Below are positions 1-64,000 of a stretch of 64,000 nt of DNA, in pieces. The position numbers and the translations under genes were made by a program. The notes beneath the pieces are model-generated. The model had not been told where the DNA came from, searched no databases, and saw only the letters and a list, made by a program, of their open reading frames with translations. The DNA comes from an uncultured Bacteroidales bacterium. GTDB lineage: Bacteria; Bacteroidota; Bacteroidia; Bacteroidales; Bacteroidaceae. How positions within the stretch are numbered: the stretch's first letter is position 1; each line of letters starts with the position of its first letter. The stretch covers positions 1-64,000 of the forward strand of contig CADCIP010000005.1 in the NCBI GenBank assembly GCA_902801485.1, given 5' to 3'.

Positions 1-1
1 C

Positions 2-487
2 GTGGCAACGACCAACAATCCCCATCCCCTTACGGATGCCACGGGAAGCCGCCGTTATATCTGCATCCAGATTCCCCAGGGCCAGTATATAGATAATGTG
101 GGGGAAATCGACTACGGTCAGCTATATGCCCAGGTGGTTTATGAACTGCGGGAGCTGAAGGCTCCCTACTGGTTCAACAACGAGGAAGTAGCCAGGATTC
201 AGGAACTGAACATAGACTTTGCCGAACAGAAGGATCTGGCAGAAATGGTGGCAATCTGTTTCCGTAAGCCAAAGGAAGGCGAAGAAGGAGAAGCTATGAA
301 CTGCAATCAGATGCTGAAAGTTATTCAGACCGAGTATCCCAATCTGAAGATCAGCCACAGTCTAAAAGTTCATTTAGGCTTTGCGCTGAAGGAGTTGGGA
401 TACGAGTTTACCAATCGTAGCAATGTACCCTTCTACAAGACTGTACCACTGAAGGCGACGAAGGAACAAAAGTTCATAGCTGCCTAA
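2..487 (+). CDS. C-terminal part of a VirE/DUF3874-type protein (5' end outside window)
   Basis: Open reading frame running in from the window edge and stopping at TAA 485-487. The residues resemble the end of the VirE-like P-loop domain followed by the DUF3874 tail that Bacteroidales carry in a primase-associated gene often found next to polysaccharide loci; the central GEIDYGQLYAQVVYELRE stretch and the basic C-terminus are what I recognise. No Walker motif is visible, which fits a missing N-terminal part. The GTG at base 2 is probably an internal codon, not a start. It is the only substantial plus-strand gene in the window, and it is followed by a three-armed hairpin region. The family call is from recall of the family, without an alignment. 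Confidence 0.5.
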   Translation: MATTNNPHPLTDATGSRRYICIQIPQGQYIDNVGEIDYGQLYAQVVYELRELKAPYWFNNEEVARIQELNIDFAEQKDLAEMVAICFRKPKEGEEGEAMNCNQMLKVIQTEYPNLKISHSLKVHLGFALKELGYEFTNRSNVPFYKTVPLKATKEQKFIAA

Positions 488-501
488 TGGAGTTAGGTGT
501 T

Positions 502-606
502 GTGTTACCTGTTAGTTACCTGTTGGACAAACAGGTAACACCGCCTAAAGCCGATAACCATCGGCGTTCAGCACTCATCAAGTGAGGTGTTACCTGTTTT
601 TATTTA
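502..606 (+). terminator. Terminator-like hairpin with a third competing arm
   Basis: Three copies of the same 12-base arm occur: GTGTTACCTGTT at 502-513, its complement AACAGGTAACAC at 530-541, and GTGTTACCTGTT again at 587-598. The middle arm can pair with either outer arm but not both. The last arm runs straight into a T-rich tract (597-606), as in an intrinsic terminator for the plus-strand gene ending at 487. The alternative pairing would allow attenuation-like switching; that is inference. Confidence 0.45.
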
Positions 607-640
607 ATTCTTGAAGGTTTAGCTTGATGGCCTCCCGCAC

Positions 641-871
641 TCACTGATATTGATTTACATGCTTATTCACCTCCATTAGCACAAGAAGCTCTTTGAACCT
701 CTCTACTCTCTCTTCTTTCAATAATCCAGCTGAGTAAAGTTTCCTGTTATGCTTAATCCAATTCAGCATATCATGCTCTTCCAGTCTATATTTTGACGGA
801 TTCCGGTGCTCACGTTCAATGAAATCCTTCACCTCATTATATCTTGTCAACCAACGTGTCTCTTGATCCAT
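641..871 (-). CDS. Small helicase-associated (HA) domain protein, copy 1
   Basis: A 76-residue protein with the pattern of a single HA domain (W, about ten residues, F, R-x-P-S, then L-x-x-W-x-x-x-x-R and G-x-L-x-x-E-R). In the family this domain is a small three-helix DNA- or nucleic-acid-binding unit, usually repeated at the end of large helicases; here it stands alone. It is a paralogue of the gene at 2700-2930: the first 27 residues are identical and the rest diverged. The partner gene that precedes copy 2 is reduced here to a 3' stub. Function unknown; nucleic-acid binding is inferred from the family. Confidence 0.6.
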   Translation of the reverse strand: MDQETRWLTRYNEVKDFIEREHRNPSKYRLEEHDMLNWIKHNRKLYSAGLLKEERVERFKELLVLMEVNKHVNQYQ

Positions 872-892
872 ATATCAGCCATCAAACTTCAG

Positions 893-965
893 ACTTCAGC
901 CTTCGTATTACCTCATCCTTCACCCCCTGGATATACACTTCTAGGCTTTGTTTCATTTGGCACTC
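893..965 (-). pseudogene. 3' stub of the 101-residue gene found intact at 2934-3239
   Basis: Read on the minus strand this segment encodes the final ~27 residues of the intact gene at 2934-3239 (MKQSLEVYIQGVKDEV and following) with a few changes near the stop. Nothing of the upstream part remains; beyond about 965 the sequence turns into 7 bp word repeats. It marks the edge of the duplicated segment. Confidence 0.7.
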
Positions 966-974
966 TAACCTTTA

Positions 975-1344
975 ACCATGAACCAAAAATAGTCTTGAAT
1001 CATGAACCGTATGTGACCATGAACCATTAATCATGAATCTTGAACCAGAAGTAGCCATGAACCAGAAGTGCCGTGAATCCTGAACCATAAGTGGATTGTA
1101 CCGCCACACTCTCAAAGAGAGAAGGACTAGCTCGACGTATGCAGTGAAAGTCATTACAACGCTACACTCTGCTTGCAGAGAAGCGTCCCTCTGTTGTTCT
1201 GTTGCCATGACGGCAGCAGCATCATTGGGAAATATAACTGCCTGGGCATCCTAAGGATTCTTTCGATACTCTCTACGAGCGAATAAGAAAAGCTATTAGT
1301 ATAGGTACTGAAGCTTGGATGGTCAAGGTTACGCTTGAATCGTT
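975..1344. repeat. Gene-free stretch: 7 bp word array and palindromes
   Basis: From about 975 to 1098 the DNA is a degenerate array of 7-base words of the type TGAACCA/TTAATCA/TGAATCC. After that come short palindromes such as CTCTGCTTGCAGAG (1167-1180). The motif TAGCTCGACG at about 1129 also occurs at about 7512 in another intergenic element. I see no gene here. Confidence 0.6.
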
Positions 1345-1773
1345 CTATTTCAATTCTATAACAATGTCTTCAGGTAATGCCTCTACCAAATTAATTGGAG
1401 GCAGTACTATTTGTGCCAACGGATTTTTAGCCGCCTCACATCTGGCATGTATCTCACCTCTGGCAGCACCCACATTGATTGTTGCTAAATACCTAGAAAA
1501 GAATGGTTCTATAACAAACTTATTCTCTTGCAACATCTTTCCGAAAGCCTCTTCTTCGATTTTGAAGACGCATGTGTAGACCAAATTCAGAATACCGTCC
1601 CCCTTATACACATAAGTATAATCTACGAGACAACGCACCAATTGACTGGCCGTATTCACTCCAAAAGAGAAATTAGTTTTAACATCAATATTCCCCTCTA
1701 TTTTTGCAGTTATATCAGCCAGTTTAAACTTTTCTACGTTTAATCCTATGACTTTAAATGGAATAGTATTCAT
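1345..1773 (-). CDS. SecB-like chaperone of a toxin-antitoxin-chaperone operon
   Basis: A 142-residue protein of SecB size. The C-terminal half has the SecB pattern: a segment ending RYLATINVGAARGEIHAR followed by a P-x-I-V-L-P-P-I-N-L-V-E-A-L motif, matching the 'L-P-P-x-N' end of SecB where the chaperone packs. Solitary SecB homologues next to toxin-antitoxin pairs act as dedicated chaperones that bind the C-terminal tail of the antitoxin and protect it from proteolysis. It is the last gene of a minus-strand operon (toxin 2059-2547, antitoxin 1795-2046, chaperone), 21 bp behind the antitoxin. A second homologue lies at 51669-52079. No general export role is suggested by the context. Confidence 0.75.
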   Translation of the reverse strand: MNTIPFKVIGLNVEKFKLADITAKIEGNIDVKTNFSFGVNTASQLVRCLVDYTYVYKGDGILNLVYTCVFKIEEEAFGKMLQENKFVIEPFFSRYLATINVGAARGEIHARCEAAKNPLAQIVLPPINLVEALPEDIVIELK

Positions 1774-1794
1774 AAAAATGCCTCCTTCCTATAA

Positions 1795-2046
1795 CTATGC
1801 GGCTATCGCATATGGATTATCACGACTCTTTTCCACATCTTTCTCAGCAACGTTTTTCACCACGACGTTCTCCTGGCTCCATATCATGGGCTCGCCAACA
1901 CGAAACGTACTAACATCCAATGTTGACACAGCGTCTATCAAATGACTGTCTGTATAGCAGTCATTAAGAAACTGGTTCCAGCTCTCGCTTGTTTCCTTTG
2001 CAAGAGCCTCTTCTAACATTTCTCTTAATAATTTATAGTCAACCAT
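1795..2046 (-). CDS. Antitoxin of the toxin-antitoxin-chaperone operon
   Basis: An 83-residue acidic protein lying between an ART-like toxin and a SecB-like chaperone, 12 bp behind the toxin. It has no recognised DNA-binding fold. Its last residues (D-N-P-Y-A-I-A-A) resemble the last residues of the XRE protein at 52082-52441 (D-L-S-Y-L-L-A-A), which also sits beside a SecB-like gene. Such a shared hydrophobic end is what is expected of a chaperone-addiction tail. The role as antitoxin is inferred from position, size and this tail. Confidence 0.65.
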   Translation of the reverse strand: MVDYKLLREMLEEALAKETSESWNQFLNDCYTDSHLIDAVSTLDVSTFRVGEPMIWSQENVVVKNVAEKDVEKSRDNPYAIAA

Positions 2047-2058
2047 AATCTTTCCTTT

Positions 2059-2547
2059 TTAACAACGCCCTTCCTTCATGAACTCAAAACTCATAAGACT
2101 GTCTAACTTATACAGGACCAACTGGATCCTCTTGCGATAGTTGAATTTCTCAATCTCAGTGTTTGGAGTATCTGCAAACATAACGCCATCCAAAGATTTG
2201 TCCCATTTTGCCTTCTTCATGATATATCTACAGACATCATTTGTTCCAATTCTTCGACCACTCTTCTTTTCACAATCTGCTATCACTTGATTAATCATTT
2301 CAAGAAAGAACAGATAACCCTCTTCTGAGAACACAGTATCTAAGATATTATCACTTTCTACAACCCCTTTGTATATCTCATATTCACCCGTGTTCTTTTT
2401 TGATTGTCTACCCCAAATTATAGCATCATATAGATCGCCCCAGAAGTAGTATCCATACCCAAGCCAAGCATCTGGACGGGTGCACCTAATAGGTTGAGTC
2501 AGCCTTTCCACTCTCTTTTCTTGTGTATGAAACATTTCTCTTCTCAT
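2059..2547 (-). CDS. ADP-ribosyltransferase-like toxin (CmdT-like position)
   Basis: A 162-residue protein. Near the N-terminus are H7 (F-H-T), G-Y-G-Y-Y-F at 30-35 and E64 in a V-V-E-S segment, an arrangement like the H-Y-E triad of the diphtheria-type ADP-ribosyltransferase fold. It begins an operon with a small antitoxin and a SecB-like chaperone, the same gene order as the CmdTAC phage-defence system, in which CmdT ADP-ribosylates mRNA. The fold call rests on these few motifs; target is unknown. An alternative is another ART-like toxin family (DUF3990/DarT-like). Upstream DNA at about 2570-2608 is AT-rich with a weak promoter-like signal. Confidence 0.6.
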   Translation of the reverse strand: MRREMFHTQEKRVERLTQPIRCTRPDAWLGYGYYFWGDLYDAIIWGRQSKKNTGEYEIYKGVVESDNILDTVFSEEGYLFFLEMINQVIADCEKKSGRRIGTNDVCRYIMKKAKWDKSLDGVMFADTPNTEIEKFNYRKRIQLVLYKLDSLMSFEFMKEGRC

Positions 2548-2690
2548 TTAATCTCCAAATGTTTTAAATTGCAAAATAAGCAATTTTTGTCGAGATAGTA
2601 CCAAAACTTCCTTTGTTATTCACTTTAATTAACGATTTGTCCTCGTTATTGTTGTGTTTTATAACATTTCCGTAGTTCCTTTGTTCCATG

Positions 2691-3012
2691 ATTCCGCACT
2701 CATTCATACTGATTCACCCTCCTATACTCCTCGCACAAAGCTAACACTTTCTCAAACATCTCCACTCTCTCCTCCTTCAACTCTCCTTTATTCACCAACT
2801 TCTGCTGATGACGTACCCAATTCCTGAGCCCACGCTCTTCAGGTATGAACTTCGAAGGATTCCTGTGCTCACGTTCAATGAAATCCTTTACCTCATTATA
2901 TCTTGTCAACCAACGAGTCTCTTGATCCATATATCAGCCCTCAGCCTTCAGCCTTCGTATTACCTCATCCTTCACGCCTTGGATATACACTTCTAGGCTT
3001 TGTTTCATTTGG
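2691..3012. repeat. Direct duplication, copy 2 (carries HA-domain gene)
   Basis: Second copy of the segment at 632-965, same orientation. Here the upstream 101-residue gene is intact, so this copy is probably the parent. Together the two copies frame the toxin-antitoxin-chaperone operon. Confidence 0.75.
2700..2930 (-). CDS. Small helicase-associated (HA) domain protein, copy 2
   Basis: A 76-residue paralogue of 641-871, identical over residues 1-27, then with the same HA pattern (L-R-N-W-V-R-H-Q-Q-K, G-E-L-K-E-E-R-V). It follows the gene at 2934-3239 by 3 bp, so the two are probably cotranscribed. Single-domain protein, no signal peptide or membrane segment. Nucleic-acid binding is a family-level inference. 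Confidence 0.6.
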   Translation of the reverse strand: MDQETRWLTRYNEVKDFIEREHRNPSKFIPEERGLRNWVRHQQKLVNKGELKEERVEMFEKVLALCEEYRRVNQYE

Positions 3013-3239
3013 CGCTTTTGGTCTTCTTTCTCTTGATATGAGAGCTGGGAATGGTCTATTGTCGCTTCGCAATAATGCGAAATGTTTTCTTTGATGATAT
3101 CTATCTGCCATTCGGTTATAGGGCCACACATATAGTTCGCCCCAAGATAACCAGCCAACACGCCTTTGAAATATTGTTCTCCCATATTAATAGATTTCAT
3201 TTTTGAAATGCCATTTTGGCGTTTCATACCCTGAACCAT
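2934..3239 (-). CDS. Hypothetical helical protein upstream of HA-domain gene
   Basis: Up to 101 residues, mostly predicted helical and charged, with a C-terminal amphipathic stretch (K-Q-S-L-E-V-Y-I-Q-G-V). A start at the internal Met of MKSINMGEQYF is also possible, because the first residues are encoded in DNA that shares the TGAACCA words seen in intergenic arrays. I do not recognise the family. Its 3' end is duplicated as a stub at 893-965, which shows that the segment has been copied. Confidence 0.45.
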   Translation of the reverse strand: MVQGMKRQNGISKMKSINMGEQYFKGVLAGYLGANYMCGPITEWQIDIIKENISHYCEATIDHSQLSYQEKEDQKRQMKQSLEVYIQGVKDEVIRRLKAEG

Positions 3240-3344
3240 TAACCCTTCACCATGTCATCGACTTTGTCGCTTCGCTCGTCGAAGAACCCTAAGCTCGCTC
3301 CGTAGTTCCCTATTACCGTAGTTCCATTATTCCAGCGCTAAGCG
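3240..3344. repeat. Short palindromic intergenic repeat
   Basis: Contains GCTTCGCTCGTCGAAGAA at about 3268, repeated with one change at about 60771 (GCTTCGCTAGTCGAAGAA), plus further small inverted repeats (AGCGCTAAGCGCT). Palindromic repeat shared between the two accessory regions. Confidence 0.5.
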
Positions 3345-3854
3345 CTACGAGTTCAAACGTTTCTTCACCTTAGCAGTGATTGTTATAAGAATTTTATTTA
3401 TCCTCTCACAGTCATGAAGTATGGACTCAGACATCCGTTGATCCAGATATCCGTTATCTGAAAGCATGTGTAACCATGTTTCAGATTCCCGTGACTCCTT
3501 CAAGGCTATTGTAGCCTTGGAAAGGAAGTCAGCATCACTTTGTGGATGTTGGGCCTCATTCATATTAGCATTGATACTTGTAGCAGATCTTACCAGTTGT
3601 CTGCCAAGAGCATCAATAATATCTCTATCCGCCTTACTCAGCTTCCCTTCATTCAGATACTTGTAAAGCCGGATAATACGGCAACTGAAATCATAGCTCA
3701 ACTCCAGAACCTGCGCATCCTTTTTCTCCTCCTCTGTCATAAGAGGTCGCAATTCACCTTCGAATTTGCGCACCTCTGGATCCACGAATTTACGGTAGTT
3801 CGGATTTCCGGACTTCTGTTTCCTGTTGTATGATTTCGTTCTATTCTCCTCCAT
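3345..3854 (-). CDS. Four-helix-bundle protein (S23/IVS-type), copy 1
   Basis: A 169-residue protein of the family first seen in 23S rRNA intervening sequences: a helix with R-I-I-R-L-Y-K-Y-L, then Q-L-V-R-S-A-T-S-I-N-A-N-M-N-E-A, S-K-A-T-I-A-L-K-E-S-R-E-S-E-T-W-L and a final basic helix. The S-I-N/G-A-N-x-x-E-A and A-L-K-E-x-R-E-S motifs are the family hallmarks. It has an N-terminal basic extension of ~45 residues before the bundle that the other two copies here (53818-54303, 58710-59141) lack. The biochemical role is unknown; in many genomes these genes sit in variable regions, as here, flanked by repeat arrays on both sides. Confidence 0.8.
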   Translation of the reverse strand: MEENRTKSYNRKQKSGNPNYRKFVDPEVRKFEGELRPLMTEEEKKDAQVLELSYDFSCRIIRLYKYLNEGKLSKADRDIIDALGRQLVRSATSINANMNEAQHPQSDADFLSKATIALKESRESETWLHMLSDNGYLDQRMSESILHDCERINKILITITAKVKKRLNS

Positions 3855-4092
3855 TGTTTGTAAATTCGTAATTCCTTAGATTCGTAATTCTGTATTTCCG
3901 TAATTCCGCTGCTCTGCAGCTACACTCCGTAAATCCCTAAGTTCGTGAATTCCGTATGTTCTTAATTCCGCCCTTCGGGTTCTCCGTTGATTCGTAGCTC
4001 CGTGGTTCCTTAGATCCGACCTATGGCCTCCTCTGCGGCACAAAAACAAAAGAGCAAAACGCCCACACCTCTTATTCAATAGCTATAATCTT
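3855..4092. repeat. Word-repeat array (ATTCGTA / TTCCGTA type)
   Basis: The stretch 3866-4015 is built from degenerate words such as ATTCGTA, ATTCCTTAG and TTCCGTA with small palindromes between them (CTGCTCTGCAGC). A reading frame on the minus strand crosses it but codes for low-complexity R/E/N-rich peptide and is not a gene. The same words recur at 12160-12235. Confidence 0.6.
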
Positions 4093-7000
4093 TCACTCGT
4101 TAATCTTTTCTTCTTTTTCTTCGATAATTCCAAGCCTATTAATTAATGCCACCCACTCTTGGTTTCCGCTACTACCATGCTGCCTGACCATTGCCACTTT
4201 GAGGTCTGAGGCCTGCTCCATATTGTCTTTCAATAGTGATTCATAAACCTTAAGGTTTCCGAGTATGATTGCCTGTACAGTCTCCTGATCAATAATTGGC
4301 CTTAGAATCTTATTTAAGAACACCACGCCATGACCTTGTGCCTTTTCAAAATAATTATGTAATTTCTTGAACTTAAACAACGTTATCTGGTATGTGCTGC
4401 TGAACTTATCCATCACCTCATTTACCTTTGTAGAGACGTCCGTGAATTTCACATGGCTCAACAGGCTCTCAAGTAATTGTTCATCCATCGTACTCTCCGT
4501 GACAGTTCCAATGCAAATACCATCAATCAAGTGATTGACAATCTCCGCTGCATTGCTTGGAGAAGTTTTCCAGAAGTCATCATCGAGGGCAACTCTCTTC
4601 ATTATCTTAGCCCAATAATTGGTCGCAATCCAAGCATTAGAAGAGTCGACAAATTTACTAAGCAGTTGAGATCCGCAATCCGTATAGTATTTCTTAAGAA
4701 TAGCTTGCGAAAATTCATTTTTATCAGCCTCTAGCACATCAATCCAAGCTTCCTCTGCCAATACTGTCGCGAAATCAAGATTCTCTTCTTCCAAGGTAAG
4801 ACCTTTCCTCCCCCAGTCATTTAAGTATTTAATGACAGCTTGTCTTTCTACTCCAGTTTTTGTTGCTACATTCACCATTTCGCTGATCACATCACTAGTG
4901 TCTGTGGGTTTTCCATCGTGAACGCCATGAGTTATCATATAATTCGTCAGTTGAAGATATGCGCTTGTGCCGGCTGACTGACAAGACTTCCAGATGGTCT
5001 GCATCGGTTCATATTCAAAAACCACCTTCGCCATTGCTTCATAGTCTTTATCATCAAGAACAGCAACTTCCTTACCAGCCAACATTAACATGACTCTGTA
5101 ATCAGGAATCAATTCTCCGGCATATTGGAGTCCCGTCAAATAAGTTCCATCAAGATTCAGTCGCATAGGTTCATTTGACAAGAATTTCAGAGCCTTTAAT
5201 GTGGATCCAAAGTTGCTGCTAGTTGCCTCTTGCTCTTCTATCAGTTTTCTGACAGACATTTTTAAATCAGTGAAATCGTACTGAGAATCACCCTCAGCCA
5301 ACCTCAAAATGTCGGACATATCGTTGTTCTCAACAATTTGACCATAACAGAACTTATTCAGTACTGCATTATCACATTTAATCGGAAAATGTCTGTATTC
5401 TTCTTTTGCCGTTCTAATATAATCCACAAAATCAGAACTCTCCAATTGCTTTTCTGGCAAAGAGAGCGTTATCTTTTGCTCTTTAGTAAAAACAGCAACT
5501 TCCTTGTATACTTGATACCACTCAGGTCCCTTATGGGGATTATCACTACTGGTAAACATTTTCAGGAAATACTTACCTATTGCCACTTTATTAATGCAGA
5601 AGGTCATTAGCGATTTTACTTCCTTTCTGAAAGTGGTCTCCTTCTCTTTACTCTTCAAATACTGACCAGACAACCTACCCCACACAGTTTTTAAATCATC
5701 ACTATTTTGTTTGGGGAGACCTTCAAATGAGAGCTTTGCAATGTGGTTAATGGCATTGTTCAATAATGCGGCATCCAATTCATTCACTACTTCTTTCAGA
5801 ATACTATAGAAGTGGGCATTCTTTTTGGCATACTCAGAGAATTCTGCTTCTGCCTCATTATTCAGAGCCTGAATAATCAGATTCTTCATGGGCAACTGCG
5901 CTGCATCGTCGCGGCAGACGCCATAAGTCAATGCAGAGATGTCTGTATCAAGATCCTCAGTAGCCTCAAAGAGGCTCTCCATCCCCTTCAGATACTCGCG
6001 TTTGACAATGCTGTTCTCTGACGATTTGAGTATCTCATCTTGATGAAGAAGGAAAAGAGCCATACTTGAAAGTTTCACCTCATCATTCCACTGATTGGTC
6101 AACGCTACAAGTTTATTAATGAAGGATATAATCTCGCGCATATTGGGACAGACATACTTCAATCGGTAGCAACGGTTGATGAGTTCCTGGTCTTCGCGCT
6201 TTCCAAAAGCCTGTTCAAACAACCTGTCAAATACCACCTTGTAATCAGTAATAATAGGGTCAGGTATCCTATAGACTACTGGAAAAGTTTTCTCGATAAA
6301 GTAATTGACCAGTTGAATCTTGTCGTCTTTTCCATCTGCATCGTTAAAAGCATTTGCCAAATGTTCCCTGTCAAATGGGATAATGCACCAAACCCTCCTA
6401 TATCCTTTATCAGCAAAGAATGTCTGAATTGAAGACCACAACTGCCTCACTTTCTCCATAGGAAGTCTGTCCATATTGTCGAACACGATAACAAGCTTCG
6501 TGTTATCGACTAAGGCTTTTGACAAATCTGTCATCCAATCTCTAAATTCAGTAACAGATGGCTCCAAGTCACTTACAGTATATGTTGACGTTTCGGTTCT
6601 TCCTGTTGTCTGATACATCTGCCACATCTCATTCCATGACCAACCTATATACTTTGACTTCTCGTCAGATTTAACCGCCTTTGCTCTCTTCTTTTTCATT
6701 GAGCACATCAGCAAACAATACCAAATTAAAGGCACAAATGCCAAAAAGGTAGCCAGGTATGTGTACCAACATGGTGTTGTACGAACTTTGATTGAATTCA
6801 AAAGAGGCACTAATATTCCTGTTATCACTATCATCAACACAAAATACTTGGTTGAATCATAGATCGAAGGAACCGTAATGTTGTGAGTTGATGACTTTCG
6901 TGATGTTAGGTTATCAACCCTCTCTTGCCAGGTACATGTAAGTGGTTTAGGGCTAACATCTATTGCGCTACTAATAATCTTAATTTGAGTATCGCCACCC

Positions 7001-7344
7001 AACTTCTCATCCTTAATAAGTTTATTCGTCAGTAATTGCAATATAGACCTTCTTTGTAGGTCTTCTTGATTTCCCCATGCGTCGTATGTAAAGAAATAGT
7101 AACCCTTGCCTAATTTCTTCTTGAGTTGAAGTAAAGTATTCGATTTACCGGAACCCCACTTCCCCTCAATACCAATAATACGAGGCAGAGCATTTTCCGC
7201 CTCATCTTCATCTTTCGGTTCTGCTTTAGAATCGACATTCTGAATATGCTGCATTATGGCCATAGCCACTTTATCTTGTGACTGACCATCAAACAAATCC
7301 TCACCTAAAGGTTTGTTAGAAATAAATTCTGCCTTCTTCTCCAT
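4093..7344 (-). CDS. KAP-family P-loop NTPase with two membrane segments
   Basis: A 1083-residue protein. Walker A G-K-W-G-S-G-K-S lies at 61-68 and Walker B F-D-N-M-D-R-L-P at about 288-295. Two hydrophobic helices (about 166-184 and 195-216) are inserted between Walker A and Walker B, the hallmark of KAP NTPases, which anchor the ATPase to the membrane. The remaining ~700 residues form a helical C-terminal region without a motif I recognise. KAP NTPases occur repeatedly in bacterial conflict loci. It follows a SIR2-TPR gene on the same strand but a 497 bp gap with its own promoter lies between, so the pair is linked by position and not clearly by transcript. Confidence 0.8.
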   Translation of the reverse strand: MEKKAEFISNKPLGEDLFDGQSQDKVAMAIMQHIQNVDSKAEPKDEDEAENALPRIIGIEGKWGSGKSNTLLQLKKKLGKGYYFFTYDAWGNQEDLQRRSILQLLTNKLIKDEKLGGDTQIKIISSAIDVSPKPLTCTWQERVDNLTSRKSSTHNITVPSIYDSTKYFVLMIVITGILVPLLNSIKVRTTPCWYTYLATFLAFVPLIWYCLLMCSMKKKRAKAVKSDEKSKYIGWSWNEMWQMYQTTGRTETSTYTVSDLEPSVTEFRDWMTDLSKALVDNTKLVIVFDNMDRLPMEKVRQLWSSIQTFFADKGYRRVWCIIPFDREHLANAFNDADGKDDKIQLVNYFIEKTFPVVYRIPDPIITDYKVVFDRLFEQAFGKREDQELINRCYRLKYVCPNMREIISFINKLVALTNQWNDEVKLSSMALFLLHQDEILKSSENSIVKREYLKGMESLFEATEDLDTDISALTYGVCRDDAAQLPMKNLIIQALNNEAEAEFSEYAKKNAHFYSILKEVVNELDAALLNNAINHIAKLSFEGLPKQNSDDLKTVWGRLSGQYLKSKEKETTFRKEVKSLMTFCINKVAIGKYFLKMFTSSDNPHKGPEWYQVYKEVAVFTKEQKITLSLPEKQLESSDFVDYIRTAKEEYRHFPIKCDNAVLNKFCYGQIVENNDMSDILRLAEGDSQYDFTDLKMSVRKLIEEQEATSSNFGSTLKALKFLSNEPMRLNLDGTYLTGLQYAGELIPDYRVMLMLAGKEVAVLDDKDYEAMAKVVFEYEPMQTIWKSCQSAGTSAYLQLTNYMITHGVHDGKPTDTSDVISEMVNVATKTGVERQAVIKYLNDWGRKGLTLEEENLDFATVLAEEAWIDVLEADKNEFSQAILKKYYTDCGSQLLSKFVDSSNAWIATNYWAKIMKRVALDDDFWKTSPSNAAEIVNHLIDGICIGTVTESTMDEQLLESLLSHVKFTDVSTKVNEVMDKFSSTYQITLFKFKKLHNYFEKAQGHGVVFLNKILRPIIDQETVQAIILGNLKVYESLLKDNMEQASDLKVAMVRQHGSSGNQEWVALINRLGIIEEKEEKINE

Positions 7345-7407
7345 ATATTACAATTAATTCTTCCTATTTCTTTATCACCCTTCACACTCTTATCATCATC
7401 CCTTCCG

Positions 7408-7437
7408 CAAAGTTATATGTATTCTATTCTTGTACAA
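7408..7437 (-). promoter_or_regulatory. Bacteroidetes-type promoter for the KAP NTPase gene
   Basis: On the minus strand a TTG (7437-7435) is followed after 19 bases by TAACTTTG (7415-7408), an exact match to the TTG-N19-21-TAnnTTTG pattern of Bacteroidetes housekeeping promoters. The start codon of the KAP gene lies about 60 bases further down. Confidence 0.7.
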
Positions 7438-7765
7438 TAGTTATTGAAAACTTCGGGCCCAATATCCCTTTTTAGAACACAACACCTCGAAGAGTGGATC
7501 AGAGAAGGTTTAGCTCGACGGCCGATAGGGAAAGTCAACCATCCCCTGATCTGCTTCTTTTGTTGGGATTGGTACTTCCCGAAGGGAAAACAATGTTAGA
7601 AAAAGGTTGTCTGGGTGCTCGCACACAAGCACACTTGTCACAACATTGATAAAGCTCTGACAAGAGCTACAATCCCACAAAAAAAATTCCGCGTTTCCGC
7701 GTTTTTCGATGTTTACGGAATTAAAGAATAATCCGTGTCAATCCGTACCATCGGTGTTCGTTAGA
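7438..7765 (+). repeat. Structured intergenic element, family B copy 1
   Basis: No gene. The segment shows nested inverted repeats: GTTGGGATTG at about 7560 against CAATCCCAC at about 7671, CAATGTT against AACATTG inside, and small hairpins TTCCCGAAGGGAA and AGCTCTGACAAGAGCT. It contains CTGGGTGCTCGCACACAAG (~7611), repeated exactly at ~12331, and the block TTTTTCGATGTTTACGGAAT (~7706), repeated at ~12425 and ~14742. It ends in 9 bp words and ATCGGTGTTCG (7750-7760). Confidence 0.6.
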
Positions 7766-7841
7766 ATCACTTCCCAAACGCCCCATCTTTCACCTCAAAG
7801 CTATTGCCACATTCATCACGTTTATTTTCGTCCATGTGCAA

Positions 7842-10454
7842 CTATGACAACTTTTTGTGATTGGGTGCCAATAACTTTTCAAACTTCTCATCATGCCTAA
7901 ACGGAGCTAGCACCGGCCATTTCGAGATGGTATATTTCCGCATAGGTTCCTCTTTAATTACCTTTTGGAGATATATGTATGCATTATTCTTATCCTTCAA
8001 CACACAATATGCGCCAAGTTTTTCTAAATCCGAATAGTCAAGATATCTATTATCCAGCATTTTCGATTTCAGCTTGCTATCAATATCCTCTTTTAGTTTC
8101 TTCCTCGCAAATAGATAATTTACGATAACTGCTCCTTCTGCTAAAATTGGATTGTCATAATAAGGCTTTAGCAATTTCTGTACTGCAAAATAATCCTCAC
8201 ATTGTAGTAGTACATATGCATAGCTTATTGCATCCGATGTTGAAAGGCGTCCTTTCTCATTAAGCAGAGCATCGTAATATTGTCTTTCTTCATCATAACT
8301 GTCTTTAATCGAGAGATAATATGGCTTAATATCATCCTTATATTCCGATGCCTCATATAATTTATCTGCTTCTTCTGCTCTACCAAGAATAACCATTATA
8401 GCCATTCTTCTTCTGGTTGTTTCTTCACTCTCGGGCAACTCATCAAACAACCGTAATGCTGCTTCAAAATACTCATTCTCCATCAACACGCGAGCTTTCA
8501 AATATTTATAGTTATCTGACCCAACATAGTCTAATTCAAATTCACAAAATAGTTTTAGGACATTATTAATATTGCCATTTTTACATTCACGGTCAATCAA
8601 CTTCGCATAACACCGCTCAACGTTTCTGCTATTGTCAGCCTTCTTATAATAGTCAATGGCTTTTCTAATATAGGTTTCATCTATACTATTAGGATCGATC
8701 TTTTGAATAAGCTCCAACGTATTGGGATGATTCGGATTGGCCAATTTGATAGAATCCAGTAAAACCTTCTTATTATTATCAAAATCCTGTGGCTTATTTC
8801 TATATTTGATGGTTAGATACCGATACTTATACGTATATGCGTCATTGTCTGCATTTGGATACAACAAAAGACTCTTTTCCAGCAGTTCCTGAACTCTTTT
8901 CAGTTTTTGCTCTACGTCCACAGTAGGACATTCGTCTTGGCAATAATCTAGAATACGATCAACCAGTTTATTGACTATATAAGCGTCATTAGGGAACTTA
9001 TTCACAGCCATCTCCAGATACTTGATAGCCTGCAAATGATTTCGTGTTCTATTTGCAGATATTTCATAATATCGTTCATTATCAGGATCCAACCGAATTA
9101 ACTCATCAAAGAGCTTCTTTATTGACTCGTCACTCATGTTTCTGGTCAAATCTGCCTGAAGTTCCATAAGTTCCAACTTATACTGTCCATCTTCCAATGA
9201 TGGTATTTCCATCTTACTCAGTTTTTGAAGCACGGAGTTTGCATGGTTAACCACAAACCCCTCCGTCATCAAATCATCAAGTTCTTTTTTCTCTTCTGGT
9301 GTGGGTTCTTTCAGTTTATTTTTTCGCTTAACAGACTTCGTTTCCGTTTTCTTTGAATCACTTTGTTTTTGTTTTTTGAGGAAGCTAAGATAATCATTCA
9401 ACATATTATCCTCAAAATTTAATCTAAGCCTTTTACAATCCCGTATCAGTATATCGCATGCACCAGAAGGATTCATAAGCGGGTTATCCGTCAGTTCCTT
9501 TATAATATTCTCTTGATGTTTCCTGCTAAGAAAGGAATCATCCACGGGAAGCAAACCCTTATTCAACTTATGATTAAGTTCTGCAAATAATTCGTCGAAG
9601 CCATCTATTTCCACATAATAGACCCGCTCTCTCCACAAAAGTTTTTTCAACTCACTGCCTATATTGTCATCCCCTTTCCTAATACACCAGAAAATACCGT
9701 TCTTGAAATAGTCCTCTTTTTGGAGCAGATAATTCAGGATATCCATAATAGAACGATCCTGTCCCGAATAACCAATGACAATTAGACCAAAATCCTTAGC
9801 AAACTCCTGGAACTTCATTTTCATATTTGTTTCAAGCGACTCAGTTTCACGCAGAGTTGCTTTGATGTTCTCAAACAAATAATCACCATGCAGTTTAATA
9901 ATTTTAGGTCTTGTGGATGTCACAGTTACACCCGATATAGATGAATCATGCGCACATACGATTGGTCTGTTATTTGAAAAACGGTAAAAGGCTTCATTTA
10001 GCAAGTCATCAAAATTTGTTGTAAAAACCGTATTAAAGAATCCGTTCTCCATCAGTTTAACCAAGTACGCATATCCCATAGATGGCTTTGCCTTTGACAC
10101 TTCCCGTTCTACGAACATTCTGCGATGACGCTGAAGATCATATCTGTTTTCAAACAATGCTGCATAGGAATTCACTTCCTCATACCATGAAGGAGCCTTT
10201 CCAGGAAGAAAGAATTCATCAAGAGTAACATTGTCATCTTGGTTCAATTCCTCATAGACCTCTTTCTTCCATTCTTGAACTAATGTTTGACCAGAACGAA
10301 CACCAGATGTCACCGAAGCTCCAGCGCCAAGCAGTAATGAATAGTTAGGCGTTTTAATAGCATCTTTGTCATCTGCTTCTGTGGTATTACCGATAAACCT
10401 TATTAGGTCTGCCACTGTTCTCCTTTTATGTACCAAATCTTCTAATGCCATCAT
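7842..10454 (-). CDS. SIR2-like protein with C-terminal TPR-type repeats
   Basis: An 870-residue protein. The N-terminal ~300 residues carry SIR2-type NAD-binding motifs: L-L-G-A-G-A-S at 41-47, T-T-N-F-D-D at 145-150, K-L-H-G-D at 187-191 and G-Y-S-G-Q-D at 228-233. A lysine-rich linker (about 345-375) follows, then a long region of helical tetratricopeptide-like repeats. In antiphage proteins such SIR2 domains cleave NAD+ and the repeat part acts as sensor. No deacetylase zinc cysteines are seen. It lies upstream of the KAP NTPase and near a Fic gene; defence role by NAD+ depletion is inferred from architecture and context. Confidence 0.8.
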   Translation of the reverse strand: MMALEDLVHKRRTVADLIRFIGNTTEADDKDAIKTPNYSLLLGAGASVTSGVRSGQTLVQEWKKEVYEELNQDDNVTLDEFFLPGKAPSWYEEVNSYAALFENRYDLQRHRRMFVEREVSKAKPSMGYAYLVKLMENGFFNTVFTTNFDDLLNEAFYRFSNNRPIVCAHDSSISGVTVTSTRPKIIKLHGDYLFENIKATLRETESLETNMKMKFQEFAKDFGLIVIGYSGQDRSIMDILNYLLQKEDYFKNGIFWCIRKGDDNIGSELKKLLWRERVYYVEIDGFDELFAELNHKLNKGLLPVDDSFLSRKHQENIIKELTDNPLMNPSGACDILIRDCKRLRLNFEDNMLNDYLSFLKKQKQSDSKKTETKSVKRKNKLKEPTPEEKKELDDLMTEGFVVNHANSVLQKLSKMEIPSLEDGQYKLELMELQADLTRNMSDESIKKLFDELIRLDPDNERYYEISANRTRNHLQAIKYLEMAVNKFPNDAYIVNKLVDRILDYCQDECPTVDVEQKLKRVQELLEKSLLLYPNADNDAYTYKYRYLTIKYRNKPQDFDNNKKVLLDSIKLANPNHPNTLELIQKIDPNSIDETYIRKAIDYYKKADNSRNVERCYAKLIDRECKNGNINNVLKLFCEFELDYVGSDNYKYLKARVLMENEYFEAALRLFDELPESEETTRRRMAIMVILGRAEEADKLYEASEYKDDIKPYYLSIKDSYDEERQYYDALLNEKGRLSTSDAISYAYVLLQCEDYFAVQKLLKPYYDNPILAEGAVIVNYLFARKKLKEDIDSKLKSKMLDNRYLDYSDLEKLGAYCVLKDKNNAYIYLQKVIKEEPMRKYTISKWPVLAPFRHDEKFEKLLAPNHKKLS

Positions 10455-10930
10455 ATTCGTGTTTTAGTTATTGTTTTAAAGACACCCTTATTCTGATTGA
10501 GGATAGTAATCGATTTCTTATATTCACCCAACCACTTCCCCTTTTATTACAGCTAATGTATCATACAGGGATTCTATAGCTTCTCGTATCGATTTCATCT
10601 TATGGGTTTTTAATATTCGATTCCTCACTATCGCATGATACCGATTCGGCAAGCTGATATGCGAAGGCCAACTTAAAGATAATATCCCGTGGGCGATATA
10701 GATGCATAATGTTCATTACCTCTCAAACCTATTCTTTTTACATTACACGTCAACAAACCTGCAGAGTTATAACCATATCCTTCCACACGCCCTACTTGTA
10801 ATCTTCCAATTGAATATTGCATAAAAAAAACACCATGTGAATGCCCATAAACCTTAACTGTCGCATCTTATCACTTAATTCTTCTCATAACCATTAACTA
10901 TAAGTTGACTTTAACCAAGAATATTGTGTA
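10455..10930. other. Gene-poor stretch with short decayed reading frames
   Basis: No full gene. On the minus strand three short frames overlap between about 10880 and 10530: one without a start that reads K-V-Y-G-H-S-H-G-V-F-F and continues about 60 codons, one of ~38 codons beginning M-N-I-M-H-L-Y-R-P-R-D, and one of 24 codons beginning M-K-S-I-R-E-A-I-E-S-L. They look like remnants of coding DNA broken by frameshifts. I do not recognise the parent gene. Confidence 0.35.
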
Positions 10931-12058
10931 TTATTTCAAGAATATATTAATGTACCTTGACATCACATACTTCTTTCCGCGTCTGCCACCAGTTATTTCC
11001 GAGAGAATACCTTTCTCTACTAAGTTCTCTATCAACGTCTTCGCTGTAGGAAATGACTGACCAATAATACCCGCAGTTTTTGTGATATCAATAAAAGGAT
11101 TTTGGTACATTGAATCAATCAGTTTCAAAGCATTCGCTGAACGACTTCCCATCTCTTTAATTATTTCCTCATATTCTTTCTGGAGAGCCATTATTTCATT
11201 TAAAGCCATAGTTCCCTTCTCTGCAGTCACTATAACACCTTCCAAGAAAAATTTTACCCAACTAGCAACGTCATCACCAAAACGCACACCCATAATCCTG
11301 TCGTAGTAACTTCTGCGGTGACTCTCCAAATAGTCCGAAAGATAGAGAATTGGTCGTTTAAGAATTCCCTTGCTTACAAGATAAAGTGTTATTAACAATC
11401 TACCTACCCTTCCATTACCGTCATTAAACGGATGAATTGTCTCAAACTGATAATGAATCAATGCGATCTTCACCAAGTCAGGCAAATCGCATACAGGATT
11501 ATGGATAAACTCCTCAATGTCTGAAATAAGAATAGGAATCTCACCGAATACAGGCGGAACAAAAAGTGCATCCGTAGGGCTAGACCCACCGATCCAATTC
11601 TGAGACCGTCTGAATTCACCCGGATACTTATTCTCTCCTCTTACGCCACTCATCAGTGCTTTATGAGTATCTCTAATGAGACGTGATGATAATGGGAGCG
11701 TCTGAAGATGCTTTATAGCCTGATTCATTGCCAATATATAGTTCTGAACCTCAGCCCAATCATCTCTCTTATCTAAAGGCACATCCTCTTCATCCAACAA
11801 AGCCTCCTCCATTTTGGTCTGTGTACCTTCTATATTTGAAGACTTTGTAGCTTCTTTATACACGTGCATACTAATGAACAAGTCAATGTTTGGAACGTAT
11901 TCAGAGAACATATCAAGCCTCCCCACAACCCTATCCGCCTTACTTAGCAGATTAATGATTTCCATATCATCAATTATCCAATTTCTATTGATTGGATTAG
12001 GTTGAAAACTGTTATACCAACCTTGACTTATATAGTCACCTGCGTGAAAACTCCTCAT
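10931..12058 (-). CDS. Fic-domain protein with N-terminal inhibitory motif and winged helix
   Basis: A 375-residue Fic protein. The catalytic motif HPFNDGNGRVGR is complete at 209-220, so AMP transfer (or another nucleotide transfer) onto a protein hydroxyl is expected. An inhibitory helix motif S-S-N-I-E-G-T lies at 73-79, N-terminal to the Fic core, which is the class II arrangement where the Glu blocks ATP. The C-terminal ~80 residues look like a winged helix-turn-helix (K-T-A-G-I-I-G-Q-S-F-P-T-A-K-T-L-I). Length and layout are normal for the common single-gene Fic/DUF4172-like family. It stands alone and has a possible promoter directly upstream. Confidence 0.9.
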   Translation of the reverse strand: MRSFHAGDYISQGWYNSFQPNPINRNWIIDDMEIINLLSKADRVVGRLDMFSEYVPNIDLFISMHVYKEATKSSNIEGTQTKMEEALLDEEDVPLDKRDDWAEVQNYILAMNQAIKHLQTLPLSSRLIRDTHKALMSGVRGENKYPGEFRRSQNWIGGSSPTDALFVPPVFGEIPILISDIEEFIHNPVCDLPDLVKIALIHYQFETIHPFNDGNGRVGRLLITLYLVSKGILKRPILYLSDYLESHRRSYYDRIMGVRFGDDVASWVKFFLEGVIVTAEKGTMALNEIMALQKEYEEIIKEMGSRSANALKLIDSMYQNPFIDITKTAGIIGQSFPTAKTLIENLVEKGILSEITGGRRGKKYVMSRYINIFLK

Positions 12059-12092
12059 AATATCTTCAGTCGACTTATTAAAGAAAACGTCA

Positions 12093-12124
12093 CAAAATTA
12101 CAATAAAAGCCCAAGTTATTAAAA
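12093..12124 (-). promoter_or_regulatory. Possible promoter of the fic gene
   Basis: On the minus strand TAATTTTG (12100-12093) matches TAnnTTTG, with a TTTT at 12124-12121 twenty bases upstream in place of the usual TTG. The start codon is 35 bases downstream. A weak upstream box keeps confidence low. Confidence 0.35.
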
Positions 12125-12159
12125 TTTTTGCCCATTTATTTTAATAAGCAAGACCAAAT

Positions 12160-12432
12160 CCATGAATCCGTAGGTTCGTAAATCACTGGGGACATAGAAC
12201 CGTATTTCCGTAGTTCCCTTGATTCGTGGTTCCATCTTGTTTTTCAAGTTACTTGTAACCGGGGTTTTTCCATAACAGTATTAATTAGCCTCTGGAAGAG
12301 GATTAAGAGATAAGATAGGTATTTTTATCTGGGTGCTCGCACACAAGGAAAAATAGATAGATTATATCGTTAGTGCTAAAAAGCACATTAATACTGATAT
12401 GGGATTTTCGTGGTTTTTGTTCTTTTCGATGT
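12160..12432 (+). repeat. Word array and structured element, family B copy 2
   Basis: Words of the ATTCGTA/TTCCGTA type fill 12160-12235. Then GTTTTTCC and AGTATTAA (~12278) pair with TTAATACT (~12390), enclosing hairpins CCTCTGGAAGAGG and GTGCTAAAAAGCAC and the conserved CTGGGTGCTCGCACACAAG. The 3' block TTTTCGATGTTTACGGAAT runs into the following gene end. No gene. Confidence 0.6.
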
Positions 12433-14214
12433 TTACGGAATTAATGAATAATCTGTGAAATCCGTATTCTCCCCCTCAGCAAGCAAATACTTATTCCAAT
12501 TAATTCGCTCAGCAAAATACTTCGCACCATACCTTGTGAGATGTTTTCCATCAGCAGAGATAAAATGATGGTCCGGGGTAAACACACGTATATGGCCTGT
12601 ATTATCCGTCACCATTGCCATCAAATCAAGGAAACGTTCACCATAGAATTCACGGAGCCGACTGTTCCTGTCAAGAAAGCGCGCCCCACCTTCAGCCTCT
12701 ACACGCTGGTCAAAATAGTCAGGCTTACGTCTGTTGGCATAGATATGACCATTGTTAACCCCGAAACTTTTCGCTCCGACAACCACAATCTTATCTGGCG
12801 ACAATCCATGATTCCAACATTGCATCTCTACAGCAGACACAAGCCTCGTTCTCAACCCACGTGTCGAAACAAATATCCTGTCAGCCATCTCAAACCGTTC
12901 CTGATTCGTAGGCTTAGAATAATCATCGGTATAAGACACTTCCACCTGATCGGCAATGTCCGACTCTTGAATCATATTCACGAAATCACGACCGAAACTA
13001 TCACCGAAAACAAGCCAATGCACCTTGTCTTTATGAACAAACGGCCGGTCATACTGATACCCACAATCCGTGTATTCCGCATTCATACGATGGTGACGAT
13101 TCTGAACCGAAATGCCCAACTCAGGTACATCCCGCACCACACCGGCATTCATATAGACATATCCTGCGAATCCCGTAAGGAGCAGCCAAATAACAAAAGT
13201 AGCAACCACAACTCGTTTCCCGATCATCCTTGATAACCCTTGCTCTATCAACCGATAAGAACCCCACGAGATAACACCCACAGCCATTATATACAAAAGG
13301 AAAGTCCAAACGGTAAACGGACCACCTATTATATAACGATAGAACGCGAGCAATACCTGATGCCATACATAGATACTATAACTTGCCACACCAATATTAG
13401 CCAGCACAGCATTAGAAGTCAGAAGATTGCTCAACGAATCAGCAGAAAGTATCAGTACGCAACAAAGCGCCACAACAAGCGGCAGACGCACAACAGCAGG
13501 TATCAACTCATCCCCAACTATTAGCAAAGCCAGCAGTAAAACATAGCACAAGAATGAAAACGACGGATGGAAAAGCCCCTTCCGAGAAGGATTGTATGCT
13601 AAGGCTATAATACCACCTGCAGCAAATTCAAAGAATCTGGCAGGAAGATAATAGAAACGACTCGCCTCATTTGAGCAACTGAAATACCACAGTAAAGACA
13701 AAACAGCCAATGACGCTACTACCGTTACAAGTGTCCTTTGCGGAGTAGTCTTATCCTGTTTTGCAATATAAAAGAGCAAAGGATAAACGATATAGAACTG
13801 CATCAGCAAACCCACATACCAGGTATGCATCAGAGGTTTATAATCGTTGGCGATATTCCAATAGTCCTTCGTAGTGATGGCTGATAAGATATTGTTACCG
13901 AAAACATCCGTTGCAACGACAGACTCAGCAAGATTTTCATAATCATCGGGCAGCATTGTAAACCATCCTAACAGCATCACAGCCACCCCTGCCACAAGCA
14001 AAACCGGCAGCAACCGAATCACCCGGCTAAAGAAAAAAGGGAGATAGCCCTTCTTGCCATCTGCCAGACTCTTTGTGGTAAGAAATCCCGCAATGACCAA
14101 GAAAATGTCCACTCCCAGATATCCATATTTCAGAAAGCCCACATGATACAACACTACTGCAATGACAGCAATGGCTTTCAACACATCCAAGTATGCAAAT
14201 CGTTGTGCCCCCAT
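12433..14214 (-). CDS. Polysaccharide O-acyltransferase (acyltransferase-3 plus SGNH domain)
   Basis: A 593-residue membrane protein. Residues 1-~340 form the acyltransferase-3 domain: R-F-A-Y-L-D-V-L-K-A-I-A at the start, H24 in V-L-Y-H-V-G, then about ten hydrophobic helices. The C-terminal ~230 residues form a periplasmic SGNH-like domain with G-D-S-F-G-R-D and a late D-x-x-H-x-x-x-x-G motif (A-D-G-K-H-L-T-R-Y-G). In OafA-type enzymes the membrane domain passes the acyl group across the membrane and the SGNH domain attaches it to the glycan. It is the last gene of the polysaccharide locus, consistent with acetylation of the product. Confidence 0.85.
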   Translation of the reverse strand: MGAQRFAYLDVLKAIAVIAVVLYHVGFLKYGYLGVDIFLVIAGFLTTKSLADGKKGYLPFFFSRVIRLLPVLLVAGVAVMLLGWFTMLPDDYENLAESVVATDVFGNNILSAITTKDYWNIANDYKPLMHTWYVGLLMQFYIVYPLLFYIAKQDKTTPQRTLVTVVASLAVLSLLWYFSCSNEASRFYYLPARFFEFAAGGIIALAYNPSRKGLFHPSFSFLCYVLLLALLIVGDELIPAVVRLPLVVALCCVLILSADSLSNLLTSNAVLANIGVASYSIYVWHQVLLAFYRYIIGGPFTVWTFLLYIMAVGVISWGSYRLIEQGLSRMIGKRVVVATFVIWLLLTGFAGYVYMNAGVVRDVPELGISVQNRHHRMNAEYTDCGYQYDRPFVHKDKVHWLVFGDSFGRDFVNMIQESDIADQVEVSYTDDYSKPTNQERFEMADRIFVSTRGLRTRLVSAVEMQCWNHGLSPDKIVVVGAKSFGVNNGHIYANRRKPDYFDQRVEAEGGARFLDRNSRLREFYGERFLDLMAMVTDNTGHIRVFTPDHHFISADGKHLTRYGAKYFAERINWNKYLLAEGENTDFTDYSLIP

Positions 14215-14249
14215 TCTCTACCGTATATATTATTTATCCTCCCCCACTA

Positions 14250-14342
14250 CAAACTCTTATCTATTATCTATTATCTGTTAGAATCTCAGCCCTCATACTT
14301 CAGCCTTCAAACTTCATCCATCAGCCCTCATACTTCAGCCTT
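14250..14342. repeat. Regular 7 bp word array
   Basis: A run of heptads in perfect 7-base phase: CTATTAT-type units first, then units such as CAGCCCT, CATACTT and CAGCCTT alternating eight times. On the minus strand these read as G-A-N-N-N-N-N units, the same class as the arrays at 51.4, 53.7, 58.7 kb and inside the two four-helix-bundle genes. Confidence 0.7.
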
Positions 14343-14347
14343 CTTTG

Positions 14348-14540
14348 ACCACGGATGACTCAGATAGAACGGATAGTTTTTTTATATTGATGACAATCTT
14401 GGACAAGATTGCTTTGTTATGAACAAAGGTTGATATTGTTTGGAGGTATCTTGAAAGTACACTTTCAGAAGTACCTCAAAATAATCTCAACTTATCATCA
14501 ATATAAAAACATCTGTGTAAATCTGCTAAATCCGTGTTCG
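14348..14540. repeat. Structured element, family A copy 1 (long stem, two hairpins)
   Basis: The outer arms TTTTTATATTGATGA (14379-14393) and its exact complement (14495-14509) give a 15 bp stem. Inside are hairpin 1, CAATCTTG/CAAGATTG (14394-14411), the conserved linker CTTTGTTATGAACAAAGG, and hairpin 2 of about 16 bp centred at 14460. Outside the stem lie 9 bp words in inverted order, ending in ATCCGTGTTCG (14530-14540). Copy 2 is at 40584-40793 with different stem sequences but the same pairing. Confidence 0.7.
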
Positions 14541-14554
14541 ACTGTAAACAGTAA

Positions 14555-14851
14555 ATCGTGGGTTTTTCCTTCCTATAGTATTAACCTGATGTAAGGCAGG
14601 TGCAGTAATAAAAGAATTTGAGCTTATAAGCTTGTTTATATAGAACAAATTGTTTGGATTGCTGTGAAAGTCTGATAAGACTTATACTATCGGAAGGGGT
14701 TCTTGTGGTTTTTGTCTAAATATTTTCAGTTTTTTTTGTCTTTTTCGATGTTTTCGGAATTAAAGAGTAATCCGTGCAAATCCGTGAGATCCGCGTTCGA
14801 CTGTAAACCGTAAACGGTAAACGGTAAACTCATTAAACAGACTTTCAGCTC
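14555..14851 (+). repeat. Structured element, family B copy 3
   Basis: CCTTCC plus ATAGTAT (~14570-14583) pairs with ATACTAT plus GGAAGG (~14682-14698), enclosing CCTGATGTAAGGCAGG and AAGTCTGATAAGACTT hairpins. It is followed by G-rich GGGGTTCTTGTGGTTTTTG, the TTTTTCGATGTTTTCGGAAT block and 9 bp words ending in ATCCGCGTTCG (14789-14799). No gene. Confidence 0.6.
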
Positions 14852-15910
14852 TCAACTTTTCAGCGATGCGAGATACTCCTCATGCAGGTGGTAGAATTTC
14901 TTCATAAAGATAATATATGCAACAGCCAATAAAAGACCAGAGCCAATCAGATAGATCCAATGTGCAAGTAGCGTATTGGGACACAAATAAATGAAACCAA
15001 GTGATATAATAAGTTGCGTTATCATATAGATAAACGTAACCGTCACATGTCCCATTTTCAGCTCATTACTCATCAACTGGAATGCATGCTTACGATGTGC
15101 CTGTCCCAGATTCTCATGCAGCATAATACGATGGAATATCGTCAAGCTACCATCAACACCATACATAAGGAAAAATACGATGTAGGTTACGTCCTTCGTC
15201 ACAAACATCAGCCTGCCCAGCGCAAACAGAATGATAAAAGCAATACCAATACTACCCACATCACCCGCAAAACACTTTGCTTTTCCTTTAGGTCTGAAAT
15301 TGAAGATGCTGAACACCAGCACCCCGATGATAGCCACCATCAGGTACGATTCTTCAATAAAACCTGAAACTTGGAACTTGGAACTTGAATCCAGCAATGC
15401 GATAGGAACGAGCATTGCCAGCGCATACCCTGCTGTTATGCCGTTGATGCCGTCCATAAAGTTGATAATATTTGTAGCACCCACACAGAAGAACAGCGCC
15501 ACAATTACGATGAGTACTTGCAAATACCAACCCTGAACCTTGAACCCTGAACCTTGAACTAGAATGATTGACCAAAACATCAGCAGGATGCTGAAGATTT
15601 GGACTATCATTCTTAATGAGTCCGGCAAAGAATGAACATCATCCCAGAAACTCACCGTGCTGATCATGATGAGTCCAACCAGGAACGGCAAATACTCTTG
15701 GAACCTGAAACTTGGATCTTGAAACATTTGCCATCCAAACCACACCAACATCGAGATGGCAAATATCACTCCGCCGCCCCTCAGCACGATGGTCGAGTGA
15801 CTACTTCTCTCGTTCGGTTTATCGATAATATTACACTTATCCGCAATCTTAAAATACGCCAGTTCTGCAACAAATAGCAGCACTGCAATAATTGTATATG
15901 TTAACCACAT
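14852..15910 (-). CDS. Polyprenyl-phosphate sugar-1-phosphate transferase (WecA/WbpL-like)
   Basis: A 352-residue multi-membrane protein of the MraY/WecA family. Diagnostic motifs are N-I-I-N-F-M-D-G-I-N-G, A-G-D-V-G-S-I-G-I-A-F and the cytosolic H-R-K-H-A-F-Q. It transfers a HexNAc-1-phosphate onto undecaprenyl phosphate and so starts the repeat unit. Oddly, three loops are encoded by 7 bp word arrays: near 15358-15395, 15528-15560 and 15700-15730 (peptides like V-Q-G-S-G-F-K-V-Q-G and F-Q-D-P-S-F-R-F-Q). These are extra residues compared with the family and lie between membrane helices. The frame stays open, so the enzyme is probably functional. Confidence 0.85.
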   Translation of the reverse strand: MWLTYTIIAVLLFVAELAYFKIADKCNIIDKPNERSSHSTIVLRGGGVIFAISMLVWFGWQMFQDPSFRFQEYLPFLVGLIMISTVSFWDDVHSLPDSLRMIVQIFSILLMFWSIILVQGSGFKVQGWYLQVLIVIVALFFCVGATNIINFMDGINGITAGYALAMLVPIALLDSSSKFQVSGFIEESYLMVAIIGVLVFSIFNFRPKGKAKCFAGDVGSIGIAFIILFALGRLMFVTKDVTYIVFFLMYGVDGSLTIFHRIMLHENLGQAHRKHAFQLMSNELKMGHVTVTFIYMITQLIISLGFIYLCPNTLLAHWIYLIGSGLLLAVAYIIFMKKFYHLHEEYLASLKS

Positions 15911-16017
15911 ATCTCTCTAGTATTATTTCTTTTTACTGTTATTTCACACATCATTCAACTATAACGTTTCAACACCAATTATCCCATCTCTCACTTTTGT
16001 TATCAAATACCATTTCA

Positions 16018-17775
16018 TTACTTGCTAAGGGGACTCAAATCTTCTACAGTCTGGGTTTCGTTAGGACGGGCATTATACTTACGCATTAGTGCAATAAGTT
16101 CTTTCCACTTACCATCCCGCTGCGACTGCTCTTTATTGCGCATGCAATACAGGTAGAGTGGTTGCATACGTACCCGCTCAACACGCTGGCTTATGACCTC
16201 GTTTTCTGCCGACTTCTGTGCTTCATCAAGAAGTACGAAAGCTTTACGCAGAAAATCATCATTATATATCTTATCGTTCTCACGGATGAAAAGGCCAAAA
16301 TGCACTTCTGGCATAACTAATGATTGGCACAAATGGTAGTAATCCAAGACGCGTGATGCAGCTTTTCCGTAATAACCGTCTATGAATATATTAACCAAGG
16401 AGTCCGTACACTGATTGGGGTTCCACAACAACTGATTAACCGTCCAAGACTTCATTTCTTCAAATTCCCCACCGAGTGACTGGTATGCCGCCTCCTCAAA
16501 AACGCCTATGGCTTTGTTGGCACTAAATGTACGGATATTAGGAGCTAATACCTGAAAGTTAGGCCAAGGTGCTAAAAACTGTTTAAAATCCACTATATAG
16601 TCCCAAATGAATAAATGTGGAGCAGTGGAAGCCCAGCCTTGCAAATCATTCATAAACTCCACATTTTGTGGGCAATCTGCTGTTAGTGAATGGGCAAAAC
16701 AACATTCAATACTGCATAAACGTATTACTACATTCTCCTGCGGCACAATACCCACGGGTGGTTTCCTCGAATATTGATAAGCGAAAGTCCCAACATATTT
16801 ATCTGGAAATTCTTCTCGGACCGCATCCGCAACTTGGTTTACAAACCACACGATAAGACCAGAGTGCCCTCCATATTGATTTTCAATCTCCTTGCACTTT
16901 TCACATTGGCAGAAATTTTTATTATCATTTTGCGATAAGTCGTATATGCGATATCCTGGATTCTTACGTATCACATTTAAGAGTCGATCCTTACATATCT
17001 CAAGTACTTCGGAATTTGATAGGCATAACTGTTCATTCTTAGAGAGTCGCTTTCCATCACGCAAACAGAAATATTCAGGGTGTCTTTGATAAAACTCGCT
17101 GACGGGTATCAACTGCCCCATAGTGTGGCACCCCCAATAGCCATCCATATTTCCATATTCATTGGTTAACGGCCCACGCATATTTTCCTTGACATGGGCG
17201 CTCCACACTGGTTGATTACGCGTTACAAAATAATAATTATAACGGAATTTGAGAGCAGGACTTTCACTATGATAGAGTCTTGCGAATCGCCACTTTAAGC
17301 ACTTCGGTACTACGGTACAATCAGGAGCTAACCAATGAACACCTAACTCACGCTCCAAAAAAGAAAAGACACCATACATAGTGCCCCTCTGCTTTCCGCC
17401 CCATATTAATAAATCATGACCTACACTACGATATGTAAAACTCTCATCATCTTCTACAGGACGGCTCTCTCCAGTTAGGTTTGCCACCTTTGATGAATAG
17501 CCCACAAAGATATGTTTACCAGGGGAATCTCCATTTGAAATAATCGGCAGAAGTACTCCGCTTATTTGAAAAAGATAATCCTGAAGCTCTTGCGCCGCCG
17601 TATGTTCCGAAACCGAGGCATCAGTAGCAACAACTATCTGGTATTGGCTTTTACCATTTTTAAATAGCCAATTAGAAGCAACTGCACTCGTTCCAATAAA
17701 AATGGTCACTGCTGACAGCAACACCCGTACTGTTATTATATATTTCGTTCCCATCGTAATTATACAGAAAAACAT
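16018..17775 (-). CDS. Exported DUF4838-type glycosidase-like protein
   Basis: A 585-residue protein with an N-terminal signal segment (about 8-30, V-R-V-L-L-S-A-V-T-I-F-I-G). The body resembles DUF4838, a family related to alpha-glucuronidase-type N-terminal and TIM-barrel regions: A-A-Q-E-L-Q-D-Y-L, G-T-M-Y-G-V-F-S-F-L-E-R-E-L-G-V and W-L-A-P-D near residues 130-155. A C-x-C-x-x-C (F-C-Q-C-E-K-C) lies in the middle. The likely first codon is the internal ATG of M-G-T-K-Y-I-I, giving a cleaner signal. A periplasmic glycan-processing role in this polysaccharide locus is plausible, substrate unknown. Confidence 0.65.
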   Translation of the reverse strand: MFFCIITMGTKYIITVRVLLSAVTIFIGTSAVASNWLFKNGKSQYQIVVATDASVSEHTAAQELQDYLFQISGVLLPIISNGDSPGKHIFVGYSSKVANLTGESRPVEDDESFTYRSVGHDLLIWGGKQRGTMYGVFSFLERELGVHWLAPDCTVVPKCLKWRFARLYHSESPALKFRYNYYFVTRNQPVWSAHVKENMRGPLTNEYGNMDGYWGCHTMGQLIPVSEFYQRHPEYFCLRDGKRLSKNEQLCLSNSEVLEICKDRLLNVIRKNPGYRIYDLSQNDNKNFCQCEKCKEIENQYGGHSGLIVWFVNQVADAVREEFPDKYVGTFAYQYSRKPPVGIVPQENVVIRLCSIECCFAHSLTADCPQNVEFMNDLQGWASTAPHLFIWDYIVDFKQFLAPWPNFQVLAPNIRTFSANKAIGVFEEAAYQSLGGEFEEMKSWTVNQLLWNPNQCTDSLVNIFIDGYYGKAASRVLDYYHLCQSLVMPEVHFGLFIRENDKIYNDDFLRKAFVLLDEAQKSAENEVISQRVERVRMQPLYLYCMRNKEQSQRDGKWKELIALMRKYNARPNETQTVEDLSPLSK

Positions 17776-17784
17776 CCGTAATAA

Positions 17785-18909
17785 TTATATCGACGCAGGC
17801 TTTAGAATATGGTTCCAAACTCCACTACAAAAGGCACTCCACATGCTTTCGTCATAGCACAATTCATGTTTCCAACCATTTGCCTTCCATCGGCGATACT
17901 TAAATAAAATTCTCGGAATCATTAAGCGAGGTTCTTCTCCTGAAAATTCGGGCTGCATAATATCGTTCAAAACCCGATCTTTAATGTTGGAGTTGGACAG
18001 AATGTTTGGAAACATTATAGAATCAAAACCTAATTCCTCCACACAAATTGCATTGATGCAGTTAAAGAACTCTCTCATGTGGAATTCATCCAACAAGTCC
18101 AATAGCCAAGGCCAGTCCACGTTCTTTCCATGCTTTTCCACGAAAAAGGCCCAGTCCAATACCTGCCTCAGCGTAACATATTCTGAAGCAAAGTGGCTGA
18201 CTAGGTGCTTCATCAAGAACAAAGCGTGCAAGTTTTCACTTGGCAGATATACCTTCTCCCCATTTACTTCAACCGAGTGAGAATCATCTTTACCCAGTTC
18301 CTTTAAAACCCTTTCAATCTTAATACTTGACTTATGGTGATGCACATTCACAAAGTCATAGTGGTTCTCCACCATGAAGCTTCCCCAGTAGAAAACTGTA
18401 TGATGGTGATGGCTCCTATCTATCTTAATCTTTTTAAACTTCTGGCCTTCATGAACTGACTCTAAACCCTCATCTCTAAACTCTAAACTCTCTATAAGCG
18501 CATCTGCTTCCTTCTGTTTTCCAAATTGCCAAATATCAATATCACCACAAGGTCTATGTTTCGGGTTAGGCCAGTTCAACGAACAGGCATAGCCCTTTAA
18601 AACCATCATTTTATAACCATGTTGATTATACCATCCTGCTAAAGAACTGATAGCCTTCTCATACTGTGCATATCGCTGCTCATAGTTTTGAAACACTTCA
18701 CCAATCCATTGTAAAAGTTCCATTTTTGGAGGTTTCATGCTTTCGGGCAAACATCCTATGCCATCAAGTATTATAGCAGAAAGACCTTGCAAATCAGCAA
18801 GAGCCTTCAAAGCATCCCAGTCAACCTTATTTGTGAGTTCTGTGGTTTTTGTGTGACCAATTCCCAACCTTACCAGCAACAAAAAGGATTTGTGTGTATT
18901 CGTAATCAT
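17785..18909 (-). CDS. Nucleotidyltransferase-family protein (NTP_transf_5)
   Basis: A 374-residue protein of the uncharacterised nucleotidyltransferase group often found in polysaccharide loci. The catalytic-type G-D-I-D-I-W motif occurs near 130-135 after V-L-K-G-Y-A. Histidine-rich segments (S-H-H-H-H-T and V-N-V-H-H-H-K) follow. A 7 bp array of CTCTAAA units at about 18462-18495 is built into the coding region, giving the E-S-L-E-F-R-D-E-G-L-E-S segment. The start region also overlaps 9 bp words and an ATCTGTGTTCG end motif at 18908-18918, so the true start may be the later one before the V-D-W-D segment or the original start may have been replaced. Substrate unknown. Confidence 0.65.
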   Translation of the reverse strand: MITNTHKSFLLLVRLGIGHTKTTELTNKVDWDALKALADLQGLSAIILDGIGCLPESMKPPKMELLQWIGEVFQNYEQRYAQYEKAISSLAGWYNQHGYKMMVLKGYACSLNWPNPKHRPCGDIDIWQFGKQKEADALIESLEFRDEGLESVHEGQKFKKIKIDRSHHHHTVFYWGSFMVENHYDFVNVHHHKSSIKIERVLKELGKDDSHSVEVNGEKVYLPSENLHALFLMKHLVSHFASEYVTLRQVLDWAFFVEKHGKNVDWPWLLDLLDEFHMREFFNCINAICVEELGFDSIMFPNILSNSNIKDRVLNDIMQPEFSGEEPRLMIPRILFKYRRWKANGWKHELCYDESMWSAFCSGVWNHILKPASI

Positions 18910-18922
18910 CTGTGTTCGAATA

Positions 18923-19819
18923 TCATATTTTATAATTTGTTAGCACATCCAGTGGTTCCCAGCCAAGTTCATTGCGAGCCTTCTCATTGCTGAATGTGAG
19001 CGATTTGGTCATTTTTTCCAACTTGTACGTATTGATTGGCGCTTTATCACCAAGCAGATCACCCGCCTTAGCCATGCACCAAGCCACCCAGTATGGAATA
19101 CTGATGGGCTTATGCTTACCAAGTTGTTTGGCAACAGATATAGAAATCTCCCCAAAAGATGGTTGTCGTGTATCGCAAACATTATATATTCCGCCTTTCT
19201 CCTCAAGTAAAGGCACAAGATGAGCAATATCCTCTGCCATCAGAATACTTTTGACAACCTTACCCCCAGCAATATTCATATAGTATCCTTTTTTGATACC
19301 TTTCACCATAGCACCAAGATTGCCTGGAGCATTCTTGCCCGCAAGCAGTGAAGGACGAAGAATGCCAAGAACAACACCATTCTTAGAGCACCATTCAGAC
19401 AGATACTTCTCTGCCATTATCTTACTCTTAGCATACGGAGTCTCACCATTCAAAGGATGTTCTTCTGTGATTAGGTCACCATATTCGCAACCATACACCG
19501 CTACCGTACTGATGAATATTAATGCCTTTGGAAGTCCAGTTTTCTCCAAAGCCTGACATAGATTTACTGTTCCTTGATAGTTCACATCAAAAAACACCTG
19601 CGCCTCTGCTGTAGTCTTGGGGACAGTGTGAGCCTTTCCTGCCGCATGAAGCACCACATCATAATGTGTATTAATTGGTGGTACTTCCTTGGCCATATTT
19701 ATCTTGATGTCATCATCATCGGTCAAACCAATGGTGTGGACATCGTAAGTCTTTTCCAGTATGGGACGAATATTGTATCCTAAGAACCCGGACGCCCCTG
19801 TAAATAACAGTTTCTCCAT
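18923..19819 (-). CDS. NAD-dependent sugar epimerase/dehydratase (4-keto-sugar reductase-like)
   Basis: A 298-residue short-chain dehydrogenase of the extended class. It has the Rossmann motif G-A-S-G-F-L-G at 7-13 and the catalytic Y-A-K-S-K near 130, preceded by S-T-V-A-V-Y-G. Enzymes of this size encoded next to a WbpL-like transferase usually reduce a UDP-4-keto sugar to give the first sugar of the repeat unit. It overlaps the stop of the upstream glycosyltransferase gene by one base, so translation is probably coupled. Exact product is not determined. Confidence 0.75.
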   Translation of the reverse strand: MEKLLFTGASGFLGYNIRPILEKTYDVHTIGLTDDDDIKINMAKEVPPINTHYDVVLHAAGKAHTVPKTTAEAQVFFDVNYQGTVNLCQALEKTGLPKALIFISTVAVYGCEYGDLITEEHPLNGETPYAKSKIMAEKYLSEWCSKNGVVLGILRPSLLAGKNAPGNLGAMVKGIKKGYYMNIAGGKVVKSILMAEDIAHLVPLLEEKGGIYNVCDTRQPSFGEISISVAKQLGKHKPISIPYWVAWCMAKAGDLLGDKAPINTYKLEKMTKSLTFSNEKARNELGWEPLDVLTNYKI

Positions 19820-21006
19820 TATATAGCTTCTACAAATTTGTTCAAAATGATATCTTTAGCATACTCCTTCTCAGCCTCCTTGCGGGCTCTCTGTCCCATT
19901 TCTTTAAACTCAGCACATTTCTCAGATGAAAGAGAAGAGACGAACTTAATAATTCCTTCCCTATCTGACGGTTCAAAGACATAGCCAATATTCTTCTCCT
20001 TTACAAGAAGTCCAATCTCGCTATTCGGTTCCCCTATAAACAAGATTGCCTTTCCAGCCGCCATGATATTATACGTTTTGGAAGGAACTCCAAGACCAAA
20101 CATTCCTTCAGTAAGCGTCACGAGTGCTAAATCGCAACTATTAATCACCTCACTCTGTTTGGAACGAAGATATGCTCCATGGAACACAACATTATTCATT
20201 CCATTTCTCTGCACATACTCCTTCAAGCTGTTCTCCTCTGCACCAGTACCCCAGAGATGGAACTCCAGCTCATTATTTCCTACAGCCTTTATATATTCAA
20301 CCATTGACTGCAGCCCCTGCACTCTTCCTATGTTTCCAGCATACTCCAGTACGACTTTGTCAGGATTCATTGACTGTTCCATCGGAGAAACAATATCAAG
20401 ATCCGCCCAGTTCTCAATGACAATAGTTTTTGGTTTGTGCTCAAAACGTCCAACCTTTTGTTCTAGGACCTGCTTCATATCCCTTCCTATTGCTATCAAC
20501 TGGTCTGCCCTACTATAAGCTTTATCAAAAAGATTCTTCAAGAATTGATAAGCCCAAGAAGGCAATTTCAGGCCTGCAGGCTTTGTATTCTCGGGGAACA
20601 CATCATGCACTAGTATATTAAGTTCAAAAACTCGTCTCTTCCTCAATCTTGAAATCAATGCAACCACTGGAGCCGGATTTGTAACCAATAGAACCTTATC
20701 ACCTTCCTTGATGCTCCTCTTAGCTGACTGATATAGCTGCCTGCTGATTACTGCAAAACGCATGGCCTTACCAAAGAAGGTGTTCTTGTCTAAATCTACA
20801 CCTTTAACATGAGTGACTTCAATCTCTGAATTGAGTACAAATTTATTGTTTGGATCTGTTTTCTTACGTTTATCGTATATTTCTGGCCCACAAATCACCC
20901 TGACTTCATATTTTGAAGCCATCACATTGGCTATCTCCCCCAGGATGAAAGCTGTTGATGTTTCATCTGGGGGGAATAGTTCAGAGATAATCCATAAAGT
21001 ATTCAT
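19819..21006 (-). CDS. Glycosyltransferase family 4
   Basis: About 395 residues from the ATG at 21006. That start is preferred over an upstream one because it overlaps the upstream gene's stop (TGATG) and begins M-N-T-L-W-I-I-S-E-L-F-P-P-D, a normal GT4 start. GT-B features: V-L-E-Y-A-G-N-I-G-R-V-Q-G in the C-terminal domain, and L-G-V-P-S-K-T-Y-N-I-M-A-A-G-K in place of the E-x-x-x-x-x-x-E loop, typical of the WbuB-like subgroup. It transfers a sugar from a nucleotide donor to the lipid-linked repeat unit in the cytosol; donor unknown. Confidence 0.8.
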   Translation of the reverse strand: MNTLWIISELFPPDETSTAFILGEIANVMASKYEVRVICGPEIYDKRKKTDPNNKFVLNSEIEVTHVKGVDLDKNTFFGKAMRFAVISRQLYQSAKRSIKEGDKVLLVTNPAPVVALISRLRKRRVFELNILVHDVFPENTKPAGLKLPSWAYQFLKNLFDKAYSRADQLIAIGRDMKQVLEQKVGRFEHKPKTIVIENWADLDIVSPMEQSMNPDKVVLEYAGNIGRVQGLQSMVEYIKAVGNNELEFHLWGTGAEENSLKEYVQRNGMNNVVFHGAYLRSKQSEVINSCDLALVTLTEGMFGLGVPSKTYNIMAAGKAILFIGEPNSEIGLLVKEKNIGYVFEPSDREGIIKFVSSLSSEKCAEFKEMGQRARKEAEKEYAKDIILNKFVEAI

Positions 21007-22205
21007 CAATGTTCTATTAGATCGTTGTATAATTGCAAGTACTTTATAAAGCACTTTTCCTTGTCAAACTTTTTCTCTGCACGTTCTCTGCATGCAGTAC
21101 GTTGAGCAACAATCTCTATCTCTTCCGTCCGTTCAAAAGCTCTAATAATTGAAGCGACAGTATCAATATCTCCTTGCTCAACTACCCATCCTGTTTCGTC
21201 AGAAATTGCTTCCGGCGAGCCTCCTGTCTTGTAGGTTATTACAGGAGTACCACATGCTAAGGCTTCAAGATTAACAGTCGGAAAAGTATCCGCATACGTT
21301 GGATTAACAAACACCATTGCAGATGCGTATAATTCAGCTAATTCCTTAACCGACTCCGTGTGTTCTATACCAGTTATTCCACTGGGCAATTCTTTCGCCT
21401 GCTCTTTACTAAGACCAACAAGCACTATCTCATATTCATCTTGATCAAGCAAATCTCTCAGACGATGAAAGTCATAAAGGCCCTTATCTTTATTCCAAAC
21501 TCCAGAAACACCAAGAATGCGTTTCTTTCCCACCTGGGGAGTACCTGATTTAAAGACATTTAAATCTATTCCATTCTTTATTACACTAATTTTTTTCCCC
21601 TTCAAGAACGATAGTTTTACAAAACCCGCCATCCAATCAGAGCATGGAACTATTGTCAGGTTTTTGTTGCCAACAAATAGCCGTTTTTTCAACTCATAAT
21701 GCTCTCCTGACCTATCCAAAACTGTTTTAGGCAGCACATTTTTCATGGGGCAATTATAGCATCCAGTCTGCCACCTCATACAGTTTTTCGTTACGAAATG
21801 GAAACAATGCCCTGTGAAAGCCCAACAATCGTGGAAAGTCCAGACGACCTTAATATCTGTCTGATTTAGATATTCAAATAGAATACGGTAATTCAGATAG
21901 TGGTCGTGGATGTTATGAAGTTGCACTACATCCGGCTTTATTTCCTCAATTTGGCTAATCAGCCTACGTGTAGCTCCGCGAGAACACAGTCCCTCATTAT
22001 CACGGATACGTTGCTCTGCAAAGTGGAAATACATGTCAAAACGCCCACCAATCTTGATGAGATGGGACTTTGATGGATTGCTCCAACGACCGTACGCGAT
22101 ATAGCTTTCCCATCCAGCATTCATAGCGGCTATCCCTATTGACTCCGCAATTTTGCCAGTACTGCCCCAGTTGGCTGTTATATTTATCTGAAGGAGTTTA
22201 GGCAT
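21006..22205 (-). CDS. Glycosyltransferase family 4
   Basis: About 399 residues from the ATG of M-P-K-L-L-Q-I-N (22205); an upstream ATG would add eight residues inside the preceding gene. GT-B fold motifs include G-S-T-G-K-I-A, V-V-Q-L-H-N-I-H-D-H near 110, V-W-T-F-H-D-C-W-A-F-T-G-H-C and the C-terminal P-T-Y-A-D-T-F-P-T-V-N-L-E-A-L-A-C-G-T-P nucleotide-sugar loop. The C-x-x-C cluster in the middle (C-Y-N-C) is common in this subgroup. Part of the assembly set for the repeat unit. Confidence 0.8.
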   Translation of the reverse strand: MPKLLQINITANWGSTGKIAESIGIAAMNAGWESYIAYGRWSNPSKSHLIKIGGRFDMYFHFAEQRIRDNEGLCSRGATRRLISQIEEIKPDVVQLHNIHDHYLNYRILFEYLNQTDIKVVWTFHDCWAFTGHCFHFVTKNCMRWQTGCYNCPMKNVLPKTVLDRSGEHYELKKRLFVGNKNLTIVPCSDWMAGFVKLSFLKGKKISVIKNGIDLNVFKSGTPQVGKKRILGVSGVWNKDKGLYDFHRLRDLLDQDEYEIVLVGLSKEQAKELPSGITGIEHTESVKELAELYASAMVFVNPTYADTFPTVNLEALACGTPVITYKTGGSPEAISDETGWVVEQGDIDTVASIIRAFERTEEIEIVAQRTACRERAEKKFDKEKCFIKYLQLYNDLIEH

Positions 22206-22215
22206 TGTATAAATG

Positions 22216-23559
22216 TTATATTTCAACAAAGGCCACTTTATTGTAAAAGTGCTCTAAGTCGCGAACTATAGCTTGTGAAACCAAACTATTAATGTATGAT
22301 AATGGCTTACCCGACTGTATCATTTTCAAGAAAGAAACAATCTCATACCTAATACCTTCACCATCCAACTGGTAGAAGTACCTTTTATTGTCAGCAGGAT
22401 TCTCGTAACGGATCTCAAAATAGTCGGTTTTCCACCATGGGGCTGGCACATATATATAACCCTTGGTTCCAGATATAATCAGTTCACCTTCAGATTTAAC
22501 ACCCTTTCCAACTTTCAATGATGCAACTGCATGTGGATACACAAATGCAACTTTAGTAAAAGTATCAAAATCCTTGGCTATAAGATGAGATGTTATTTGT
22601 TTTGTTACATATTCTGTTCCGAGCAGCTGAAAAATTGGCAGCATAGCTGTAGGGCCCCATGCGCAAATACTATTCCACACCTCCTCTAAGCTTGTACCGC
22701 GTTTTGTTTTCTTCTCCAAATCAGATAAGCTTGTACAGATTGAATCAACTGATACGATATCACCTATTTTCCCTCCCTTAGCCAATACCAGCATACGGTT
22801 ATAAGCTGTAGAATAGGCCGTTTTAATTGAATCCATTAAGCACAGATTATGCTCTTTAGCAATCTCTTGCAATTCCTCATAATCCTTGCTTTTCGTAACA
22901 ATCGGGGACTCGCATAAAACATGTTTGTTTGCCGACAGCGCCTGCTTTATCTGCTCATAATGCTTGCTCGGATGTGAAACAATATATACAGCATCTGAGG
23001 CATTCAACAATTCTTCGAGTTTAGCAGTAATGAGATACTTTTCCTTTAATTCCTCAGTTAGATCGGAATCATCAGTAGTACACACACCACTTATTGATAC
23101 ACCATTCACAAAACGGCTTTCCTTCTCAAATTTATTTAAGAGAATAGAATTACCTACCAGACCGATACGTAATTCTCTTTTTTCTGCACGTAACTCTGAG
23201 CTTGAAACCCCTTCTGTTCGATCAAGATAGACAACTTTACAATACTCATTAAGATAGTCGAACTTACCCTTCCAGTCGGAACCAACAGTAAAAATATCGA
23301 CTCCATAACGTTTGATATCATCTATCTTTTGGCCCTCATATTCTTCGACAATAATTTCATCAGCCAGTCCGGTTGCTCTAACAGACTCTATACGTTCCAT
23401 TAAGGATTGCTGAGCGTTGATCTTCCCTCTTGTTAAATCAAAGCTATCAGAGGTCACTCCAACAATCAAATAATCGCCCAATGCCTTAGCTCTTTCGAGT
23501 AGTCGTCGGTGTCCATAATGGAACAAATCATATGTACCGTAAGTTATTACCTTAACCAT
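22216..23559 (-). CDS. Cytidylyltransferase fused to a Gfo/Idh/MocA oxidoreductase
   Basis: A 447-residue two-domain protein. Residues 1-~128 are a TagD/PntC-type cytidylyltransferase: G-T-Y-D-L-F-H-Y-G-H (8-17) and R-T-E-G-V-S-S-S-E (114-122). Residues from ~131 form an NAD(P)-binding Gfo/Idh/MocA domain with L-V-G-N, a V-S-H-P-S-K-H-Y motif and H-V-L-C-E-S-P. The first domain should make a CDP-activated alcohol from CTP and a phosphate ester; the second should oxidise or reduce a related carbonyl. It is encoded two bases after a class V aminotransferase, so an amino-alcohol or aminophosphonate-like substituent is a possibility. Product is not determined. Confidence 0.75.
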   Translation of the reverse strand: MVKVITYGTYDLFHYGHRRLLERAKALGDYLIVGVTSDSFDLTRGKINAQQSLMERIESVRATGLADEIIVEEYEGQKIDDIKRYGVDIFTVGSDWKGKFDYLNEYCKVVYLDRTEGVSSSELRAEKRELRIGLVGNSILLNKFEKESRFVNGVSISGVCTTDDSDLTEELKEKYLITAKLEELLNASDAVYIVSHPSKHYEQIKQALSANKHVLCESPIVTKSKDYEELQEIAKEHNLCLMDSIKTAYSTAYNRMLVLAKGGKIGDIVSVDSICTSLSDLEKKTKRGTSLEEVWNSICAWGPTAMLPIFQLLGTEYVTKQITSHLIAKDFDTFTKVAFVYPHAVASLKVGKGVKSEGELIISGTKGYIYVPAPWWKTDYFEIRYENPADNKRYFYQLDGEGIRYEIVSFLKMIQSGKPLSYINSLVSQAIVRDLEHFYNKVAFVEI

Positions 23560-23561
23560 AT

Positions 23562-24641
23562 TTAGATGAATTTCTTTTCCCTTAAATCAAGGAATGCATC
23601 AATCAATTTATCATAGTCCGCTTCCGTCAAACAACCAATATGGCCTACACGAAATACGGTATCTCTCATATCTCCACCATTGGGACATATCCACATACCA
23701 TACTCATCCTTAATCTTAAGGAAAATCTCATAAGCAGACTGTGTTGTGGGATGCAGCGGTGTTACAGCATTACTCAGGCTTTCGCTGATAATCTTAAATG
23801 GCAGGTTATGCTCTTTGAGTTTGTTACGAAAATAACTTGCCAACCCTGCAGTACGCCTGATTTCAGCTTCAGCACCACCCATAGCATCAATCTCCTTCAA
23901 GCGGACATTAATCTGACGCAACACACCAACCGCTGGTGTCCAAGGAGTCTGTCCACGTTCCTGGTTCTTCAATGCCAACTTTAAATCCAAATACTGGCAG
24001 CAGCATTTGGTCTTTTCAATACGCGAAAGTGCAGAAGGAGCCAATATCATCAGAGCTATACCTGGAGGGCATGCCAATGCCTTCTGACTGCCGGTAATCA
24101 TTACACCAGCTTCAAGTGCTGCCATATCAAAAGAATCACACAGGAAAGTACTGATGGTGTCAACTATCATAAAGCATCCATTGCGTTTGCAGAAGTCGCT
24201 TACCAGATTGATGTCGTAATGGACGCCCGTTGAAGTCTCGTGCTTTTGCAACAGGAATGCAGTATATCCTTTACCCTCGTATGGAGCTAGGTGCTCTGGT
24301 TTCAATGCTTTGCCATGTTCCAGCTTAATCTCTGTGAAAGGAATCTCATGAAGTGTCAATAGTTCCACAAAACGTTCACCAAAACTACCACCATTAATTA
24401 CAAGAGCTTTATCTTCCTTGGTCAGACAATTCATGATGGCTGTTTCCATACCACCAGAGCCTGAACAGGTCATAAAGACAGCCTTACTATCCTCTGTAGC
24501 ATTTGCAAACTTCTTAAGCAACTGCTCATTCTCAAGCATCAAAGCAGAAAACTCTGCTGTTCTAAAATATGGTACTTGTTCTGCACCTATAGCCCGTACA
24601 GCTTCCGATGACTGTACTGGGCCTACTGTAAAATTTATCAT
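23562..24641 (-). CDS. Class V aminotransferase (AEP-transaminase/serine-glyoxylate type)
   Basis: A 359-residue PLP enzyme of fold type I. The Schiff-base lysine is K187 in [12 protein letters not shown] and the cofactor-binding aspartate D161 follows in I-V-D-T-I-S. The start F-T-V-G-P-V and S-G-S-G-G-M-E-T fit the alanine-glyoxylate/2-aminoethylphosphonate transaminase group. No phosphonate-forming mutase or decarboxylase is seen in the window, so 2-aminoethylphosphonate cannot be assumed. Directly followed by the cytidylyltransferase-oxidoreductase fusion; the two probably work in one pathway making an activated amino-substituted group for the glycan. Confidence 0.75.
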
Positions 24642-24653
24642 ATTTATAAATAG

Positions 24654-25145
24654 TTATTTCTTTCTGTTTTTCAATTCCCAGAAAAAGACCTTCTGACGAT
24701 TACCCCATACATATTTCTGCCAGAGTAACTTAAATGTAGGTTTCTTCCCCCATTTTTTATTAATCTCTTTATACGTCATATCACTTTGAAGATCTACCAT
24801 AAAGCGCTCCCTATCTGGATTTTCAGATATACACTTTCTCATTGGGCTTTGATATCTCAACGCATCATCAAAAGCAAGCTCATGACCATACATTAGTTTC
24901 TGAGCCTTTTCTACAACGATTTTACCTTTCTCCGTATTACATACAATCAAAGACGAGCCACCATTACTACCATACAACTCCGGACAGTAAAGGTGAACCC
25001 CCCAAAGATCTCCAAGAGAAATATCAGCCCCTCGTTCAGCCGTCGTGAAACGGCACCTATAACATGAAGGACGGCTCATCAAATGATTAAGCCATATCGA
25101 CCAGAAGGGATTAAACCAACGGTCTTTAATTATAGTTTTTTTCAT
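24654..25145 (-). pseudogene. 3' half of FrhB/FdhB-like protein, separated by frameshift
   Basis: Encodes the C-terminal ~160 residues of the family (S-R-P-S-C-Y-R-C-R-F, then G-D-L-W-G-V). It overlaps the stop of the 5' half (25142-25945). Reading the same frame upstream without a stop leads back to the G8 tract, giving S-W-K-Q-Q-G-K-W-D-F, which continues the family pattern. The two halves are therefore one gene split by an indel; adding one G (or removing two) joins them. Confidence 0.75.
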
Positions 25146-25945
25146 CTCTTCAAGTACGATTTTAGTTTGCTGAAAATCCCACTTACCTTGTTGTTTCCAA
25201 CTTGTGATTCTGCCCCCCCCAGATCATCATTCGTCAGATCTATACGGTACTGTTCAAAATCCCATTTCCCGTCTTGGAACAAAGCTTTTCCTGTATATCT
25301 ATAATCAATGTTAGCAATGCCACATCCATAACACTTTTTCAGATGCTTATCCCATTTCCTAACATACAAAGGAGATGGTACACCTTCACATATAACCTCT
25401 ACTGTCAACAAATTGTCTTGGTTTGTTTTACCCAAGTAGCTACGTAAACCGGCAATCTGACAGGGCGTTCCCGAAAATAGAACTTTCTTGCCTTCCTTCA
25501 AAAATGCTTTGGCCTGCTTATATGAATCTCCTATAACACTCTGCGAATATTTTGACTTTCGAAACTTGGACAGATCGGTTTTGTCTTCTATATAACTGTG
25601 GAAGACGTCAATACCTTTCGCCTCTGCACCGAAGATCACATAGTTTTCATCACAAAAGGCCTCTACGATGGCAGAGAAGGCTCCTCCTGACGTACTCTCA
25701 AATCTTACTTCCGGATTAGTATTATAACCTCCAAAGACATACTTCCTTTCTGTATGTTTTGGAGGCATTTCATTGTACTGACAGACTTTCTCACAAAGAC
25801 CACATTCTACACAAAGGTTTGTGTCAACCTCGGGATATCTAAACCCTTCGTTGTCTTCCTTCATTGATATCGCCTTATATGCACAAACTTGTACACACGC
25901 CTCACAACCACAACAAAGGGTTTTATCTGTTATATTGATGCTCAT
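25142..25945 (-). pseudogene. 5' half of FrhB/FdhB-like iron-sulfur protein, frameshifted at a G8 tract
   Basis: A 267-residue frame. The N-terminus carries two 4Fe-4S clusters: C-C-G-C-E-A-C-V-Q-V-C (11-21) and C-V-E-C-G-L-C-E-K-V-C (45-55). The body has the coenzyme F420-hydrogenase beta-subunit signature S-G-G-A-F-S-A and F-S-G-T-P-C-Q-I-A-G-L. In polysaccharide loci this family sits next to pyruvyltransferases, as here (25949-27073). At 25213-25220 there is a run of eight G on the coding strand; after it the frame ends within 30 codons, while the remaining family sequence continues in another frame. This is either a phase-variable switch, a true mutation or an assembly error. Confidence 0.75.
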
Positions 25946-25948
25946 AAT

Positions 25949-27073
25949 CTATACTAATAGTCTAAGTGCATATTTCAGATACTCTGCTGCAGGCTTCCTC
26001 GCTTCAGAGATACGTTGGTGTACTGGGTTATAATCGATTTCAGGAGACATCTTCTCAGTTCCGTCAATCATAATACGTTCACTTAACCCAAACAAATCCA
26101 AGACTTCTCCTATCTTTGTATCACCTTGCTCACGGGAGAAACAGTAAAATGGTGTACGCAACTGCACTGCGAAGATAACTCCATGGAAGGAATTAGTTAT
26201 CAAACATTCTGCATGCTTTACTAAAGACAGGAACTCTTCTACTCCGGCATCGTAACGCATAATGTGACCTTTCTCTGCATTGGTTGCTCGGATACTTATC
26301 TCAACAAGTTTTACACCCATCTGCCTAGCCATTTGTTCAGCATACTGCTCCATCGCCTTATTGTACCGTCTTGAATATAGTAAGATATATTTCTCCTGCA
26401 TCTGTGGCTCTGCTATGATGCTGTTGTACAGTGAGGCTTCTGCAAGGAGGGTTGGATCAATCGTTCGTTCAGCTCTTACTTTGACATGTTTTCTCACGTA
26501 TGGTAACATGTTATTTTCACGAATACCGAGTGCCTTGAAATTTTGCAGACGTTCGTTCAACGTCAGATAATCCTGCTCCGTAAAAGTAGGGTCGCCAAAA
26601 CTTGCCGCATAAGAAACACTTTTCCCGCGCATACAGTCGAAGTTGGCATAATAGCCCTCAACAAAACCCTTAAACTCGTTTATACAGAAAATTGTATCAC
26701 TTCCACAGACATAGCCATTTATACCTTCGTCTTTGACGACATCGTTAAAATTGTCATCTGTGTATTTCTTCTTTGTCCTGCGGAAACGGTTAGTATAAAA
26801 GTCCTCAAATTTCAGATAATTATCTTTTATAGCGGGCATCATTAAATCAATTTGCCTACGAGTCTCATTATCAGTATCCCACATTTTTTTTTGGGGATTA
26901 AGACAATCAGAATCCTCTAGGACACGAGGACAATAATCTATTAGCTTGGATTGAATACCTAGTTCGGCACCGATTTTATCAATCATCTGGCTCAATGCCC
27001 ACGATTGGAGGGCAGAACCATAATTCGTAAAATTACAATTAATGTTGTAACTAACTTGACCAATGTATTTCAT
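25949..27073 (-). CDS. Polysaccharide pyruvyl transferase family protein
   Basis: A 374-residue cytosolic protein of the CsaB/WcaK-like family. Signs are the opening N-Y-G-S-A-L-Q-S-W-A-L, the central Y-A-A-S-F-G, D-P-T-L-L and the late I-T-N-S-F-H-G-V-I-F-A, with the basic/His residues used to bind phosphoenolpyruvate and the sugar. It is expected to add a pyruvate ketal to a sugar of the repeat unit. It lies 3 bp before the FrhB-like gene, a recurrent neighbour of this family, and 6 bp after the alkaline-phosphatase-superfamily gene. Confidence 0.85.
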   Translation of the reverse strand: MKYIGQVSYNINCNFTNYGSALQSWALSQMIDKIGAELGIQSKLIDYCPRVLEDSDCLNPQKKMWDTDNETRRQIDLMMPAIKDNYLKFEDFYTNRFRRTKKKYTDDNFNDVVKDEGINGYVCGSDTIFCINEFKGFVEGYYANFDCMRGKSVSYAASFGDPTFTEQDYLTLNERLQNFKALGIRENNMLPYVRKHVKVRAERTIDPTLLAEASLYNSIIAEPQMQEKYILLYSRRYNKAMEQYAEQMARQMGVKLVEISIRATNAEKGHIMRYDAGVEEFLSLVKHAECLITNSFHGVIFAVQLRTPFYCFSREQGDTKIGEVLDLFGLSERIMIDGTEKMSPEIDYNPVHQRISEARKPAAEYLKYALRLLV

Positions 27074-27078
27074 AAATA

Positions 27079-28872
27079 TTAAGCTGGCAGTTCTTCTAAG
27101 AACTTATTCGTATCTTGTTTTATCTCTTCATACCGTTCTTTTATGGCATCCAACAAATATTGAATCTTTGAACGATCTACTTCGTCATTGATATTATAGT
27201 ATCCTTGTGGATCTTTATTTAAATCGTACACCTCGGCCAATTCGCCAGCTTCGAAATCTTCATAGATACCAACTTTGTAGGCAACGATAAATTGATTATC
27301 TCTGCCACTAAACCATATTCTCCTCGAAGATAGATCAGGACAGCCAGGCCCCATATACTCTGTAACTATAAAAGGCCTAGGTTCTGTTTCCTTAAGCATA
27401 GACCTTCCCTTGAAGTATTCCGACTGCGGGATGCCCAAAATATCAGCAAAAGTCGGAAAAACATCCTTTGAATACTGATATGTATTAATCACAACAGGTT
27501 TCATCCCTGGATGACGAATCAACATTGGAATATGATAACATTCCTCGTCAAAACAATTAACGCGGCAGTTATGAATTGGATCAAACGTATAGGATGAGCC
27601 ATGGTCGGAAATCAGCAGTATAGAAGTATTCTCCCATAACCCTAACTCTTTCAACGAATCGCAAAACCTCTTGATTGTATAGTCTGTATATACCAGCGAC
27701 AATAGGTAGACAAGATTACCCCTAAAATCAGTACCAACTTTATCAACATAATTCTTTATCATTTCAAGTTCCTCATCTACAATCTGTTTATCCTGAATAT
27801 CATATGTAAAGAAAGCAATATTATTATGAGGCTCACCCAGGTGGAAGAACATATAGAAAGGTTTCTTACTATTATCCCTTGACTTTAGAATGTCGATTGC
27901 CGCATCATAATTCATTTTTGCAGAATGTCCATACTGCCATCTGGGCTCCTTCCAGCGTTTTTTCATCACTTTCATTTGAAAAAGACTGAAAAAATAATTC
28001 TCTAAGAACAAAAGGTAGGAAAGATCCTTCACTTTAAATGCTTTACGGAGAGACCAGAATATCCGCTTCAATGAAGGCAGGTTATTGCGCCAGTTCGCCT
28101 TGATATTGTTACACTCTATCTTGTCGAACAACTTTCCGTATTTTGGTTCAATATAATCCTTCATAAACTGAGGTGACATGTATGCCTCAATTGAAGAATC
28201 GTCCAATTTGGCTAACACATGGTCATTCCCCTGACGCACAAATTCAGTAGCATATACCTTGCTATCATTGCAGAATTTCTCATATTCTGCTTTAAGTGTT
28301 CTTAATGCGGCCTCTGCGTCATAATTATTAAATGCCTTCTTATGAATAATGAGCGTCTCTGGGCTATTGATGGCTTCCGTAAGATATAACTCCCAACTCT
28401 CAAACATGAACTGCATTCGTTTTATAAGAAGTTGCAACTCTTGCTCGGAAAGTTCCCGTTTTTTTACAATATCATGGTAGAAATAATATAAACCGCCCCA
28501 CTCGCTGGCAAACTCAAATCCTCCTGTGTAGATTCGGTGGTCAATAGCCTTGTTTATCTCATTACCTTTGATATAGTATGGGTAGTGGAAATCATATGTC
28601 TCATATCCAGCATCGTGAAAAAGGCTATAATGATTTATAGGCGACATGTTCAATTTGAAATAATACCCATAATCATCAAGACAATTACGTCCTGTAAAAA
28701 GACTTCGAGTAGCCGCATCAGTATAGGGGCCATGACTATATAATTTGTTTGCCACTAAACCCTCATTCTTCAAAGAGTCAAGAAAAGGAGTGGCGCTAAT
28801 CTTCTCTTTGTTAGTACCAACATAGTCCCAAACTACCGAATCAACAAAAATTGTTATCGCATTATTTTTCAT
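27079..28872 (-). CDS. Sulfatase/phosphoethanolamine-transferase-like enzyme (alkaline phosphatase superfamily)
   Basis: A 597-residue protein starting I-T-I-F-V-D-S-V-V-W-D, the metal-binding beta strand of the superfamily. The nucleophile region reads Y-T-D-A-A-T-R-S-L-F-T-G and the second metal site L-L-I-S-D-H-G-S-S-Y, so the core is complete. There is no signal peptide or membrane helix, unlike periplasmic LtaS/EptA-type enzymes, so it probably acts in the cytosol. The missing Cys/Ser of true sulfatases (Thr instead) favours a phospho-transfer role. Together with the cytidylyltransferase it could add or remove a phosphate-linked substituent. It overlaps the upstream glycosyltransferase stop. 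Confidence 0.7.
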   Translation of the reverse strand: MKNNAITIFVDSVVWDYVGTNKEKISATPFLDSLKNEGLVANKLYSHGPYTDAATRSLFTGRNCLDDYGYYFKLNMSPINHYSLFHDAGYETYDFHYPYYIKGNEINKAIDHRIYTGGFEFASEWGGLYYFYHDIVKKRELSEQELQLLIKRMQFMFESWELYLTEAINSPETLIIHKKAFNNYDAEAALRTLKAEYEKFCNDSKVYATEFVRQGNDHVLAKLDDSSIEAYMSPQFMKDYIEPKYGKLFDKIECNNIKANWRNNLPSLKRIFWSLRKAFKVKDLSYLLFLENYFFSLFQMKVMKKRWKEPRWQYGHSAKMNYDAAIDILKSRDNSKKPFYMFFHLGEPHNNIAFFTYDIQDKQIVDEELEMIKNYVDKVGTDFRGNLVYLLSLVYTDYTIKRFCDSLKELGLWENTSILLISDHGSSYTFDPIHNCRVNCFDEECYHIPMLIRHPGMKPVVINTYQYSKDVFPTFADILGIPQSEYFKGRSMLKETEPRPFIVTEYMGPGCPDLSSRRIWFSGRDNQFIVAYKVGIYEDFEAGELAEVYDLNKDPQGYYNINDEVDRSKIQYLLDAIKERYEEIKQDTNKFLEELPA

Positions 28873-29998
28873 TATTCTCCAATGTAAAGTATTTTACCAA
28901 AAATCTTCCTTCGAATCTTGACTTGTCAAATTGAAGTATTTTCTCGTCAACATCTAATTCCTTATCTATAGCGTTGGTGAGTTGATTCACACACTCGTTA
29001 TTTAAATCATCATTTGAAGTTATAATGCCAAGCTCATTAGCAAAAGGCAACTTTACACCTTCATTATAATCCTTAATACACTGCAGTATTTCCCATACAC
29101 CAATAGAAGAATTAGTCGTTATAACTCTTTTATTCAATGAAAGGGTTTCTATTATAACACCTGGAAGGCCTTCACTATACGATGGAAGACAGAAAACAGT
29201 GCAATTTCTCATATACTTGTAAGGGTTCGATTGATAACCTAGAAAAAAAGTCTTATCACCAATACCCACGTTGTTTGCAATGTCAATATACTTTGACGGA
29301 ATTGTACCATCAGAAGCGCTACCAACTAAAACAAGATTTGCCTCTTTTTTTATCTTAGAGAACGCATTAAGCAATCGTTGAACACCTTTTGTGTCGTACA
29401 AATGTCCGACATAAAGAACAGTTGGCTTTTTAAATATACATTCCTCCTCTTTTGAGAGTTCAACCTCCGATAATCTATGAATCTCGCTAAAATTATGGAT
29501 GTTATACACCACCTGCACTTTTCTTCCTATATGTCTTTCTGCATCTTTTTGCGTTGTTACACTGACGGCATACAAGTAATCTAATTTCTTGAATAAGAAT
29601 TTGTACGTTAACAAACAACGCAAATAGTTCAAATAACTAACATTCTTAGTTTGTTCCAAAGGCGAATGAAAAATGCCTATTTTGATATCCTTCCCCCCAC
29701 TAAGCACGTTCAATGTGTTCACTGATACAAGTGTAGATATAGTAATATCTGGGCCAAACTCTTTTTTATAGACTTTATATTTTTTTAGTTTCTGAAAAAA
29801 ACTAATATTTGCACCAGAATACTTAGTTTTATCTACAATATATTTGCAATTATTATACTCTTCAAAACCTCCTTCCTCTTTATATAAGACAATTGGAAGA
29901 ACATTCACTTTTTCTTCTTTAAGAGTTCGGATAATATTTGCGGAACAAAAGGCTATCGTTCCTTTATTTGACGGAGAAAAAACTATTATTTTTTTCAT
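28862..29998 (-). CDS. Glycosyltransferase family 4
   Basis: A 378-residue GT-B enzyme. Recognisable parts are V-L-Y-V-G-H-L-Y-D-T-K-G at the start of the C-terminal domain, L-G-Y-Q-S-N-P-Y-K-Y-M and L-P-S-Y-S-E-G-L-P-G-V-I-I-E-T-L-S, the donor-binding E-x7-E region of GT4. Strongly AT-rich codon use, like the Wzy and flippase genes beside it. It overlaps the polymerase gene start by 4 bp. Sugar donor unknown. Confidence 0.85.
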   Translation of the reverse strand: MKKIIVFSPSNKGTIAFCSANIIRTLKEEKVNVLPIVLYKEEGGFEEYNNCKYIVDKTKYSGANISFFQKLKKYKVYKKEFGPDITISTLVSVNTLNVLSGGKDIKIGIFHSPLEQTKNVSYLNYLRCLLTYKFLFKKLDYLYAVSVTTQKDAERHIGRKVQVVYNIHNFSEIHRLSEVELSKEEECIFKKPTVLYVGHLYDTKGVQRLLNAFSKIKKEANLVLVGSASDGTIPSKYIDIANNVGIGDKTFFLGYQSNPYKYMRNCTVFCLPSYSEGLPGVIIETLSLNKRVITTNSSIGVWEILQCIKDYNEGVKLPFANELGIITSNDDLNNECVNQLTNAIDKELDVDEKILQFDKSRFEGRFLVKYFTLENNEK

Positions 29999-31230
29999 AT
30001 TCTAACCTTTGACAAGGATTTTTTGGGGGACCTATTACGTATAACTATAATAATCAAAGCCATCCAAAAAGCATAATTAATACCCGCAGAAGAGCCGTCC
30101 ACTGCTCCACGCAGTAACATATAAAAATGCCATCCCATAATGGAAGAAAAAAGAACAAGCGTAAACAAGTCCCTCTGAAGTAAATCAAATACCTTAATAA
30201 AGAACCAATACACACCAATTGCAACAAGACCGCAATAATATCCCCATGAAATATACAAATCAAAGAAAATTGTTGCTGGCATATGAGATGCATTTTCTAA
30301 CATTGAGGCGTCAGAAATATTTGAATTAATCATCGCGTTCAGTCGTGGAATGGAAGGATAAAAATCTAACGGATTGCTCGTATTAATACCTAAGTGTGAT
30401 AAAATATTAATGAATAAGCCAAAAAAACGATAAATATAATGAGCCATGGAAGCTATATATTGTTTTCCAAAACTCCAGTCATCTAAAGATGCAAATGCTA
30501 TTTCTGTCAGTTCTGTTTCAGGCAATGACACCCTACCGAACCTCATTATCCCCATCACAGCCGCAAATAAAAATAGAATAATAACCATAGGGACGGCCTT
30601 TATTGCAAAATTCTTGAAATTCCTAACACTATTAATCCCTTTATACAAGAAATAAAAGACGACCGGCATCAAAGGAAAGAATAGAAAAGACCTTACATGA
30701 ATAAACGCGACAATAGCCAAAACTAAAAGTAGTGAGATTAATAGTTTAATATATTCTTTTTTATAGATAAATACGAAATTTACACAAGCAGATAGTTGAA
30801 AAAAACACTGTGCCCAACCTCCACCTTTATTGTTTGTATTGTATTCAACATAATCCATATCATTCAATACTGAAAAAGTAAACAGCAGGGATACCCAATA
30901 TACTATTTCGATTGTTGAAATAATCTTTTTGTCACAATTCAGATTTCCCAAAGAAGAAAGATCTTTCTGTTTTTTATTAAACAACAGATCAGAGATTGTA
31001 AACCCAGCAACACAGAGAAGCACGCTCCACATATAGACAGTCTTCGTTTCCTCACTAACGTATTCTACTTTCGGAATAAAAGAGCCAGGAAATAATGCGG
31101 CTACTAACGATGTGATAGTATAATAGAAAACAATAAGCCAAATAAAAATTATCATATTCCTTTTTTTAAATGACCTATAAACACCTTGTACAGCCAACAG
31201 AATGCTTATTATAGATAATAACAAATACAT
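29995..31230 (-). CDS. O-antigen/capsule repeat-unit polymerase (Wzy-type)
   Basis: A 411-residue protein of about ten to twelve hydrophobic helices with short loops and one larger outer loop (about 250-300, containing N-T-S-N-P-L-D-F-Y-P-S-I-P-R-L-N). Size, topology and its place beside a flippase and glycosyltransferases fit the oligosaccharide repeat-unit polymerase family. Sequence motifs in this family are weak, so the call is mostly topology and context. It is AT-rich. It would join repeat units in the periplasm. Confidence 0.75.
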   Translation of the reverse strand: MYLLLSIISILLAVQGVYRSFKKRNMIIFIWLIVFYYTITSLVAALFPGSFIPKVEYVSEETKTVYMWSVLLCVAGFTISDLLFNKKQKDLSSLGNLNCDKKIISTIEIVYWVSLLFTFSVLNDMDYVEYNTNNKGGGWAQCFFQLSACVNFVFIYKKEYIKLLISLLLVLAIVAFIHVRSFLFFPLMPVVFYFLYKGINSVRNFKNFAIKAVPMVIILFLFAAVMGIMRFGRVSLPETELTEIAFASLDDWSFGKQYIASMAHYIYRFFGLFINILSHLGINTSNPLDFYPSIPRLNAMINSNISDASMLENASHMPATIFFDLYISWGYYCGLVAIGVYWFFIKVFDLLQRDLFTLVLFSSIMGWHFYMLLRGAVDGSSAGINYAFWMALIIIVIRNRSPKKSLSKVRI

Positions 31231-31241
31231 AAAATATCCAT

Positions 31242-31934
31242 TTAAAAAAGTGATTGTGCTCTCTGATAATCCTCAGGGATACCAATATCAATAAAGTATC
31301 CGTTTTGTACAATCCCAAGTAACTCATGTTTTGAACACTGAGGTTCAAGGACAGCTGTCTCGAAAGAGAACTTTTCGCCAAGGCCCTCAAAAATAGGCGC
31401 GCTTTTACTTATAATATATACACCACCATTAATCAAGCCTTCTTTACAATACTTTTTCTCATTAAAACTCAAGATTGTCCCAGTATGTGGTTCCATATTA
31501 ACACTACCATACCGATCAAAATTTCTCATCGGTTTTAAGGCGAGCGTTATTGCCTTGCCACCAATCATATGAGCATCATAGAGCTGCATTAAATCTACGT
31601 CAAAGAAGGTATCTCCATTAAGAACAAGCACACGTTCATCAGTTGCTTTATCTAGCGCCAGCTTTATTCCGCCACCTGTTCCTAAAGGTTCCTCTTCCAC
31701 AGCATAGTCAATTTCAAACGGGAATACCTCTTTCATCTCCTCTATCCATTTAAAGATGACCTCACGTAGGTAACCCACGGAGAGGATAACCCGATCAACT
31801 TTATAGCGTGAAAGATATTTTAATAGATACCACAAAAAAGGTTTGCCGGCCACAGGGGCCATACATTTAGGTACCTCACTCACCACAGAGCGCAAACGTG
31901 TTCCTAATCCACCAGCCAATATAATTACTTCCAT
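31242..31934 (-). CDS. hddC: D-glycero-alpha-D-manno-heptose 1-phosphate guanylyltransferase
   Basis: A 230-residue sugar nucleotidyltransferase: L-A-G-G-L-G-T-R-L-R at 7-16, P-K-C-M-A-P-V with the catalytic lysine, and L-N-G-D-T-F-F-D-V-D at the metal site. It forms GDP-D-glycero-alpha-D-manno-heptose from heptose-1-phosphate and GTP. The assignment to HddC and not to a generic NTP transferase rests on the three heptose genes next to it (gmhB, gmhA, hddA). Confidence 0.9.
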   Translation of the reverse strand: MEVIILAGGLGTRLRSVVSEVPKCMAPVAGKPFLWYLLKYLSRYKVDRVILSVGYLREVIFKWIEEMKEVFPFEIDYAVEEEPLGTGGGIKLALDKATDERVLVLNGDTFFDVDLMQLYDAHMIGGKAITLALKPMRNFDRYGSVNMEPHTGTILSFNEKKYCKEGLINGGVYIISKSAPIFEGLGEKFSFETAVLEPQCSKHELLGIVQNGYFIDIGIPEDYQRAQSLF

Positions 31935-31940
31935 ATTATA

Positions 31941-32957
31941 CTATTTTATACTATTAACAAAACAATGTACTTTGTCAACTATTCTATTGTAGATAGGAGC
32001 AAGAATAATAGCGGAACTAACCGACACGATAATTAATATTCTATCAGAACATCCAGTACTAAAATAGTCACTCAACAAAAAAAACATAAGGAGATGTACA
32101 ATGTAAAGCTCTAAAGAATACTTACCGAACCACCTGAACACATATCTGATATAATAGACTATTTTTGATTTTTCGAGTATGTAAAACAGAAAACAGATAA
32201 TGATGATACTCAAAAACACTTTAGTCATCAAAAAATAAGCATCAAAGAATGGAACATAATGAGCAATTACAAAACAACTTAAACAACAAAGAAATAACGC
32301 AACAACGTGCAGTAATTTGATGTCTTTCCTGTTACAAATACAATTCATAATATATGTACCGACAAAAAAAGATGGTATCTTATCAAAACCGATACTTATT
32401 TTTTGATAGTACTGCGGGTAGAAAGAATAAAGAACCCACCTTATAAATATCAGTAATACAATTAATAAAACAAACCTCAATGTAGTAGTATTTATATTTT
32501 TCTTATTACAATACAGCCATGTATTAATAGGATAATTAATAATATATAAAAATACCGTTATAGCAATATACCACATTCCACTATAATTGCCAGATGTCCA
32601 GTATGATATAGTGGTCAAATGCCCAAGAAAGCAAGCAAACGAATTATCACAAAACAGGTCAGTAAAACAAAAAAAAGGAACCGATATTATCCAATAGGGT
32701 ACGATTAGTCTCCAAAATCTCTTTTTTACATAGTCATGACAAGTATTCTTCTTAAGCGACATAAACTGCCCCAGTCCTGATAGTAACAGAAATCCGATAG
32801 TATACACACTTCCACTCAGAAAACTTAAAAGACTAACAAATAAATTGGAAGGTAGAGAGCCTATTCTTATTGTATGCTCAATCATTACACCCAAAATACC
32901 GATGCCCATTAATTCTTGGCGGTATTTACTAATATGTTCTAACTTGATTAAATTCAT
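31941..32957 (-). CDS. Acyltransferase-3 family membrane protein
   Basis: A 338-residue protein with about ten hydrophobic helices. It begins with the acyltransferase-3 pattern: R-Q-E-L-M-G-I-G-I-L-G-V-M-I-E-H near 13-28, with the conserved His, then R-R/K residues in the first cytosolic loop (V-K-K-R-F-W-R-L). No SGNH domain, so it differs from the enzyme at 12433-14214. Very AT-rich. Located in the middle of the heptose gene set, it may acylate a residue of the repeat unit, possibly the heptose. Confidence 0.75.
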   Translation of the reverse strand: MNLIKLEHISKYRQELMGIGILGVMIEHTIRIGSLPSNLFVSLLSFLSGSVYTIGFLLLSGLGQFMSLKKNTCHDYVKKRFWRLIVPYWIISVPFFCFTDLFCDNSFACFLGHLTTISYWTSGNYSGMWYIAITVFLYIINYPINTWLYCNKKNINTTTLRFVLLIVLLIFIRWVLYSFYPQYYQKISIGFDKIPSFFVGTYIMNCICNRKDIKLLHVVALFLCCLSCFVIAHYVPFFDAYFLMTKVFLSIIIICFLFYILEKSKIVYYIRYVFRWFGKYSLELYIVHLLMFFLLSDYFSTGCSDRILIIVSVSSAIILAPIYNRIVDKVHCFVNSIK

Positions 32958-32977
32958 ACTGAATTGTTTGCAGCTTA

Positions 32978-33490
32978 CTATGCTTTAATCCATTTATACT
33001 CTCCATTCTCTTTCTTCAGCGAATCTACTCTACAGAAGGCAATCATACAATTTCGAGCAAATTTCTCATCTACATCTCCATCCCCCACCATAATAGTACG
33101 TTCTGGCTTTACATCAGGATAATCCTCAACTATCTCATCAAACATGCCTGTTCCTGGCTTGCGACGGGTATCGTAATCAGACAAGGCCGTGCAGTAATAA
33201 ATGCCGTCAATACGCCCTCCTGCTTTCTTTATCTCTTCAACCATATGGGAATGAATATCCTCAAGGTCTAACTCGCTAAAGAACCCCTTCCCTATTCCTC
33301 GTTGGTTGGTTACAATGAAGATATGTTTGAAGTGTTGTGCAAATCTGGGCACAGCCTCAAGAACACCAGGTATGAACTCGAATTCATTCCAGTTCTTCAC
33401 GTAATCACCAATCAAGTGCACGTTGATAGTTCCGTCGCGATCAAGCAACAGAGTATCGTATGGCTCTATGTTAATCTCTGACAGCTTCAC
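32978..33490 (-). CDS. gmhB: D-glycero-D-manno-heptose 1,7-bisphosphate 7-phosphatase
   Basis: About 170 residues of the HAD-IIIA type: L-L-L-D-R-D-G-T-I-N gives the nucleophile and acid, V-T-N-Q-R-G-I-G motif II, and a late G-D-G-D-V-D motif. It removes the 7-phosphate in the heptose pathway. I chose the GTG at 33490 because it overlaps the stop of gmhA (GTGA); a longer frame would begin 42 bases inside gmhA. The zinc loop cysteines of E. coli GmhB are not evident. Confidence 0.85.
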   Translation of the reverse strand: MKLSEINIEPYDTLLLDRDGTINVHLIGDYVKNWNEFEFIPGVLEAVPRFAQHFKHIFIVTNQRGIGKGFFSELDLEDIHSHMVEEIKKAGGRIDGIYYCTALSDYDTRRKPGTGMFDEIVEDYPDVKPERTIMVGDGDVDEKFARNCMIAFCRVDSLKKENGEYKWIKA

Positions 33491-34125
33491 TTGTTGCCAA
33501 AAAAATGTTCTTCCAACATTAAACACAAACAATGATACACCGGAAGGTGTAGTTCCTGTATCTTATAGGTCTCTGTTTCAGGTACACGGATGCATACATC
33601 CGCATACTTCATCAGTTTGTTATCCTTGGCACCGGTGAGGCCGATTACCTTCAGGCCCTTAGCCTTGGCATTCACAGCCGCATAGAGCACATTCTTGCTG
33701 TTGCCCGAAGTGGAAATACCCAGGAAGATGTCCCCCGGTTTTCCGTAGCCGTTCACCTGCTGGGCAAACACTAACTCTGGAACTGCATCATTCATGTATG
33801 CCGTTTGGAGTGATGAGTGACCTGTAAGAGATATGGCAGGTAATGCCCCTTGCAGATGTTCTGCCAAGGTTTGTCCAAGTTCAGGGTCAATCTCTTTTAG
33901 TACGGCCGCATGGTCACTATATACCTTACGCTTGAGTTTGAACTCCTTCATCAACTCACCAACAATGTGTTCAGAGTCGGAAGCAGAGCCACCATTACCG
34001 CAAACCAAGAGCTTACGACCATTGCTGTAGGCAGCTTCAAGCAGTCCATAAGCTTTCTTAATATCCTCTTTGCATACCGCCAGTTTGGGATAACGTTCAA
34101 TCAAGATATTTAATTGTTCTTCCAT
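33487..34125 (-). CDS. gmhA: Sedoheptulose 7-phosphate isomerase
   Basis: A 212-residue SIS-domain protein. Key parts are C-G-N-G-G-S-A-S-D-S-E-H and G-I-S-T-S-G-N-S-K-N-V, which bind the sugar phosphate. It converts sedoheptulose 7-phosphate to D-glycero-D-manno-heptose 7-phosphate, the first step of the heptose branch. Overlaps gmhB and lies 8 bp after hddA, so the three are cotranscribed. Confidence 0.92.
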   Translation of the reverse strand: MEEQLNILIERYPKLAVCKEDIKKAYGLLEAAYSNGRKLLVCGNGGSASDSEHIVGELMKEFKLKRKVYSDHAAVLKEIDPELGQTLAEHLQGALPAISLTGHSSLQTAYMNDAVPELVFAQQVNGYGKPGDIFLGISTSGNSKNVLYAAVNAKAKGLKVIGLTGAKDNKLMKYADVCIRVPETETYKIQELHLPVYHCLCLMLEEHFFGNK

Positions 34126-34133
34126 TGTTTTGG

Positions 34134-35150
34134 TTATTTCAAAATGATTTCCTTTCGTGGGAAATATGTTTGTGGTGCATAATAGAGTACTTGAGTACCG
34201 CCATTTTCAAAATTGAATGGAACAATCATCAATCTTTCCATCGCTTTCTTCAATGACTCTTGCTTTTCCTTTTCACAATAGAACAACAAGAAGCCTCCTC
34301 CACCTGCACCAAGTAACTTACCACCCAACGCACCAGCATTCATTGCTTTGCTATAGAGTTCGTCTATAGAACCATTACTCACCTTTGCACCAGTTCCACG
34401 TTTCAACTTCCAGGTAGTATCTAAGAGTCTTCCAAATTCATTTAATGACGCGTCCTTGTCACAGAGTACTTTTTCCGCGTCATCAACCAATGCTAACATA
34501 TCTTTCAGTTGCAGTGTCTTATCTATTGGCTTTGCAAATGTATCAGCCTGTATTTCTGAAGAAAAGCGTTGAATACCTGTATAGAATAAGAGCAGGTTAT
34601 CGTCAAGTTCTTTTTTACGCTCCGGAGAAATAACTATCGGATGAACTTCAAAATCTCCATCCCTAAAGTCTATACGATTCAATCCTCCAAATGCAGCGGC
34701 AACTTGATCCTGCCAACCTCCATGTTCTTTAAGAACCTCTCTCTCAACATAGATTGCATCTTGGGCTAATTGACGTTTACTCATCATTTTCCCCTTAAGA
34801 GCACAAAAAGCATTCAGCATTCCTACGGCAAAGGTACTGCTCGTACCCAGTCCTGTACGTGCAGGTAAATCCCCTTCATACGTCAGACGAATCTCATGAA
34901 TGTCATGCAAACGCATACATTCACGAATTAATGGATGTTCAATGTCCTCAATATCGTTTACCCTTTCAAATCGGTTATGAACTAGTTCCGATATGTATGG
35001 ATGAAATGGGGGCATATGACGAACATTTACATAACAATATTTATCGAATGTCGTCGATATTACAGCCCCTCCATGTTCATTAAAGAACGCTGGAATATCA
35101 GTACCACCCCCAAAGAAGGACATACGGAAAGGAGTTTTGGTGATAATCAT
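34134..35150 (-). CDS. hddA: D-glycero-alpha-D-manno-heptose 7-phosphate kinase
   Basis: A 338-residue GHMP kinase. It opens T-P-F-R-M-S-F-F-G-G-G-T-D, has the phosphate loop G-L-G-T-S-S-T-F-A-V-G near 97-107 and the C-terminal L-G-A-G-G-G-G-F motif. It makes heptose 1,7-bisphosphate of the alpha configuration, which distinguishes the GDP-heptose route of S-layer and capsule glycans from the ADP-heptose route of LPS core. Neighbouring genes complete that route. Confidence 0.92.
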   Translation of the reverse strand: MIITKTPFRMSFFGGGTDIPAFFNEHGGAVISTTFDKYCYVNVRHMPPFHPYISELVHNRFERVNDIEDIEHPLIRECMRLHDIHEIRLTYEGDLPARTGLGTSSTFAVGMLNAFCALKGKMMSKRQLAQDAIYVEREVLKEHGGWQDQVAAAFGGLNRIDFRDGDFEVHPIVISPERKKELDDNLLLFYTGIQRFSSEIQADTFAKPIDKTLQLKDMLALVDDAEKVLCDKDASLNEFGRLLDTTWKLKRGTGAKVSNGSIDELYSKAMNAGALGGKLLGAGGGGFLLFYCEKEKQESLKKAMERLMIVPFNFENGGTQVLYYAPQTYFPRKEIILK

Positions 35151-35164
35151 GTTAAAATCTTAAT

Positions 35165-36304
35165 TTAAGCTTTGTATATTTCTTCAGTTAATCCAGCTAT
35201 AGTATGCCATGAATACTCCCCTTCTGTTTTACGCACTCCGATTGCCACCCTCATAGATTTTGTGAGTTGTTCGTTAGAAAGAAGTCTACATATAGAATCT
35301 ACTAGGGCTATTTCATTACTTGGAGGAATAATAAGGCCTGTAACATTATTCTCAACCATATCTGACAGCGCACCAACTTCTGTTACAATGATAGGAGTTT
35401 CCAAAGCCAATACGGATGCCACAACGCCACTTTGTGTAGCTTCTGTATACGGGCACACCACAAAGCGCGAGTTTATAATCAAGTCGGACAGTTCTGTTAA
35501 CTCAATAAATCTATTAATAAACTTAATATAATCAAGGGACCTATATTTTGATATATCAAAGTAATAATTCCCACTTCCTGCAATAATTAATTTAATATTA
35601 GGGAATGACGCATGAACGGATTCCATAGCTTGCAACAAGTATTCAACTCCTTTATATGGAGTAATTCTGCCATAAAACAGAATATAATCGTCCGATTTCT
35701 TCGATGTGGCAAAAGCATTCATCCATTCCAAAAACCCAAGTCTAGAAACGAATATTTTCTTCGCAGACTGATGATACTTACTGATAAAAAGATCCCGCGA
35801 TTTACTATTTAATAGAATTATTTTTTTTACAAATGGATAGACAAGCATTCTTGAAAGATTTAACTTCCAACTGTTCTCTCCCTTATGCGGTATTGGATCA
35901 TGTACCGTCAAGATATAACGCTTCCTATTTTTTATTAAAAAGGGAAGCATGAAGAGATATGGTAAATCTATTTGATGGACAACATCAGGTTTGTAATCAT
36001 TAACTATTTGTTGCAATAATGAGCACACATAAGCACATTCAGAAAAAGATTTTCTTTTTTTTCTTCTGATTATATAAACATTTTCGGTGCCAATATAATT
36101 TGATATGAAACCCAGCTCGCTATATTCCGTACACTTATAAATCCCCACATCATTATGATACTCATCAAGACTAATTAATGTAGATCTGACTCTATCACCA
36201 ACACTGATTAAATACATAACCTCATTACCCGCTACAATCAATGATTTGATCAGAGGGATATCAGTATCACAATATGCTGGAGAGGAAATATAAAGTATCT
36301 TCAT
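35165..36304 (-). CDS. Glycosyltransferase family 4
   Basis: A 379-residue GT-B enzyme: D-V-V-H-Q-I-D-L-P-Y in the N-terminal domain, I-L-F-Y-G-R-I-T-P-Y-K-G-V-E-Y-L-L-Q at the start of the second domain, and V-C-P-Y-T-E-A-T-Q-S-G-V-V-A near the donor site, a common variant of the E-x7-E loop. It overlaps the flippase gene start by 4 bp and precedes hddA by 14 bp, so it may use GDP-heptose; that link is by position only. Confidence 0.8.
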   Translation of the reverse strand: MKILYISSPAYCDTDIPLIKSLIVAGNEVMYLISVGDRVRSTLISLDEYHNDVGIYKCTEYSELGFISNYIGTENVYIIRRKKRKSFSECAYVCSLLQQIVNDYKPDVVHQIDLPYLFMLPFLIKNRKRYILTVHDPIPHKGENSWKLNLSRMLVYPFVKKIILLNSKSRDLFISKYHQSAKKIFVSRLGFLEWMNAFATSKKSDDYILFYGRITPYKGVEYLLQAMESVHASFPNIKLIIAGSGNYYFDISKYRSLDYIKFINRFIELTELSDLIINSRFVVCPYTEATQSGVVASVLALETPIIVTEVGALSDMVENNVTGLIIPPSNEIALVDSICRLLSNEQLTKSMRVAIGVRKTEGEYSWHTIAGLTEEIYKA

Positions 36305-37821
36305 CTTTTATGAAATATTGAATGCACTAGAGAGACTATCATATCTTTTTCTTGTTTTGAAAATATAAGTGCATATAATGTTGCAGAAAAAACAATGACC
36401 ACAAGTGCACATAATGCCACTATGTAATACCATTCATAAGGATTACAGTATTTATAAAAAAGGAAGCCGATTACGAACGCTATTAATAACGAAAAGAATG
36501 ATGGCAACAAGACTGATTTGGCAAACGCACGTATACTAAGCTCTAGCGTTTCTCTAGCTAACACAAATAAAACTATATAATCGACGATTCGGACAACCGA
36601 CAAAACTAAGAATGCAGTATATAATGGAGCTCCTTTCTTCAAGACAAAATAAATAACCGGTAAGGAAATCAGCACCGTAAGAGAGTCCAGAATCTGATAC
36701 TTCTGCATCTTATTGTAGGCCTTGAATCCAATATCTATTGTTTTCTGGAATGTCATGACTAATTGATAAATTAAAACAGCACGAATAAATGAGACGGAAA
36801 GTTCTGGCACTTCTACCAACCACAAATCAAGTAGTTGCGGAGTATAGACAAAGAATGGCAATGACGTTATCAAAACGAAGTAATATACCGCTCTGGTTTG
36901 GAAAAAAGCATGATTCCAAAAAATTTGTTTCTCAGCATTAGCTGCTTCCTGGAACAACAAGGGCTGTGAGGCAACAACCACATTTGTTGATAGCTGTGAT
37001 ATAGCACTCTTAACTTGATAAGCGACAGCTCTTGCAGCATTGGCCGCAACCCCTCCAAAAAGATTAATAATCAGATTTGAACCCTCTTCAATTAAAGAAA
37101 AAGCCATACATCCAAAAAAATTCCAACCGGCAAATGTGGTTAAATCTTTAACTGTATCTTTATTCCAGATCTTTTTTCTTTTGCATTCAGGGAAACGCTT
37201 TGTATAACGAATTGAGGCATATCGAATTGCAACAGCTATTATAACGATTAATAGAGCATAGGTTCTTACTCTATTAAATGGTAAAACCAGTAACAAGAAA
37301 ATTGCGCCTAACTTTGACACAGCCTCGCAGATTGAAATCCATGCATAGAAATTCATTCGCTCGTTAGCAATTATAACCGCATCGTAAGGAACTGTAATAA
37401 TCGATACACCAAAAGTAATAATGGAACACTGAAACACAAATATCGCATCTGCTAAAGCACCCTCTGGGAGTACCATCTTATTGTTAATATACCATAATCC
37501 AAATAGTTCAACGACAATAATAAAAAAAAAAGCGATTGCTATATGTATCAATACACTCGTATTGAATATCTCATTGACCCGCTCATTATTACCATTCCCC
37601 TTTTCATAATTTAAAAATCGTTGAACAGAGGCCGCGAAAATGCCCTTCAAAGAACTAAAAATGGATACAACCCCACCCACTAAATTATAAAGTCCATAAT
37701 CATCAACTCCTAACGCTGATAGTAATACCCGCGAAGAATATAATGCGATAAGCATTACAACAACGCTTCTCGCGTATAACAATAAAGTATTCTTTGCTAT
37801 TACTGATGATCTACTTGCCAT
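36301..37821 (-). CDS. Repeat-unit flippase (Wzx-type, MOP superfamily)
   Basis: A 506-residue protein with about fourteen hydrophobic helices and the family opening N-T-L-L-L-Y-A-R followed by Y-S-S-R-V-L-L-S-A-L-G-V-D-D-Y-G-L-Y-N-L-V-G-G, which is characteristic of Bacteroidales polysaccharide flippases. It moves the lipid-linked repeat unit across the inner membrane. Its start overlaps or abuts the neighbouring genes on both sides, placing it in the main locus transcript. Confidence 0.88.
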   Translation of the reverse strand: MASRSSVIAKNTLLLYARSVVVMLIALYSSRVLLSALGVDDYGLYNLVGGVVSIFSSLKGIFAASVQRFLNYEKGNGNNERVNEIFNTSVLIHIAIAFFFIIVVELFGLWYINNKMVLPEGALADAIFVFQCSIITFGVSIITVPYDAVIIANERMNFYAWISICEAVSKLGAIFLLLVLPFNRVRTYALLIVIIAVAIRYASIRYTKRFPECKRKKIWNKDTVKDLTTFAGWNFFGCMAFSLIEEGSNLIINLFGGVAANAARAVAYQVKSAISQLSTNVVVASQPLLFQEAANAEKQIFWNHAFFQTRAVYYFVLITSLPFFVYTPQLLDLWLVEVPELSVSFIRAVLIYQLVMTFQKTIDIGFKAYNKMQKYQILDSLTVLISLPVIYFVLKKGAPLYTAFLVLSVVRIVDYIVLFVLARETLELSIRAFAKSVLLPSFFSLLIAFVIGFLFYKYCNPYEWYYIVALCALVVIVFSATLYALIFSKQEKDMIVSLVHSIFHKR

Positions 37822-37822
37822 T

Positions 37823-39319
37823 CTATTGATTGATTATAATATTTGACTTGTTTCCTTCGCCATTATGAACCTCAACATCCTCGGACGAGTCATTAATAAC
37901 AAATCTTTCTAGTTTAGAGAGACCCAAATGGGTTCCACATTTCATTTTATTAAAAGACCATATCGCGCCATTGTTGACGACTTTGTTTGATGATGCAAAA
38001 TAATTTTCTACTAGCGGAGTTGCTGAGATAATAGGGGTTTCATTCTTAGCATAATATGTATTATTAATAAAGACAAGCCCGTCTATTCTCAACTCACCCT
38101 CAAACTCATAAAAAGGATTTCTTCTTTTATCCGTATTAACGGCTCCACTCTCGTCAATATTATTGATAAAAGAGATGGCACCACTCACATCCTTAAACTT
38201 CACAGAAGAACCTACTCGACTATTAAAATAACACTGATTAAAGTAGATTGAGGCGATTGTAAAAATATTGTTAATTTTATTAACACCACCCTCGAAATAA
38301 ACTATTGGACCATATGCACTATTAACAAAATGACACTGATTAAATGTAGAATATGTTATGGAGGTAATTCTCTTTTCTGATTTAGCAAATTTAGATTCTA
38401 ACTTTCCGTCGTTTATCGAAGTTGCATAGAATAAAGCAACAATACTATTCTTTCCAGAGTAATTGAATTCGCAATTTTCTAATGTCCATTCCTCCCCTCC
38501 GTAATTATATACAAAGGCTTTTGTTACTTCTCCACGAAATGAAACATTTCTAAAACAATGTTTATTTGTTTGTTTATTATCCACCAAACGAGAGGCATAT
38601 ATCAAAGTTTTTGGAGGATTATTAATATCTCCTTGAATCAAAAAGTTATAAAACTGGAGTATCTCGGTACCAGAAATATCAATACCTTGCGAATTCTTTC
38701 CAAAAACCGTTATTGCACAATTATTCTGATGCGAATTACTAACACCAGAAAAAGTCGTTCCAGGAAAATAATTTAATGCATAAGAAACATCCGTAATGCG
38801 AACGGGAATATCAAAGACAAAACATCTATTAATGAATGCTGCTATAGAATTAAAAGCCCGTTGAACCTCACTCGTATTATCACTTGCACCTAATGTAGCC
38901 CACCATGAAACTTTTATAACATCAGATAAAAAAGACCCAGAAAGAGAGAATTTATCGCCAAAGACTTTTCCATAGGGAGCCACTATCCTTGTATAAGAAC
39001 CTTTTATAGCTCCATTTAGGAAACCGCCACCATTAAAATAAAGACTACATCCTTCAGGCATAGAGATACATTTCCCTTTCAAATCAATAATATCACGTAT
39101 CTCATAAATCGTATTTTGTTTATTTACTTGACTCTCAATATCTTTTGTATTATCTAATACATATATTGGACATCGAGAGATTGAACTGTCCCCATTAAAA
39201 ATTTGTGATGAACCATTAACTGTTTCACAACAATTACTGAATAAAGGGGGAATAAAAACTATTAAACAGAAAGAAAAGACTATCGTGAGTCTATAACATG
39301 CCGGTTTTAACATATTCAT
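37823..39319 (-). CDS. Exported right-handed beta-helix protein
   Basis: A 498-residue protein with a signal segment (about 9-30, L-T-I-V-F-S-F-C-L-I-V-F-I). A lipobox is not clear, though C-C occurs at 31-32. The body resembles pectate-lyase-like beta-helix proteins: C-S-L-Y-F-N-G-G-G-F-L-N-G-A-I-K-G near 90, then irregular ~22-residue rungs rich in N, F and I (for example F-R-N-V-S-F-R-G and L-E-N-C-E-F). Catalytic residues cannot be assigned. In this place it may trim, bind or modify the exported glycan. AT-rich like the flippase. Confidence 0.65.
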   Translation of the reverse strand: MNMLKPACYRLTIVFSFCLIVFIPPLFSNCCETVNGSSQIFNGDSSISRCPIYVLDNTKDIESQVNKQNTIYEIRDIIDLKGKCISMPEGCSLYFNGGGFLNGAIKGSYTRIVAPYGKVFGDKFSLSGSFLSDVIKVSWWATLGASDNTSEVQRAFNSIAAFINRCFVFDIPVRITDVSYALNYFPGTTFSGVSNSHQNNCAITVFGKNSQGIDISGTEILQFYNFLIQGDINNPPKTLIYASRLVDNKQTNKHCFRNVSFRGEVTKAFVYNYGGEEWTLENCEFNYSGKNSIVALFYATSINDGKLESKFAKSEKRITSITYSTFNQCHFVNSAYGPIVYFEGGVNKINNIFTIASIYFNQCYFNSRVGSSVKFKDVSGAISFINNIDESGAVNTDKRRNPFYEFEGELRIDGLVFINNTYYAKNETPIISATPLVENYFASSNKVVNNGAIWSFNKMKCGTHLGLSKLERFVINDSSEDVEVHNGEGNKSNIIINQ

Positions 39320-39321
39320 AT

Positions 39322-40338
39322 TTAATCAAACCCTTCAGGATTATTCTTTTGCCAATTCCAACTATCCCGCACCATCTCTTCAATGCCGTATTTAGCTTCC
39401 CATCCTAATTCTTCTTTGGCCTTAGCGGGATTGCAATAGCAAGTAGCTACATCCCCTGCCCGACGAGGCTTAATGCTATACGGCACATCAACGCCATTAA
39501 CTTTAATGAAGGCATTAACCATATCCAGAACGCTATAGCCATGGCCTGTACCCATATTATAGATTCCAAGGCCACACTTGCGTTCTATAGCCTTCAAGGC
39601 GGCCACATGGCCTGCGGCCAAGTCGCATACATGAATATAATCACGTACTCCAGTACCATCATGTGTAGGATAATCATTGCCAAACACACAAAGTTCCTTG
39701 CGTTTTCCCACAGCAACTTGGGTAATATATGGCATCAAGTTATTGGGAATACCATTAGGATTCTCACCTATTCTACCACCTGGATGTGCACCAACCGGAT
39801 TGAAGTAGCGAAGTAAAACCACATTCCATTCTGGATCTGCTTTCTGAATATCCATCAGCACCTGCTCTAGCATAGACTTTGTCCATCCGTATGGATTGGT
39901 GCACTGACCCTTGGGGCAGTTCTCCGTAATAGGAATCTCTGCAGGGTCACCGTACACTGTAGCAGAAGAGCTGAAGATGATGTTTTTGCAGTCGTGCTTC
40001 TTCATTACATCAACTAGTACAAGTGTACCAGAAATATTATTCTCGTAATACTCCCAGGGTTTCTCTACACTCTCGCCTACAGCCTTGAGGCCAGCAAAGT
40101 GGATGCAAGCATCAAACTGGTGAGCCGCAAAGACTTTTTCAAGTCCTTCACGGTCGCGAATGTCAACTTCGTAGAAAGGTATTTCCTTCACTCCTATAAT
40201 CTCCGCAACACGACGCAATCCTTCCGGATTGCTGTTGCTTAGATTATCCACAACTACAGCTGTGTGACCAGCCTTGTATAGCTCAATGATTGTGTGAGAA
40301 CCTATATATCCAGCTCCACCTGTTACGAGTATATTCAT
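39322..40338 (-). CDS. galE: UDP-glucose 4-epimerase
   Basis: A 338-residue extended short-chain dehydrogenase. It has G-G-A-G-Y-I-G-S-H at 7-15, the H-F-A-G-L-K-A-V-G-E-S segment, S-S-S-A-T-V-Y-G and the catalytic Y-G-W-T-K. The match over the whole length to GalE is strong. It interconverts UDP-Glc and UDP-Gal (or the N-acetyl forms). Higher GC than the glycosyltransferase block next to it, which suggests a more conserved part of the locus. Confidence 0.92.
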   Translation of the reverse strand: MNILVTGGAGYIGSHTIIELYKAGHTAVVVDNLSNSNPEGLRRVAEIIGVKEIPFYEVDIRDREGLEKVFAAHQFDACIHFAGLKAVGESVEKPWEYYENNISGTLVLVDVMKKHDCKNIIFSSSATVYGDPAEIPITENCPKGQCTNPYGWTKSMLEQVLMDIQKADPEWNVVLLRYFNPVGAHPGGRIGENPNGIPNNLMPYITQVAVGKRKELCVFGNDYPTHDGTGVRDYIHVCDLAAGHVAALKAIERKCGLGIYNMGTGHGYSVLDMVNAFIKVNGVDVPYSIKPRRAGDVATCYCNPAKAKEELGWEAKYGIEEMVRDSWNWQKNNPEGFD

Positions 40339-40583
40339 TTGTTTTGCTTATATCTGTTTCTGCAGCTCATCTATTTGCTGCTGTAGTTTCTTGTTATCTT
40401 CAGTCAAATCCGCCATATTTGGATGTCTGATGTCTGATGTGATTTTTTCTCCTCCTTCAATTGCTCGTCTAACTTTTTACTCGCCTCATCACGTTCCTCA
40501 AAAAAGTGAATCATGGAGATGAGTTGGGGCTTATCCATTGAAGCGTAATCTTCACTCATATCAAGAATTAGAGAATTAATCTT
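40339..40583. other. Non-coding gap between galE and the structured cassette
   Basis: Contains a partly coding-like coiled-coil stretch on the minus strand (D-E-A-S-K-K-L-D-E-Q-L-K type residues, about 40356-40560) interrupted by a heptad pair (GATGTCT, ~40430). It looks like a small helical gene broken by word repeats; I cannot name it. Confidence 0.35.
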
Positions 40584-40793
40584 TAACGAACACGAATCGC
40601 ACGAATTATACGAATCTTTTCTTTTCAGATGACAATCATATTGCTATGATTGCTTTGTAGTGACAAATGTTTTTTATTTTATTGGATGAACTTCTAAGAG
40701 CAAGCTCTTAAGATTCATCAAACAAAAACAAACTCATCATCTAAAAAGAATTCCTTACTTCATTCGTTAGATTTGATAGATTCGTGTTCGTTA
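40584..40793. repeat. Structured element, family A copy 2, with 14 bp perfect inverted ends
   Basis: Ends TAACGAACACGAAT (40584-40597) and its exact complement (40780-40793). Inside: stem CTTTTCAGATGA/TCATCTAAAAAG (40621-40632, 40737-40748, one mismatch), hairpin CAATCATA/TATGATTG (40633-40652), linker CTTTGTAGTGACAAATG and a long hairpin at 40685-40719. Same order as 14348-14540 with different stem bases. The right end supplies the TAA stop of the adjoining GxxExxY gene. Confidence 0.72.
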
Positions 40794-41162
40794 TATAACT
40801 ATCCTCTCGTGTTCCAGTTCGTCGGCATGACCAAAATTAAGCAACAGCCCCAGTTTGAAACCTGTTGCATGAAGGTAATTGTAAACTTGAGACCGGTGAG
40901 CGTCATCAAGCTCGCTTACCGCCTTCAATTCCACAATTATCTTCCCAAAGCATACAAAGTCTGCTTTGTAGGTTTGCTTAAGTTCAATGCCGTCGTACTG
41001 TATCTTTATTTCTTTCTCTCTTTCGTAAGGTATTCCATCACGTTTGAACTGAATCTCTAACGCTTCTTGATAAACCGCCTCAAGAAAGCCAGAGCCAAGG
41101 GTGTTATACACCTTGAAAGCCGCTCCTACTACTTTATAGCTTTCTTCCTTGTGGATTATCAT
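40791..41162 (-). CDS. GxxExxY family protein (PDDEXK_3), copy 1
   Basis: About 123 residues from the ATG of M-I-I-H-K-E-E-S-Y-K (41162); a longer frame would run through the repeat upstream. The name-giving motif is G-S-G-F-L-E-A-V-Y near residue 25-33, followed by the nuclease-like Y-K-A-D-F-V-C-F-G-K-I-I-V-E-L-K-A, where D, E and K form a PD-(D/E)xK-type triad. Biological role of the family is unknown. It sits between fnlC and galE within a cassette whose two outer ends are identical 14 bp sequences. Confidence 0.8.
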   Translation of the reverse strand: MIIHKEESYKVVGAAFKVYNTLGSGFLEAVYQEALEIQFKRDGIPYEREKEIKIQYDGIELKQTYKADFVCFGKIIVELKAVSELDDAHRSQVYNYLHATGFKLGLLLNFGHADELEHERIVI

Positions 41163-41169
41163 ATTCCTT

Positions 41170-41238
41170 CTTTTGAACACGAATCTCACTAATTTCACTA
41201 TCTCCTATTCGTTAGATTCGAGCAATTCGTGTTCGTTA
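41170..41238. repeat. Cassette end with 9 bp words
   Basis: ATTCGTGTTCGTTA at 41225-41238 is the same 14-mer (minus strand TAACGAACACGAAT) as at 40780-40793, and both are followed by AATCTAACGAAT after six variable bases. A further GAACACGAAT at 41175-41184 is inverted to it. The 14-mer also provides the TAA stop of fnlC. Confidence 0.65.
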
Positions 41239-42429
41239 AAACTTGCGCCAGACCATTTTGTTTACAATACCCACGTAACTTTGGATAATCTTGACTACCT
41301 TGGTAGAGACATTCTCCTCGATATAGTCAGGAACGGGAATGCCGTAGTCACCATTCTGGTTCAATGTCACTGCCGTATCTACAGCCTGGAGCAATGAATT
41401 TTCATCAATACCGGCAATGATAAAACATGCTTTATCTATTGCTTCCGGCCTTTCAGTTGAGGTGCGGATGCACACTGCGGGGAAAGGATGACCAACGCTC
41501 GTAAAGAATGAGCTTTCCTCTGGAAGTGTACCACTGTCAGAAACCACCGCAAAAGCATTCATCTGGAGGCAGTTGTAGTCGTGGAAACCAAGAGGCTCAT
41601 GTTGAATCACGCGAGGATCTAACTTGATCCTTCGACTGGGCTCAGGAGCCACCGCTGCAGCCTCAAGGCGCTTGCGGCTGCGAGGATGGCATGAGTAGAG
41701 GATTGGCATGTCATATTTCTCTGCCATCTTATTGATAGCATTGAAAAGACTCATAAAGTTCTTTTCTGTATCAATGTTTTCTTCGCGGTGAGCAGAGAGC
41801 AAGATGTACTTACCTTTCTCCAAGCCCAGACGCTTATGAATATCAGAAGCCTCAATCTCCTTGAGGTTGTTGTGCAGCACCTCCGCCATAGGCGAACCAG
41901 TCACATACGTTCTTTCCTTTGGCAGACCGGTGTCAGCCAAATACCTGCGGGCGTGCTCTGAGTAAGCCATGTTCACATCGCTGATGATGTCCACAATACG
42001 GCGGTTAGTCTCCTCGGGCAAGCACTCGTCCTTGCAGCGGTTGCCGGCCTCCATGTGGAAGATGGGGATGTGCAGGCGCTTGGCACCAATCACACTAAGG
42101 CAGCTGTTGGTATCACCCAGAACAAGTACGGCATCCGGTTTTACCTCCACCATCAGCTGGTAGCTCTTTGCTATGATATTACCCATAGTCTCACCAAGGT
42201 CGTTACCCACTGCTTCCATATAGATATCAGGATCTGCCAGCTTCAAATCCTTGAAGAATACCCCATTGAGGTTATAGTCATAGTTCTGCCCAGTATGTGC
42301 CAGCAGACAGTCAAAGTACTGACGGCACTTGTTAATAACCGCCGCCAAACGAATAATCTCCGGGCGCGTACCAACAATTATTAATAATCTTAATTTTCCG
42401 TTATTTCTAAATTCTTTCATTGCATTCAA
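41236..42429 (-). CDS. fnlC: UDP-N-acetyl-L-hexosamine 2-epimerase (UDP-L-FucNAc forming)
   Basis: A 397-residue non-hydrolysing UDP-HexNAc 2-epimerase: I-V-G-T-R-P-E-I-I-R-L near 18-28, the H-T-G-Q-N-Y-D motif, G-D-T-N-S-C-L, H-M-E-A-G-N-R and S-D-S-G-T-L-P-E-E. The G-N-R-C-K-D-E-C-L-P-E-E variant and the neighbouring fnlA and fnlB point to the FnlC/WbjD branch, which turns UDP-2-acetamido-2,6-dideoxy-L-talose into UDP-L-FucNAc, and not to plain WecB. It is separated from fnlB by an inserted GxxExxY gene with 9 bp repeats. Confidence 0.82.
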   Translation of the reverse strand: MNAMKEFRNNGKLRLLIIVGTRPEIIRLAAVINKCRQYFDCLLAHTGQNYDYNLNGVFFKDLKLADPDIYMEAVGNDLGETMGNIIAKSYQLMVEVKPDAVLVLGDTNSCLSVIGAKRLHIPIFHMEAGNRCKDECLPEETNRRIVDIISDVNMAYSEHARRYLADTGLPKERTYVTGSPMAEVLHNNLKEIEASDIHKRLGLEKGKYILLSAHREENIDTEKNFMSLFNAINKMAEKYDMPILYSCHPRSRKRLEAAAVAPEPSRRIKLDPRVIQHEPLGFHDYNCLQMNAFAVVSDSGTLPEESSFFTSVGHPFPAVCIRTSTERPEAIDKACFIIAGIDENSLLQAVDTAVTLNQNGDYGIPVPDYIEENVSTKVVKIIQSYVGIVNKMVWRKF

Positions 42430-42477
42430 TAATTTAGCGCTGATTACGCAGATTGAGCGGATTGCGCTGATTAATAT
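42430..42477. repeat. 9 bp word array (CGCTGATT type)
   Basis: Degenerate nonamers of the GCGCTGATT class directly upstream of fnlC and downstream of the second GxxExxY gene. The same class flanks that gene on its other side (42860-43010). Confidence 0.6.
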
Positions 42478-42858
42478 TTATAAACTGTTTACTCTTCTAT
42501 ATATTGATTTTGAGATGTCAGTTGTCTTGAAATTAACCAATATTCCAAGTTTCTTTCCCGTAAGTTTGAGATAGGTCATCAGTTGTGAAAAGAAAACCTC
42601 TTGCATAGATGCTACAGCCTTTAACTCAATGATTACCTTGTCATCAACCAACATATCTATGCGAAACGCATTAGGGATGGTCACACCTTCATATACTATC
42701 GGTAAGTAAACTTGGGTTTGTACCTGACATCCTGCTTTTTCCAACTCTATACGCAATGCAACCTCATAAGCAGATTCCAAGAGGCCAGGGCCTAAATTGT
42801 TATACACATTAAAGATGGCCCCACGGATCTTATAGGATATCTCGTTCTCTTGCTCCAT
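42478..42858 (-). CDS. GxxExxY family protein (PDDEXK_3), copy 2
   Basis: A 126-residue protein with G-P-G-L-L-E-S-A-Y near 33-41, then I-D-M-L-V-D-D-K-V-I-I-E-L-K-A with the D, E, K triad. It is a distant paralogue of the 40791-41162 gene, sharing the E-I-S-Y-K-I-R-G-A-I-F-N-V-Y-N-N-L-G-P opening pattern. It is placed between fnlB and fnlC, which normally are adjacent, and is bordered on both sides by CGCTGATT-type words, so it looks like an inserted cassette. Confidence 0.85.
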   Translation of the reverse strand: MEQENEISYKIRGAIFNVYNNLGPGLLESAYEVALRIELEKAGCQVQTQVYLPIVYEGVTIPNAFRIDMLVDDKVIIELKAVASMQEVFFSQLMTYLKLTGKKLGILVNFKTTDISKSIYRRVNSL

Positions 42859-42859
42859 T

Positions 42860-43009
42860 TCACTTCGTAACGCTGATTACGCTGATTGATATTGATTGCG
42901 CAGATTATACATGTTTCACATGCGCTGATTTAGCAGATTTAATATTAATATCGCTGATAGTTAAAAAATCTGCGCTATCTGCTTAATCTGTGTCATCTGC
43001 GCCCAGTGG
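42860..43009. repeat. 9 bp word array (CGCTGATT / ATCTGCG type)
   Basis: About 150 bases of nonamers of both strands (GCTGATTAC, ATCTGCGCT and relatives) between the GxxExxY gene and fnlB. The two word classes are near-complements, so the region can fold on itself. Continues the class seen inside fnlB. Confidence 0.65.
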
Positions 43010-44395
43010 CTACACTGGGTCGAAGAAGGTATCAGGACGCGAAGCGTCAAATATCTCGTTGCAGTACATCACTGTTACCAAATCCTCGGTGTCGGAGAGG
43101 TTGATGATGTTGTGAGTGTAGCCGGGGAGCATGTGGACGGCTTGGATGTGGTCGCCAGAGACCTCCCACTCCAGCACCTTGCCTTCAGGGTCATTCAGAT
43201 TCCTCTGCTGAATCAGTCCGTGACCTTTCACCACAATGAACTGCTCAAACTTGGTGTTGTGCCAATGCTGGCCTTTAGTGATACCCGGCTTAGAGATATT
43301 GATGCTCACCTGTCCCGCATTGAGGGTATGTACCAGCTCTGTAAACGAACCTCTGTCATCCACATTCATTTTCAAATCAAAAGCTGTCTTTTCGTATGGC
43401 AGATAACTGAGGTATGTGCTATACAGCTTTTTTGCAAATGAGCCAGAAGGGATCTCAGGAATCATGAGAGTTTTGGGTTGCTCTGCAAAACTCTTCAGTA
43501 ACTCTACTATTTCACCCAAAGTTACCTTGTGCGTGATGGGGCAGTAACAATAACGGTACTTCGTACACGCAGATTTCGCTGATTCTATTTGATTTCGCTG
43601 ATTATCTGCGTTCAAAAGATCTGAGTCATCTGCTCCATCTGCGTCATCTGCGGGTGCTGGAAGCACCTCCAGACCATTAAACTCACAGCGGTGCTCTTTG
43701 CCCTGCAAGCCTGCTATCATCTCGTCCACAAGGTCGTCAATGTAAAGCAGTTCCAGCTCTACGCTGGGGTCATTCACCGTATAAGGCAGGTCGTTGGCAA
43801 AGGCATTGCAGAATGTTGCCACTGCACTGTTGTAGTTGGGGCGGCACCACTTGCCAAAAAGGTTCGGGAAACGATAGATTAGTACACGGGGTACTAATCC
43901 CGCTGATTGCGCTAATTGATTTTGATCTCGCAGATTTGCGTTATCTGCCCCATCTGCGTTATCTGCGTTACGGAGAAAGTCCCTTTCGTAGTCAAGGAAC
44001 AAATCCTCACCTGCTTTCTTTGAACGGCCATACTCACTATTACCAAAACGGCCTGTTAGTGATGCCTGTTGGCTGCTGCTGAGCATCACAGGGCAAGTGT
44101 TGTGGTGCTTCTTGAGGGTATCGAGCAAGGTGCTGGCAAAGCCAAAGTTGCCTTGCATAAACTCCTCCTGGTTCTGAGGACGGTTTACGCCCGCCAGATT
44201 GAACACAAAGTCGGCCTCACGGCAATACTGATCCAACTCCTCAGGTGTGGAATCAATATCATACTCAAAGACCGCTTCTATTTTCAACTCAGGGAATCTC
44301 CTATCCTTCCCATCCTTAATATTCTTTAGGGCCGCACAAAGATTCTTACCAACAAAACCTTTGGCGCCAGTCACCAAAATATTCATTTTATTCAT
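43010..44395 (-). CDS. fnlB: UDP-2-acetamido-2,6-dideoxy-hexose 4-reductase with cupin tail; two repeat-coded inserts
   Basis: About 461 residues from M-N-K-M-N-I-L-V (44395); a longer frame begins in 9 bp repeats and is rejected. The N-terminal reductase has G-A-K-G-F-V-G, V-F-N-L-A-G-V-N-R and the catalytic Y-G-R-S-K; the C-terminal ~110 residues are a WbjC/FnlB cupin-like domain (H-W-H-N-T-K-F-E-Q-F). Two stretches, about 43560-43670 and 43905-43975, consist of in-frame 9 bp words and code for D/N/A-rich peptides such as N-A-D-N-A-D-G-A-D. The family lacks these. Together with fnlA and fnlC it makes UDP-L-FucNAc. Confidence 0.82.
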   Translation of the reverse strand: MNKMNILVTGAKGFVGKNLCAALKNIKDGKDRRFPELKIEAVFEYDIDSTPEELDQYCREADFVFNLAGVNRPQNQEEFMQGNFGFASTLLDTLKKHHNTCPVMLSSSQQASLTGRFGNSEYGRSKKAGEDLFLDYERDFLRNADNADGADNANLRDQNQLAQSAGLVPRVLIYRFPNLFGKWCRPNYNSAVATFCNAFANDLPYTVNDPSVELELLYIDDLVDEMIAGLQGKEHRCEFNGLEVLPAPADDADGADDSDLLNADNQRNQIESAKSACTKYRYCYCPITHKVTLGEIVELLKSFAEQPKTLMIPEIPSGSFAKKLYSTYLSYLPYEKTAFDLKMNVDDRGSFTELVHTLNAGQVSINISKPGITKGQHWHNTKFEQFIVVKGHGLIQQRNLNDPEGKVLEWEVSGDHIQAVHMLPGYTHNIINLSDTEDLVTVMYCNEIFDASRPDTFFDPV

Positions 44396-44491
44396 ATTTT
44401 GCGCTGATTTCGCTGATTGATATTGATTTCGCTGATAGTTAAAAATCTGCGTTATCTGCTCCATCTGCGTTATCTGCGAGTAAAACTTGTT

Positions 44492-45580
44492 TTACACTAG
44501 GTTGGGGATGCCATTCAATTCATTCTGGATATACTCCAGTGATGCTATCTTTTCCTTCGTTTCCTCCAAATTCAGACGTTTTGTATTGTTACTATTAAAC
44601 TCTTCAATGGTAGCACGCTTTACATCACCCTCTTTGAAGTACTTGTCATAGTTCAAGTCGCGATTGTCTGCAGGTACTGCATAGAAATTTCCCATATCAA
44701 TAGCCTTTGCTGCCTCTTCCTTGGTGAGCAGGGTCTCGTACATCTTCTCACCGTGACGGATACCGATAACCCGAATTTCGGGTTTTGTTTCAGGTTTCAG
44801 GGTTTCAGGATTCAGGTCACGACCATACTGGTGCTTGAAGAGTTCTACCACAGCTTCTGCCTGGGTCTGAATGGTGCAGGCAGGTGCCTTTTGAACAAGG
44901 ATGTCACCATTCTTGCCATTTTCAAAGGCAAAGAGTACCAAATCCACCGCCTCTTCGAGAGACATAATGAAGCGGGTCATATTAGGTTCTGTCAATGTAA
45001 TGGGATTACCCTTGCGAATCTGGTCAATCCAAAGAGGTATAACGGAACCACGTGAGCACATCACATTACCATAACGAGTGCAACAAATCTTGGTATCCCC
45101 ACTCAGACGGCTCTTGGCCACAGCAATTTTCTCTTCAATAGCCTTGGTGATACCCATAGCATTGATAGGATATGCTGCCTTATCGGTGCTCAAGCAAATC
45201 ACGCACTTAACACCTGCCTCAATGGCAGCATCCAGGGTGTTATCAGTACCAATCACATTGGTCTTCACAGCCTCCATAGGGAAGAACTCACAACTGGGCA
45301 CCTGCTTCAAGGCAGCAGCATGGAACACATAATCCACACCTTGCATAGCATAATGTAACGTCGATCTATTGCGAACATCACCAATATAGAATTTTATCTT
45401 GTTAGCGACTTCCGGCATACGTGCCTGGAAGTCGTGACGCATATCATCCTGTTTCTTCTCATCGCGGCTAAAAATACGGATTTCTCCAATATCGGTTCTT
45501 AGGAATCTATTCAGAACGGCATTACCAAAACTACCAGTACCTCCCGTAATGAGGAGGACTTTGTCCTTAAATACTGACAT
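44492..45580 (-). CDS. fnlA: UDP-GlcNAc C4,6-dehydratase / C5-epimerase
   Basis: A 362-residue CapD-like dehydratase: L-I-T-G-G-T-G-S-F-G near 10-19 and the M-G-I-T-K catalytic segment in place of YxxxK, as in FnlA/WbjB/PseB. It starts the UDP-L-FucNAc pathway. The segment R-D-L-N-P-E-T-L-K-P-E-T-K-P-E near residue 260 is encoded by GTTTCAG-type 7 bp words (44775-44817) and is extra to the family. A fragment coding its last 26 residues lies separately at 58591-58671. Confidence 0.85.
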   Translation of the reverse strand: MSVFKDKVLLITGGTGSFGNAVLNRFLRTDIGEIRIFSRDEKKQDDMRHDFQARMPEVANKIKFYIGDVRNRSTLHYAMQGVDYVFHAAALKQVPSCEFFPMEAVKTNVIGTDNTLDAAIEAGVKCVICLSTDKAAYPINAMGITKAIEEKIAVAKSRLSGDTKICCTRYGNVMCSRGSVIPLWIDQIRKGNPITLTEPNMTRFIMSLEEAVDLVLFAFENGKNGDILVQKAPACTIQTQAEAVVELFKHQYGRDLNPETLKPETKPEIRVIGIRHGEKMYETLLTKEEAAKAIDMGNFYAVPADNRDLNYDKYFKEGDVKRATIEEFNSNNTKRLNLEETKEKIASLEYIQNELNGIPNLV

Positions 45581-45625
45581 AATATTATTTTGTTTAATTG
45601 TTTAATCTACTTTGTTTGTTGAATG

Positions 45626-45688
45626 TTAGAACCAATCTTTGAGGGCTCCACCAACGAAGCCGCATCCAATAATTCCAACGTTAATCAT
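45626..45688 (-). pseudogene. 5' stub of a nucleotide-sugar dehydrogenase
   Basis: An ATG at 45688 opens a 20-codon frame reading M-I-N-V-G-I-I-G-C-G-F-V-G-G-A-L before a TAA at 45628. The G-x-G-x-x-G Rossmann start is that of UDP-glucose/GDP-mannose 6-dehydrogenases. Nothing of the rest of the gene follows. It is the stump of a gene lost from the head of the polysaccharide locus, or less likely a leader peptide of fnlA, 46 bases downstream. Confidence 0.55.
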
Positions 45689-45914
45689 TGTGTTTGTTTT
45701 TATAATATGTTTGTTTTTTTGTTTTATTTAGTCTATTCAGTTGCGCTAACACTTCCGGCTATCAAGAGATGCGGGCTGCGGAATAGTTGTGGGACATTTA
45801 TGGTTCACGGTTAATGGTTCATGGTTAATGGTTTTATAACCACGAATTCCTTACCTTTATCGTCAACGCTTATGGACCAAGCGTTAGTTCTGTTGAATCA
45901 GTAGCCTCAAATAT
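45689..45914. repeat. Gene-free gap with GGTTAAT heptads
   Basis: An A/T-rich run of AAACAAA-like words (45690-45730) upstream of the dehydrogenase stub, then a 7 bp array TGGTTCA/TGGTTAA at 45800-45834, same class as 975-1098. No gene seen. Confidence 0.55.
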
Positions 45915-46184
45915 CTATATTTCCTCCCAAGTTAAACTCTTATCGTGATCATCTATTTTCTTATCTCTGGCTTCATTATCTTTTCCGTCAGAATACCATA
46001 TTACTGCAGGAACTATAACTGTCAAGCCCGACAGAACGCCCACAATATATTGTATATTTTTCTCATCTACAAAAGACAGTATCATACACACCACCGCCCC
46101 TGCAATAACAACCGCCATCAAAAGCTTCTTCCAGTTTTTATGAATAAACATTCTCATATCCTTTCTCTTTCCGTTGTTATTCAA
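45915..46184 (-). CDS. Small two-helix membrane protein
   Basis: An 89-residue protein with two hydrophobic helices (about 19-38 and 45-63) and a charged C-terminal tail. The start may be the later M-R-M-F-I-H-K. It follows the AAA ATPase gene (46234-48162) by 50 bp on the same strand and may belong to that operon. No family recognised. Confidence 0.45.
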   Translation of the reverse strand: MNNNGKRKDMRMFIHKNWKKLLMAVVIAGAVVCMILSFVDEKNIQYIVGVLSGLTVIVPAVIWYSDGKDNEARDKKIDDHDKSLTWEEI

Positions 46185-46233
46185 TTCCTCATTCCGTACA
46201 GGTTAATCCAGGATTAATTGGAATCATCTTAAG

Positions 46234-48153
46234 TTATATTAAACTTAACAAGAGCTGTTTTAAAGGTTGTTTTGTATCGTCTTCTTTTGGGAACACAAAC
46301 ATATCCTCCATTGCTTCTGCTACAATATCGGTTTTATGTTCATTATTGCGAATATAATAGATTATCTTATCATGACAATCCTGGAGACTACGATACACCA
46401 TAACTTTTGCCAATGTATTGTTGTTATTAATTTGTTGTGATTCCTTTACACCTCCACTAGTCATTCCTTCTATCTTTAGTGTTCGTATTTCACACAAGCT
46501 AAAGCTTTGCCCCCCATTATTGTTGTCATAACGATACAAATTCTCATTTAGACGAAGCGTATATTTATTCCACCAGCCTGAGATTCCTCTTACAATGAAC
46601 TCGAACTTTTGATCTTTTTCACAAACAACCCTACAATGAGTCGAATAGTCTGCACGCGCTAATTCATCACTTAATGTGCCGTATATTCGTATGGCTCTCT
46701 TCAATTCTGACTTGTATATGGGGACATCTGGCACATAATGTGATAATGGATGCAAAAGTGGATGTAAAAGACTACTTAGTTCTGCTAACTGATTACCAAT
46801 TATTAATGACGGAACAATATAATCTGGCATCTGTGAGACAAACACTCTACATGCACTTACAAGTTTTGTGAGTTTAAATGCTGGAATAAGGTCAAAATTC
46901 TCATCTCGTATCGCTTTGTCAAACATTTTTGTTTGGAGTAACTCTTCAAAAGATTTACGCAGATAATTCGCTGAAGCAGGATAATCTGGATGTTCTTTTT
47001 CGGAAAAATAGCTGCAAGCTTTCCCATAATATGATTCAGGATTCACCAAGATGGGACTAACATTCTTATTACCAGCAGCGTCGCTTACTTCGCCTTCATA
47101 CATTTCATAAAACTTCCATGCTTCATCATCCGAAAGAATCTCTTTTGCCTGATGATACCAACTCTTATCATAAGTGGTTATGATACGTTGAAAATCAGAA
47201 AACTCCTGTTTAACAATATTAAGCACAGGAAGGCGATTTCCTAAGTCAAGTCCGATAAACACATCATCCAAGAAAAGAACTCGAGTATCGTTGGTTTGCG
47301 CTATCAATTTCAAGGAGGATAGATAAAGACATGTGGCAATGGCTGAGAGACGGGCTTCATTTAAACTTTCGTTGTAGTTAGGCAAGATTTTACCGTGATG
47401 CTTTACCTTCACATACACCTCTCCTTTCACCTTGACATTGCGAATATAGTCTGGGTCGTGAAACTGAACCTGAGCATCTACCAGTTCTATCTCTAACCCC
47501 ATATCACCAAAATTACGACTCATCATTGGAGTAAACTCGGCATTTAATTTTGTAATGAGATTAGGAAAGAGATCTTTCAACTTACGGAAATCATCCTTGC
47601 CTTGCAAAAAGCTAAGGTCAGTGCGGTGATACGCATCGTGACATTCTTTCTCAATACCAGCAATAAAATCTCGTATAGTACGGGTGTCGACACCTGCGGC
47701 TACATAATTGCCAAGCAATTCTGTAATAAGTCCAAACAGATTGGGGCGATTGCCATTATTTAAATACACCCGCAATAGTTGTGAATAGTCCAAGAATCCA
47801 CTGGCGCGATGACTTGTCATTATGAATGGCTGTGCATTAGTGGTCTGTGCGGCATTGGTGCTTATTGTGTAAGTCTGCTCCGTTCCCGCATGAATATTTC
47901 CAGCAGCATCCACTTCGGTATAGGTGACAGCCACCTTTCCATCTGAGCGACCAGAAAACTGATTAATTTCAAAAGTCTTGGTAGGGTCTACACTGCTCTC
48001 TAAAAAATAGCGTAAGGCTTTGTATAGGGAACTCTTTCCACTTCCGTTTTCGCCATAGACCAGCAAATTCTCACCTGCAGGCATCTTAATGTCAAGTGGA
48101 TAAACATATGCCCTGAAATTGTCAAGTGTGATTTTTGTAATCCTACGCATCAT
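46234..48153 (-). CDS. AAA/SMC-type ATPase, partner of DUF262 protein
   Basis: About 639 residues. The start at 48153 (ATG just after the stop of the upstream gene) is preferred over a TTG inside that gene. Walker A G-E-N-G-S-G-K-S-S is near residue 35, and the signature and Walker B part L-F-L-D-D-V-F-I-G-L-D near 290, with only ~250 residues between, so it is RecF/AAA-like with a short insertion and no long coiled coil. The remaining ~300 residues are helical and unrecognised. It is cotranscribed with the double DUF262 gene. A nucleic-acid-triggered restriction role is inferred. Confidence 0.7.
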   Translation of the reverse strand: MMRRITKITLDNFRAYVYPLDIKMPAGENLLVYGENGSGKSSLYKALRYFLESSVDPTKTFEINQFSGRSDGKVAVTYTEVDAAGNIHAGTEQTYTISTNAAQTTNAQPFIMTSHRASGFLDYSQLLRVYLNNGNRPNLFGLITELLGNYVAAGVDTRTIRDFIAGIEKECHDAYHRTDLSFLQGKDDFRKLKDLFPNLITKLNAEFTPMMSRNFGDMGLEIELVDAQVQFHDPDYIRNVKVKGEVYVKVKHHGKILPNYNESLNEARLSAIATCLYLSSLKLIAQTNDTRVLFLDDVFIGLDLGNRLPVLNIVKQEFSDFQRIITTYDKSWYHQAKEILSDDEAWKFYEMYEGEVSDAAGNKNVSPILVNPESYYGKACSYFSEKEHPDYPASANYLRKSFEELLQTKMFDKAIRDENFDLIPAFKLTKLVSACRVFVSQMPDYIVPSLIIGNQLAELSSLLHPLLHPLSHYVPDVPIYKSELKRAIRIYGTLSDELARADYSTHCRVVCEKDQKFEFIVRGISGWWNKYTLRLNENLYRYDNNNGGQSFSLCEIRTLKIEGMTSGGVKESQQINNNNTLAKVMVYRSLQDCHDKIIYYIRNNEHKTDIVAEAMEDMFVFPKEDDTKQPLKQLLLSLI

Positions 48154-48155
48154 TT

Positions 48156-51131
48156 CTACCAATTTTCCATCTTCCTGGAGATTTCCAAATCAATGCTCTT
48201 AAGCAGCATTAGCGCCATCTGAGCATCTGGCTGACTCTCGCGACTATATACTTCTTTCAGGATTATTATCCTTCTGTTCTCGTCGTCTACCTCAGCAAGG
48301 TCTGGCAATTCTTTAACTATGTCAAGAACACTGATATTGGCACGACGGAACTCGTCTGTGGCGATGCGTTCATACATCATCAGGTCAAGAATGCGCTCAA
48401 AGAAATCACGCTCTAAACCTGTAGCAATCTCCGTATAGAGTAAGACCTTTACCATTTGAGCCTGCACTGCTGGTGGCACAAAGGGAATGTCAAAGTTGAA
48501 CACCGTTGTTTTTTTAATCTGTGGGGTCTTTAAAGCTGTGCAATAGTAATAGAACAAACGGCTCTTAAGGACACTCTCTACATAGCGTGGTTCAACGCCA
48601 CTGCGGGCTATTTTTATACCCAATTGCTGTTTCATCAGAGGAAGCTCCCCCTGAACATGCTGCACATTGAAGCGTCGCATTGGTGTCTGTATCATATCCA
48701 GAACCATATCCACATTTTGCCTCTCCTCCTCGAGGGATTCCTTTTCAATCTTCTCCTCGCGGTTCTCTTTACACTCAAATAACTCTGCAACTTCCGGAAG
48801 ATGAAAATCTACCTCTGGCTCAATGGAGGCATACTTATTACGGAAATCGCTCACTGCTATCTTGAATTCATCTATATCTGTACCATCAGAGAACATGGTT
48901 ACAATCTCTTTCACATGGTTAAACACCATGAAGCGGTCATCAGCAATCTTCCGGTTGGAGAGGTCGTGAAGCAGAATCCACAATAGGTAAAACATCATCT
49001 GGGTACGCTTGCTGCCCTCGAAGTTCAGTAGATTGTCGAAGCGTTTACCGAGGCTTACGCTGCTGGAACTTGTGCTCAGCAAGTCCTGGTCAAGGATGGT
49101 TTTCACATTACGTACAAAACCAAATTCAAGACTATTGACGGCACATATGAAGTCGCTATGGTCTTCCTGCTCCATTAGTTTAGATATTTCGGGCCGCAAA
49201 CGGAAACGACAGTTTATACGATTACCTATTTTAAACAATTCCAGCGTGCGCTCTGGTACAAGCTCACCCTCGGCATTACCATTCTTTAGGTAGGCATATT
49301 GGAAGTAAGCCAGTGTGGTGAACAGGTTCTCGTTGTCCATACGATCGTTCTTCTGACGCAGATAAAACCACTTGTCGTTGTGGCTCACAGCGTTCTTGAT
49401 GGTCTCTATCAATTCGCGATCTGCGAATGAATTCCACATCTCAAAACTGTCCTTGGCTATAGGATAGGGCTTGTTGTTCAGGCGCACAAACAAATCAACG
49501 GGGTCAAAGTTCGGGTTTTGGCTCTCCTTGATGTCAATCACCGATAGGTCAGCACTCATAATCTTGTTACGGTCTTTCACCGATAAATCTTCAAAGCGAT
49601 GATTCTGCAAGTCCTTTAAGATTCCGTTGTCCTTAAGGTCAAGCGAGAACTTGTTCTGCTTAGAGTACTGCTCGTTGCCCTGCTCGTCCTTATAAGGTTT
49701 GCCAATAAAGCCAAGGATGCTCAGGATGCGCTGCTGACCATCAATCACCTCACTCACGCCATCTTCACGCTTATAAACAAAGATAGGAGGCAACGTGATG
49801 TTCAAAAGAAGGCTCTCAATAATGGAAGAGGATTTCTTACGGTTGCCCACCTCGTTGCGCTGGTAAGGCGGGCGTATAAGGAAGCGATCGCTGTTGATGT
49901 TCAACAACAACTCGCTCACTTCCACAGAGGTGGGGTCGGGCTTGTTAATACGCAAGTCATCAAACTTTTGCGGAGCTTCTTGCGTAAGGACTATCTGCTT
50001 GTTCTCGATCTTAAATTTTTCGTTATTGTATAGATACAGTGTAAAATCGCAATGGTATTCTTCTGAAAAGAAGTCTGCCGTACATTTAAAACGCTCAAAG
50101 AGGATGTTGGCAAAAGAGCTACGGACAGTAGTATATTTTTCAATATTCTCCTTGACATAATTCACTAAACGGTTACGCATGAACATATCCTCTTGCAGAT
50201 GGCAGTCTTTTTCCATTTCTACAATGGAGATAGCCCAATATAGACACTCCCCAATTAACTGGTTGTAAGGTACTTCTGCATCCATGAAGCCAGACTCTAT
50301 GAAATCAAGCAAGCCTAAACGGCGTCTGAAATCATCATAGACATCCTTGATTTCATCCTCGGTAATCTGGTCGGAAAGCAACTCAAAGTATTTACGGATA
50401 ACCTTTTGCTTCTGTATGGCGTAGTACTTAATGGGGATGCGGTTCAGCACCAGCATCTCGCGAATCTTCATCGTTTTCTGCTCAGGTTTACTCTTCTCCA
50501 AGCGAAGCACGCGCGAAAGGATGATGTCAAAGCTGGAGTCTTCCTTCAGTTCGTGCTTCAGGTAGGTATTCAGGTCATTGTAGTAGTACTGCGCTTTGTA
50601 GATGTCCAAGTTCTTCAGCGGCGTAATGCCAGAGTTGTAACGCTGGAAAATTTCCTTCTTCAAGGCATCCTCCTCTTCAAGAGTATGGTCTGTAAGGAAA
50701 CGTATCTCAATGATTCGGATACGGGTCTCTTGGAACAGCAATTTGTAGTTGTCGGGCAGTTCTTCGAAGGTCTTTCCTACAATCTCTTTCACCTCGCCCA
50801 AACGTTGCAAACCATTCTTTTTTAGTCGTAGGTCACCTTGTACAAAACGCAAGATAGTTTGGTAACGCTGGCGGCCATCAATAATCTCATTCTTGATAGC
50901 CTCGTCTGTAATGGTCTTGAAGTAAACCAGTGGCGGTATTTCCGTGCCCAGAAATATACTCTCAATGAAATATGTCGCCTTTTCATCGTCCCATACGTAA
51001 TTGCGCTGATACGACGGTTTGTAATCAGTCACCTCCTGGCTATCCTGATTAAAAAACACGCCCATGATAGACCGCAATTTGCTGCCTATCTGGATTCTAC
51101 TTCCAAAAATATTTTTTAATTCAACGCTCAT
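48156..51131 (-). CDS. Double DUF262 (GmrSD-like) protein
   Basis: A 991-residue protein containing two DUF262 (ParB-like nuclease/NTPase) units. Unit 1: Y-Q-R-N-Y-V-W at 41-47 and I-I-D-G-R-Q-R-Y-Q-T-I at 83-93. Unit 2: R-P-P-Y-Q-R-N-E-V near residue 418 and V-I-D-G-Q-Q-R-I-L-S-I near 467. The D-G-R/Q-Q-R motif is the hallmark of the family, found in the type IV restriction enzyme GmrSD and other defence nucleases. No HNH (DUF1524) motif is seen at the end, so a partner may cleave. The next gene is an AAA ATPase, 3 bp away. Confidence 0.82.
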   Translation of the reverse strand: MSVELKNIFGSRIQIGSKLRSIMGVFFNQDSQEVTDYKPSYQRNYVWDDEKATYFIESIFLGTEIPPLVYFKTITDEAIKNEIIDGRQRYQTILRFVQGDLRLKKNGLQRLGEVKEIVGKTFEELPDNYKLLFQETRIRIIEIRFLTDHTLEEEDALKKEIFQRYNSGITPLKNLDIYKAQYYYNDLNTYLKHELKEDSSFDIILSRVLRLEKSKPEQKTMKIREMLVLNRIPIKYYAIQKQKVIRKYFELLSDQITEDEIKDVYDDFRRRLGLLDFIESGFMDAEVPYNQLIGECLYWAISIVEMEKDCHLQEDMFMRNRLVNYVKENIEKYTTVRSSFANILFERFKCTADFFSEEYHCDFTLYLYNNEKFKIENKQIVLTQEAPQKFDDLRINKPDPTSVEVSELLLNINSDRFLIRPPYQRNEVGNRKKSSSIIESLLLNITLPPIFVYKREDGVSEVIDGQQRILSILGFIGKPYKDEQGNEQYSKQNKFSLDLKDNGILKDLQNHRFEDLSVKDRNKIMSADLSVIDIKESQNPNFDPVDLFVRLNNKPYPIAKDSFEMWNSFADRELIETIKNAVSHNDKWFYLRQKNDRMDNENLFTTLAYFQYAYLKNGNAEGELVPERTLELFKIGNRINCRFRLRPEISKLMEQEDHSDFICAVNSLEFGFVRNVKTILDQDLLSTSSSSVSLGKRFDNLLNFEGSKRTQMMFYLLWILLHDLSNRKIADDRFMVFNHVKEIVTMFSDGTDIDEFKIAVSDFRNKYASIEPEVDFHLPEVAELFECKENREEKIEKESLEEERQNVDMVLDMIQTPMRRFNVQHVQGELPLMKQQLGIKIARSGVEPRYVESVLKSRLFYYYCTALKTPQIKKTTVFNFDIPFVPPAVQAQMVKVLLYTEIATGLERDFFERILDLMMYERIATDEFRRANISVLDIVKELPDLAEVDDENRRIIILKEVYSRESQPDAQMALMLLKSIDLEISRKMENW

Positions 51132-51299
51132 AATAATTCACTGGAACTATTAGTTTATATTCATTCGTTTTCTCTGACGTCTGGCAATAGGTTTGTGTCA
51201 CCTACGACCACGAACCATATCCATCTGACTTATTTTGTTTTAATTGGGTTTATATTGTATTTATTTGGATTCAGGATCAGGACCGGGATCAGGGGGACG

Positions 51300-51432
51300 G
51301 TTCTACTGACCCACTTTCATTTTACTATTTATTCGTTGTATAACACCGTAACTGATACCCGTAAGCCTTGATAATTGCCGCAATGGTGCGCCATACCGAA
51401 TGGCTTCGACTAATGGCTGATGGAAGAGTTTT
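51300..51432 (-). pseudogene. C-terminal remnant of a transposase/recombinase with helix-turn-helix
   Basis: On the minus strand an open stretch reads L-V-E-A-I-R-Y-G-A-P-L-R-Q-L-S-R-L-T-G-I and continues S-Y-G-V-I-Q-R-I before a stop. This is a resolvase-like or Y1-transposase C-terminal helix-turn-helix. Upstream the frame runs into GATGGCTGAG-type words, so the rest of the gene is gone. If it came from a RAYT-like Y1 transposase it would be a candidate mobiliser of the palindromic repeats; that is speculation. Confidence 0.4.
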
Positions 51433-51560
51433 ATGATGGAAGATGGCTGAGAGATGATGGCTGAGGGATGAAGGAAGAGGATTCCGAGGGAAGATGTCAG
51501 ATGTCAGATGGAAGATGTCAGATGGAAGATGTCAGATGGAAGATGTGATTCTTTTAGCTT
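51420..51560. repeat. 7 bp word array (GANNNNN class)
   Basis: Regular heptads beginning GA, for example GATGTCA and GATGGAA alternating several times between 51490 and 51545. Same class as the arrays in and around the four-helix-bundle genes. The rest of the 51132-51668 gap holds the transposase remnant and a GC-rich palindromic part near 51560-51620; no gene. Confidence 0.65.
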
Positions 51561-51668
51561 CGTTGACTTTGCTCATGCTCGGGATAGTGAGCAAGTTCCC
51601 TCTCCTCTCGCTTACCCGCATAGTTCGCGCCTGCCGGGGCATTTGGGTATTAAAATGTCACAAGGACA

Positions 51669-52079
51669 TTATTGACGGAATACAAAGTCGTCTTTGATGG
51701 CTTCCACGAGGTTGAGTGGCGGTAATACTATCGGATTTAACACTGTATTCTCAGTCTTGGTATGGATAATACCACGTACTGTTCCTATAGCAATGGTTGC
51801 AAGATAGCGCAAGAAAGCGACTTCTATGCGTCCAAGTTCAGAAATTTGCCTGCTACCTTCTTCCTTAATGCCAAAGAAGCAAATGACTTCTGTAGTAAGA
51901 AGAAGCTTCTCGTCCTGAATATACGATAACTTCGTTACGCAGAAAATGTCATTGATTTCTTTATTAACGCCAAAATTGAACTCCGACTGAATATTAACGT
52001 CATTTCCATTAACCAACAAGTCTGGAAACATGGCAAACTGTTGTGTCTTGATTTGTCGAATTCGAAATGGTATAGTCAT
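51669..52079 (-). CDS. SecB-like chaperone, copy 2 (with XRE antitoxin)
   Basis: A 136-residue homologue of the chaperone at 1345-1773. The end matches best: R-Y-L-A-T-I-A-I-G-T-V-R-G-I-I-H, then P-I-V-L-P-P-L-N-L-V-E-A-I. It starts 3 bp after an XRE protein with a similar C-terminal tail. A dedicated antitoxin chaperone is expected. No toxin gene of the operon is found, so it is a two-gene remnant or an antitoxin-chaperone pair that regulates something else. Confidence 0.72.
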   Translation of the reverse strand: MTIPFRIRQIKTQQFAMFPDLLVNGNDVNIQSEFNFGVNKEINDIFCVTKLSYIQDEKLLLTTEVICFFGIKEEGSRQISELGRIEVAFLRYLATIAIGTVRGIIHTKTENTVLNPIVLPPLNLVEAIKDDFVFRQ

Positions 52080-52081
52080 AA

Positions 52082-52441
52082 TTATGCTGCTAACAAATAG
52101 GATAAATCAGGCATTTCCGATGTAGCATCTGCTTTGTCAGTGCTATTTGCCTGAAGGATATACTCTTTTTCGTCGGAATGGATATACTCATCTACATCAG
52201 AAAATGTAATCTCGGGAATCTTGTTGATAGCTAATGACAACTCCACAAACTTACTCAGTTTATGATCGAAATCTCCATTTAAAAGTTGTGTTACATATCC
52301 TTTTGAGCAACCGAGATACTCTGCCAGCTGACTCTTGTTCATATGGCGGCTATCCATAAAGGAAGCTATCTGCCGATAGAGTTCCATCTGAAGACCTGCA
52401 GTCCAATAAGATGGGCTCTTTAATAATTCTTCTCGCGTCAT
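52082..52441 (-). CDS. XRE-family HTH antitoxin with chaperone-addiction-like tail
   Basis: A 119-residue protein. Residues about 20-75 form an XRE helix-turn-helix (M-N-K-S-Q-L-A-E-Y-L-G-C-S-K-G-Y-V-T-Q-L-L). The C-terminal ~40 residues are low in structure and end D-L-S-Y-L-L-A-A, very similar to the end of the antitoxin at 1795-2046. In SecB-assisted HigBA systems this kind of tail is bound by the chaperone. Upstream is a promoter and no HigB-size gene. It probably represses its own operon. Confidence 0.75.
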   Translation of the reverse strand: MTREELLKSPSYWTAGLQMELYRQIASFMDSRHMNKSQLAEYLGCSKGYVTQLLNGDFDHKLSKFVELSLAINKIPEITFSDVDEYIHSDEKEYILQANSTDKADATSEMPDLSYLLAA

Positions 52442-52502
52442 TTTTTTCTCATTAGTGATGCCAAATAAAGATTCTTCAACTTACGGAATTCATTCTGGAG
52501 TG

Positions 52503-52533
52503 CAAATATAGACATAATACTGTTTAGCTACAA
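52503..52533 (-). promoter_or_regulatory. Bacteroidetes-type promoter of the XRE-SecB pair
   Basis: Minus strand TTG (52533-52531), a 20-base spacer, then TATATTTG (52510-52503) fits TTG-N19-21-TAnnTTTG. The 60 bases between it and the XRE start code in one frame for N-E-F-R-K-L-K-N-L-Y-L and then a stop overlapping the ATG, possibly a remnant of a lost toxin end. Confidence 0.6.
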
Positions 52534-52554
52534 CTAAATTCCGGCAGATTAACT

Positions 52555-52782
52555 CTAATTAACACTCCCATACTGCTGTGATTTAGTATAATCTTCGCAC
52601 ACCAGAGAAACTAACTTATCAAAATAGTCGTCTACAGACATGGTGGTTGACATTATATGCTCACTGGTTGAGGTATGCTTCATCGATGTGCTGCGAGTAT
52701 TTCTCACATTGTAAGAAACAGCGGGATCAGCAACTTTGTTAATGGGACTTTCTTCTATTGTATATTTTTTTTCATTTATCAA
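52555..52782 (-). CDS. Orphan antitoxin-like protein
   Basis: A 75-residue hydrophilic protein. Its first half (K-Y-T-I-E-E-S ... V-A-D-P-A-V-S-Y-N-V-R-N) resembles the start of the antitoxin at 53348-53584 (V-S-E-P-V-V-A-Y-N-A-R-N). No toxin gene follows. It may be a leftover from a duplicated ParDE-type pair or still act as antitoxin or decoy. Confidence 0.5.
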   Translation of the reverse strand: MINEKKYTIEESPINKVADPAVSYNVRNTRSTSMKHTSTSEHIMSTTMSVDDYFDKLVSLVCEDYTKSQQYGSVN

Positions 52783-53034
52783 GAATTTGCGAATCTTCTT
52801 TAGCGAACACGGATCACACGGATATCACAGATTTGTTTTAACAAAAACCTCAAAAACACTTTTGTTCTGGTCGAGACTACGTCTCTGATGCTGTAGCTGT
52901 CTGCTTTTCCTCGTAAGCGAGCTTCCGGATAAAAGCCCACACCTACCTCATCAATTCCAATGGAATTTAAACCAAACCAAAAGAAAAAACATTGAAAACA
53001 AGTTTGAGGGCTGAAGGCTGAAGAAAACCATTGT
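52783..53034 (-). repeat. Structured element, family B copy on the minus strand
   Basis: Starts with CGAACACGGAT (52804-52814) and 9 bp words, then, read on the minus strand, GTTTTTGAGGTTTTTGTT like the family B blocks at 12410 and 14710, hairpins AATTCCATTGGAATT (52957-52971) and AGCTCGCTTACGAG, and ends in GAAGGCT heptads at ~53015. No gene. Confidence 0.5.
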
Positions 53035-53358
53035 TTATACCAAATCAGAGAGTCGATACGGGATGTTCGCAGGATTCTGATAGTTGTTCCACACTGCTAA
53101 TATTGTCACTTTGTCGGGCTGAGGTGAATAGAACACTGTGACTTGACGAATAACGAGTTTACGTACCTCAAAGTCTTTGTAAGTCAATTCGGGATATAAT
53201 GTTCCAATCTGAGGAAAAGTTGTCAAGCAGTTTATATGATCCTGTATTCGTAGATAAGCCTTCTGAGCGGCTTTGAACCCAAATTCGTTCAGCACAAACG
53301 CAATCTCAGCATCCAACTCATTCTGAGCACCCGTAAGCCACTCTATTTCAAAAGCCAT
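53035..53358 (-). CDS. ParE/RelE-family toxin
   Basis: A 107-residue protein of the ParE/RelE fold: start E-I-E-W-L-T-G-A-Q-N-E-L-D-A-E-I, a middle P-Q-I-G-T-L-Y-P-E-L, then R-K-L-V-I-R-Q-V-T-V-F-Y-S and I-L-A-V-W-N-N-Y-Q-N-P. These match the ParE-like plasmid-stabilisation family that acts on gyrase or ribosome-bound mRNA; which of the two is not clear. It overlaps the antitoxin gene by 11 bp. Confidence 0.82.
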   Translation of the reverse strand: MAFEIEWLTGAQNELDAEIAFVLNEFGFKAAQKAYLRIQDHINCLTTFPQIGTLYPELTYKDFEVRKLVIRQVTVFYSPQPDKVTILAVWNNYQNPANIPYRLSDLV

Positions 53359-53584
53359 ACTTAGTGCGGATGGTATCGAAGACTACCTGATTGGGAATTA
53401 TTTCTTCCAGACCTGCCTCGGCCCGACAAATACGCTCAGATAGAATGGCATGCATCTCATCTGTGCTATGGGCATTAGGCGAGAACTTCTCTGTTGAGCT
53501 GTGAGGGTTGCGAGCGTTGTATGCGACAACAGGCTCGGACACCTTTGGGGTAATTTCTTCTGTATGATGATATTTCTTAGTCAT
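53348..53584 (-). CDS. Antitoxin of the ParE/RelE-type pair
   Basis: A 78-residue protein that directly precedes and overlaps the toxin gene. The N-terminal half is hydrophilic and shared with the orphan at 52555-52782; the C-terminal half (E-R-I-C-R-A-E-A-G-L-E-E-I) is probably the toxin-binding helix. No classical DNA-binding domain is seen. Confidence 0.7.
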   Translation of the reverse strand: MTKKYHHTEEITPKVSEPVVAYNARNPHSSTEKFSPNAHSTDEMHAILSERICRAEAGLEEIIPNQVVFDTIRTKYGF

Positions 53585-53619
53585 TGTTCAAAAAATATAT
53601 TCCAAATTTTAAAGCAGAT

Positions 53620-53817
53620 TCCGCAGATGAAGCAGATTCCGCAGAGTTAATTTAATTAGCTTAGTAGCTTAATTGGTTAGTAGTTTAATAGATTAATAGG
53701 CCATGAGTCAAGAGCCTAGAGGCAAGGGGCGAGAGTATTCCGATGTAAGATGTAAGATGTCAGAGGGAAGAAGGAAGAGTTTTATGAAGGAAGAAGGAAG
53801 AAGTAAGATGGAAGACG
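53620..53817. repeat. Word arrays downstream of a four-helix-bundle gene
   Basis: CAGATTCCG-type nonamers (53623-53657), TTAATAG/TTAGTAG words, then GANNNNN heptads (53740-53815) that run up to the last codon of the four-helix-bundle gene. The same heptad order follows the related gene at 58710. Confidence 0.6.
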
Positions 53818-54303
53818 TTACTTTCCGTCCGACTCATCGTTTATCTTCTTGCACCTTGTCACCAATATCTTCACCAACTCTTCACAGTCAGCGTAAATTG
53901 ATTTATACTGTGTATCGTTCAAATAACTGTTTCGGTGAAGCAGATCTATCCAATAGAGGGACTCCCTAGCTTCCTTCAACGCTATATATGATTTACTCTT
54001 AAAGTCTGCTTTGCTTATGGCGTTACACGCCTCAGCATTGTTTGCTCCTATACTCGTTCCTGCTCTTAAAAGTTGATTGCAGAGATTTGAGACTGACTGC
54101 AAATAAACTGGAACAGCCGCTACGCTGATGTCTGATGTCTGATGTAAGAAGGAAGATGTTTGTTTTCCTTTCTTTTGAATCTTTGACTTCTTATAATTCT
54201 CATGAGCAGCTACTGCCTGTGCCAGCAAGAAATCATTGAGCTTGATTATCCTATCGCCAAATGCTAGGCATTTCTCCTGAATTGCGTCGGAAATCTCACT
54301 CAT
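53818..54303 (-). CDS. Four-helix-bundle protein (S23/IVS-type), copy 2, with repeat-coded loop
   Basis: A 161-residue protein with the family motifs G-T-S-I-G-A-N-N-A-E-A and A-L-K-E-A-R-E-S-L-Y-W. The region between helix 1 and helix 2 (about residues 35-62) is partly encoded by GATGTCT/GAAGGAA heptads (54125-54163), giving S-S-F-L-H-Q-T-S-D-I-S. The paralogue at 58710-59141 has a different heptad-coded peptide at the same place. Outside that loop the two are about 80 percent identical by eye. Role unknown. Confidence 0.82.
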   Translation of the reverse strand: MSEISDAIQEKCLAFGDRIIKLNDFLLAQAVAAHENYKKSKIQKKGKQTSSFLHQTSDISVAAVPVYLQSVSNLCNQLLRAGTSIGANNAEACNAISKADFKSKSYIALKEARESLYWIDLLHRNSYLNDTQYKSIYADCEELVKILVTRCKKINDESDGK

Positions 54304-54338
54304 ATCTAGAATTAGAGAATTGGAGAATTTTCTTTAAG

Positions 54339-54420
54339 CGAACACGGATTAAACGGATTTCTGTATAATTGGGGTGTCTTGTATGCTTTTATTCTCACAG
54401 TTATTTCCTCAACGAACTAA
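54339..54420. repeat. CGAACACGGAT end motif and 9 bp words
   Basis: CGAACACGGAT at 54339-54349 followed by an ACGGATT word, in the gap between the four-helix-bundle gene and the DUF4276 gene. One of the recurring element ends of this window. Confidence 0.5.
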
Positions 54421-55113
54421 TTACTTGCAGGTGTTTTCTATTTTTGTAAGCCATTCGTTAAAGTGCTGGCATTTGGCTCTAAGGGTATCAATACCTATCT
54501 TATCAGTTATTTCAGTTCCTGTCTTGGGTTTGTCGTAATGATACTTGTCTTTAAGGGCTTTGATGATTCGTTTACTCGGAGCCGTCTCGACACTATTGTC
54601 AACCAATTCCATATTATCACCATACCTGGATATAATTACTTCCTTCAGCTTGTCCAATTTCTCTGAAGCATTGGGATAACTATCTTTAAGCCCATCTATG
54701 TCACAAAGCACTAAGGCTTCGAATTCGTGCAACTGTATATAGGGGATGAACTTGTAGCAGTTTACATCCTTCCCAAAAGCTTCTTCCAATTTAGCCACCT
54801 GACTATAATCCTTCAAGGCAGATGCTTCTGCAAAGCCAGGAAAATCCTCAGGCAATGCATAGAGATCGAACATGGAAGTGAAATAGTGGACTTCTTGCTC
54901 ATTGTCCTGCGTTCCCCTTATCATGAAGTTCAAATCGCGCTTGGCCTGCTGATAGCTGAGAATTCCACCCCTTGCGTTCTTCTTCCTACTGGTTATCAGC
55001 AACTGGGGTAATACTATAATCCCTTTCTCTATCCAATAGGTGGTTAGGACTTTACTAGCAAACCTCAACTCTGTCTGTCCCTCACATAGGACATGCAGTT
55101 TTACCGTTCTCAT
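54421..55113 (-). CDS. DUF4276 protein (TOPRIM-like), partner of AAA ATPase
   Basis: A 230-residue protein starting L-H-V-L-C-E-G-Q-T-E with the E-G-x-T-E motif, then L-V-L-C-D-I-D-G near 135, a TOPRIM-like acidic pair. DUF4276 proteins commonly follow an AAA_21/AAA_15 ATPase, and the pair parallels the AriA/AriB arrangement of PARIS and the OLD-type ATPase-TOPRIM enzymes. A nuclease role is inferred. Overlaps the ATPase stop by 4 bp. Confidence 0.75.
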   Translation of the reverse strand: MRTVKLHVLCEGQTELRFASKVLTTYWIEKGIIVLPQLLITSRKKNARGGILSYQQAKRDLNFMIRGTQDNEQEVHYFTSMFDLYALPEDFPGFAEASALKDYSQVAKLEEAFGKDVNCYKFIPYIQLHEFEALVLCDIDGLKDSYPNASEKLDKLKEVIISRYGDNMELVDNSVETAPSKRIIKALKDKYHYDKPKTGTEITDKIGIDTLRAKCQHFNEWLTKIENTCK

Positions 55114-56228
55114 AGTGGCTGGCCTCCTATCACGTTTTTACGCCAAAGCTCACTGACGGTATATTCCTCTATCCATTCCTTGAGTCGCTCCTTATCCAAC
55201 TTATGAGCTACCGTAGATTTTGTTTCGTCGTCTTGTTCAAGAACCACAATCGAATCAAGTGAGAAGCCGTCAATCAACTGTGGTGACTGAGTGGCAATGA
55301 TTACCTGTGAGTGAACAGATGCATCTTTTATCATCTGAATCAACTGCTCAATGGCGTACGGATGCAATCCCAATTCAGGTTCGTCTATGATAATCATTCT
55401 TGGCATAGTCTTCTCCGGCTGAAGCAGTAGCGTTGCCAGGGCAATGAAACGGATAGAGCCGTCAGAAAACTGGTCGGGTGAGAACACATAGTCATTTCCG
55501 GAATCATCTTTCCAATTGAGTCTTACATAGTCATTCTCTGGCTCCAGATAGAAGTCGCCAAAATGCGGAAGAATCATATTCACATAACTTACTATACGCT
55601 TGTATTCTTTCTCATAGTTATTTTTCAGATAATATAAGAAGGAGGCAAGATTATTACCCTCTGACTGCAGGTATTGAGCCGTATTGATTCTTGAAGCTTG
55701 TCTCAACGGTCCTGTTGAAGACGAGTCATGGAACTGATAAGCCTTACACTTCGACAGAAGTGTTTTGATGATTTTTTCAGTCTGACCATCATTGTCAACT
55801 AGTCCTGATTCCTTATAATCCGATTCCACTTGGGTAGTAAATGGTTTTAACTCCCCCTTCTTTTGCCACGACACTTCCTCGGAAGTTATAATAAGTTTCT
55901 CGCCTGAAGCCTGTGTCAGTTCGAACGAATAGGTTTCAAAATCATTACCTTTCTTAAACTTAATTTTACCCGACAAAGACGGTGTAATTCTGGATCCATA
56001 ATGAAGAAAGTTCTGATTTGTACCACTCTGTGCAACGAACTTCTGCAGGGCTCCAGTCATCATATAGCTCAGCATTTTGAAGAAACTAATGATGTTGCTT
56101 TTGCCTGAACCATTAGCACCCAGCAGAATGGTTACATCACAAAAGTCAAGTACCAGGGGCTTCTTAGTCGAGACAGACTTAAAGCCCTTGATTTCCACTT
56201 GTACCAGTTTATCTTTATTTCCAGCCAT
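55110..56228 (-). CDS. AAA family ATPase (AAA_21/OLD-like)
   Basis: A 372-residue ABC-type ATPase: Walker A L-G-A-N-G-S-G-K-S-N at 36-45, signature region F-S-D-G-S-I-R-F near 265 and Walker B M-I-I-I-D-E-P-E-L-G-L-H-P near 290, then A-T-Q-S-P-Q-L-I, the H/D loop. It has no own TOPRIM domain; that function is in the overlapping DUF4276 gene. Together they probably form a two-gene defence system. Confidence 0.82.
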   Translation of the reverse strand: MAGNKDKLVQVEIKGFKSVSTKKPLVLDFCDVTILLGANGSGKSNIISFFKMLSYMMTGALQKFVAQSGTNQNFLHYGSRITPSLSGKIKFKKGNDFETYSFELTQASGEKLIITSEEVSWQKKGELKPFTTQVESDYKESGLVDNDGQTEKIIKTLLSKCKAYQFHDSSSTGPLRQASRINTAQYLQSEGNNLASFLYYLKNNYEKEYKRIVSYVNMILPHFGDFYLEPENDYVRLNWKDDSGNDYVFSPDQFSDGSIRFIALATLLLQPEKTMPRMIIIDEPELGLHPYAIEQLIQMIKDASVHSQVIIATQSPQLIDGFSLDSIVVLEQDDETKSTVAHKLDKERLKEWIEEYTVSELWRKNVIGGQPL

Positions 56229-56405
56229 ATTTTTACCTCCGTTTCTACTTTTTTCAAGTACAAATATCTATCTGATATAGATGACAGGGGACAGTCTTGA
56301 AGTGTCACATTCGTCCCTTATAGTAGGGACTTCAAGAATGTGCGAGAGACCTTTCTCCCCCATCTGCGGATTCACCTGCGCGTAAGGGCAGTGCCCGCTA
56401 TTTTA

Positions 56406-57983
56406 TTATTTCTTCAACTCTAACTTCCCTATCTGTTTCTTGGGCTTATATAGCAACTTTCCTTGTTGAGATTCTATAAGGTCGCGGACTTTTTTGAGTT
56501 CGCAGTATCCTTCAAAGGAGTTATATTTTTCAACTTCCTTAAGAAGCCGTGCAGATAACTTTTCATCTGTAAACAGACTTAAAAATGCTATACCATGCAG
56601 CAGAAACATTTTGTACTGATTGTCACTGGTCTCTTTCAGCTCTTTTTCTTGAAACCTACGTGGGAATTCTACTTCCTCCAAACCTGGAGGTGTTATCTTT
56701 GTCAAACGTTTATAATGAGTAAGAACCTCTTTGGGCTTTCGTTCATATATGGCATAAAAGGCCATATTTATTGTCCAAAACCACTCAGAGTTCTTAAAAG
56801 AATTCCTTACATCTTTCGTAACTCGTTTTGATTCTCTCAAGTTGCCCTCATAATAATAGAGCCGCGCTAAAGCCAACTTATATGACAGGCTGTATTTCAT
56901 TGATGGGAGTTTGACAATACACTCATCAAGTATTTCGTGGGCTCTCGCAAAATCGCGATTCTCATGTTCCTCTGATTGTTCTGCAATAACATAGGAGTGA
57001 GCCATCAGTTCCTTGACCATATTGTCAAACCCATTATTACCCGTTCCAGTATAAGCGTAAAGCCGGTCTGCTACTGCTATGGCATTGGAATAGTTGTTTT
57101 TATATAGGTAAATACAACTCACATACATCAGAAACAAATCCTGGAGATTGCCTGCGACCTCGAGTGTACAGGATATGTTATCTTTTTCAATATTGAGCGT
57201 ATTCCATTCGTGAAACTTATATGATTGAGCCATGAGGTAATCTACCTCATTTGTCATCATCTCTGATTCCTTAATATATCGTTTGCTAAATCGAGAGGTA
57301 AACTTAGTGAATTGATAACCAAATTCACTACCCTCGTTGCTGTCAGTCATTCGAGCAAAGATTACTGCATCTGCTTGATTGAAATGACCATTAATGTATC
57401 GTTCTGCCGCATGAATGCCATTAGCAATCCCAAATGGAGGTATAACAATCTGAATATTGGGGTCAATCTCCTCTATCCTGTGGCGTGCTTCCTCTAATGA
57501 CTTCTTAATATCATGCTCATGGGTGGAGCGGTTGGACACTAGGAAAACTATGCATAGCTTTTTATGTGACTCGAATCGAAAAAAACACAAGTAACTGACT
57601 ATACCAATCAAGATAATGGTTAAACCACTTCCCCACCATTGTACGAAAGGTAGATCATACTTTGTTCTTTCAATCCAAAGTGGATATAAAAAGGAATAGA
57701 ATAGTACTCCTGTTGCCAAAACAGCTATAAAGGCCAAAAGTGTCCAATAAGTGGAACACTGAAACCAGCGCTTCGTTGCTATCGCCCACAGCAGGAATGT
57801 GGTGGGCAACAGCATAATTAGCAACAATCCGACATATACCCAAGAAGAATTTAATATAGTGTGGTTAAAATAAACAACAGCAATTATCTCTATCAAGAAA
57901 GCAACAAATACGCCCCAAATGGTTGACCATATCTTTTCTACCAGTTTGGGAACATCTGCTGTTCCGTTCAAATTCAATCCCAT
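56406..57983 (-). CDS. Membrane protein with TPR-like cytosolic region, family unknown
   Basis: A 525-residue protein. Four hydrophobic helices (about 17-38, 46-68, 80-101 and 113-135) are followed by a Rossmann-like stretch (K-L-C-I-V-F-L-V-S-N, then D-A-V-I-F-A-R near 205) and helical TPR-like repeats to the end. This combination of membrane anchor, possible nucleotide- or signal-binding part and TPR is reminiscent of sensor-effector proteins in conflict loci. It lies 1 bp downstream of the 135-residue gene. No named family recognised. Confidence 0.5.
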   Translation of the reverse strand: MGLNLNGTADVPKLVEKIWSTIWGVFVAFLIEIIAVVYFNHTILNSSWVYVGLLLIMLLPTTFLLWAIATKRWFQCSTYWTLLAFIAVLATGVLFYSFLYPLWIERTKYDLPFVQWWGSGLTIILIGIVSYLCFFRFESHKKLCIVFLVSNRSTHEHDIKKSLEEARHRIEEIDPNIQIVIPPFGIANGIHAAERYINGHFNQADAVIFARMTDSNEGSEFGYQFTKFTSRFSKRYIKESEMMTNEVDYLMAQSYKFHEWNTLNIEKDNISCTLEVAGNLQDLFLMYVSCIYLYKNNYSNAIAVADRLYAYTGTGNNGFDNMVKELMAHSYVIAEQSEEHENRDFARAHEILDECIVKLPSMKYSLSYKLALARLYYYEGNLRESKRVTKDVRNSFKNSEWFWTINMAFYAIYERKPKEVLTHYKRLTKITPPGLEEVEFPRRFQEKELKETSDNQYKMFLLHGIAFLSLFTDEKLSARLLKEVEKYNSFEGYCELKKVRDLIESQQGKLLYKPKKQIGKLELKK

Positions 57984-58391
57984 CTATGACTGCTTAAAAA
58001 CTATTTTTATAGCGTATTTTAACTGTCCGTCACAGCTCTGTTCTGGATGGTCAGGAGCTTCCTGACCATCACATCTCATCTCGCCAGATTTCTCCGTCAG
58101 ATGATCACGATGCATTGCATATATCTCATTCTTCAAGTCAAAACCAGCAGAGGTGCATTCGCGATTGAGACAATCTATTACAAAACACATCTGACTCTGT
58201 AGGTTAACATTCCACGTTCCTTCCTTATCTTGACTGCCAAAAGCAGAACCGTGATGCAACTGATAGCGAATTTCTATTGAGACAATGTCAGGGAACACCT
58301 CTTCAATTCTACGCGTGTCCATGTAGCGAAGGCGGTGTTGCTCTCGCTTCATCTTCTCAAATTGTGCCTCTGTCATGTGTTTCCTATACAT
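57984..58391 (-). CDS. Hypothetical protein upstream of membrane-TPR gene
   Basis: A 135-residue soluble protein with a mixed charge N-terminal helix (M-T-E-A-Q-F-E-K-M-K-R-E-Q-H-R-L) and a strand-rich middle (V-S-I-E-I-R-Y-Q-L-H-H-G). The tail D-G-Q-E-A-P-D-H-P-E-Q-S-C-D-G-Q has a near-repeat (C-D-G-Q twice). It is cotranscribed with the gene at 56406-57983. Family not recognised. Confidence 0.45.
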   Translation of the reverse strand: MYRKHMTEAQFEKMKREQHRLRYMDTRRIEEVFPDIVSIEIRYQLHHGSAFGSQDKEGTWNVNLQSQMCFVIDCLNRECTSAGFDLKNEIYAMHRDHLTEKSGEMRCDGQEAPDHPEQSCDGQLKYAIKIVFKQS

Positions 58392-58590
58392 ATCAGTATT
58401 TGTTTAGTTCTCTAGCACAGCGATCGCGACGCCTTTGGCACTTTGGATAATCCAGCCGGTGGCGGAGTGGAACGGAGCCACGGGCTGACACCTCTCTTCC
58501 TTAGCGGAAGGCTCTGGCGACCGTAGGGAGCCTGTGCCTGGAGCAACCAACCTGCGGTTGAAGTTTCAAGATTCAAGTTTCAGGATTCAA
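58392..58590. repeat. Palindromic intergenic repeat and GTTTCAAG heptads
   Basis: Contains TTAGCGGAAGGCTC at ~58501, repeated at ~60603, with other small palindromes, and ends in TTCAAGA/TTCAGGA heptads (58563-58590). No gene. Confidence 0.5.
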
Positions 58591-58671
58591 CTAAACTAGA
58601 TTTGGAATGCCGTTCAGCTCATTCTGGATGTACTGGAGGCTGGCAATCTTCTCTTTAGTTTCTTCCAATCG
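58591..58671 (-). pseudogene. C-terminal fragment of an fnlA-like gene
   Basis: On the minus strand this codes L-E-E-T-K-E-K-I-A-S-L-Q-Y-I-Q-N-E-L-N-G and then I-P-N-L-V before a stop, the last residues of fnlA (44492-45580) with one change. Both sides are heptad arrays: GTTTCAAG words on the left and GATGTAA/GATGGAA words on the right. It shows that a second fnlA copy, or its end, was once here. Confidence 0.8.
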
Positions 58672-58709
58672 ATGTAAGATGGAAGAAGGAAGAAGTAAGA
58701 TGGAAGACG

Positions 58710-59141
58710 TTACTTTCCGTCCGACTCATCGTTTATCTTCTTGCATCTTGTTACTAATATCTTCACCAACTCTTCACAGTCCTCATAAATACTCTGATAC
58801 TGCCTTTCGTCTATATAATTGTTACGTTTTAATAATTCTATCCAATAAAGGCTTTCTCTGGCTTCCTTCAAAGCAATAAAGCTTTTACTCTTAAAGTCTG
58901 CTTTGCTTATGGCGTTACATGCTTCTGCATCATTCGCTCCGATGCTGGTGCCTGAACGAAGCAACTGGTTACAGAGGGTAGCGATTGCCTGTAAGTGTAC
59001 TGGCACTCGTGATGTGCGATGTCTGAAGGCTGAGGGCTGATGTTTATTTGCAGCCTGTGCCAGCAAGAAATCATTGAGTTTAATTATGCGGTCGCCAAAG
59101 GCGAGACATTTCTCCTGTATAGCATCACTTATCTCGGACAT
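58710..59141 (-). CDS. Four-helix-bundle protein (S23/IVS-type), copy 3, with repeat-coded loop
   Basis: A 143-residue paralogue of 53818-54303. The same motifs are present (G-T-S-I-G-A-N-D-A-E-A, A-L-K-E-A-R-E-S-L-Y-W). The loop after helix 1 is shorter and is coded by GATGTGC/GAAGGCT heptads (59009-59042), giving K-H-Q-P-S-A-F-R-H-R-T-S. It follows the small gene at 59145-59351 by 3 bp and may be part of that operon. Confidence 0.82.
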   Translation of the reverse strand: MSEISDAIQEKCLAFGDRIIKLNDFLLAQAANKHQPSAFRHRTSRVPVHLQAIATLCNQLLRSGTSIGANDAEACNAISKADFKSKSFIALKEARESLYWIELLKRNNYIDERQYQSIYEDCEELVKILVTRCKKINDESDGK

Positions 59142-59144
59142 TAT

Positions 59145-59351
59145 CTAATCTATAGCATTCGAAAACACTGTATAAGCAACGGGAGCATTACTTTCCTCAA
59201 TAAAACAAGAGTTGCTATCATAGCTTCGTAAATCCTGGTCACTAAAAACAACGCCCTCGTTATAAGGCTGATTATCTATTACAGAATTCTCTATAATCTG
59301 TATAAACTCTTCTGAGTAACCTAAACTCGATAATATACTTGTAACCGACAT
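59145..59351 (-). CDS. Small acidic protein between protease and four-helix-bundle genes
   Basis: A 68-residue acidic protein, start S-V-T-S-I-L-S-S-L-G-Y-S-E-E-F-I. It begins 2 bp after the protease gene, so cotranslation is likely. The short length and position suggest a regulator or substrate of the protease; no family recognised. Confidence 0.5.
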   Translation of the reverse strand: MSVTSILSSLGYSEEFIQIIENSVIDNQPYNEGVVFSDQDLRSYDSNSCFIEESNAPVAYTVFSNAID

Positions 59352-59353
59352 GA

Positions 59354-60427
59354 CTATTTGGGAGGATTAAAATTTCTAATTACACAGTAATTCTCAGATA
59401 TAAAGTACTTTACAGCATTAGTATTTTCAAAGAACCAGTAGATCAACGCCCACATTCTTCTCATTGCCCTATCAAGTCCTGTAATACTTTCAGGATGGAC
59501 TATTTTTAGTCTACATACTTCCCAAGCAACTTCTCTACTTATTGCATGCCCATGACTTTTCCACTTAGAGTGAGCGCAGAGGTCTTCTGCAATCTGTTTA
59601 GCACGATTAGTTTTTTCTTCGGGTGTTACAGGTGTTTCACAATCAGAATGGAAGTGCCAATCTCTGAACTTAAAATGCTCTAAATAATCTGATACAAGAT
59701 TTATCGAATAATTACTTGCACTTATAGCATTCCCCAATTCCTTTGGATCAATATTTTTTAGAATCGTAATATCCGCCCAAGAAGGTTGTTGGCCTTTTTT
59801 CAACTGTTCCTCGCCTCTCTGTCTTATGTCTTCTACAAGTGTCATTATTGCTTGGGCTGGGACATAGTTTCCACTTTTTGACGGGGCTTGAGGGTCAATT
59901 GGCCCTATGTAAGCGTCTTTCCCCATTATTATCTCGTTACCAGACAGAGAAAAAATGGTACCAGCACTCATACACTTGTTGAGAAGTATAAAACCTATGT
60001 TATCAAATCTTGGTCTCAGCTTGTTTACAAAGCGTGCCACTTGTTGAGCTGAGCCACCAGGCGTAACAAGAACTATATCAATATCTTTTACTTCCGGAGG
60101 TACTCTGTTTATCAATTCGGAAAACGGCAAATCATCCGAGTCGTCAATGGAAATAGAAACAGGAACAGGCTTTACCACATTAGCTATATAACAAAGAACA
60201 GGTCGTTTGCGTATATCAGAGATCTCTTTTATGCTCCTCCTAATCTCCTCAACTACGTTTACCCCTGAATATTGATAATGAAGTAGACTCTCAAATTCAT
60301 ATCCATCAACCATAACATCGAGGAAAGAATCTGAGACAGGAATAGCGGGGACCTTTGTTTTAACAACAGGTTTTGGCTTCTGAGGAATCATATTATAACC
60401 ATGCTTGTTTCTACTCATATCATGCAT
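59354..60427 (-). CDS. ClpP-fold serine protease (SDH_sah family)
   Basis: A 357-residue protein. The ClpP/crotonase-type core has V-T-P-G-G-S-A near 121-127 (oxyanion Gly), the probable nucleophile S154 in K-C-M-S-A-G-T-I-F and I-G-P-I-D-P-Q near 174-180, the pattern of the serine dehydrogenase-proteinase/SppA-related group. No signal peptide or transmembrane anchor is seen, so a cytosolic enzyme. It opens a three-gene run. Members of this group appear in defence loci as effectors; target not known. Confidence 0.75.
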   Translation of the reverse strand: MHDMSRNKHGYNMIPQKPKPVVKTKVPAIPVSDSFLDVMVDGYEFESLLHYQYSGVNVVEEIRRSIKEISDIRKRPVLCYIANVVKPVPVSISIDDSDDLPFSELINRVPPEVKDIDIVLVTPGGSAQQVARFVNKLRPRFDNIGFILLNKCMSAGTIFSLSGNEIIMGKDAYIGPIDPQAPSKSGNYVPAQAIMTLVEDIRQRGEEQLKKGQQPSWADITILKNIDPKELGNAISASNYSINLVSDYLEHFKFRDWHFHSDCETPVTPEEKTNRAKQIAEDLCAHSKWKSHGHAISREVAWEVCRLKIVHPESITGLDRAMRRMWALIYWFFENTNAVKYFISENYCVIRNFNPPK

Positions 60428-60855
60428 TTTTGTATATTATCTCATTAAACTCGCACTCGTGCGGCTTTGCCGCTCTAAAAGTCTCACAGCTGGAAGCAAG
60501 CTTGCGACATTGACATATTGTCTTCCTCCTTCGCACCTCGGCCATCCTTGAGCAAGCTCAAATGACGCTCGGTTTGGCGTCGGTTGGGCTGTATAGCATT
60601 CTTTAGCGGAAGGCTCTTTTAAGCTTTGCTTTTCCTCCTTCGCACCTCGGCAATTGAAGCAAGCTTCATTGCGCTCGGTTTGGCGTCGGTTGTCGTGACT
60701 TGCACTGTAAATGTGCCTGGAGCGGTTGCTCATCGGCCATTCATGGTGAGTTTGTCGCGCTCGGCTCTGCCGCTTCGCTAGTCGAAGAACCATCGGCCAC
60801 CTTATCTTATAATTACCTTATTCTATTCTATCTCGCCCATCGGCCCCTAATAGTT
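60428..60855. repeat. Palindromic tandem repeat region, no gene
   Basis: Two ~60 bp direct copies, 60525-60586 and 60634-60692, both starting CCTCCTTCGCACCTCGGC and ending CGCTCGGTTTGGCGTCGG, with different inner hairpins: TTGAGC/GCTCAA in one and TGAAGC/GCTTCA in the other. A long minus-strand frame crosses the area but is R/Q/S-rich repeat translation. A GCTTCGCTAGTCGAAGAA palindrome at ~60771 is shared with ~3268. Confidence 0.65.
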
Positions 60856-62076
60856 TTAAGTTTGACCTACGGTCGAGCCTGAGTTCCCAATACATCTTCC
60901 CAACTCTTCTGCCGGTGGTAGCACGCGAGTCAGGTCTTCGGGGGCATTCTTGCCCAGCTGGAAGGTGGCCACACCCATCGGCTTGGTATAATCACTGATG
61001 GCCACTTCCACCACCATACGGTCAAATTCGCGGCACAAGACCAGCCCTATAGGCGGGTTCTCGTGAGGCTTACGCACCTGACGATCCAGCGCAGAAAGGT
61101 AGAAACTGAGCTGTCCCAGATGCGCGGGTTGGAAACGCGTGTCTTTCAGCTCAACCGCCACTAGAGCATTCAATTGGCGATTGAAAAAGAGCAGATCTAT
61201 AAACTTTTCTTCGTCGCCAACTATCACCCTGTACTGTTCACGCAGAAATATAAAGTCCTGACCAAATCGCAGGATGAAGTCGCGTATGTTGTCCACTATC
61301 TTCCGGTTGAGGACGGGCTCGTTACGGTCTTCCACCTCGGCATACAAGTCCTCGGCATTGATGAAGTCAAGAAGGTACTCCTCCTTGAACGCCTTCATCG
61401 TCTGCACCGCCAACCGCTGATTGGGGATAGTTTCCGAGAAGTTGTTGGGCAAATGGCCGCAATCCTTATAGAGGTCGGCCTTCAGATTGTCTCGAAGTAC
61501 ATATTTGTTCCAGCAATGCAAGGCACACTGACGGATATAGAACGCACGCCCTTCCAGAGTCTTCTCCTTACGCAGAATCATCACATGATGAGTGAATGGG
61601 ACACGCAGAAAATCAGTCCAGTCCAATTCGTCGGCCACTGGCTGACGAATTTCACTCAACATCATACGTTCGTCTATCTTGATTCCACTCTGTGATTGAG
61701 ACGTTGCCGCGGGCGCAGGCAAATCGTCGGCCATTGGCTGACGATTTACCAGCGGCTGCCACTGCTCGTAGAAGGTGCGCATATCCTTCAGGCTCGTCTC
61801 GCTGTATCCTTTCAGACCCGGCATCTCCTTCTGCAGCTGACCACTGATCTGCGTCAGTGCACCCGTTCCCCAAAAGCCCTTTCGGGAATTCTCGGAGATA
61901 TAGCGACCAATACCGTAGTAGAGCGACAAAACCTCGCTGTTCACCACGTGGAGTGCCCGCGCCTGACTGCGCTGGATGGCCTCCTTGATGGCTTGCACAG
62001 CAGCAGCATATTTCATATCGAACGACGCCATGTCCGCCATCTGTGCCTTGTGGTCTTTATCTGTTAGTTGTGTCAT
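60856..62076 (-). CDS. PDDEXK nuclease of the DUF1016/YhcG family
   Basis: A 406-residue protein. The N-terminal DUF1016 part has Y-Y-G-I-G-R-Y-I-S-E-N, W-G-T-G-A-L-T-Q-I-S and Y-S-E-T-S-L-K-D-M-R-T-F-Y-E. The C-terminal PD-(D/E)xK nuclease part has F-I-D-L-L-F-F and V-A-V-E-L-K. Residues about 113-152 carry a duplicated phrase (R-Q-P-M-A-D-D-L and R-Q-P-V-A-D-E-L) encoded by repeated GGCCATTGGCTGACGA-like DNA at ~61640 and ~61730, an expansion relative to the family. The role of the family is uncertain; it is common in accessory islands. Confidence 0.82.
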   Translation of the reverse strand: MTQLTDKDHKAQMADMASFDMKYAAAVQAIKEAIQRSQARALHVVNSEVLSLYYGIGRYISENSRKGFWGTGALTQISGQLQKEMPGLKGYSETSLKDMRTFYEQWQPLVNRQPMADDLPAPAATSQSQSGIKIDERMMLSEIRQPVADELDWTDFLRVPFTHHVMILRKEKTLEGRAFYIRQCALHCWNKYVLRDNLKADLYKDCGHLPNNFSETIPNQRLAVQTMKAFKEEYLLDFINAEDLYAEVEDRNEPVLNRKIVDNIRDFILRFGQDFIFLREQYRVIVGDEEKFIDLLFFNRQLNALVAVELKDTRFQPAHLGQLSFYLSALDRQVRKPHENPPIGLVLCREFDRMVVEVAISDYTKPMGVATFQLGKNAPEDLTRVLPPAEELGRCIGNSGSTVGQT

Positions 62077-62106
62077 TGTCTGTTTGTTTATTTAAGGCGT
62101 GATTTC

Positions 62107-62131
62107 AACTGGTGACAATTTGTTACCAGTT
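62107..62131. promoter_or_regulatory. 25 bp palindrome upstream of the DUF1016 gene
   Basis: AACTGGT (62107-62113) and ACCAGTT (62125-62131) flank ACAA and TTGT, making a near-perfect palindrome in the 89 bp gap before the nuclease gene. It could be an operator or the terminator of the gene at 62166. Confidence 0.45.
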
Positions 62132-62165
62132 CAGTTGGTTTCGTTTTGTAACCGACTCTTTCCCA

Positions 62166-62537
62166 TCACTTCTTAAAGTCTTTTCCATCAAACTCGGTCA
62201 GCAGTCTATAGAGTTGTTCCTTCTTCCATTCCTTGGAGCGATGCTGGCGGAGAACCTTCCTCAGCTGCCAAACGAAATGACGGTCTTCCATCACTCGCTT
62301 GTTTGTACTCTCGAACATCGACCCCAAATAGACCACTTTCTCCGACTTGATTGTCATCAGTTTATCGTCGAAGGCCCCGGGTGTACCGAAGAAGTCGTTA
62401 TATATATCGTCATAAAAGAACACATGCAACTCGTCCAGCACCGTGTACGTCTCTACCCGCCCGTTAAACATGCCCCCGACAATCTCCGTATCGGGCGCCA
62501 CCTTTGAGAGTTGCTCTATAAGTTCCTTGGCGGTCAT
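62166..62537 (-). CDS. Hypothetical protein (unrecognised)
   Basis: About 123 residues from M-T-A-K-E-L-I-E-Q-L (62537); the longer frame begins in TTGACAA-type heptads and is rejected. It has an N-terminal helix, a strand-rich G-G-M-F-N-G-R-V-E-T-Y-T-V middle and a basic helical C-terminus (Q-L-R-K-V-L-R-Q-H-R-S). No signal peptide. It lies between the ORF6N fragment and the DUF1016 nuclease; function unknown. Confidence 0.5.
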   Translation of the reverse strand: MTAKELIEQLSKVAPDTEIVGGMFNGRVETYTVLDELHVFFYDDIYNDFFGTPGAFDDKLMTIKSEKVVYLGSMFESTNKRVMEDRHFVWQLRKVLRQHRSKEWKKEQLYRLLTEFDGKDFKK

Positions 62538-62554
62538 TGTTGTTTGTTTTTCCC

Positions 62555-62610
62555 GGGTGAGGGAATATAGGATATAGGATAGATGACAGTTGACAATTGA
62601 CAATTGACAG
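62555..62610. repeat. 7 bp word array (TTGACAA / ATAGGAT)
   Basis: Heptads in phase: two ATAGGAT units, then AGTTGAC and AATTGAC units. They separate the gene at 62166 from the ORF6N fragment. The same word class is inside the GDP-fucose synthase gene. Confidence 0.65.
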
Positions 62611-63042
62611 TTATTTCTTGCCTGGATTCTCCTTGCGCACTCGCTTTACGGTATGCTTTAGTTTGCCAATGAAGAAGTTTATCTCCAAAGAAGACTCGGT
62701 CTCCTGAGTTTGCAAGTCAGGCATGACAATGTCGGAGAGGACTTCGCCAAAGTGTTTCATCTTGGAAGCCTGCTTTTGCTTATCTGTTTCAGAATGTAGT
62801 TCAAGAAGCTCGCGCTTAAGTTCACGCACCTTGGCAAAGGTCTCGATGATAGCGAAGGTTATATTCCTTGCTCGTTCTCCTTTCAGAACCGTAGCGAGCA
62901 TATATAGCCCACGTTCGGTGAAGACTTTGGTGGGTTTGCGGTTGTTAGGAGACACATTTGATATCAAAATTTTTGACCGCAAATCTTGTAACTCATTGGA
63001 AGTCAGCTGAGGTCTGATGTATGATGTAGGATGTTGGTTCAA
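62611..63042 (-). CDS. ORF6N/phage-antirepressor-like protein, N-terminus replaced
   Basis: A 143-residue frame whose residues about 12-75 match the second half of the ORF6N domain: L-T-S-N-E-L-Q-D-L-R-S, then K-V-F-T-E-R-G-L-Y-M-L-A-T-V-L and a helical tail. The first half of the domain (the D-x-A-x-x-Y-G-V part) is missing; in its place the first codons derive from GATGTAG-like heptads next to the end of the GDP-fucose synthase gene. Likely a truncated, inactive gene. Confidence 0.65.
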   Translation of the reverse strand: MNQHPTSYIRPQLTSNELQDLRSKILISNVSPNNRKPTKVFTERGLYMLATVLKGERARNITFAIIETFAKVRELKRELLELHSETDKQKQASKMKHFGEVLSDIVMPDLQTQETESSLEINFFIGKLKHTVKRVRKENPGKK

Positions 63043-63060
63043 GACTGGATACTTGGGATG

Positions 63061-64000
63061 TCAGTCCTGCAAAGAGGCTTTGTACCAGTCGAAAAGGCGT
63101 TGGACTCCTTCTCCGATTTCTATCTTGTGGGTCCAGCCAAGGCGGTGGAGTTTCTCTACATCAATGAGCTTGCGCATGGTGCCATCGGGCTTGCTGGCGT
63201 CAAACTCCACTTTGCCTTCAAAGCCTACTGCCTTGACAACCAACTCGGAGAGCTGACGGATGGTGAGTTCCTTGCCTGTGCCGACATTGATGTGACAGTT
63301 GCGAATCTCTCCCAAACTGGGGATGTAGCCGCCACGACCGGCACTGTGGTTCCTGTCCACCGCACCATCGGTGCTGGCACCATAATGTACGCTGGAGTAT
63401 TTCTCTATGCCTATGATGTCGCTGAAGTTGACATTCAGGAGCACATGGACGGAGGCATCTGCCATATCCTCGCTCCAGAGGAACTCGCGAAGGGGGGTGC
63501 CGGTGCCCCAGAGGACAACCCGGTTATCATAGATTCCGTATTTGGCTAAAACGCTCAAAGCGTTTTCTCGTTGAGAGTTGACAGTTGAGAGTTGAGAGTC
63601 AGTGGAGAGTGTAGAGTTTTCTGTAAGGCCTTCGCCGGTGACGCCTTCAACGGGGCGTTTGTTGAGGTCGGTGGCTATCTTGTCCCAGGCACCATCGTGG
63701 ATGAGTTTGGCGAGATAGACCTTGCGCATCATGGCGGGCATGACATGGCTGTTCTCCAGATGGAAGTTGTCGTTGGGGCCATACAAGTTCGTAGGCATCA
63801 CGGCTATATAATTGGTGCCGTACTGCAGGTTGTAGCTCTCGCACATCTTCAGACCGGCAATCTTGGCAATGGCATACTCCTCGTTGGTATATTCCAGCGG
63901 ACTGGTCAGCAGGCAGTCTTCCTTCATGGGCTGCGGTGCGTTCTTGGGATAGATGCAGGTGCTGCCCAGGAAGAGGAGTTTCTTTACGCCATGGGCGTAT
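63061..64000 (-). CDS. fcl: GDP-L-fucose synthase (5' end outside window), with repeat-coded insert
   Basis: The frame is open to the window edge. It reads F-L-G-S-T-C-I-Y-P near the edge, then Y-A-I-A-K with the catalytic Tyr and Lys, and P-T-N-L-Y-G-P-N-D-N-F-H, the GMER/WcaG signature. It converts GDP-4-keto-6-deoxy-mannose to GDP-L-fucose. The stretch at about 63573-63625 is made of TTGAGAG/TTGACAG heptads and codes S-T-L-S-T-D-S-Q-L-S-T-V-N-S-Q, which the family does not have. It probably belongs to a further sugar-nucleotide block outside the window. Confidence 0.85.
   Translation of the reverse strand, partial: YAHGVKKLLFLGSTCIYPKNAPQPMKEDCLLTSPLEYTNEEYAIAKIAGLKMCESYNLQYGTNYIAVMPTNLYGPNDNFHLENSHVMPAMMRKVYLAKLIHDGAWDKIATDLNKRPVEGVTGEGLTENSTLSTDSQLSTVNSQRENALSVLAKYGIYDNRVVLWGTGTPLREFLWSEDMADASVHVLLNVNFSDIIGIEKYSSVHYGASTDGAVDRNHSAGRGGYIPSLGEIRNCHINVGTGKELTIRQLSELVVKAVGFEGKVEFDASKPDGTMRKLIDVEKLHRLGWTHKIEIGEGVQRLFDWYKASLQD

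Follow-up and report, generated by a model that had tools for sequence, protein, structure and literature searches.

Repetitive DNA that enters bacterial genes in frame is known from Rickettsia, whose palindromic elements of ~100-150 bp lie within many protein genes at tolerated sites. Other repeats have a tandem unit of 7 nt. The STRR/LSSR class of cyanobacteria, Xanthomonas, Burkholderia and Beggiatoaceae consists of dispersed heptad arrays that are mainly intergenic, with some in ORFs. TAACTGA repeats, known from Beggiatoaceae and some Bacteroidetes, are in part located within ORFs (MacGregor 2015, PMC4679880), and a G-rich heptad of Nostoc is 68% intergenic, which leaves as much as roughly one third within genes (PMC4692102). 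The neuO gene of the E. coli K1 prophage CUS-3 carries a coding tract of one heptad word, present in 3 to 53 copies, that keeps frame when the copy number is divisible by 3 and switches this single phage-borne gene (PMC13001214).

We analyzed 64,000 nt (the window: CADCIP010000005.1, positions 1-64,000) from the assembly GCA_902801485.1 of an uncultured Bacteroidales bacterium, a rumen Prevotella-like organism, in which a first-pass annotation had reported heptad arrays inside several genes. Its statement that no description was known of arrays entering many genes was too strong, given the three papers above. Searches of a literature in which subscription papers were mostly outside the scope found nothing on Prevotella with heptamer tandem repeats or with loop insertions, and only PMC4679880 on heptanucleotide or heptamer repeats in Bacteroidetes.

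The arrays of the host resemble the STRR/LSSR class in having a 7-nt tandem unit above chance and dispersed copies with a non-coding bias. Unlike the single dominant word of that class, dozens of related words coexist in the host genome; moreover, ORFs enclose 39 of 109 arrays, in some cases midway along a housekeeping enzyme, and loop content varies among close species. With the neuO tract the arrays share a coding location and the divisible-by-3 rule, whereas they are degenerate, in several cases stable in length, and spread over many genes. The likeness to the Rickettsia elements is in-frame entry into many unrelated genes; however, the host arrays are 7-bp tandem direct repeats with changing words and have no conserved palindrome. 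A palindromic element is nonetheless found in some related species at the IleS loop that holds heptads in others.

Heptad arrays in coding and intergenic DNA of the window

We scanned the window at lags of 4 to 30, counting a periodic segment as strong when at least 20 of 24 positions matched at the lag, a threshold of our own choice. Eleven strong segments were found at lag 7, and the only other lags to yield any were 14 (four segments), 21 (two) and 28 (one). No strong lag-7 segment arose in 50 order-2 Markov randomizations of the window, and the excess over randomized sequence that the earlier annotation had presumed withstood this comparison. Scans for Rfam families and tRNAs had no hits in the window.

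Eight arrays lie within genes, all on the minus strand. The gene for a WecA-like glycosyl-1-phosphate transferase (14852..15910; Glycos_transf_4, MraY/DPAGT1-like fold) holds three: GTTCCAA/GTTTCAG at 15358..15395 (residues 172-185, covering the last part of predicted helix 156-175 and the loop that leads to helix 187-204), GGTTCAA/GGTTCAG at 15528..15560 (residues 117-128, an inter-helix loop), and a weak array at 15700..15730 (residues 61-71, a helix end and inter-helix loop). In the nucleotidyltransferase gene at 17785..18909 (Pfam NTP_transf_5), periodic GTTTAGA units at 18459..18495 encode residues 139-151 in an open frame, and the third unit is altered where in-frame reading would give TAG. 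A gene for a FnlA-like UDP-GlcNAc 4,6-dehydratase/5-epimerase (44492..45580; Polysacc_synt_2, under the NCBIfam cut-off) carries CTGAAAC units at 44775..44817 (residues 255-269), with one 8-base step. Two paralogous four-helix-bundle proteins of the 23S rRNA IVP family (53818..54303 and 58710..59141; Pfam 23S_rRNA_IVP) have arrays of ACATCAG/ACATCTT at 54125..54163 and of CATCAGC/TTCAGAC at 59009..59042, respectively, each N-terminal of the Pfam match. The last is a GDP-L-fucose synthase-like ORF (63061..63927; Pfam Epimerase), listed from an internal ATG although its open frame extends beyond the window end, in which CTCTCAA words with a phase break occupy 63568..63625 (residues 101-120 of the ORF). 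A further array, CATACAT/CATCAGA at 63007..63037 on the same strand, lies at the N-terminal end of an ORF with an ORF6N domain.

The strict 20/24 test is passed by four of the eight coding sites (WecA 15358 and 15528, four-helix-bundle gene 1 and GDP-fucose synthase). Equally good runs arise at control lags at rates of 3e-5 to 1.2e-4 per position for seven of the eight; for WecA 15700-15730 the rate is 1.3e-3, which makes this array weak when taken singly. Each of the eight sites lies within an open frame of the gene originally named, Pfam backs those genes, and the frame remains open across every array. The claim of strict 7-base phase is inexact at the 8-base step of fnlA and at the phase break of GDP-fucose synthase.

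Gaps between genes are likewise filled by arrays with related words, as the annotation had stated. A composite block of several word families in series lies at 14243..14343, and the lag-7 scan identified GTAAACG units at 14797..14831, GGTTCAC/GGTTAAT units with a 14-bp higher-order period at 45795..45835, and a GATGTCA/GATGGAA block with higher-order periods of 14 and 28 bp at 51434..51551. The same scan placed a block at 53696..53821 that extends to the stop codon of four-helix-bundle gene 1, an array at 58670..58707 adjoining the stop codon of gene 2, and an array with TTGACAA words at 62565..62614 at the ends of two short ORFs.

Extent and vocabulary of the arrays

A sample of 864 kb of the host genome, comprising 36 contig starts and four inner stretches rather than a random draw, contained 109 lag-7 segments, compared with no more than seven at each of the lags from 4 to 35 that are not multiples of 7. 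ORF calling followed a simple longest-ORF rule, and ORFs of at least 100 codons were counted as array holders. By this count 39 segments lie fully within ORFs, 24 partially, and 46 are wholly intergenic even though called ORFs make up 90% of the sample. In 378 kb from 20 genus-mates there were 49 lag-7 segments and a maximum of 10 at other lags; L260, which was picked for holding the pattern, is left out of these counts. The 7-mer periodicity scan that the annotation had proposed therefore gives a lag-7 excess both in the host sample and in its relatives.

Among 20 array-holding ORFs submitted to Pfam, 17 gave matches, including RsgA, ValS, IleS, CobT and AcrB, and glycosidases are also represented. 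The genes listed for the window were thus too narrow a view of the extent of the arrays, and polysaccharide loci are not special, since housekeeping enzymes hold arrays as well. The pattern (CTCTCAA)3 has 37 overlapping matches in the host genome and, with that genome included, occurs in 26 of 201 genomes of a family sample (11 of 30 genera) and in 2 of 395 genomes of a phylum sample; these counts stand without a reversed-pattern control because reading CTCTCAA backwards yields a rotation of the same word. The pattern GAACYTKGAACYTKGAAC gave no matches.

The vocabulary is restricted and connected. Only 38 of 1172 heptad classes are used (null mean 103), and all 38 have a one-substitution neighbor within the set, for which the null mean is 56% and the maximum 80%. 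The word set differs between species. RTT and GTTNA are over-represented and CGA and GCA nearly absent in the words, whose G+C content is also below that of the background. We considered whether the GTT-rich words might be integron-like and set this reading aside. Words change step by step along single arrays, and higher-order periods of 14, 21 and 28 bp are present.

Coding arrays have the stop-free orientation in 31 cases versus 2 (p = 1.3e-7). Words that have a stop-free strand account for 37 of 39 arrays inside ORFs versus 27 of 46 in intergenic DNA (p = 1e-4). Note that these orientation counts are partly circular, because only open ORFs can count as array holders. Three arrays that lie beyond gene bodies or at the end of an ORF differ in length between related species by exactly 7, 14 and 7 nt. 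Of 22 indels within arrays or close to them, 4 are multiples of 7, as is 1 of 32 elsewhere, a difference that is not significant (Fisher p = 0.15).

Arrays are lineage-specific in orthologous proteins

Orthologues of the window genes were aligned, and array absence was judged by eye on each alignment. We used 23 of 80 fetched loci for fnlA and, taking mostly the best-scoring, 18 of 29 for GDP-fucose synthase, 8 of 29 for the WecA-like transferase, 8 of 19 for NTP_transf_5, and six loci besides the window's own for the four-helix-bundle proteins. The FnlA site is without extension in 19 of the 23 aligned orthologues, and the NTP_transf_5 array is absent in all eight from the genus. In fnlA of L001, a near-duplicate CTGAACC/TGAAATT could be a local slippage seed. 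Orthologues of the four-helix-bundle proteins carry words in the opposite orientation. The GDP-fucose synthase arrays of L143 and L144 differ in frame by 42 nt, or six units, and no stop codon occurs within this gene among the matches listed. The comparison for shared residues at the same sites, one of the annotation's own refuting conditions, did not refute it, and the array residues are lineage-specific rather than ancestral. In-frame arrays thus occupy many unrelated genes and are missing from most orthologues. The residues had been described as insertions; lineage-specific loop inserts they are, but some replace the original loop. Likewise, three units do correspond to seven added residues, yet for some replacements, such as that in ValS, the net length change is not a multiple of 21.

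The IleS loop was compared in 30 species (the host and 29 fetched from among 137 genomes with a match). Five carry CTCTCAA words, one AATGTTC, one ATAATTC, four a palindromic element and five nine-mer repeats, and 14 have a plain loop, with nine changes of content on the tree. L314, with heptads, and L316, with a palindrome, group at 100/95. The loop is 17 residues long in all five CTCTCAA species. For ValS, 29 orthologues were fetched, of which L288 (match ending at residue 797) was omitted and L309 was displayed out of frame; the array is present in the host genome only and in none of the 27 informative orthologues. Array residues of IleS and RsgA, and partly those of CobT, lie opposite gaps in solved homologues.

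Comparisons of array length and word content used only alignments spanning the array, with at most five per array listed in the set that includes AcrB and GH95. Among the alignments listed, length is constant in four related genomes for AcrB and in three for GH95. The SASA-esterase array reads (GTTGAAA)4 in L350 and GTTGAGA/GTTTAGA in the host at equal length; the bases just upstream also differ, and only the downstream 80-odd nt are identical. The length of this region differs in L342 and L343. Between-species comparisons of IleS, AcrB, GH95 and GDP-fucose synthase revealed no out-of-frame array alleles.

Origin of the coding arrays

The explanation that we favor, and hold to be probably correct, is that degenerate heptanucleotide repeats of the STRR/LSSR class, very common in the genus, repeatedly enter or replace permissive loops as frame-neutral blocks that selection then filters. 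An array would enter in one step, with a net change in length that is a multiple of 3, rather than unit by unit, because a single 7-nt step would frameshift ileS or valS, both presumed essential. The block might arise by multi-unit slippage, or be copied from other arrays through repair or template switching. Selection would retain only open-frame blocks sitting in tolerant loops or linkers; no host function need be invoked. Arrays outside gene bodies also vary by whole 7-bp units. Block copying was not directly seen, because only 14 long dispersed rows mix array and non-array DNA and some of these are local duplications. A search of the host genome found no donor for the ValS array: its junction word occurs at just two other places, with flanks that are dissimilar beyond it.

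Local replication slippage in a 7-nt register, which PMC4679880 attributes to Mrazek et al., would have arrays grow unit by unit from a local seed, with frame-keeping copy numbers surviving in genes. The 7-, 14- and 7-nt length differences, the higher-order periods, the stepwise shifts of words, the seed-like sequence in L001 fnlA and the six-unit difference between L143 and L144 all fit this view. Nevertheless, gain or loss of one unit shifts the frame, here of an essential single-copy gene, independent local seeds would not be expected to yield a restricted vocabulary that differs between species, the SASA-esterase array changes whole words at equal length between L350 and the host, and the ValS and IleS loops resemble replacement. 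We regard slippage as a rather unlikely account of the coding arrays.

Two other accounts assign the arrays a role. That the WecA-like, FnlA-like and GDP-fucose synthase genes of the window are polysaccharide genes, and that neuO of E. coli K1 shows a coding heptad tract to be capable of switching, might suggest that the arrays are phase-variation switches for surface polysaccharides. This is unlikely because several coding arrays keep their length between species (IleS, and AcrB and GH95 among the alignments listed), and we give it very little credence: arrays also lie in IleS, ValS, RsgA and others, of which IleS and ValS, presumed essential, would not be switchable targets, the units are degenerate, and no GDP-fucose synthase among the matches listed has a stop. 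It is equally improbable that selection placed the arrays because their peptides (NSQLSTL and the like) or DNA words bind something. Recurrent words and their sequence biases are in keeping with such a function, though the words are also poorer in G+C; against it, the content of a single loop ranges over unrelated words, words in opposite orientation, palindromes and no repeat at all, and there is no pointer to a common peptide or site.

Implications for protein evolution in the genus

To our knowledge, repetitive intergenic DNA has rarely been seen to feed bacterial protein evolution. Entry of frame-neutral blocks, the reading favored above, admits a broader and more tentative proposal, which we consider possible though short of an even chance: a standing process may insert copies of array DNA from other genomic sites into protein loops, each in one frame-neutral event, and swap repeat classes at one loop, such that intergenic repeats would steadily supply new protein segments, also to essential enzymes. 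For annotation the arrays are a trap, as array loops resemble sequencing error or misprediction and yet are real. A whole genus now offers comparisons of close species in conserved single-copy enzymes, which bear on the identity and orientation of the blocks that enter and on the pace of their replacement. The reason for the frequent 7-nt unit of bacterial repeats, and the choice between slippage and copying as their means of spread, also become directly testable.

Heptad arrays are abundant in the source genome

The first-pass annotation placed arrays of 7-bp words, in strict 7-base phase, at eight coding sites of the window: three in a WecA-like transferase (15358–15395, 15528–15560, and 15700–15730) and one each in NTP_transf_5, fnlA, two four-helix-bundle genes, and GDP-fucose synthase, several of which have roles in polysaccharide synthesis. 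All eight arrays exist and their frames are open, but only four pass a strict test for a lag-7 segment (at least 20 of 24 bases identical to the base 7 away), and the strict phase does not always hold, given an 8-base step in fnlA. Scored singly using control lags, seven sites fall at 3e-5 to 1.2e-4 per position, whereas WecA 15700–15730 is weak (1.3e-3). At lag 7 the window scores 11 such segments. The multiples 14, 21, and 28 give 4, 2, and 1, respectively, and the remaining lags between 4 and 30 give none; no lag-7 segment arose in any of 50 order-2 Markov versions of the window. The two four-helix-bundle genes are paralogues, and a similar heptad array touches the stop codon of each (53784–53830 and 58670–58720).

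The assembly comprises 85 contigs and 3.61 Mb, is 85% complete, and includes the window as part of contig 5; the closest relatives of the window fnlA are from rumen Prevotella/Bacteroidales metagenome genomes and Xylanibacter ruminicola. In an 864-kb sample of this genome (the window and 40 stretches of 20 kb), 90% of which is called ORFs, we found 109 lag-7 segments; no lag between 4 and 35, multiples of 7 aside, gave more than 7. Of the 109, 39 are contained in ORFs (100 codons or longer), 24 partly overlap an ORF, and 46 are intergenic. Twenty genus-mates (378 kb) yielded 49 segments versus a maximum of 10, with 10 of the 49 inside ORFs; four stretches from other genera of the family (80 kb) yielded none, and 15 from outside the family (265 kb) yielded 7 versus a maximum of 1. 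Among 80 loci of fnlA relatives from mixed phyla, there were 15 segments at lag 7 versus at most 6 at other lags (4 to 22). Exact (CTCTCAA)3 has 37 overlapping matches in the source genome and is carried by 26 of 201 genomes in a family sample and 2 of 395 in a phylum sample, both counts including the source genome. Two contigs labelled Clostridia/Oscillospiraceae carry one array each (L038 5237–5274 and L064 1750–1780), through either misbinning or wider spread.

The vocabulary is narrow. When rotation and strand are disregarded, the 109 arrays use 38 of 1172 possible classes, compared with a mean of 103, and at least 95 in each of 500 draws, for random genomic heptads. The top three classes account for 39 arrays (null, at most 9), and each class has a one-substitution neighbor within the set (null mean 56%, maximum 80%). 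CGA and GCA are avoided and GTT and TTNA favored in the words, whose G+C is also below background. The pooled genus-mates use 36 classes, 10 in common with the source genome.

Array residues in the window genes are inserts

Comparison with aligned orthologues, mostly best-scoring loci, established that array residues in window genes are inserts and not ancestral sequence. The fnlA site lacks an extension in 19 of 23 orthologues; L025 has an independent array there with related words, and L001, L005, and L006 are slightly extended but contain no heptads there. The array of the L025 copy (8001–9095) is in frame locally, but the frame of the gene is broken elsewhere, possibly through error in a metagenome-assembled genome. 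For GDP-fucose synthase, CTCTCAA words occur in L142 and CATCAGC/CATCTTA words at the same site in L143 and L144, with L143 exceeding L144 by exactly 42 nt, or six units; the other 15 of 18 orthologues lack heptads. No array was found in eight NTP_transf_5 orthologues; in the window copy, the third GTTTAGA unit is altered such that an in-frame TAG is avoided. Among six four-helix-bundle orthologues, L112 and L117 resemble the window, L114–L116 carry words on the opposite strand, and L113 has none. Seven of eight WecA-like orthologues lack arrays. In the eighth, L082, sites 2 and 3 hold separate arrays with words resembling those of the window, and site 1 holds a palindromic insert.

The WecA-like protein was modeled with AlphaFold2 (mean pLDDT 72, nine-row alignment). 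The predicted fold matches those of MraY and DPAGT1, and the three arrays fall at helix ends or between those of consecutive helices. The array loops alternate with loops holding the invariant DD, DGING-like, and FAGDVGS residues. The helix count and knowledge of the family would place the array loops on the side opposite the active site.

Arrays in housekeeping genes

Pfam matches were obtained for 17 of 20 array-bearing ORFs, including RsgA, ValS, IleS, CobT, AcrB, acyl-CoA dehydrogenase, GH38, GH95, SASA esterase, serpin, and two adjacent UvrD-like/PD-(D/E)XK proteins, which we take to be AddAB-like. In alignments to solved homologues, array residues stand opposite gaps in IleS and RsgA and partly in CobT; those of ValS replace other residues. 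The ValS array is present in the source genome and in none of 27 informative orthologues, with ~15 ordinary residues in its place in a 96% identical relative (L282). One SASA-family esterase (L275:13229–13330) has three arrays of different words back to back within ~35 to 40 residues. A 226-residue protein without a Pfam match (L272:16611–17291) has a middle linker (QQPRVESQ-like) encoded mostly by GCCAACA/GCCAAGA/GTCGAGA heptads; this linker is rearranged in the related L383 and L392 and almost unchanged in L390.

The IleS loop, flanked by AQFKV and YILAWTTTPWTL, was compared in 30 species and holds a CTCTCAA array in five, an AATGTTC array in one, an ATAATTC array in one, a palindromic element in four, 9-mer repeats in five, and no repeat in 14. 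A tree made without the loop requires nine changes of content; L314 and L316 group together on it (support 100/95), yet the former carries heptads and the latter a palindrome. In all five CTCTCAA species, the loop is 17 residues long and differs by point changes; the ATAATTC array reads CAA in its third unit, where TAA would fall in frame. The palindromic mini-elements (C-rich/G-rich, in frame; IleS loops of L316, L333, L336, and L340, and L082 WecA site 1) occupy loops that hold heptad arrays in relatives. The 9-mers, in a related group (L326, L327, L329, L330, and L337), are AATCTGAAT-like.

Orientation and change of the arrays

For in-ORF arrays whose words are stop-free on one strand only, that strand is the coding one in 31 and the other in two (p = 1.3e-7), and words with any stop-free strand make up 37 of 39 arrays inside ORFs versus 27 of 46 between genes (p = 1e-4), although such counts are partly circular because broken genes go uncounted. 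Where Pfam names the gene (28 arrays), 22 arrays have a stop-free word on the coding strand and four have one on the opposite strand. The orientation bias shows a filter, not a preference at insertion.

We set two 20-kb stretches against eight related genomes. At three arrays that lie outside gene bodies or at the ends of ORFs, the length differs by exactly 7, 14, and 7 nt. In AcrB (four genomes) and GH95 (three), among the matches listed, length is constant and substitutions occur instead. The acyl-CoA dehydrogenase array is absent from all four relatives among the matches listed, with a short AAAAGTG repeat at the site in L385. The SASA esterase has (GTTGAAA)4 in L350 versus GTTGAGA/GTTTAGA units of equal length in the source genome; 80-odd nt on one flank are identical, and bases on the other flank differ too. 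This region has a different length in L342 and L343. Indels divisible by 7 number 4 of 22 in or near arrays versus 1 of 32 elsewhere, a difference that is not significant.

Discussion

These arrays are members of the heptanucleotide repeat class. TAACTGA arrays, some in ORFs, are described from Beggiatoaceae, cyanobacteria, and five Bacteroidetes (MacGregor 2015, PMC4679880); that paper credits Mrazek 2007 with the finding that heptamers are the most common long repeats and with a polymerase-contact idea. G-rich heptads are reported in Xanthomonas and Nostoc (for Nostoc, PMC4692102) and a heptad tract in neuO of Escherichia coli K1 (PMC13001214). Our literature search on Prevotella found no description of such arrays.

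Because genes like ileS are broken by a change of one 7-nt unit, the simplest account is that arrays would arrive in genes as frame-neutral blocks. The source of a block might be a copy of another array or multi-unit slippage; a donor for the ValS array was looked for in the source genome and not found. Arrays within genes act as passengers that loops tolerate and not as switches.
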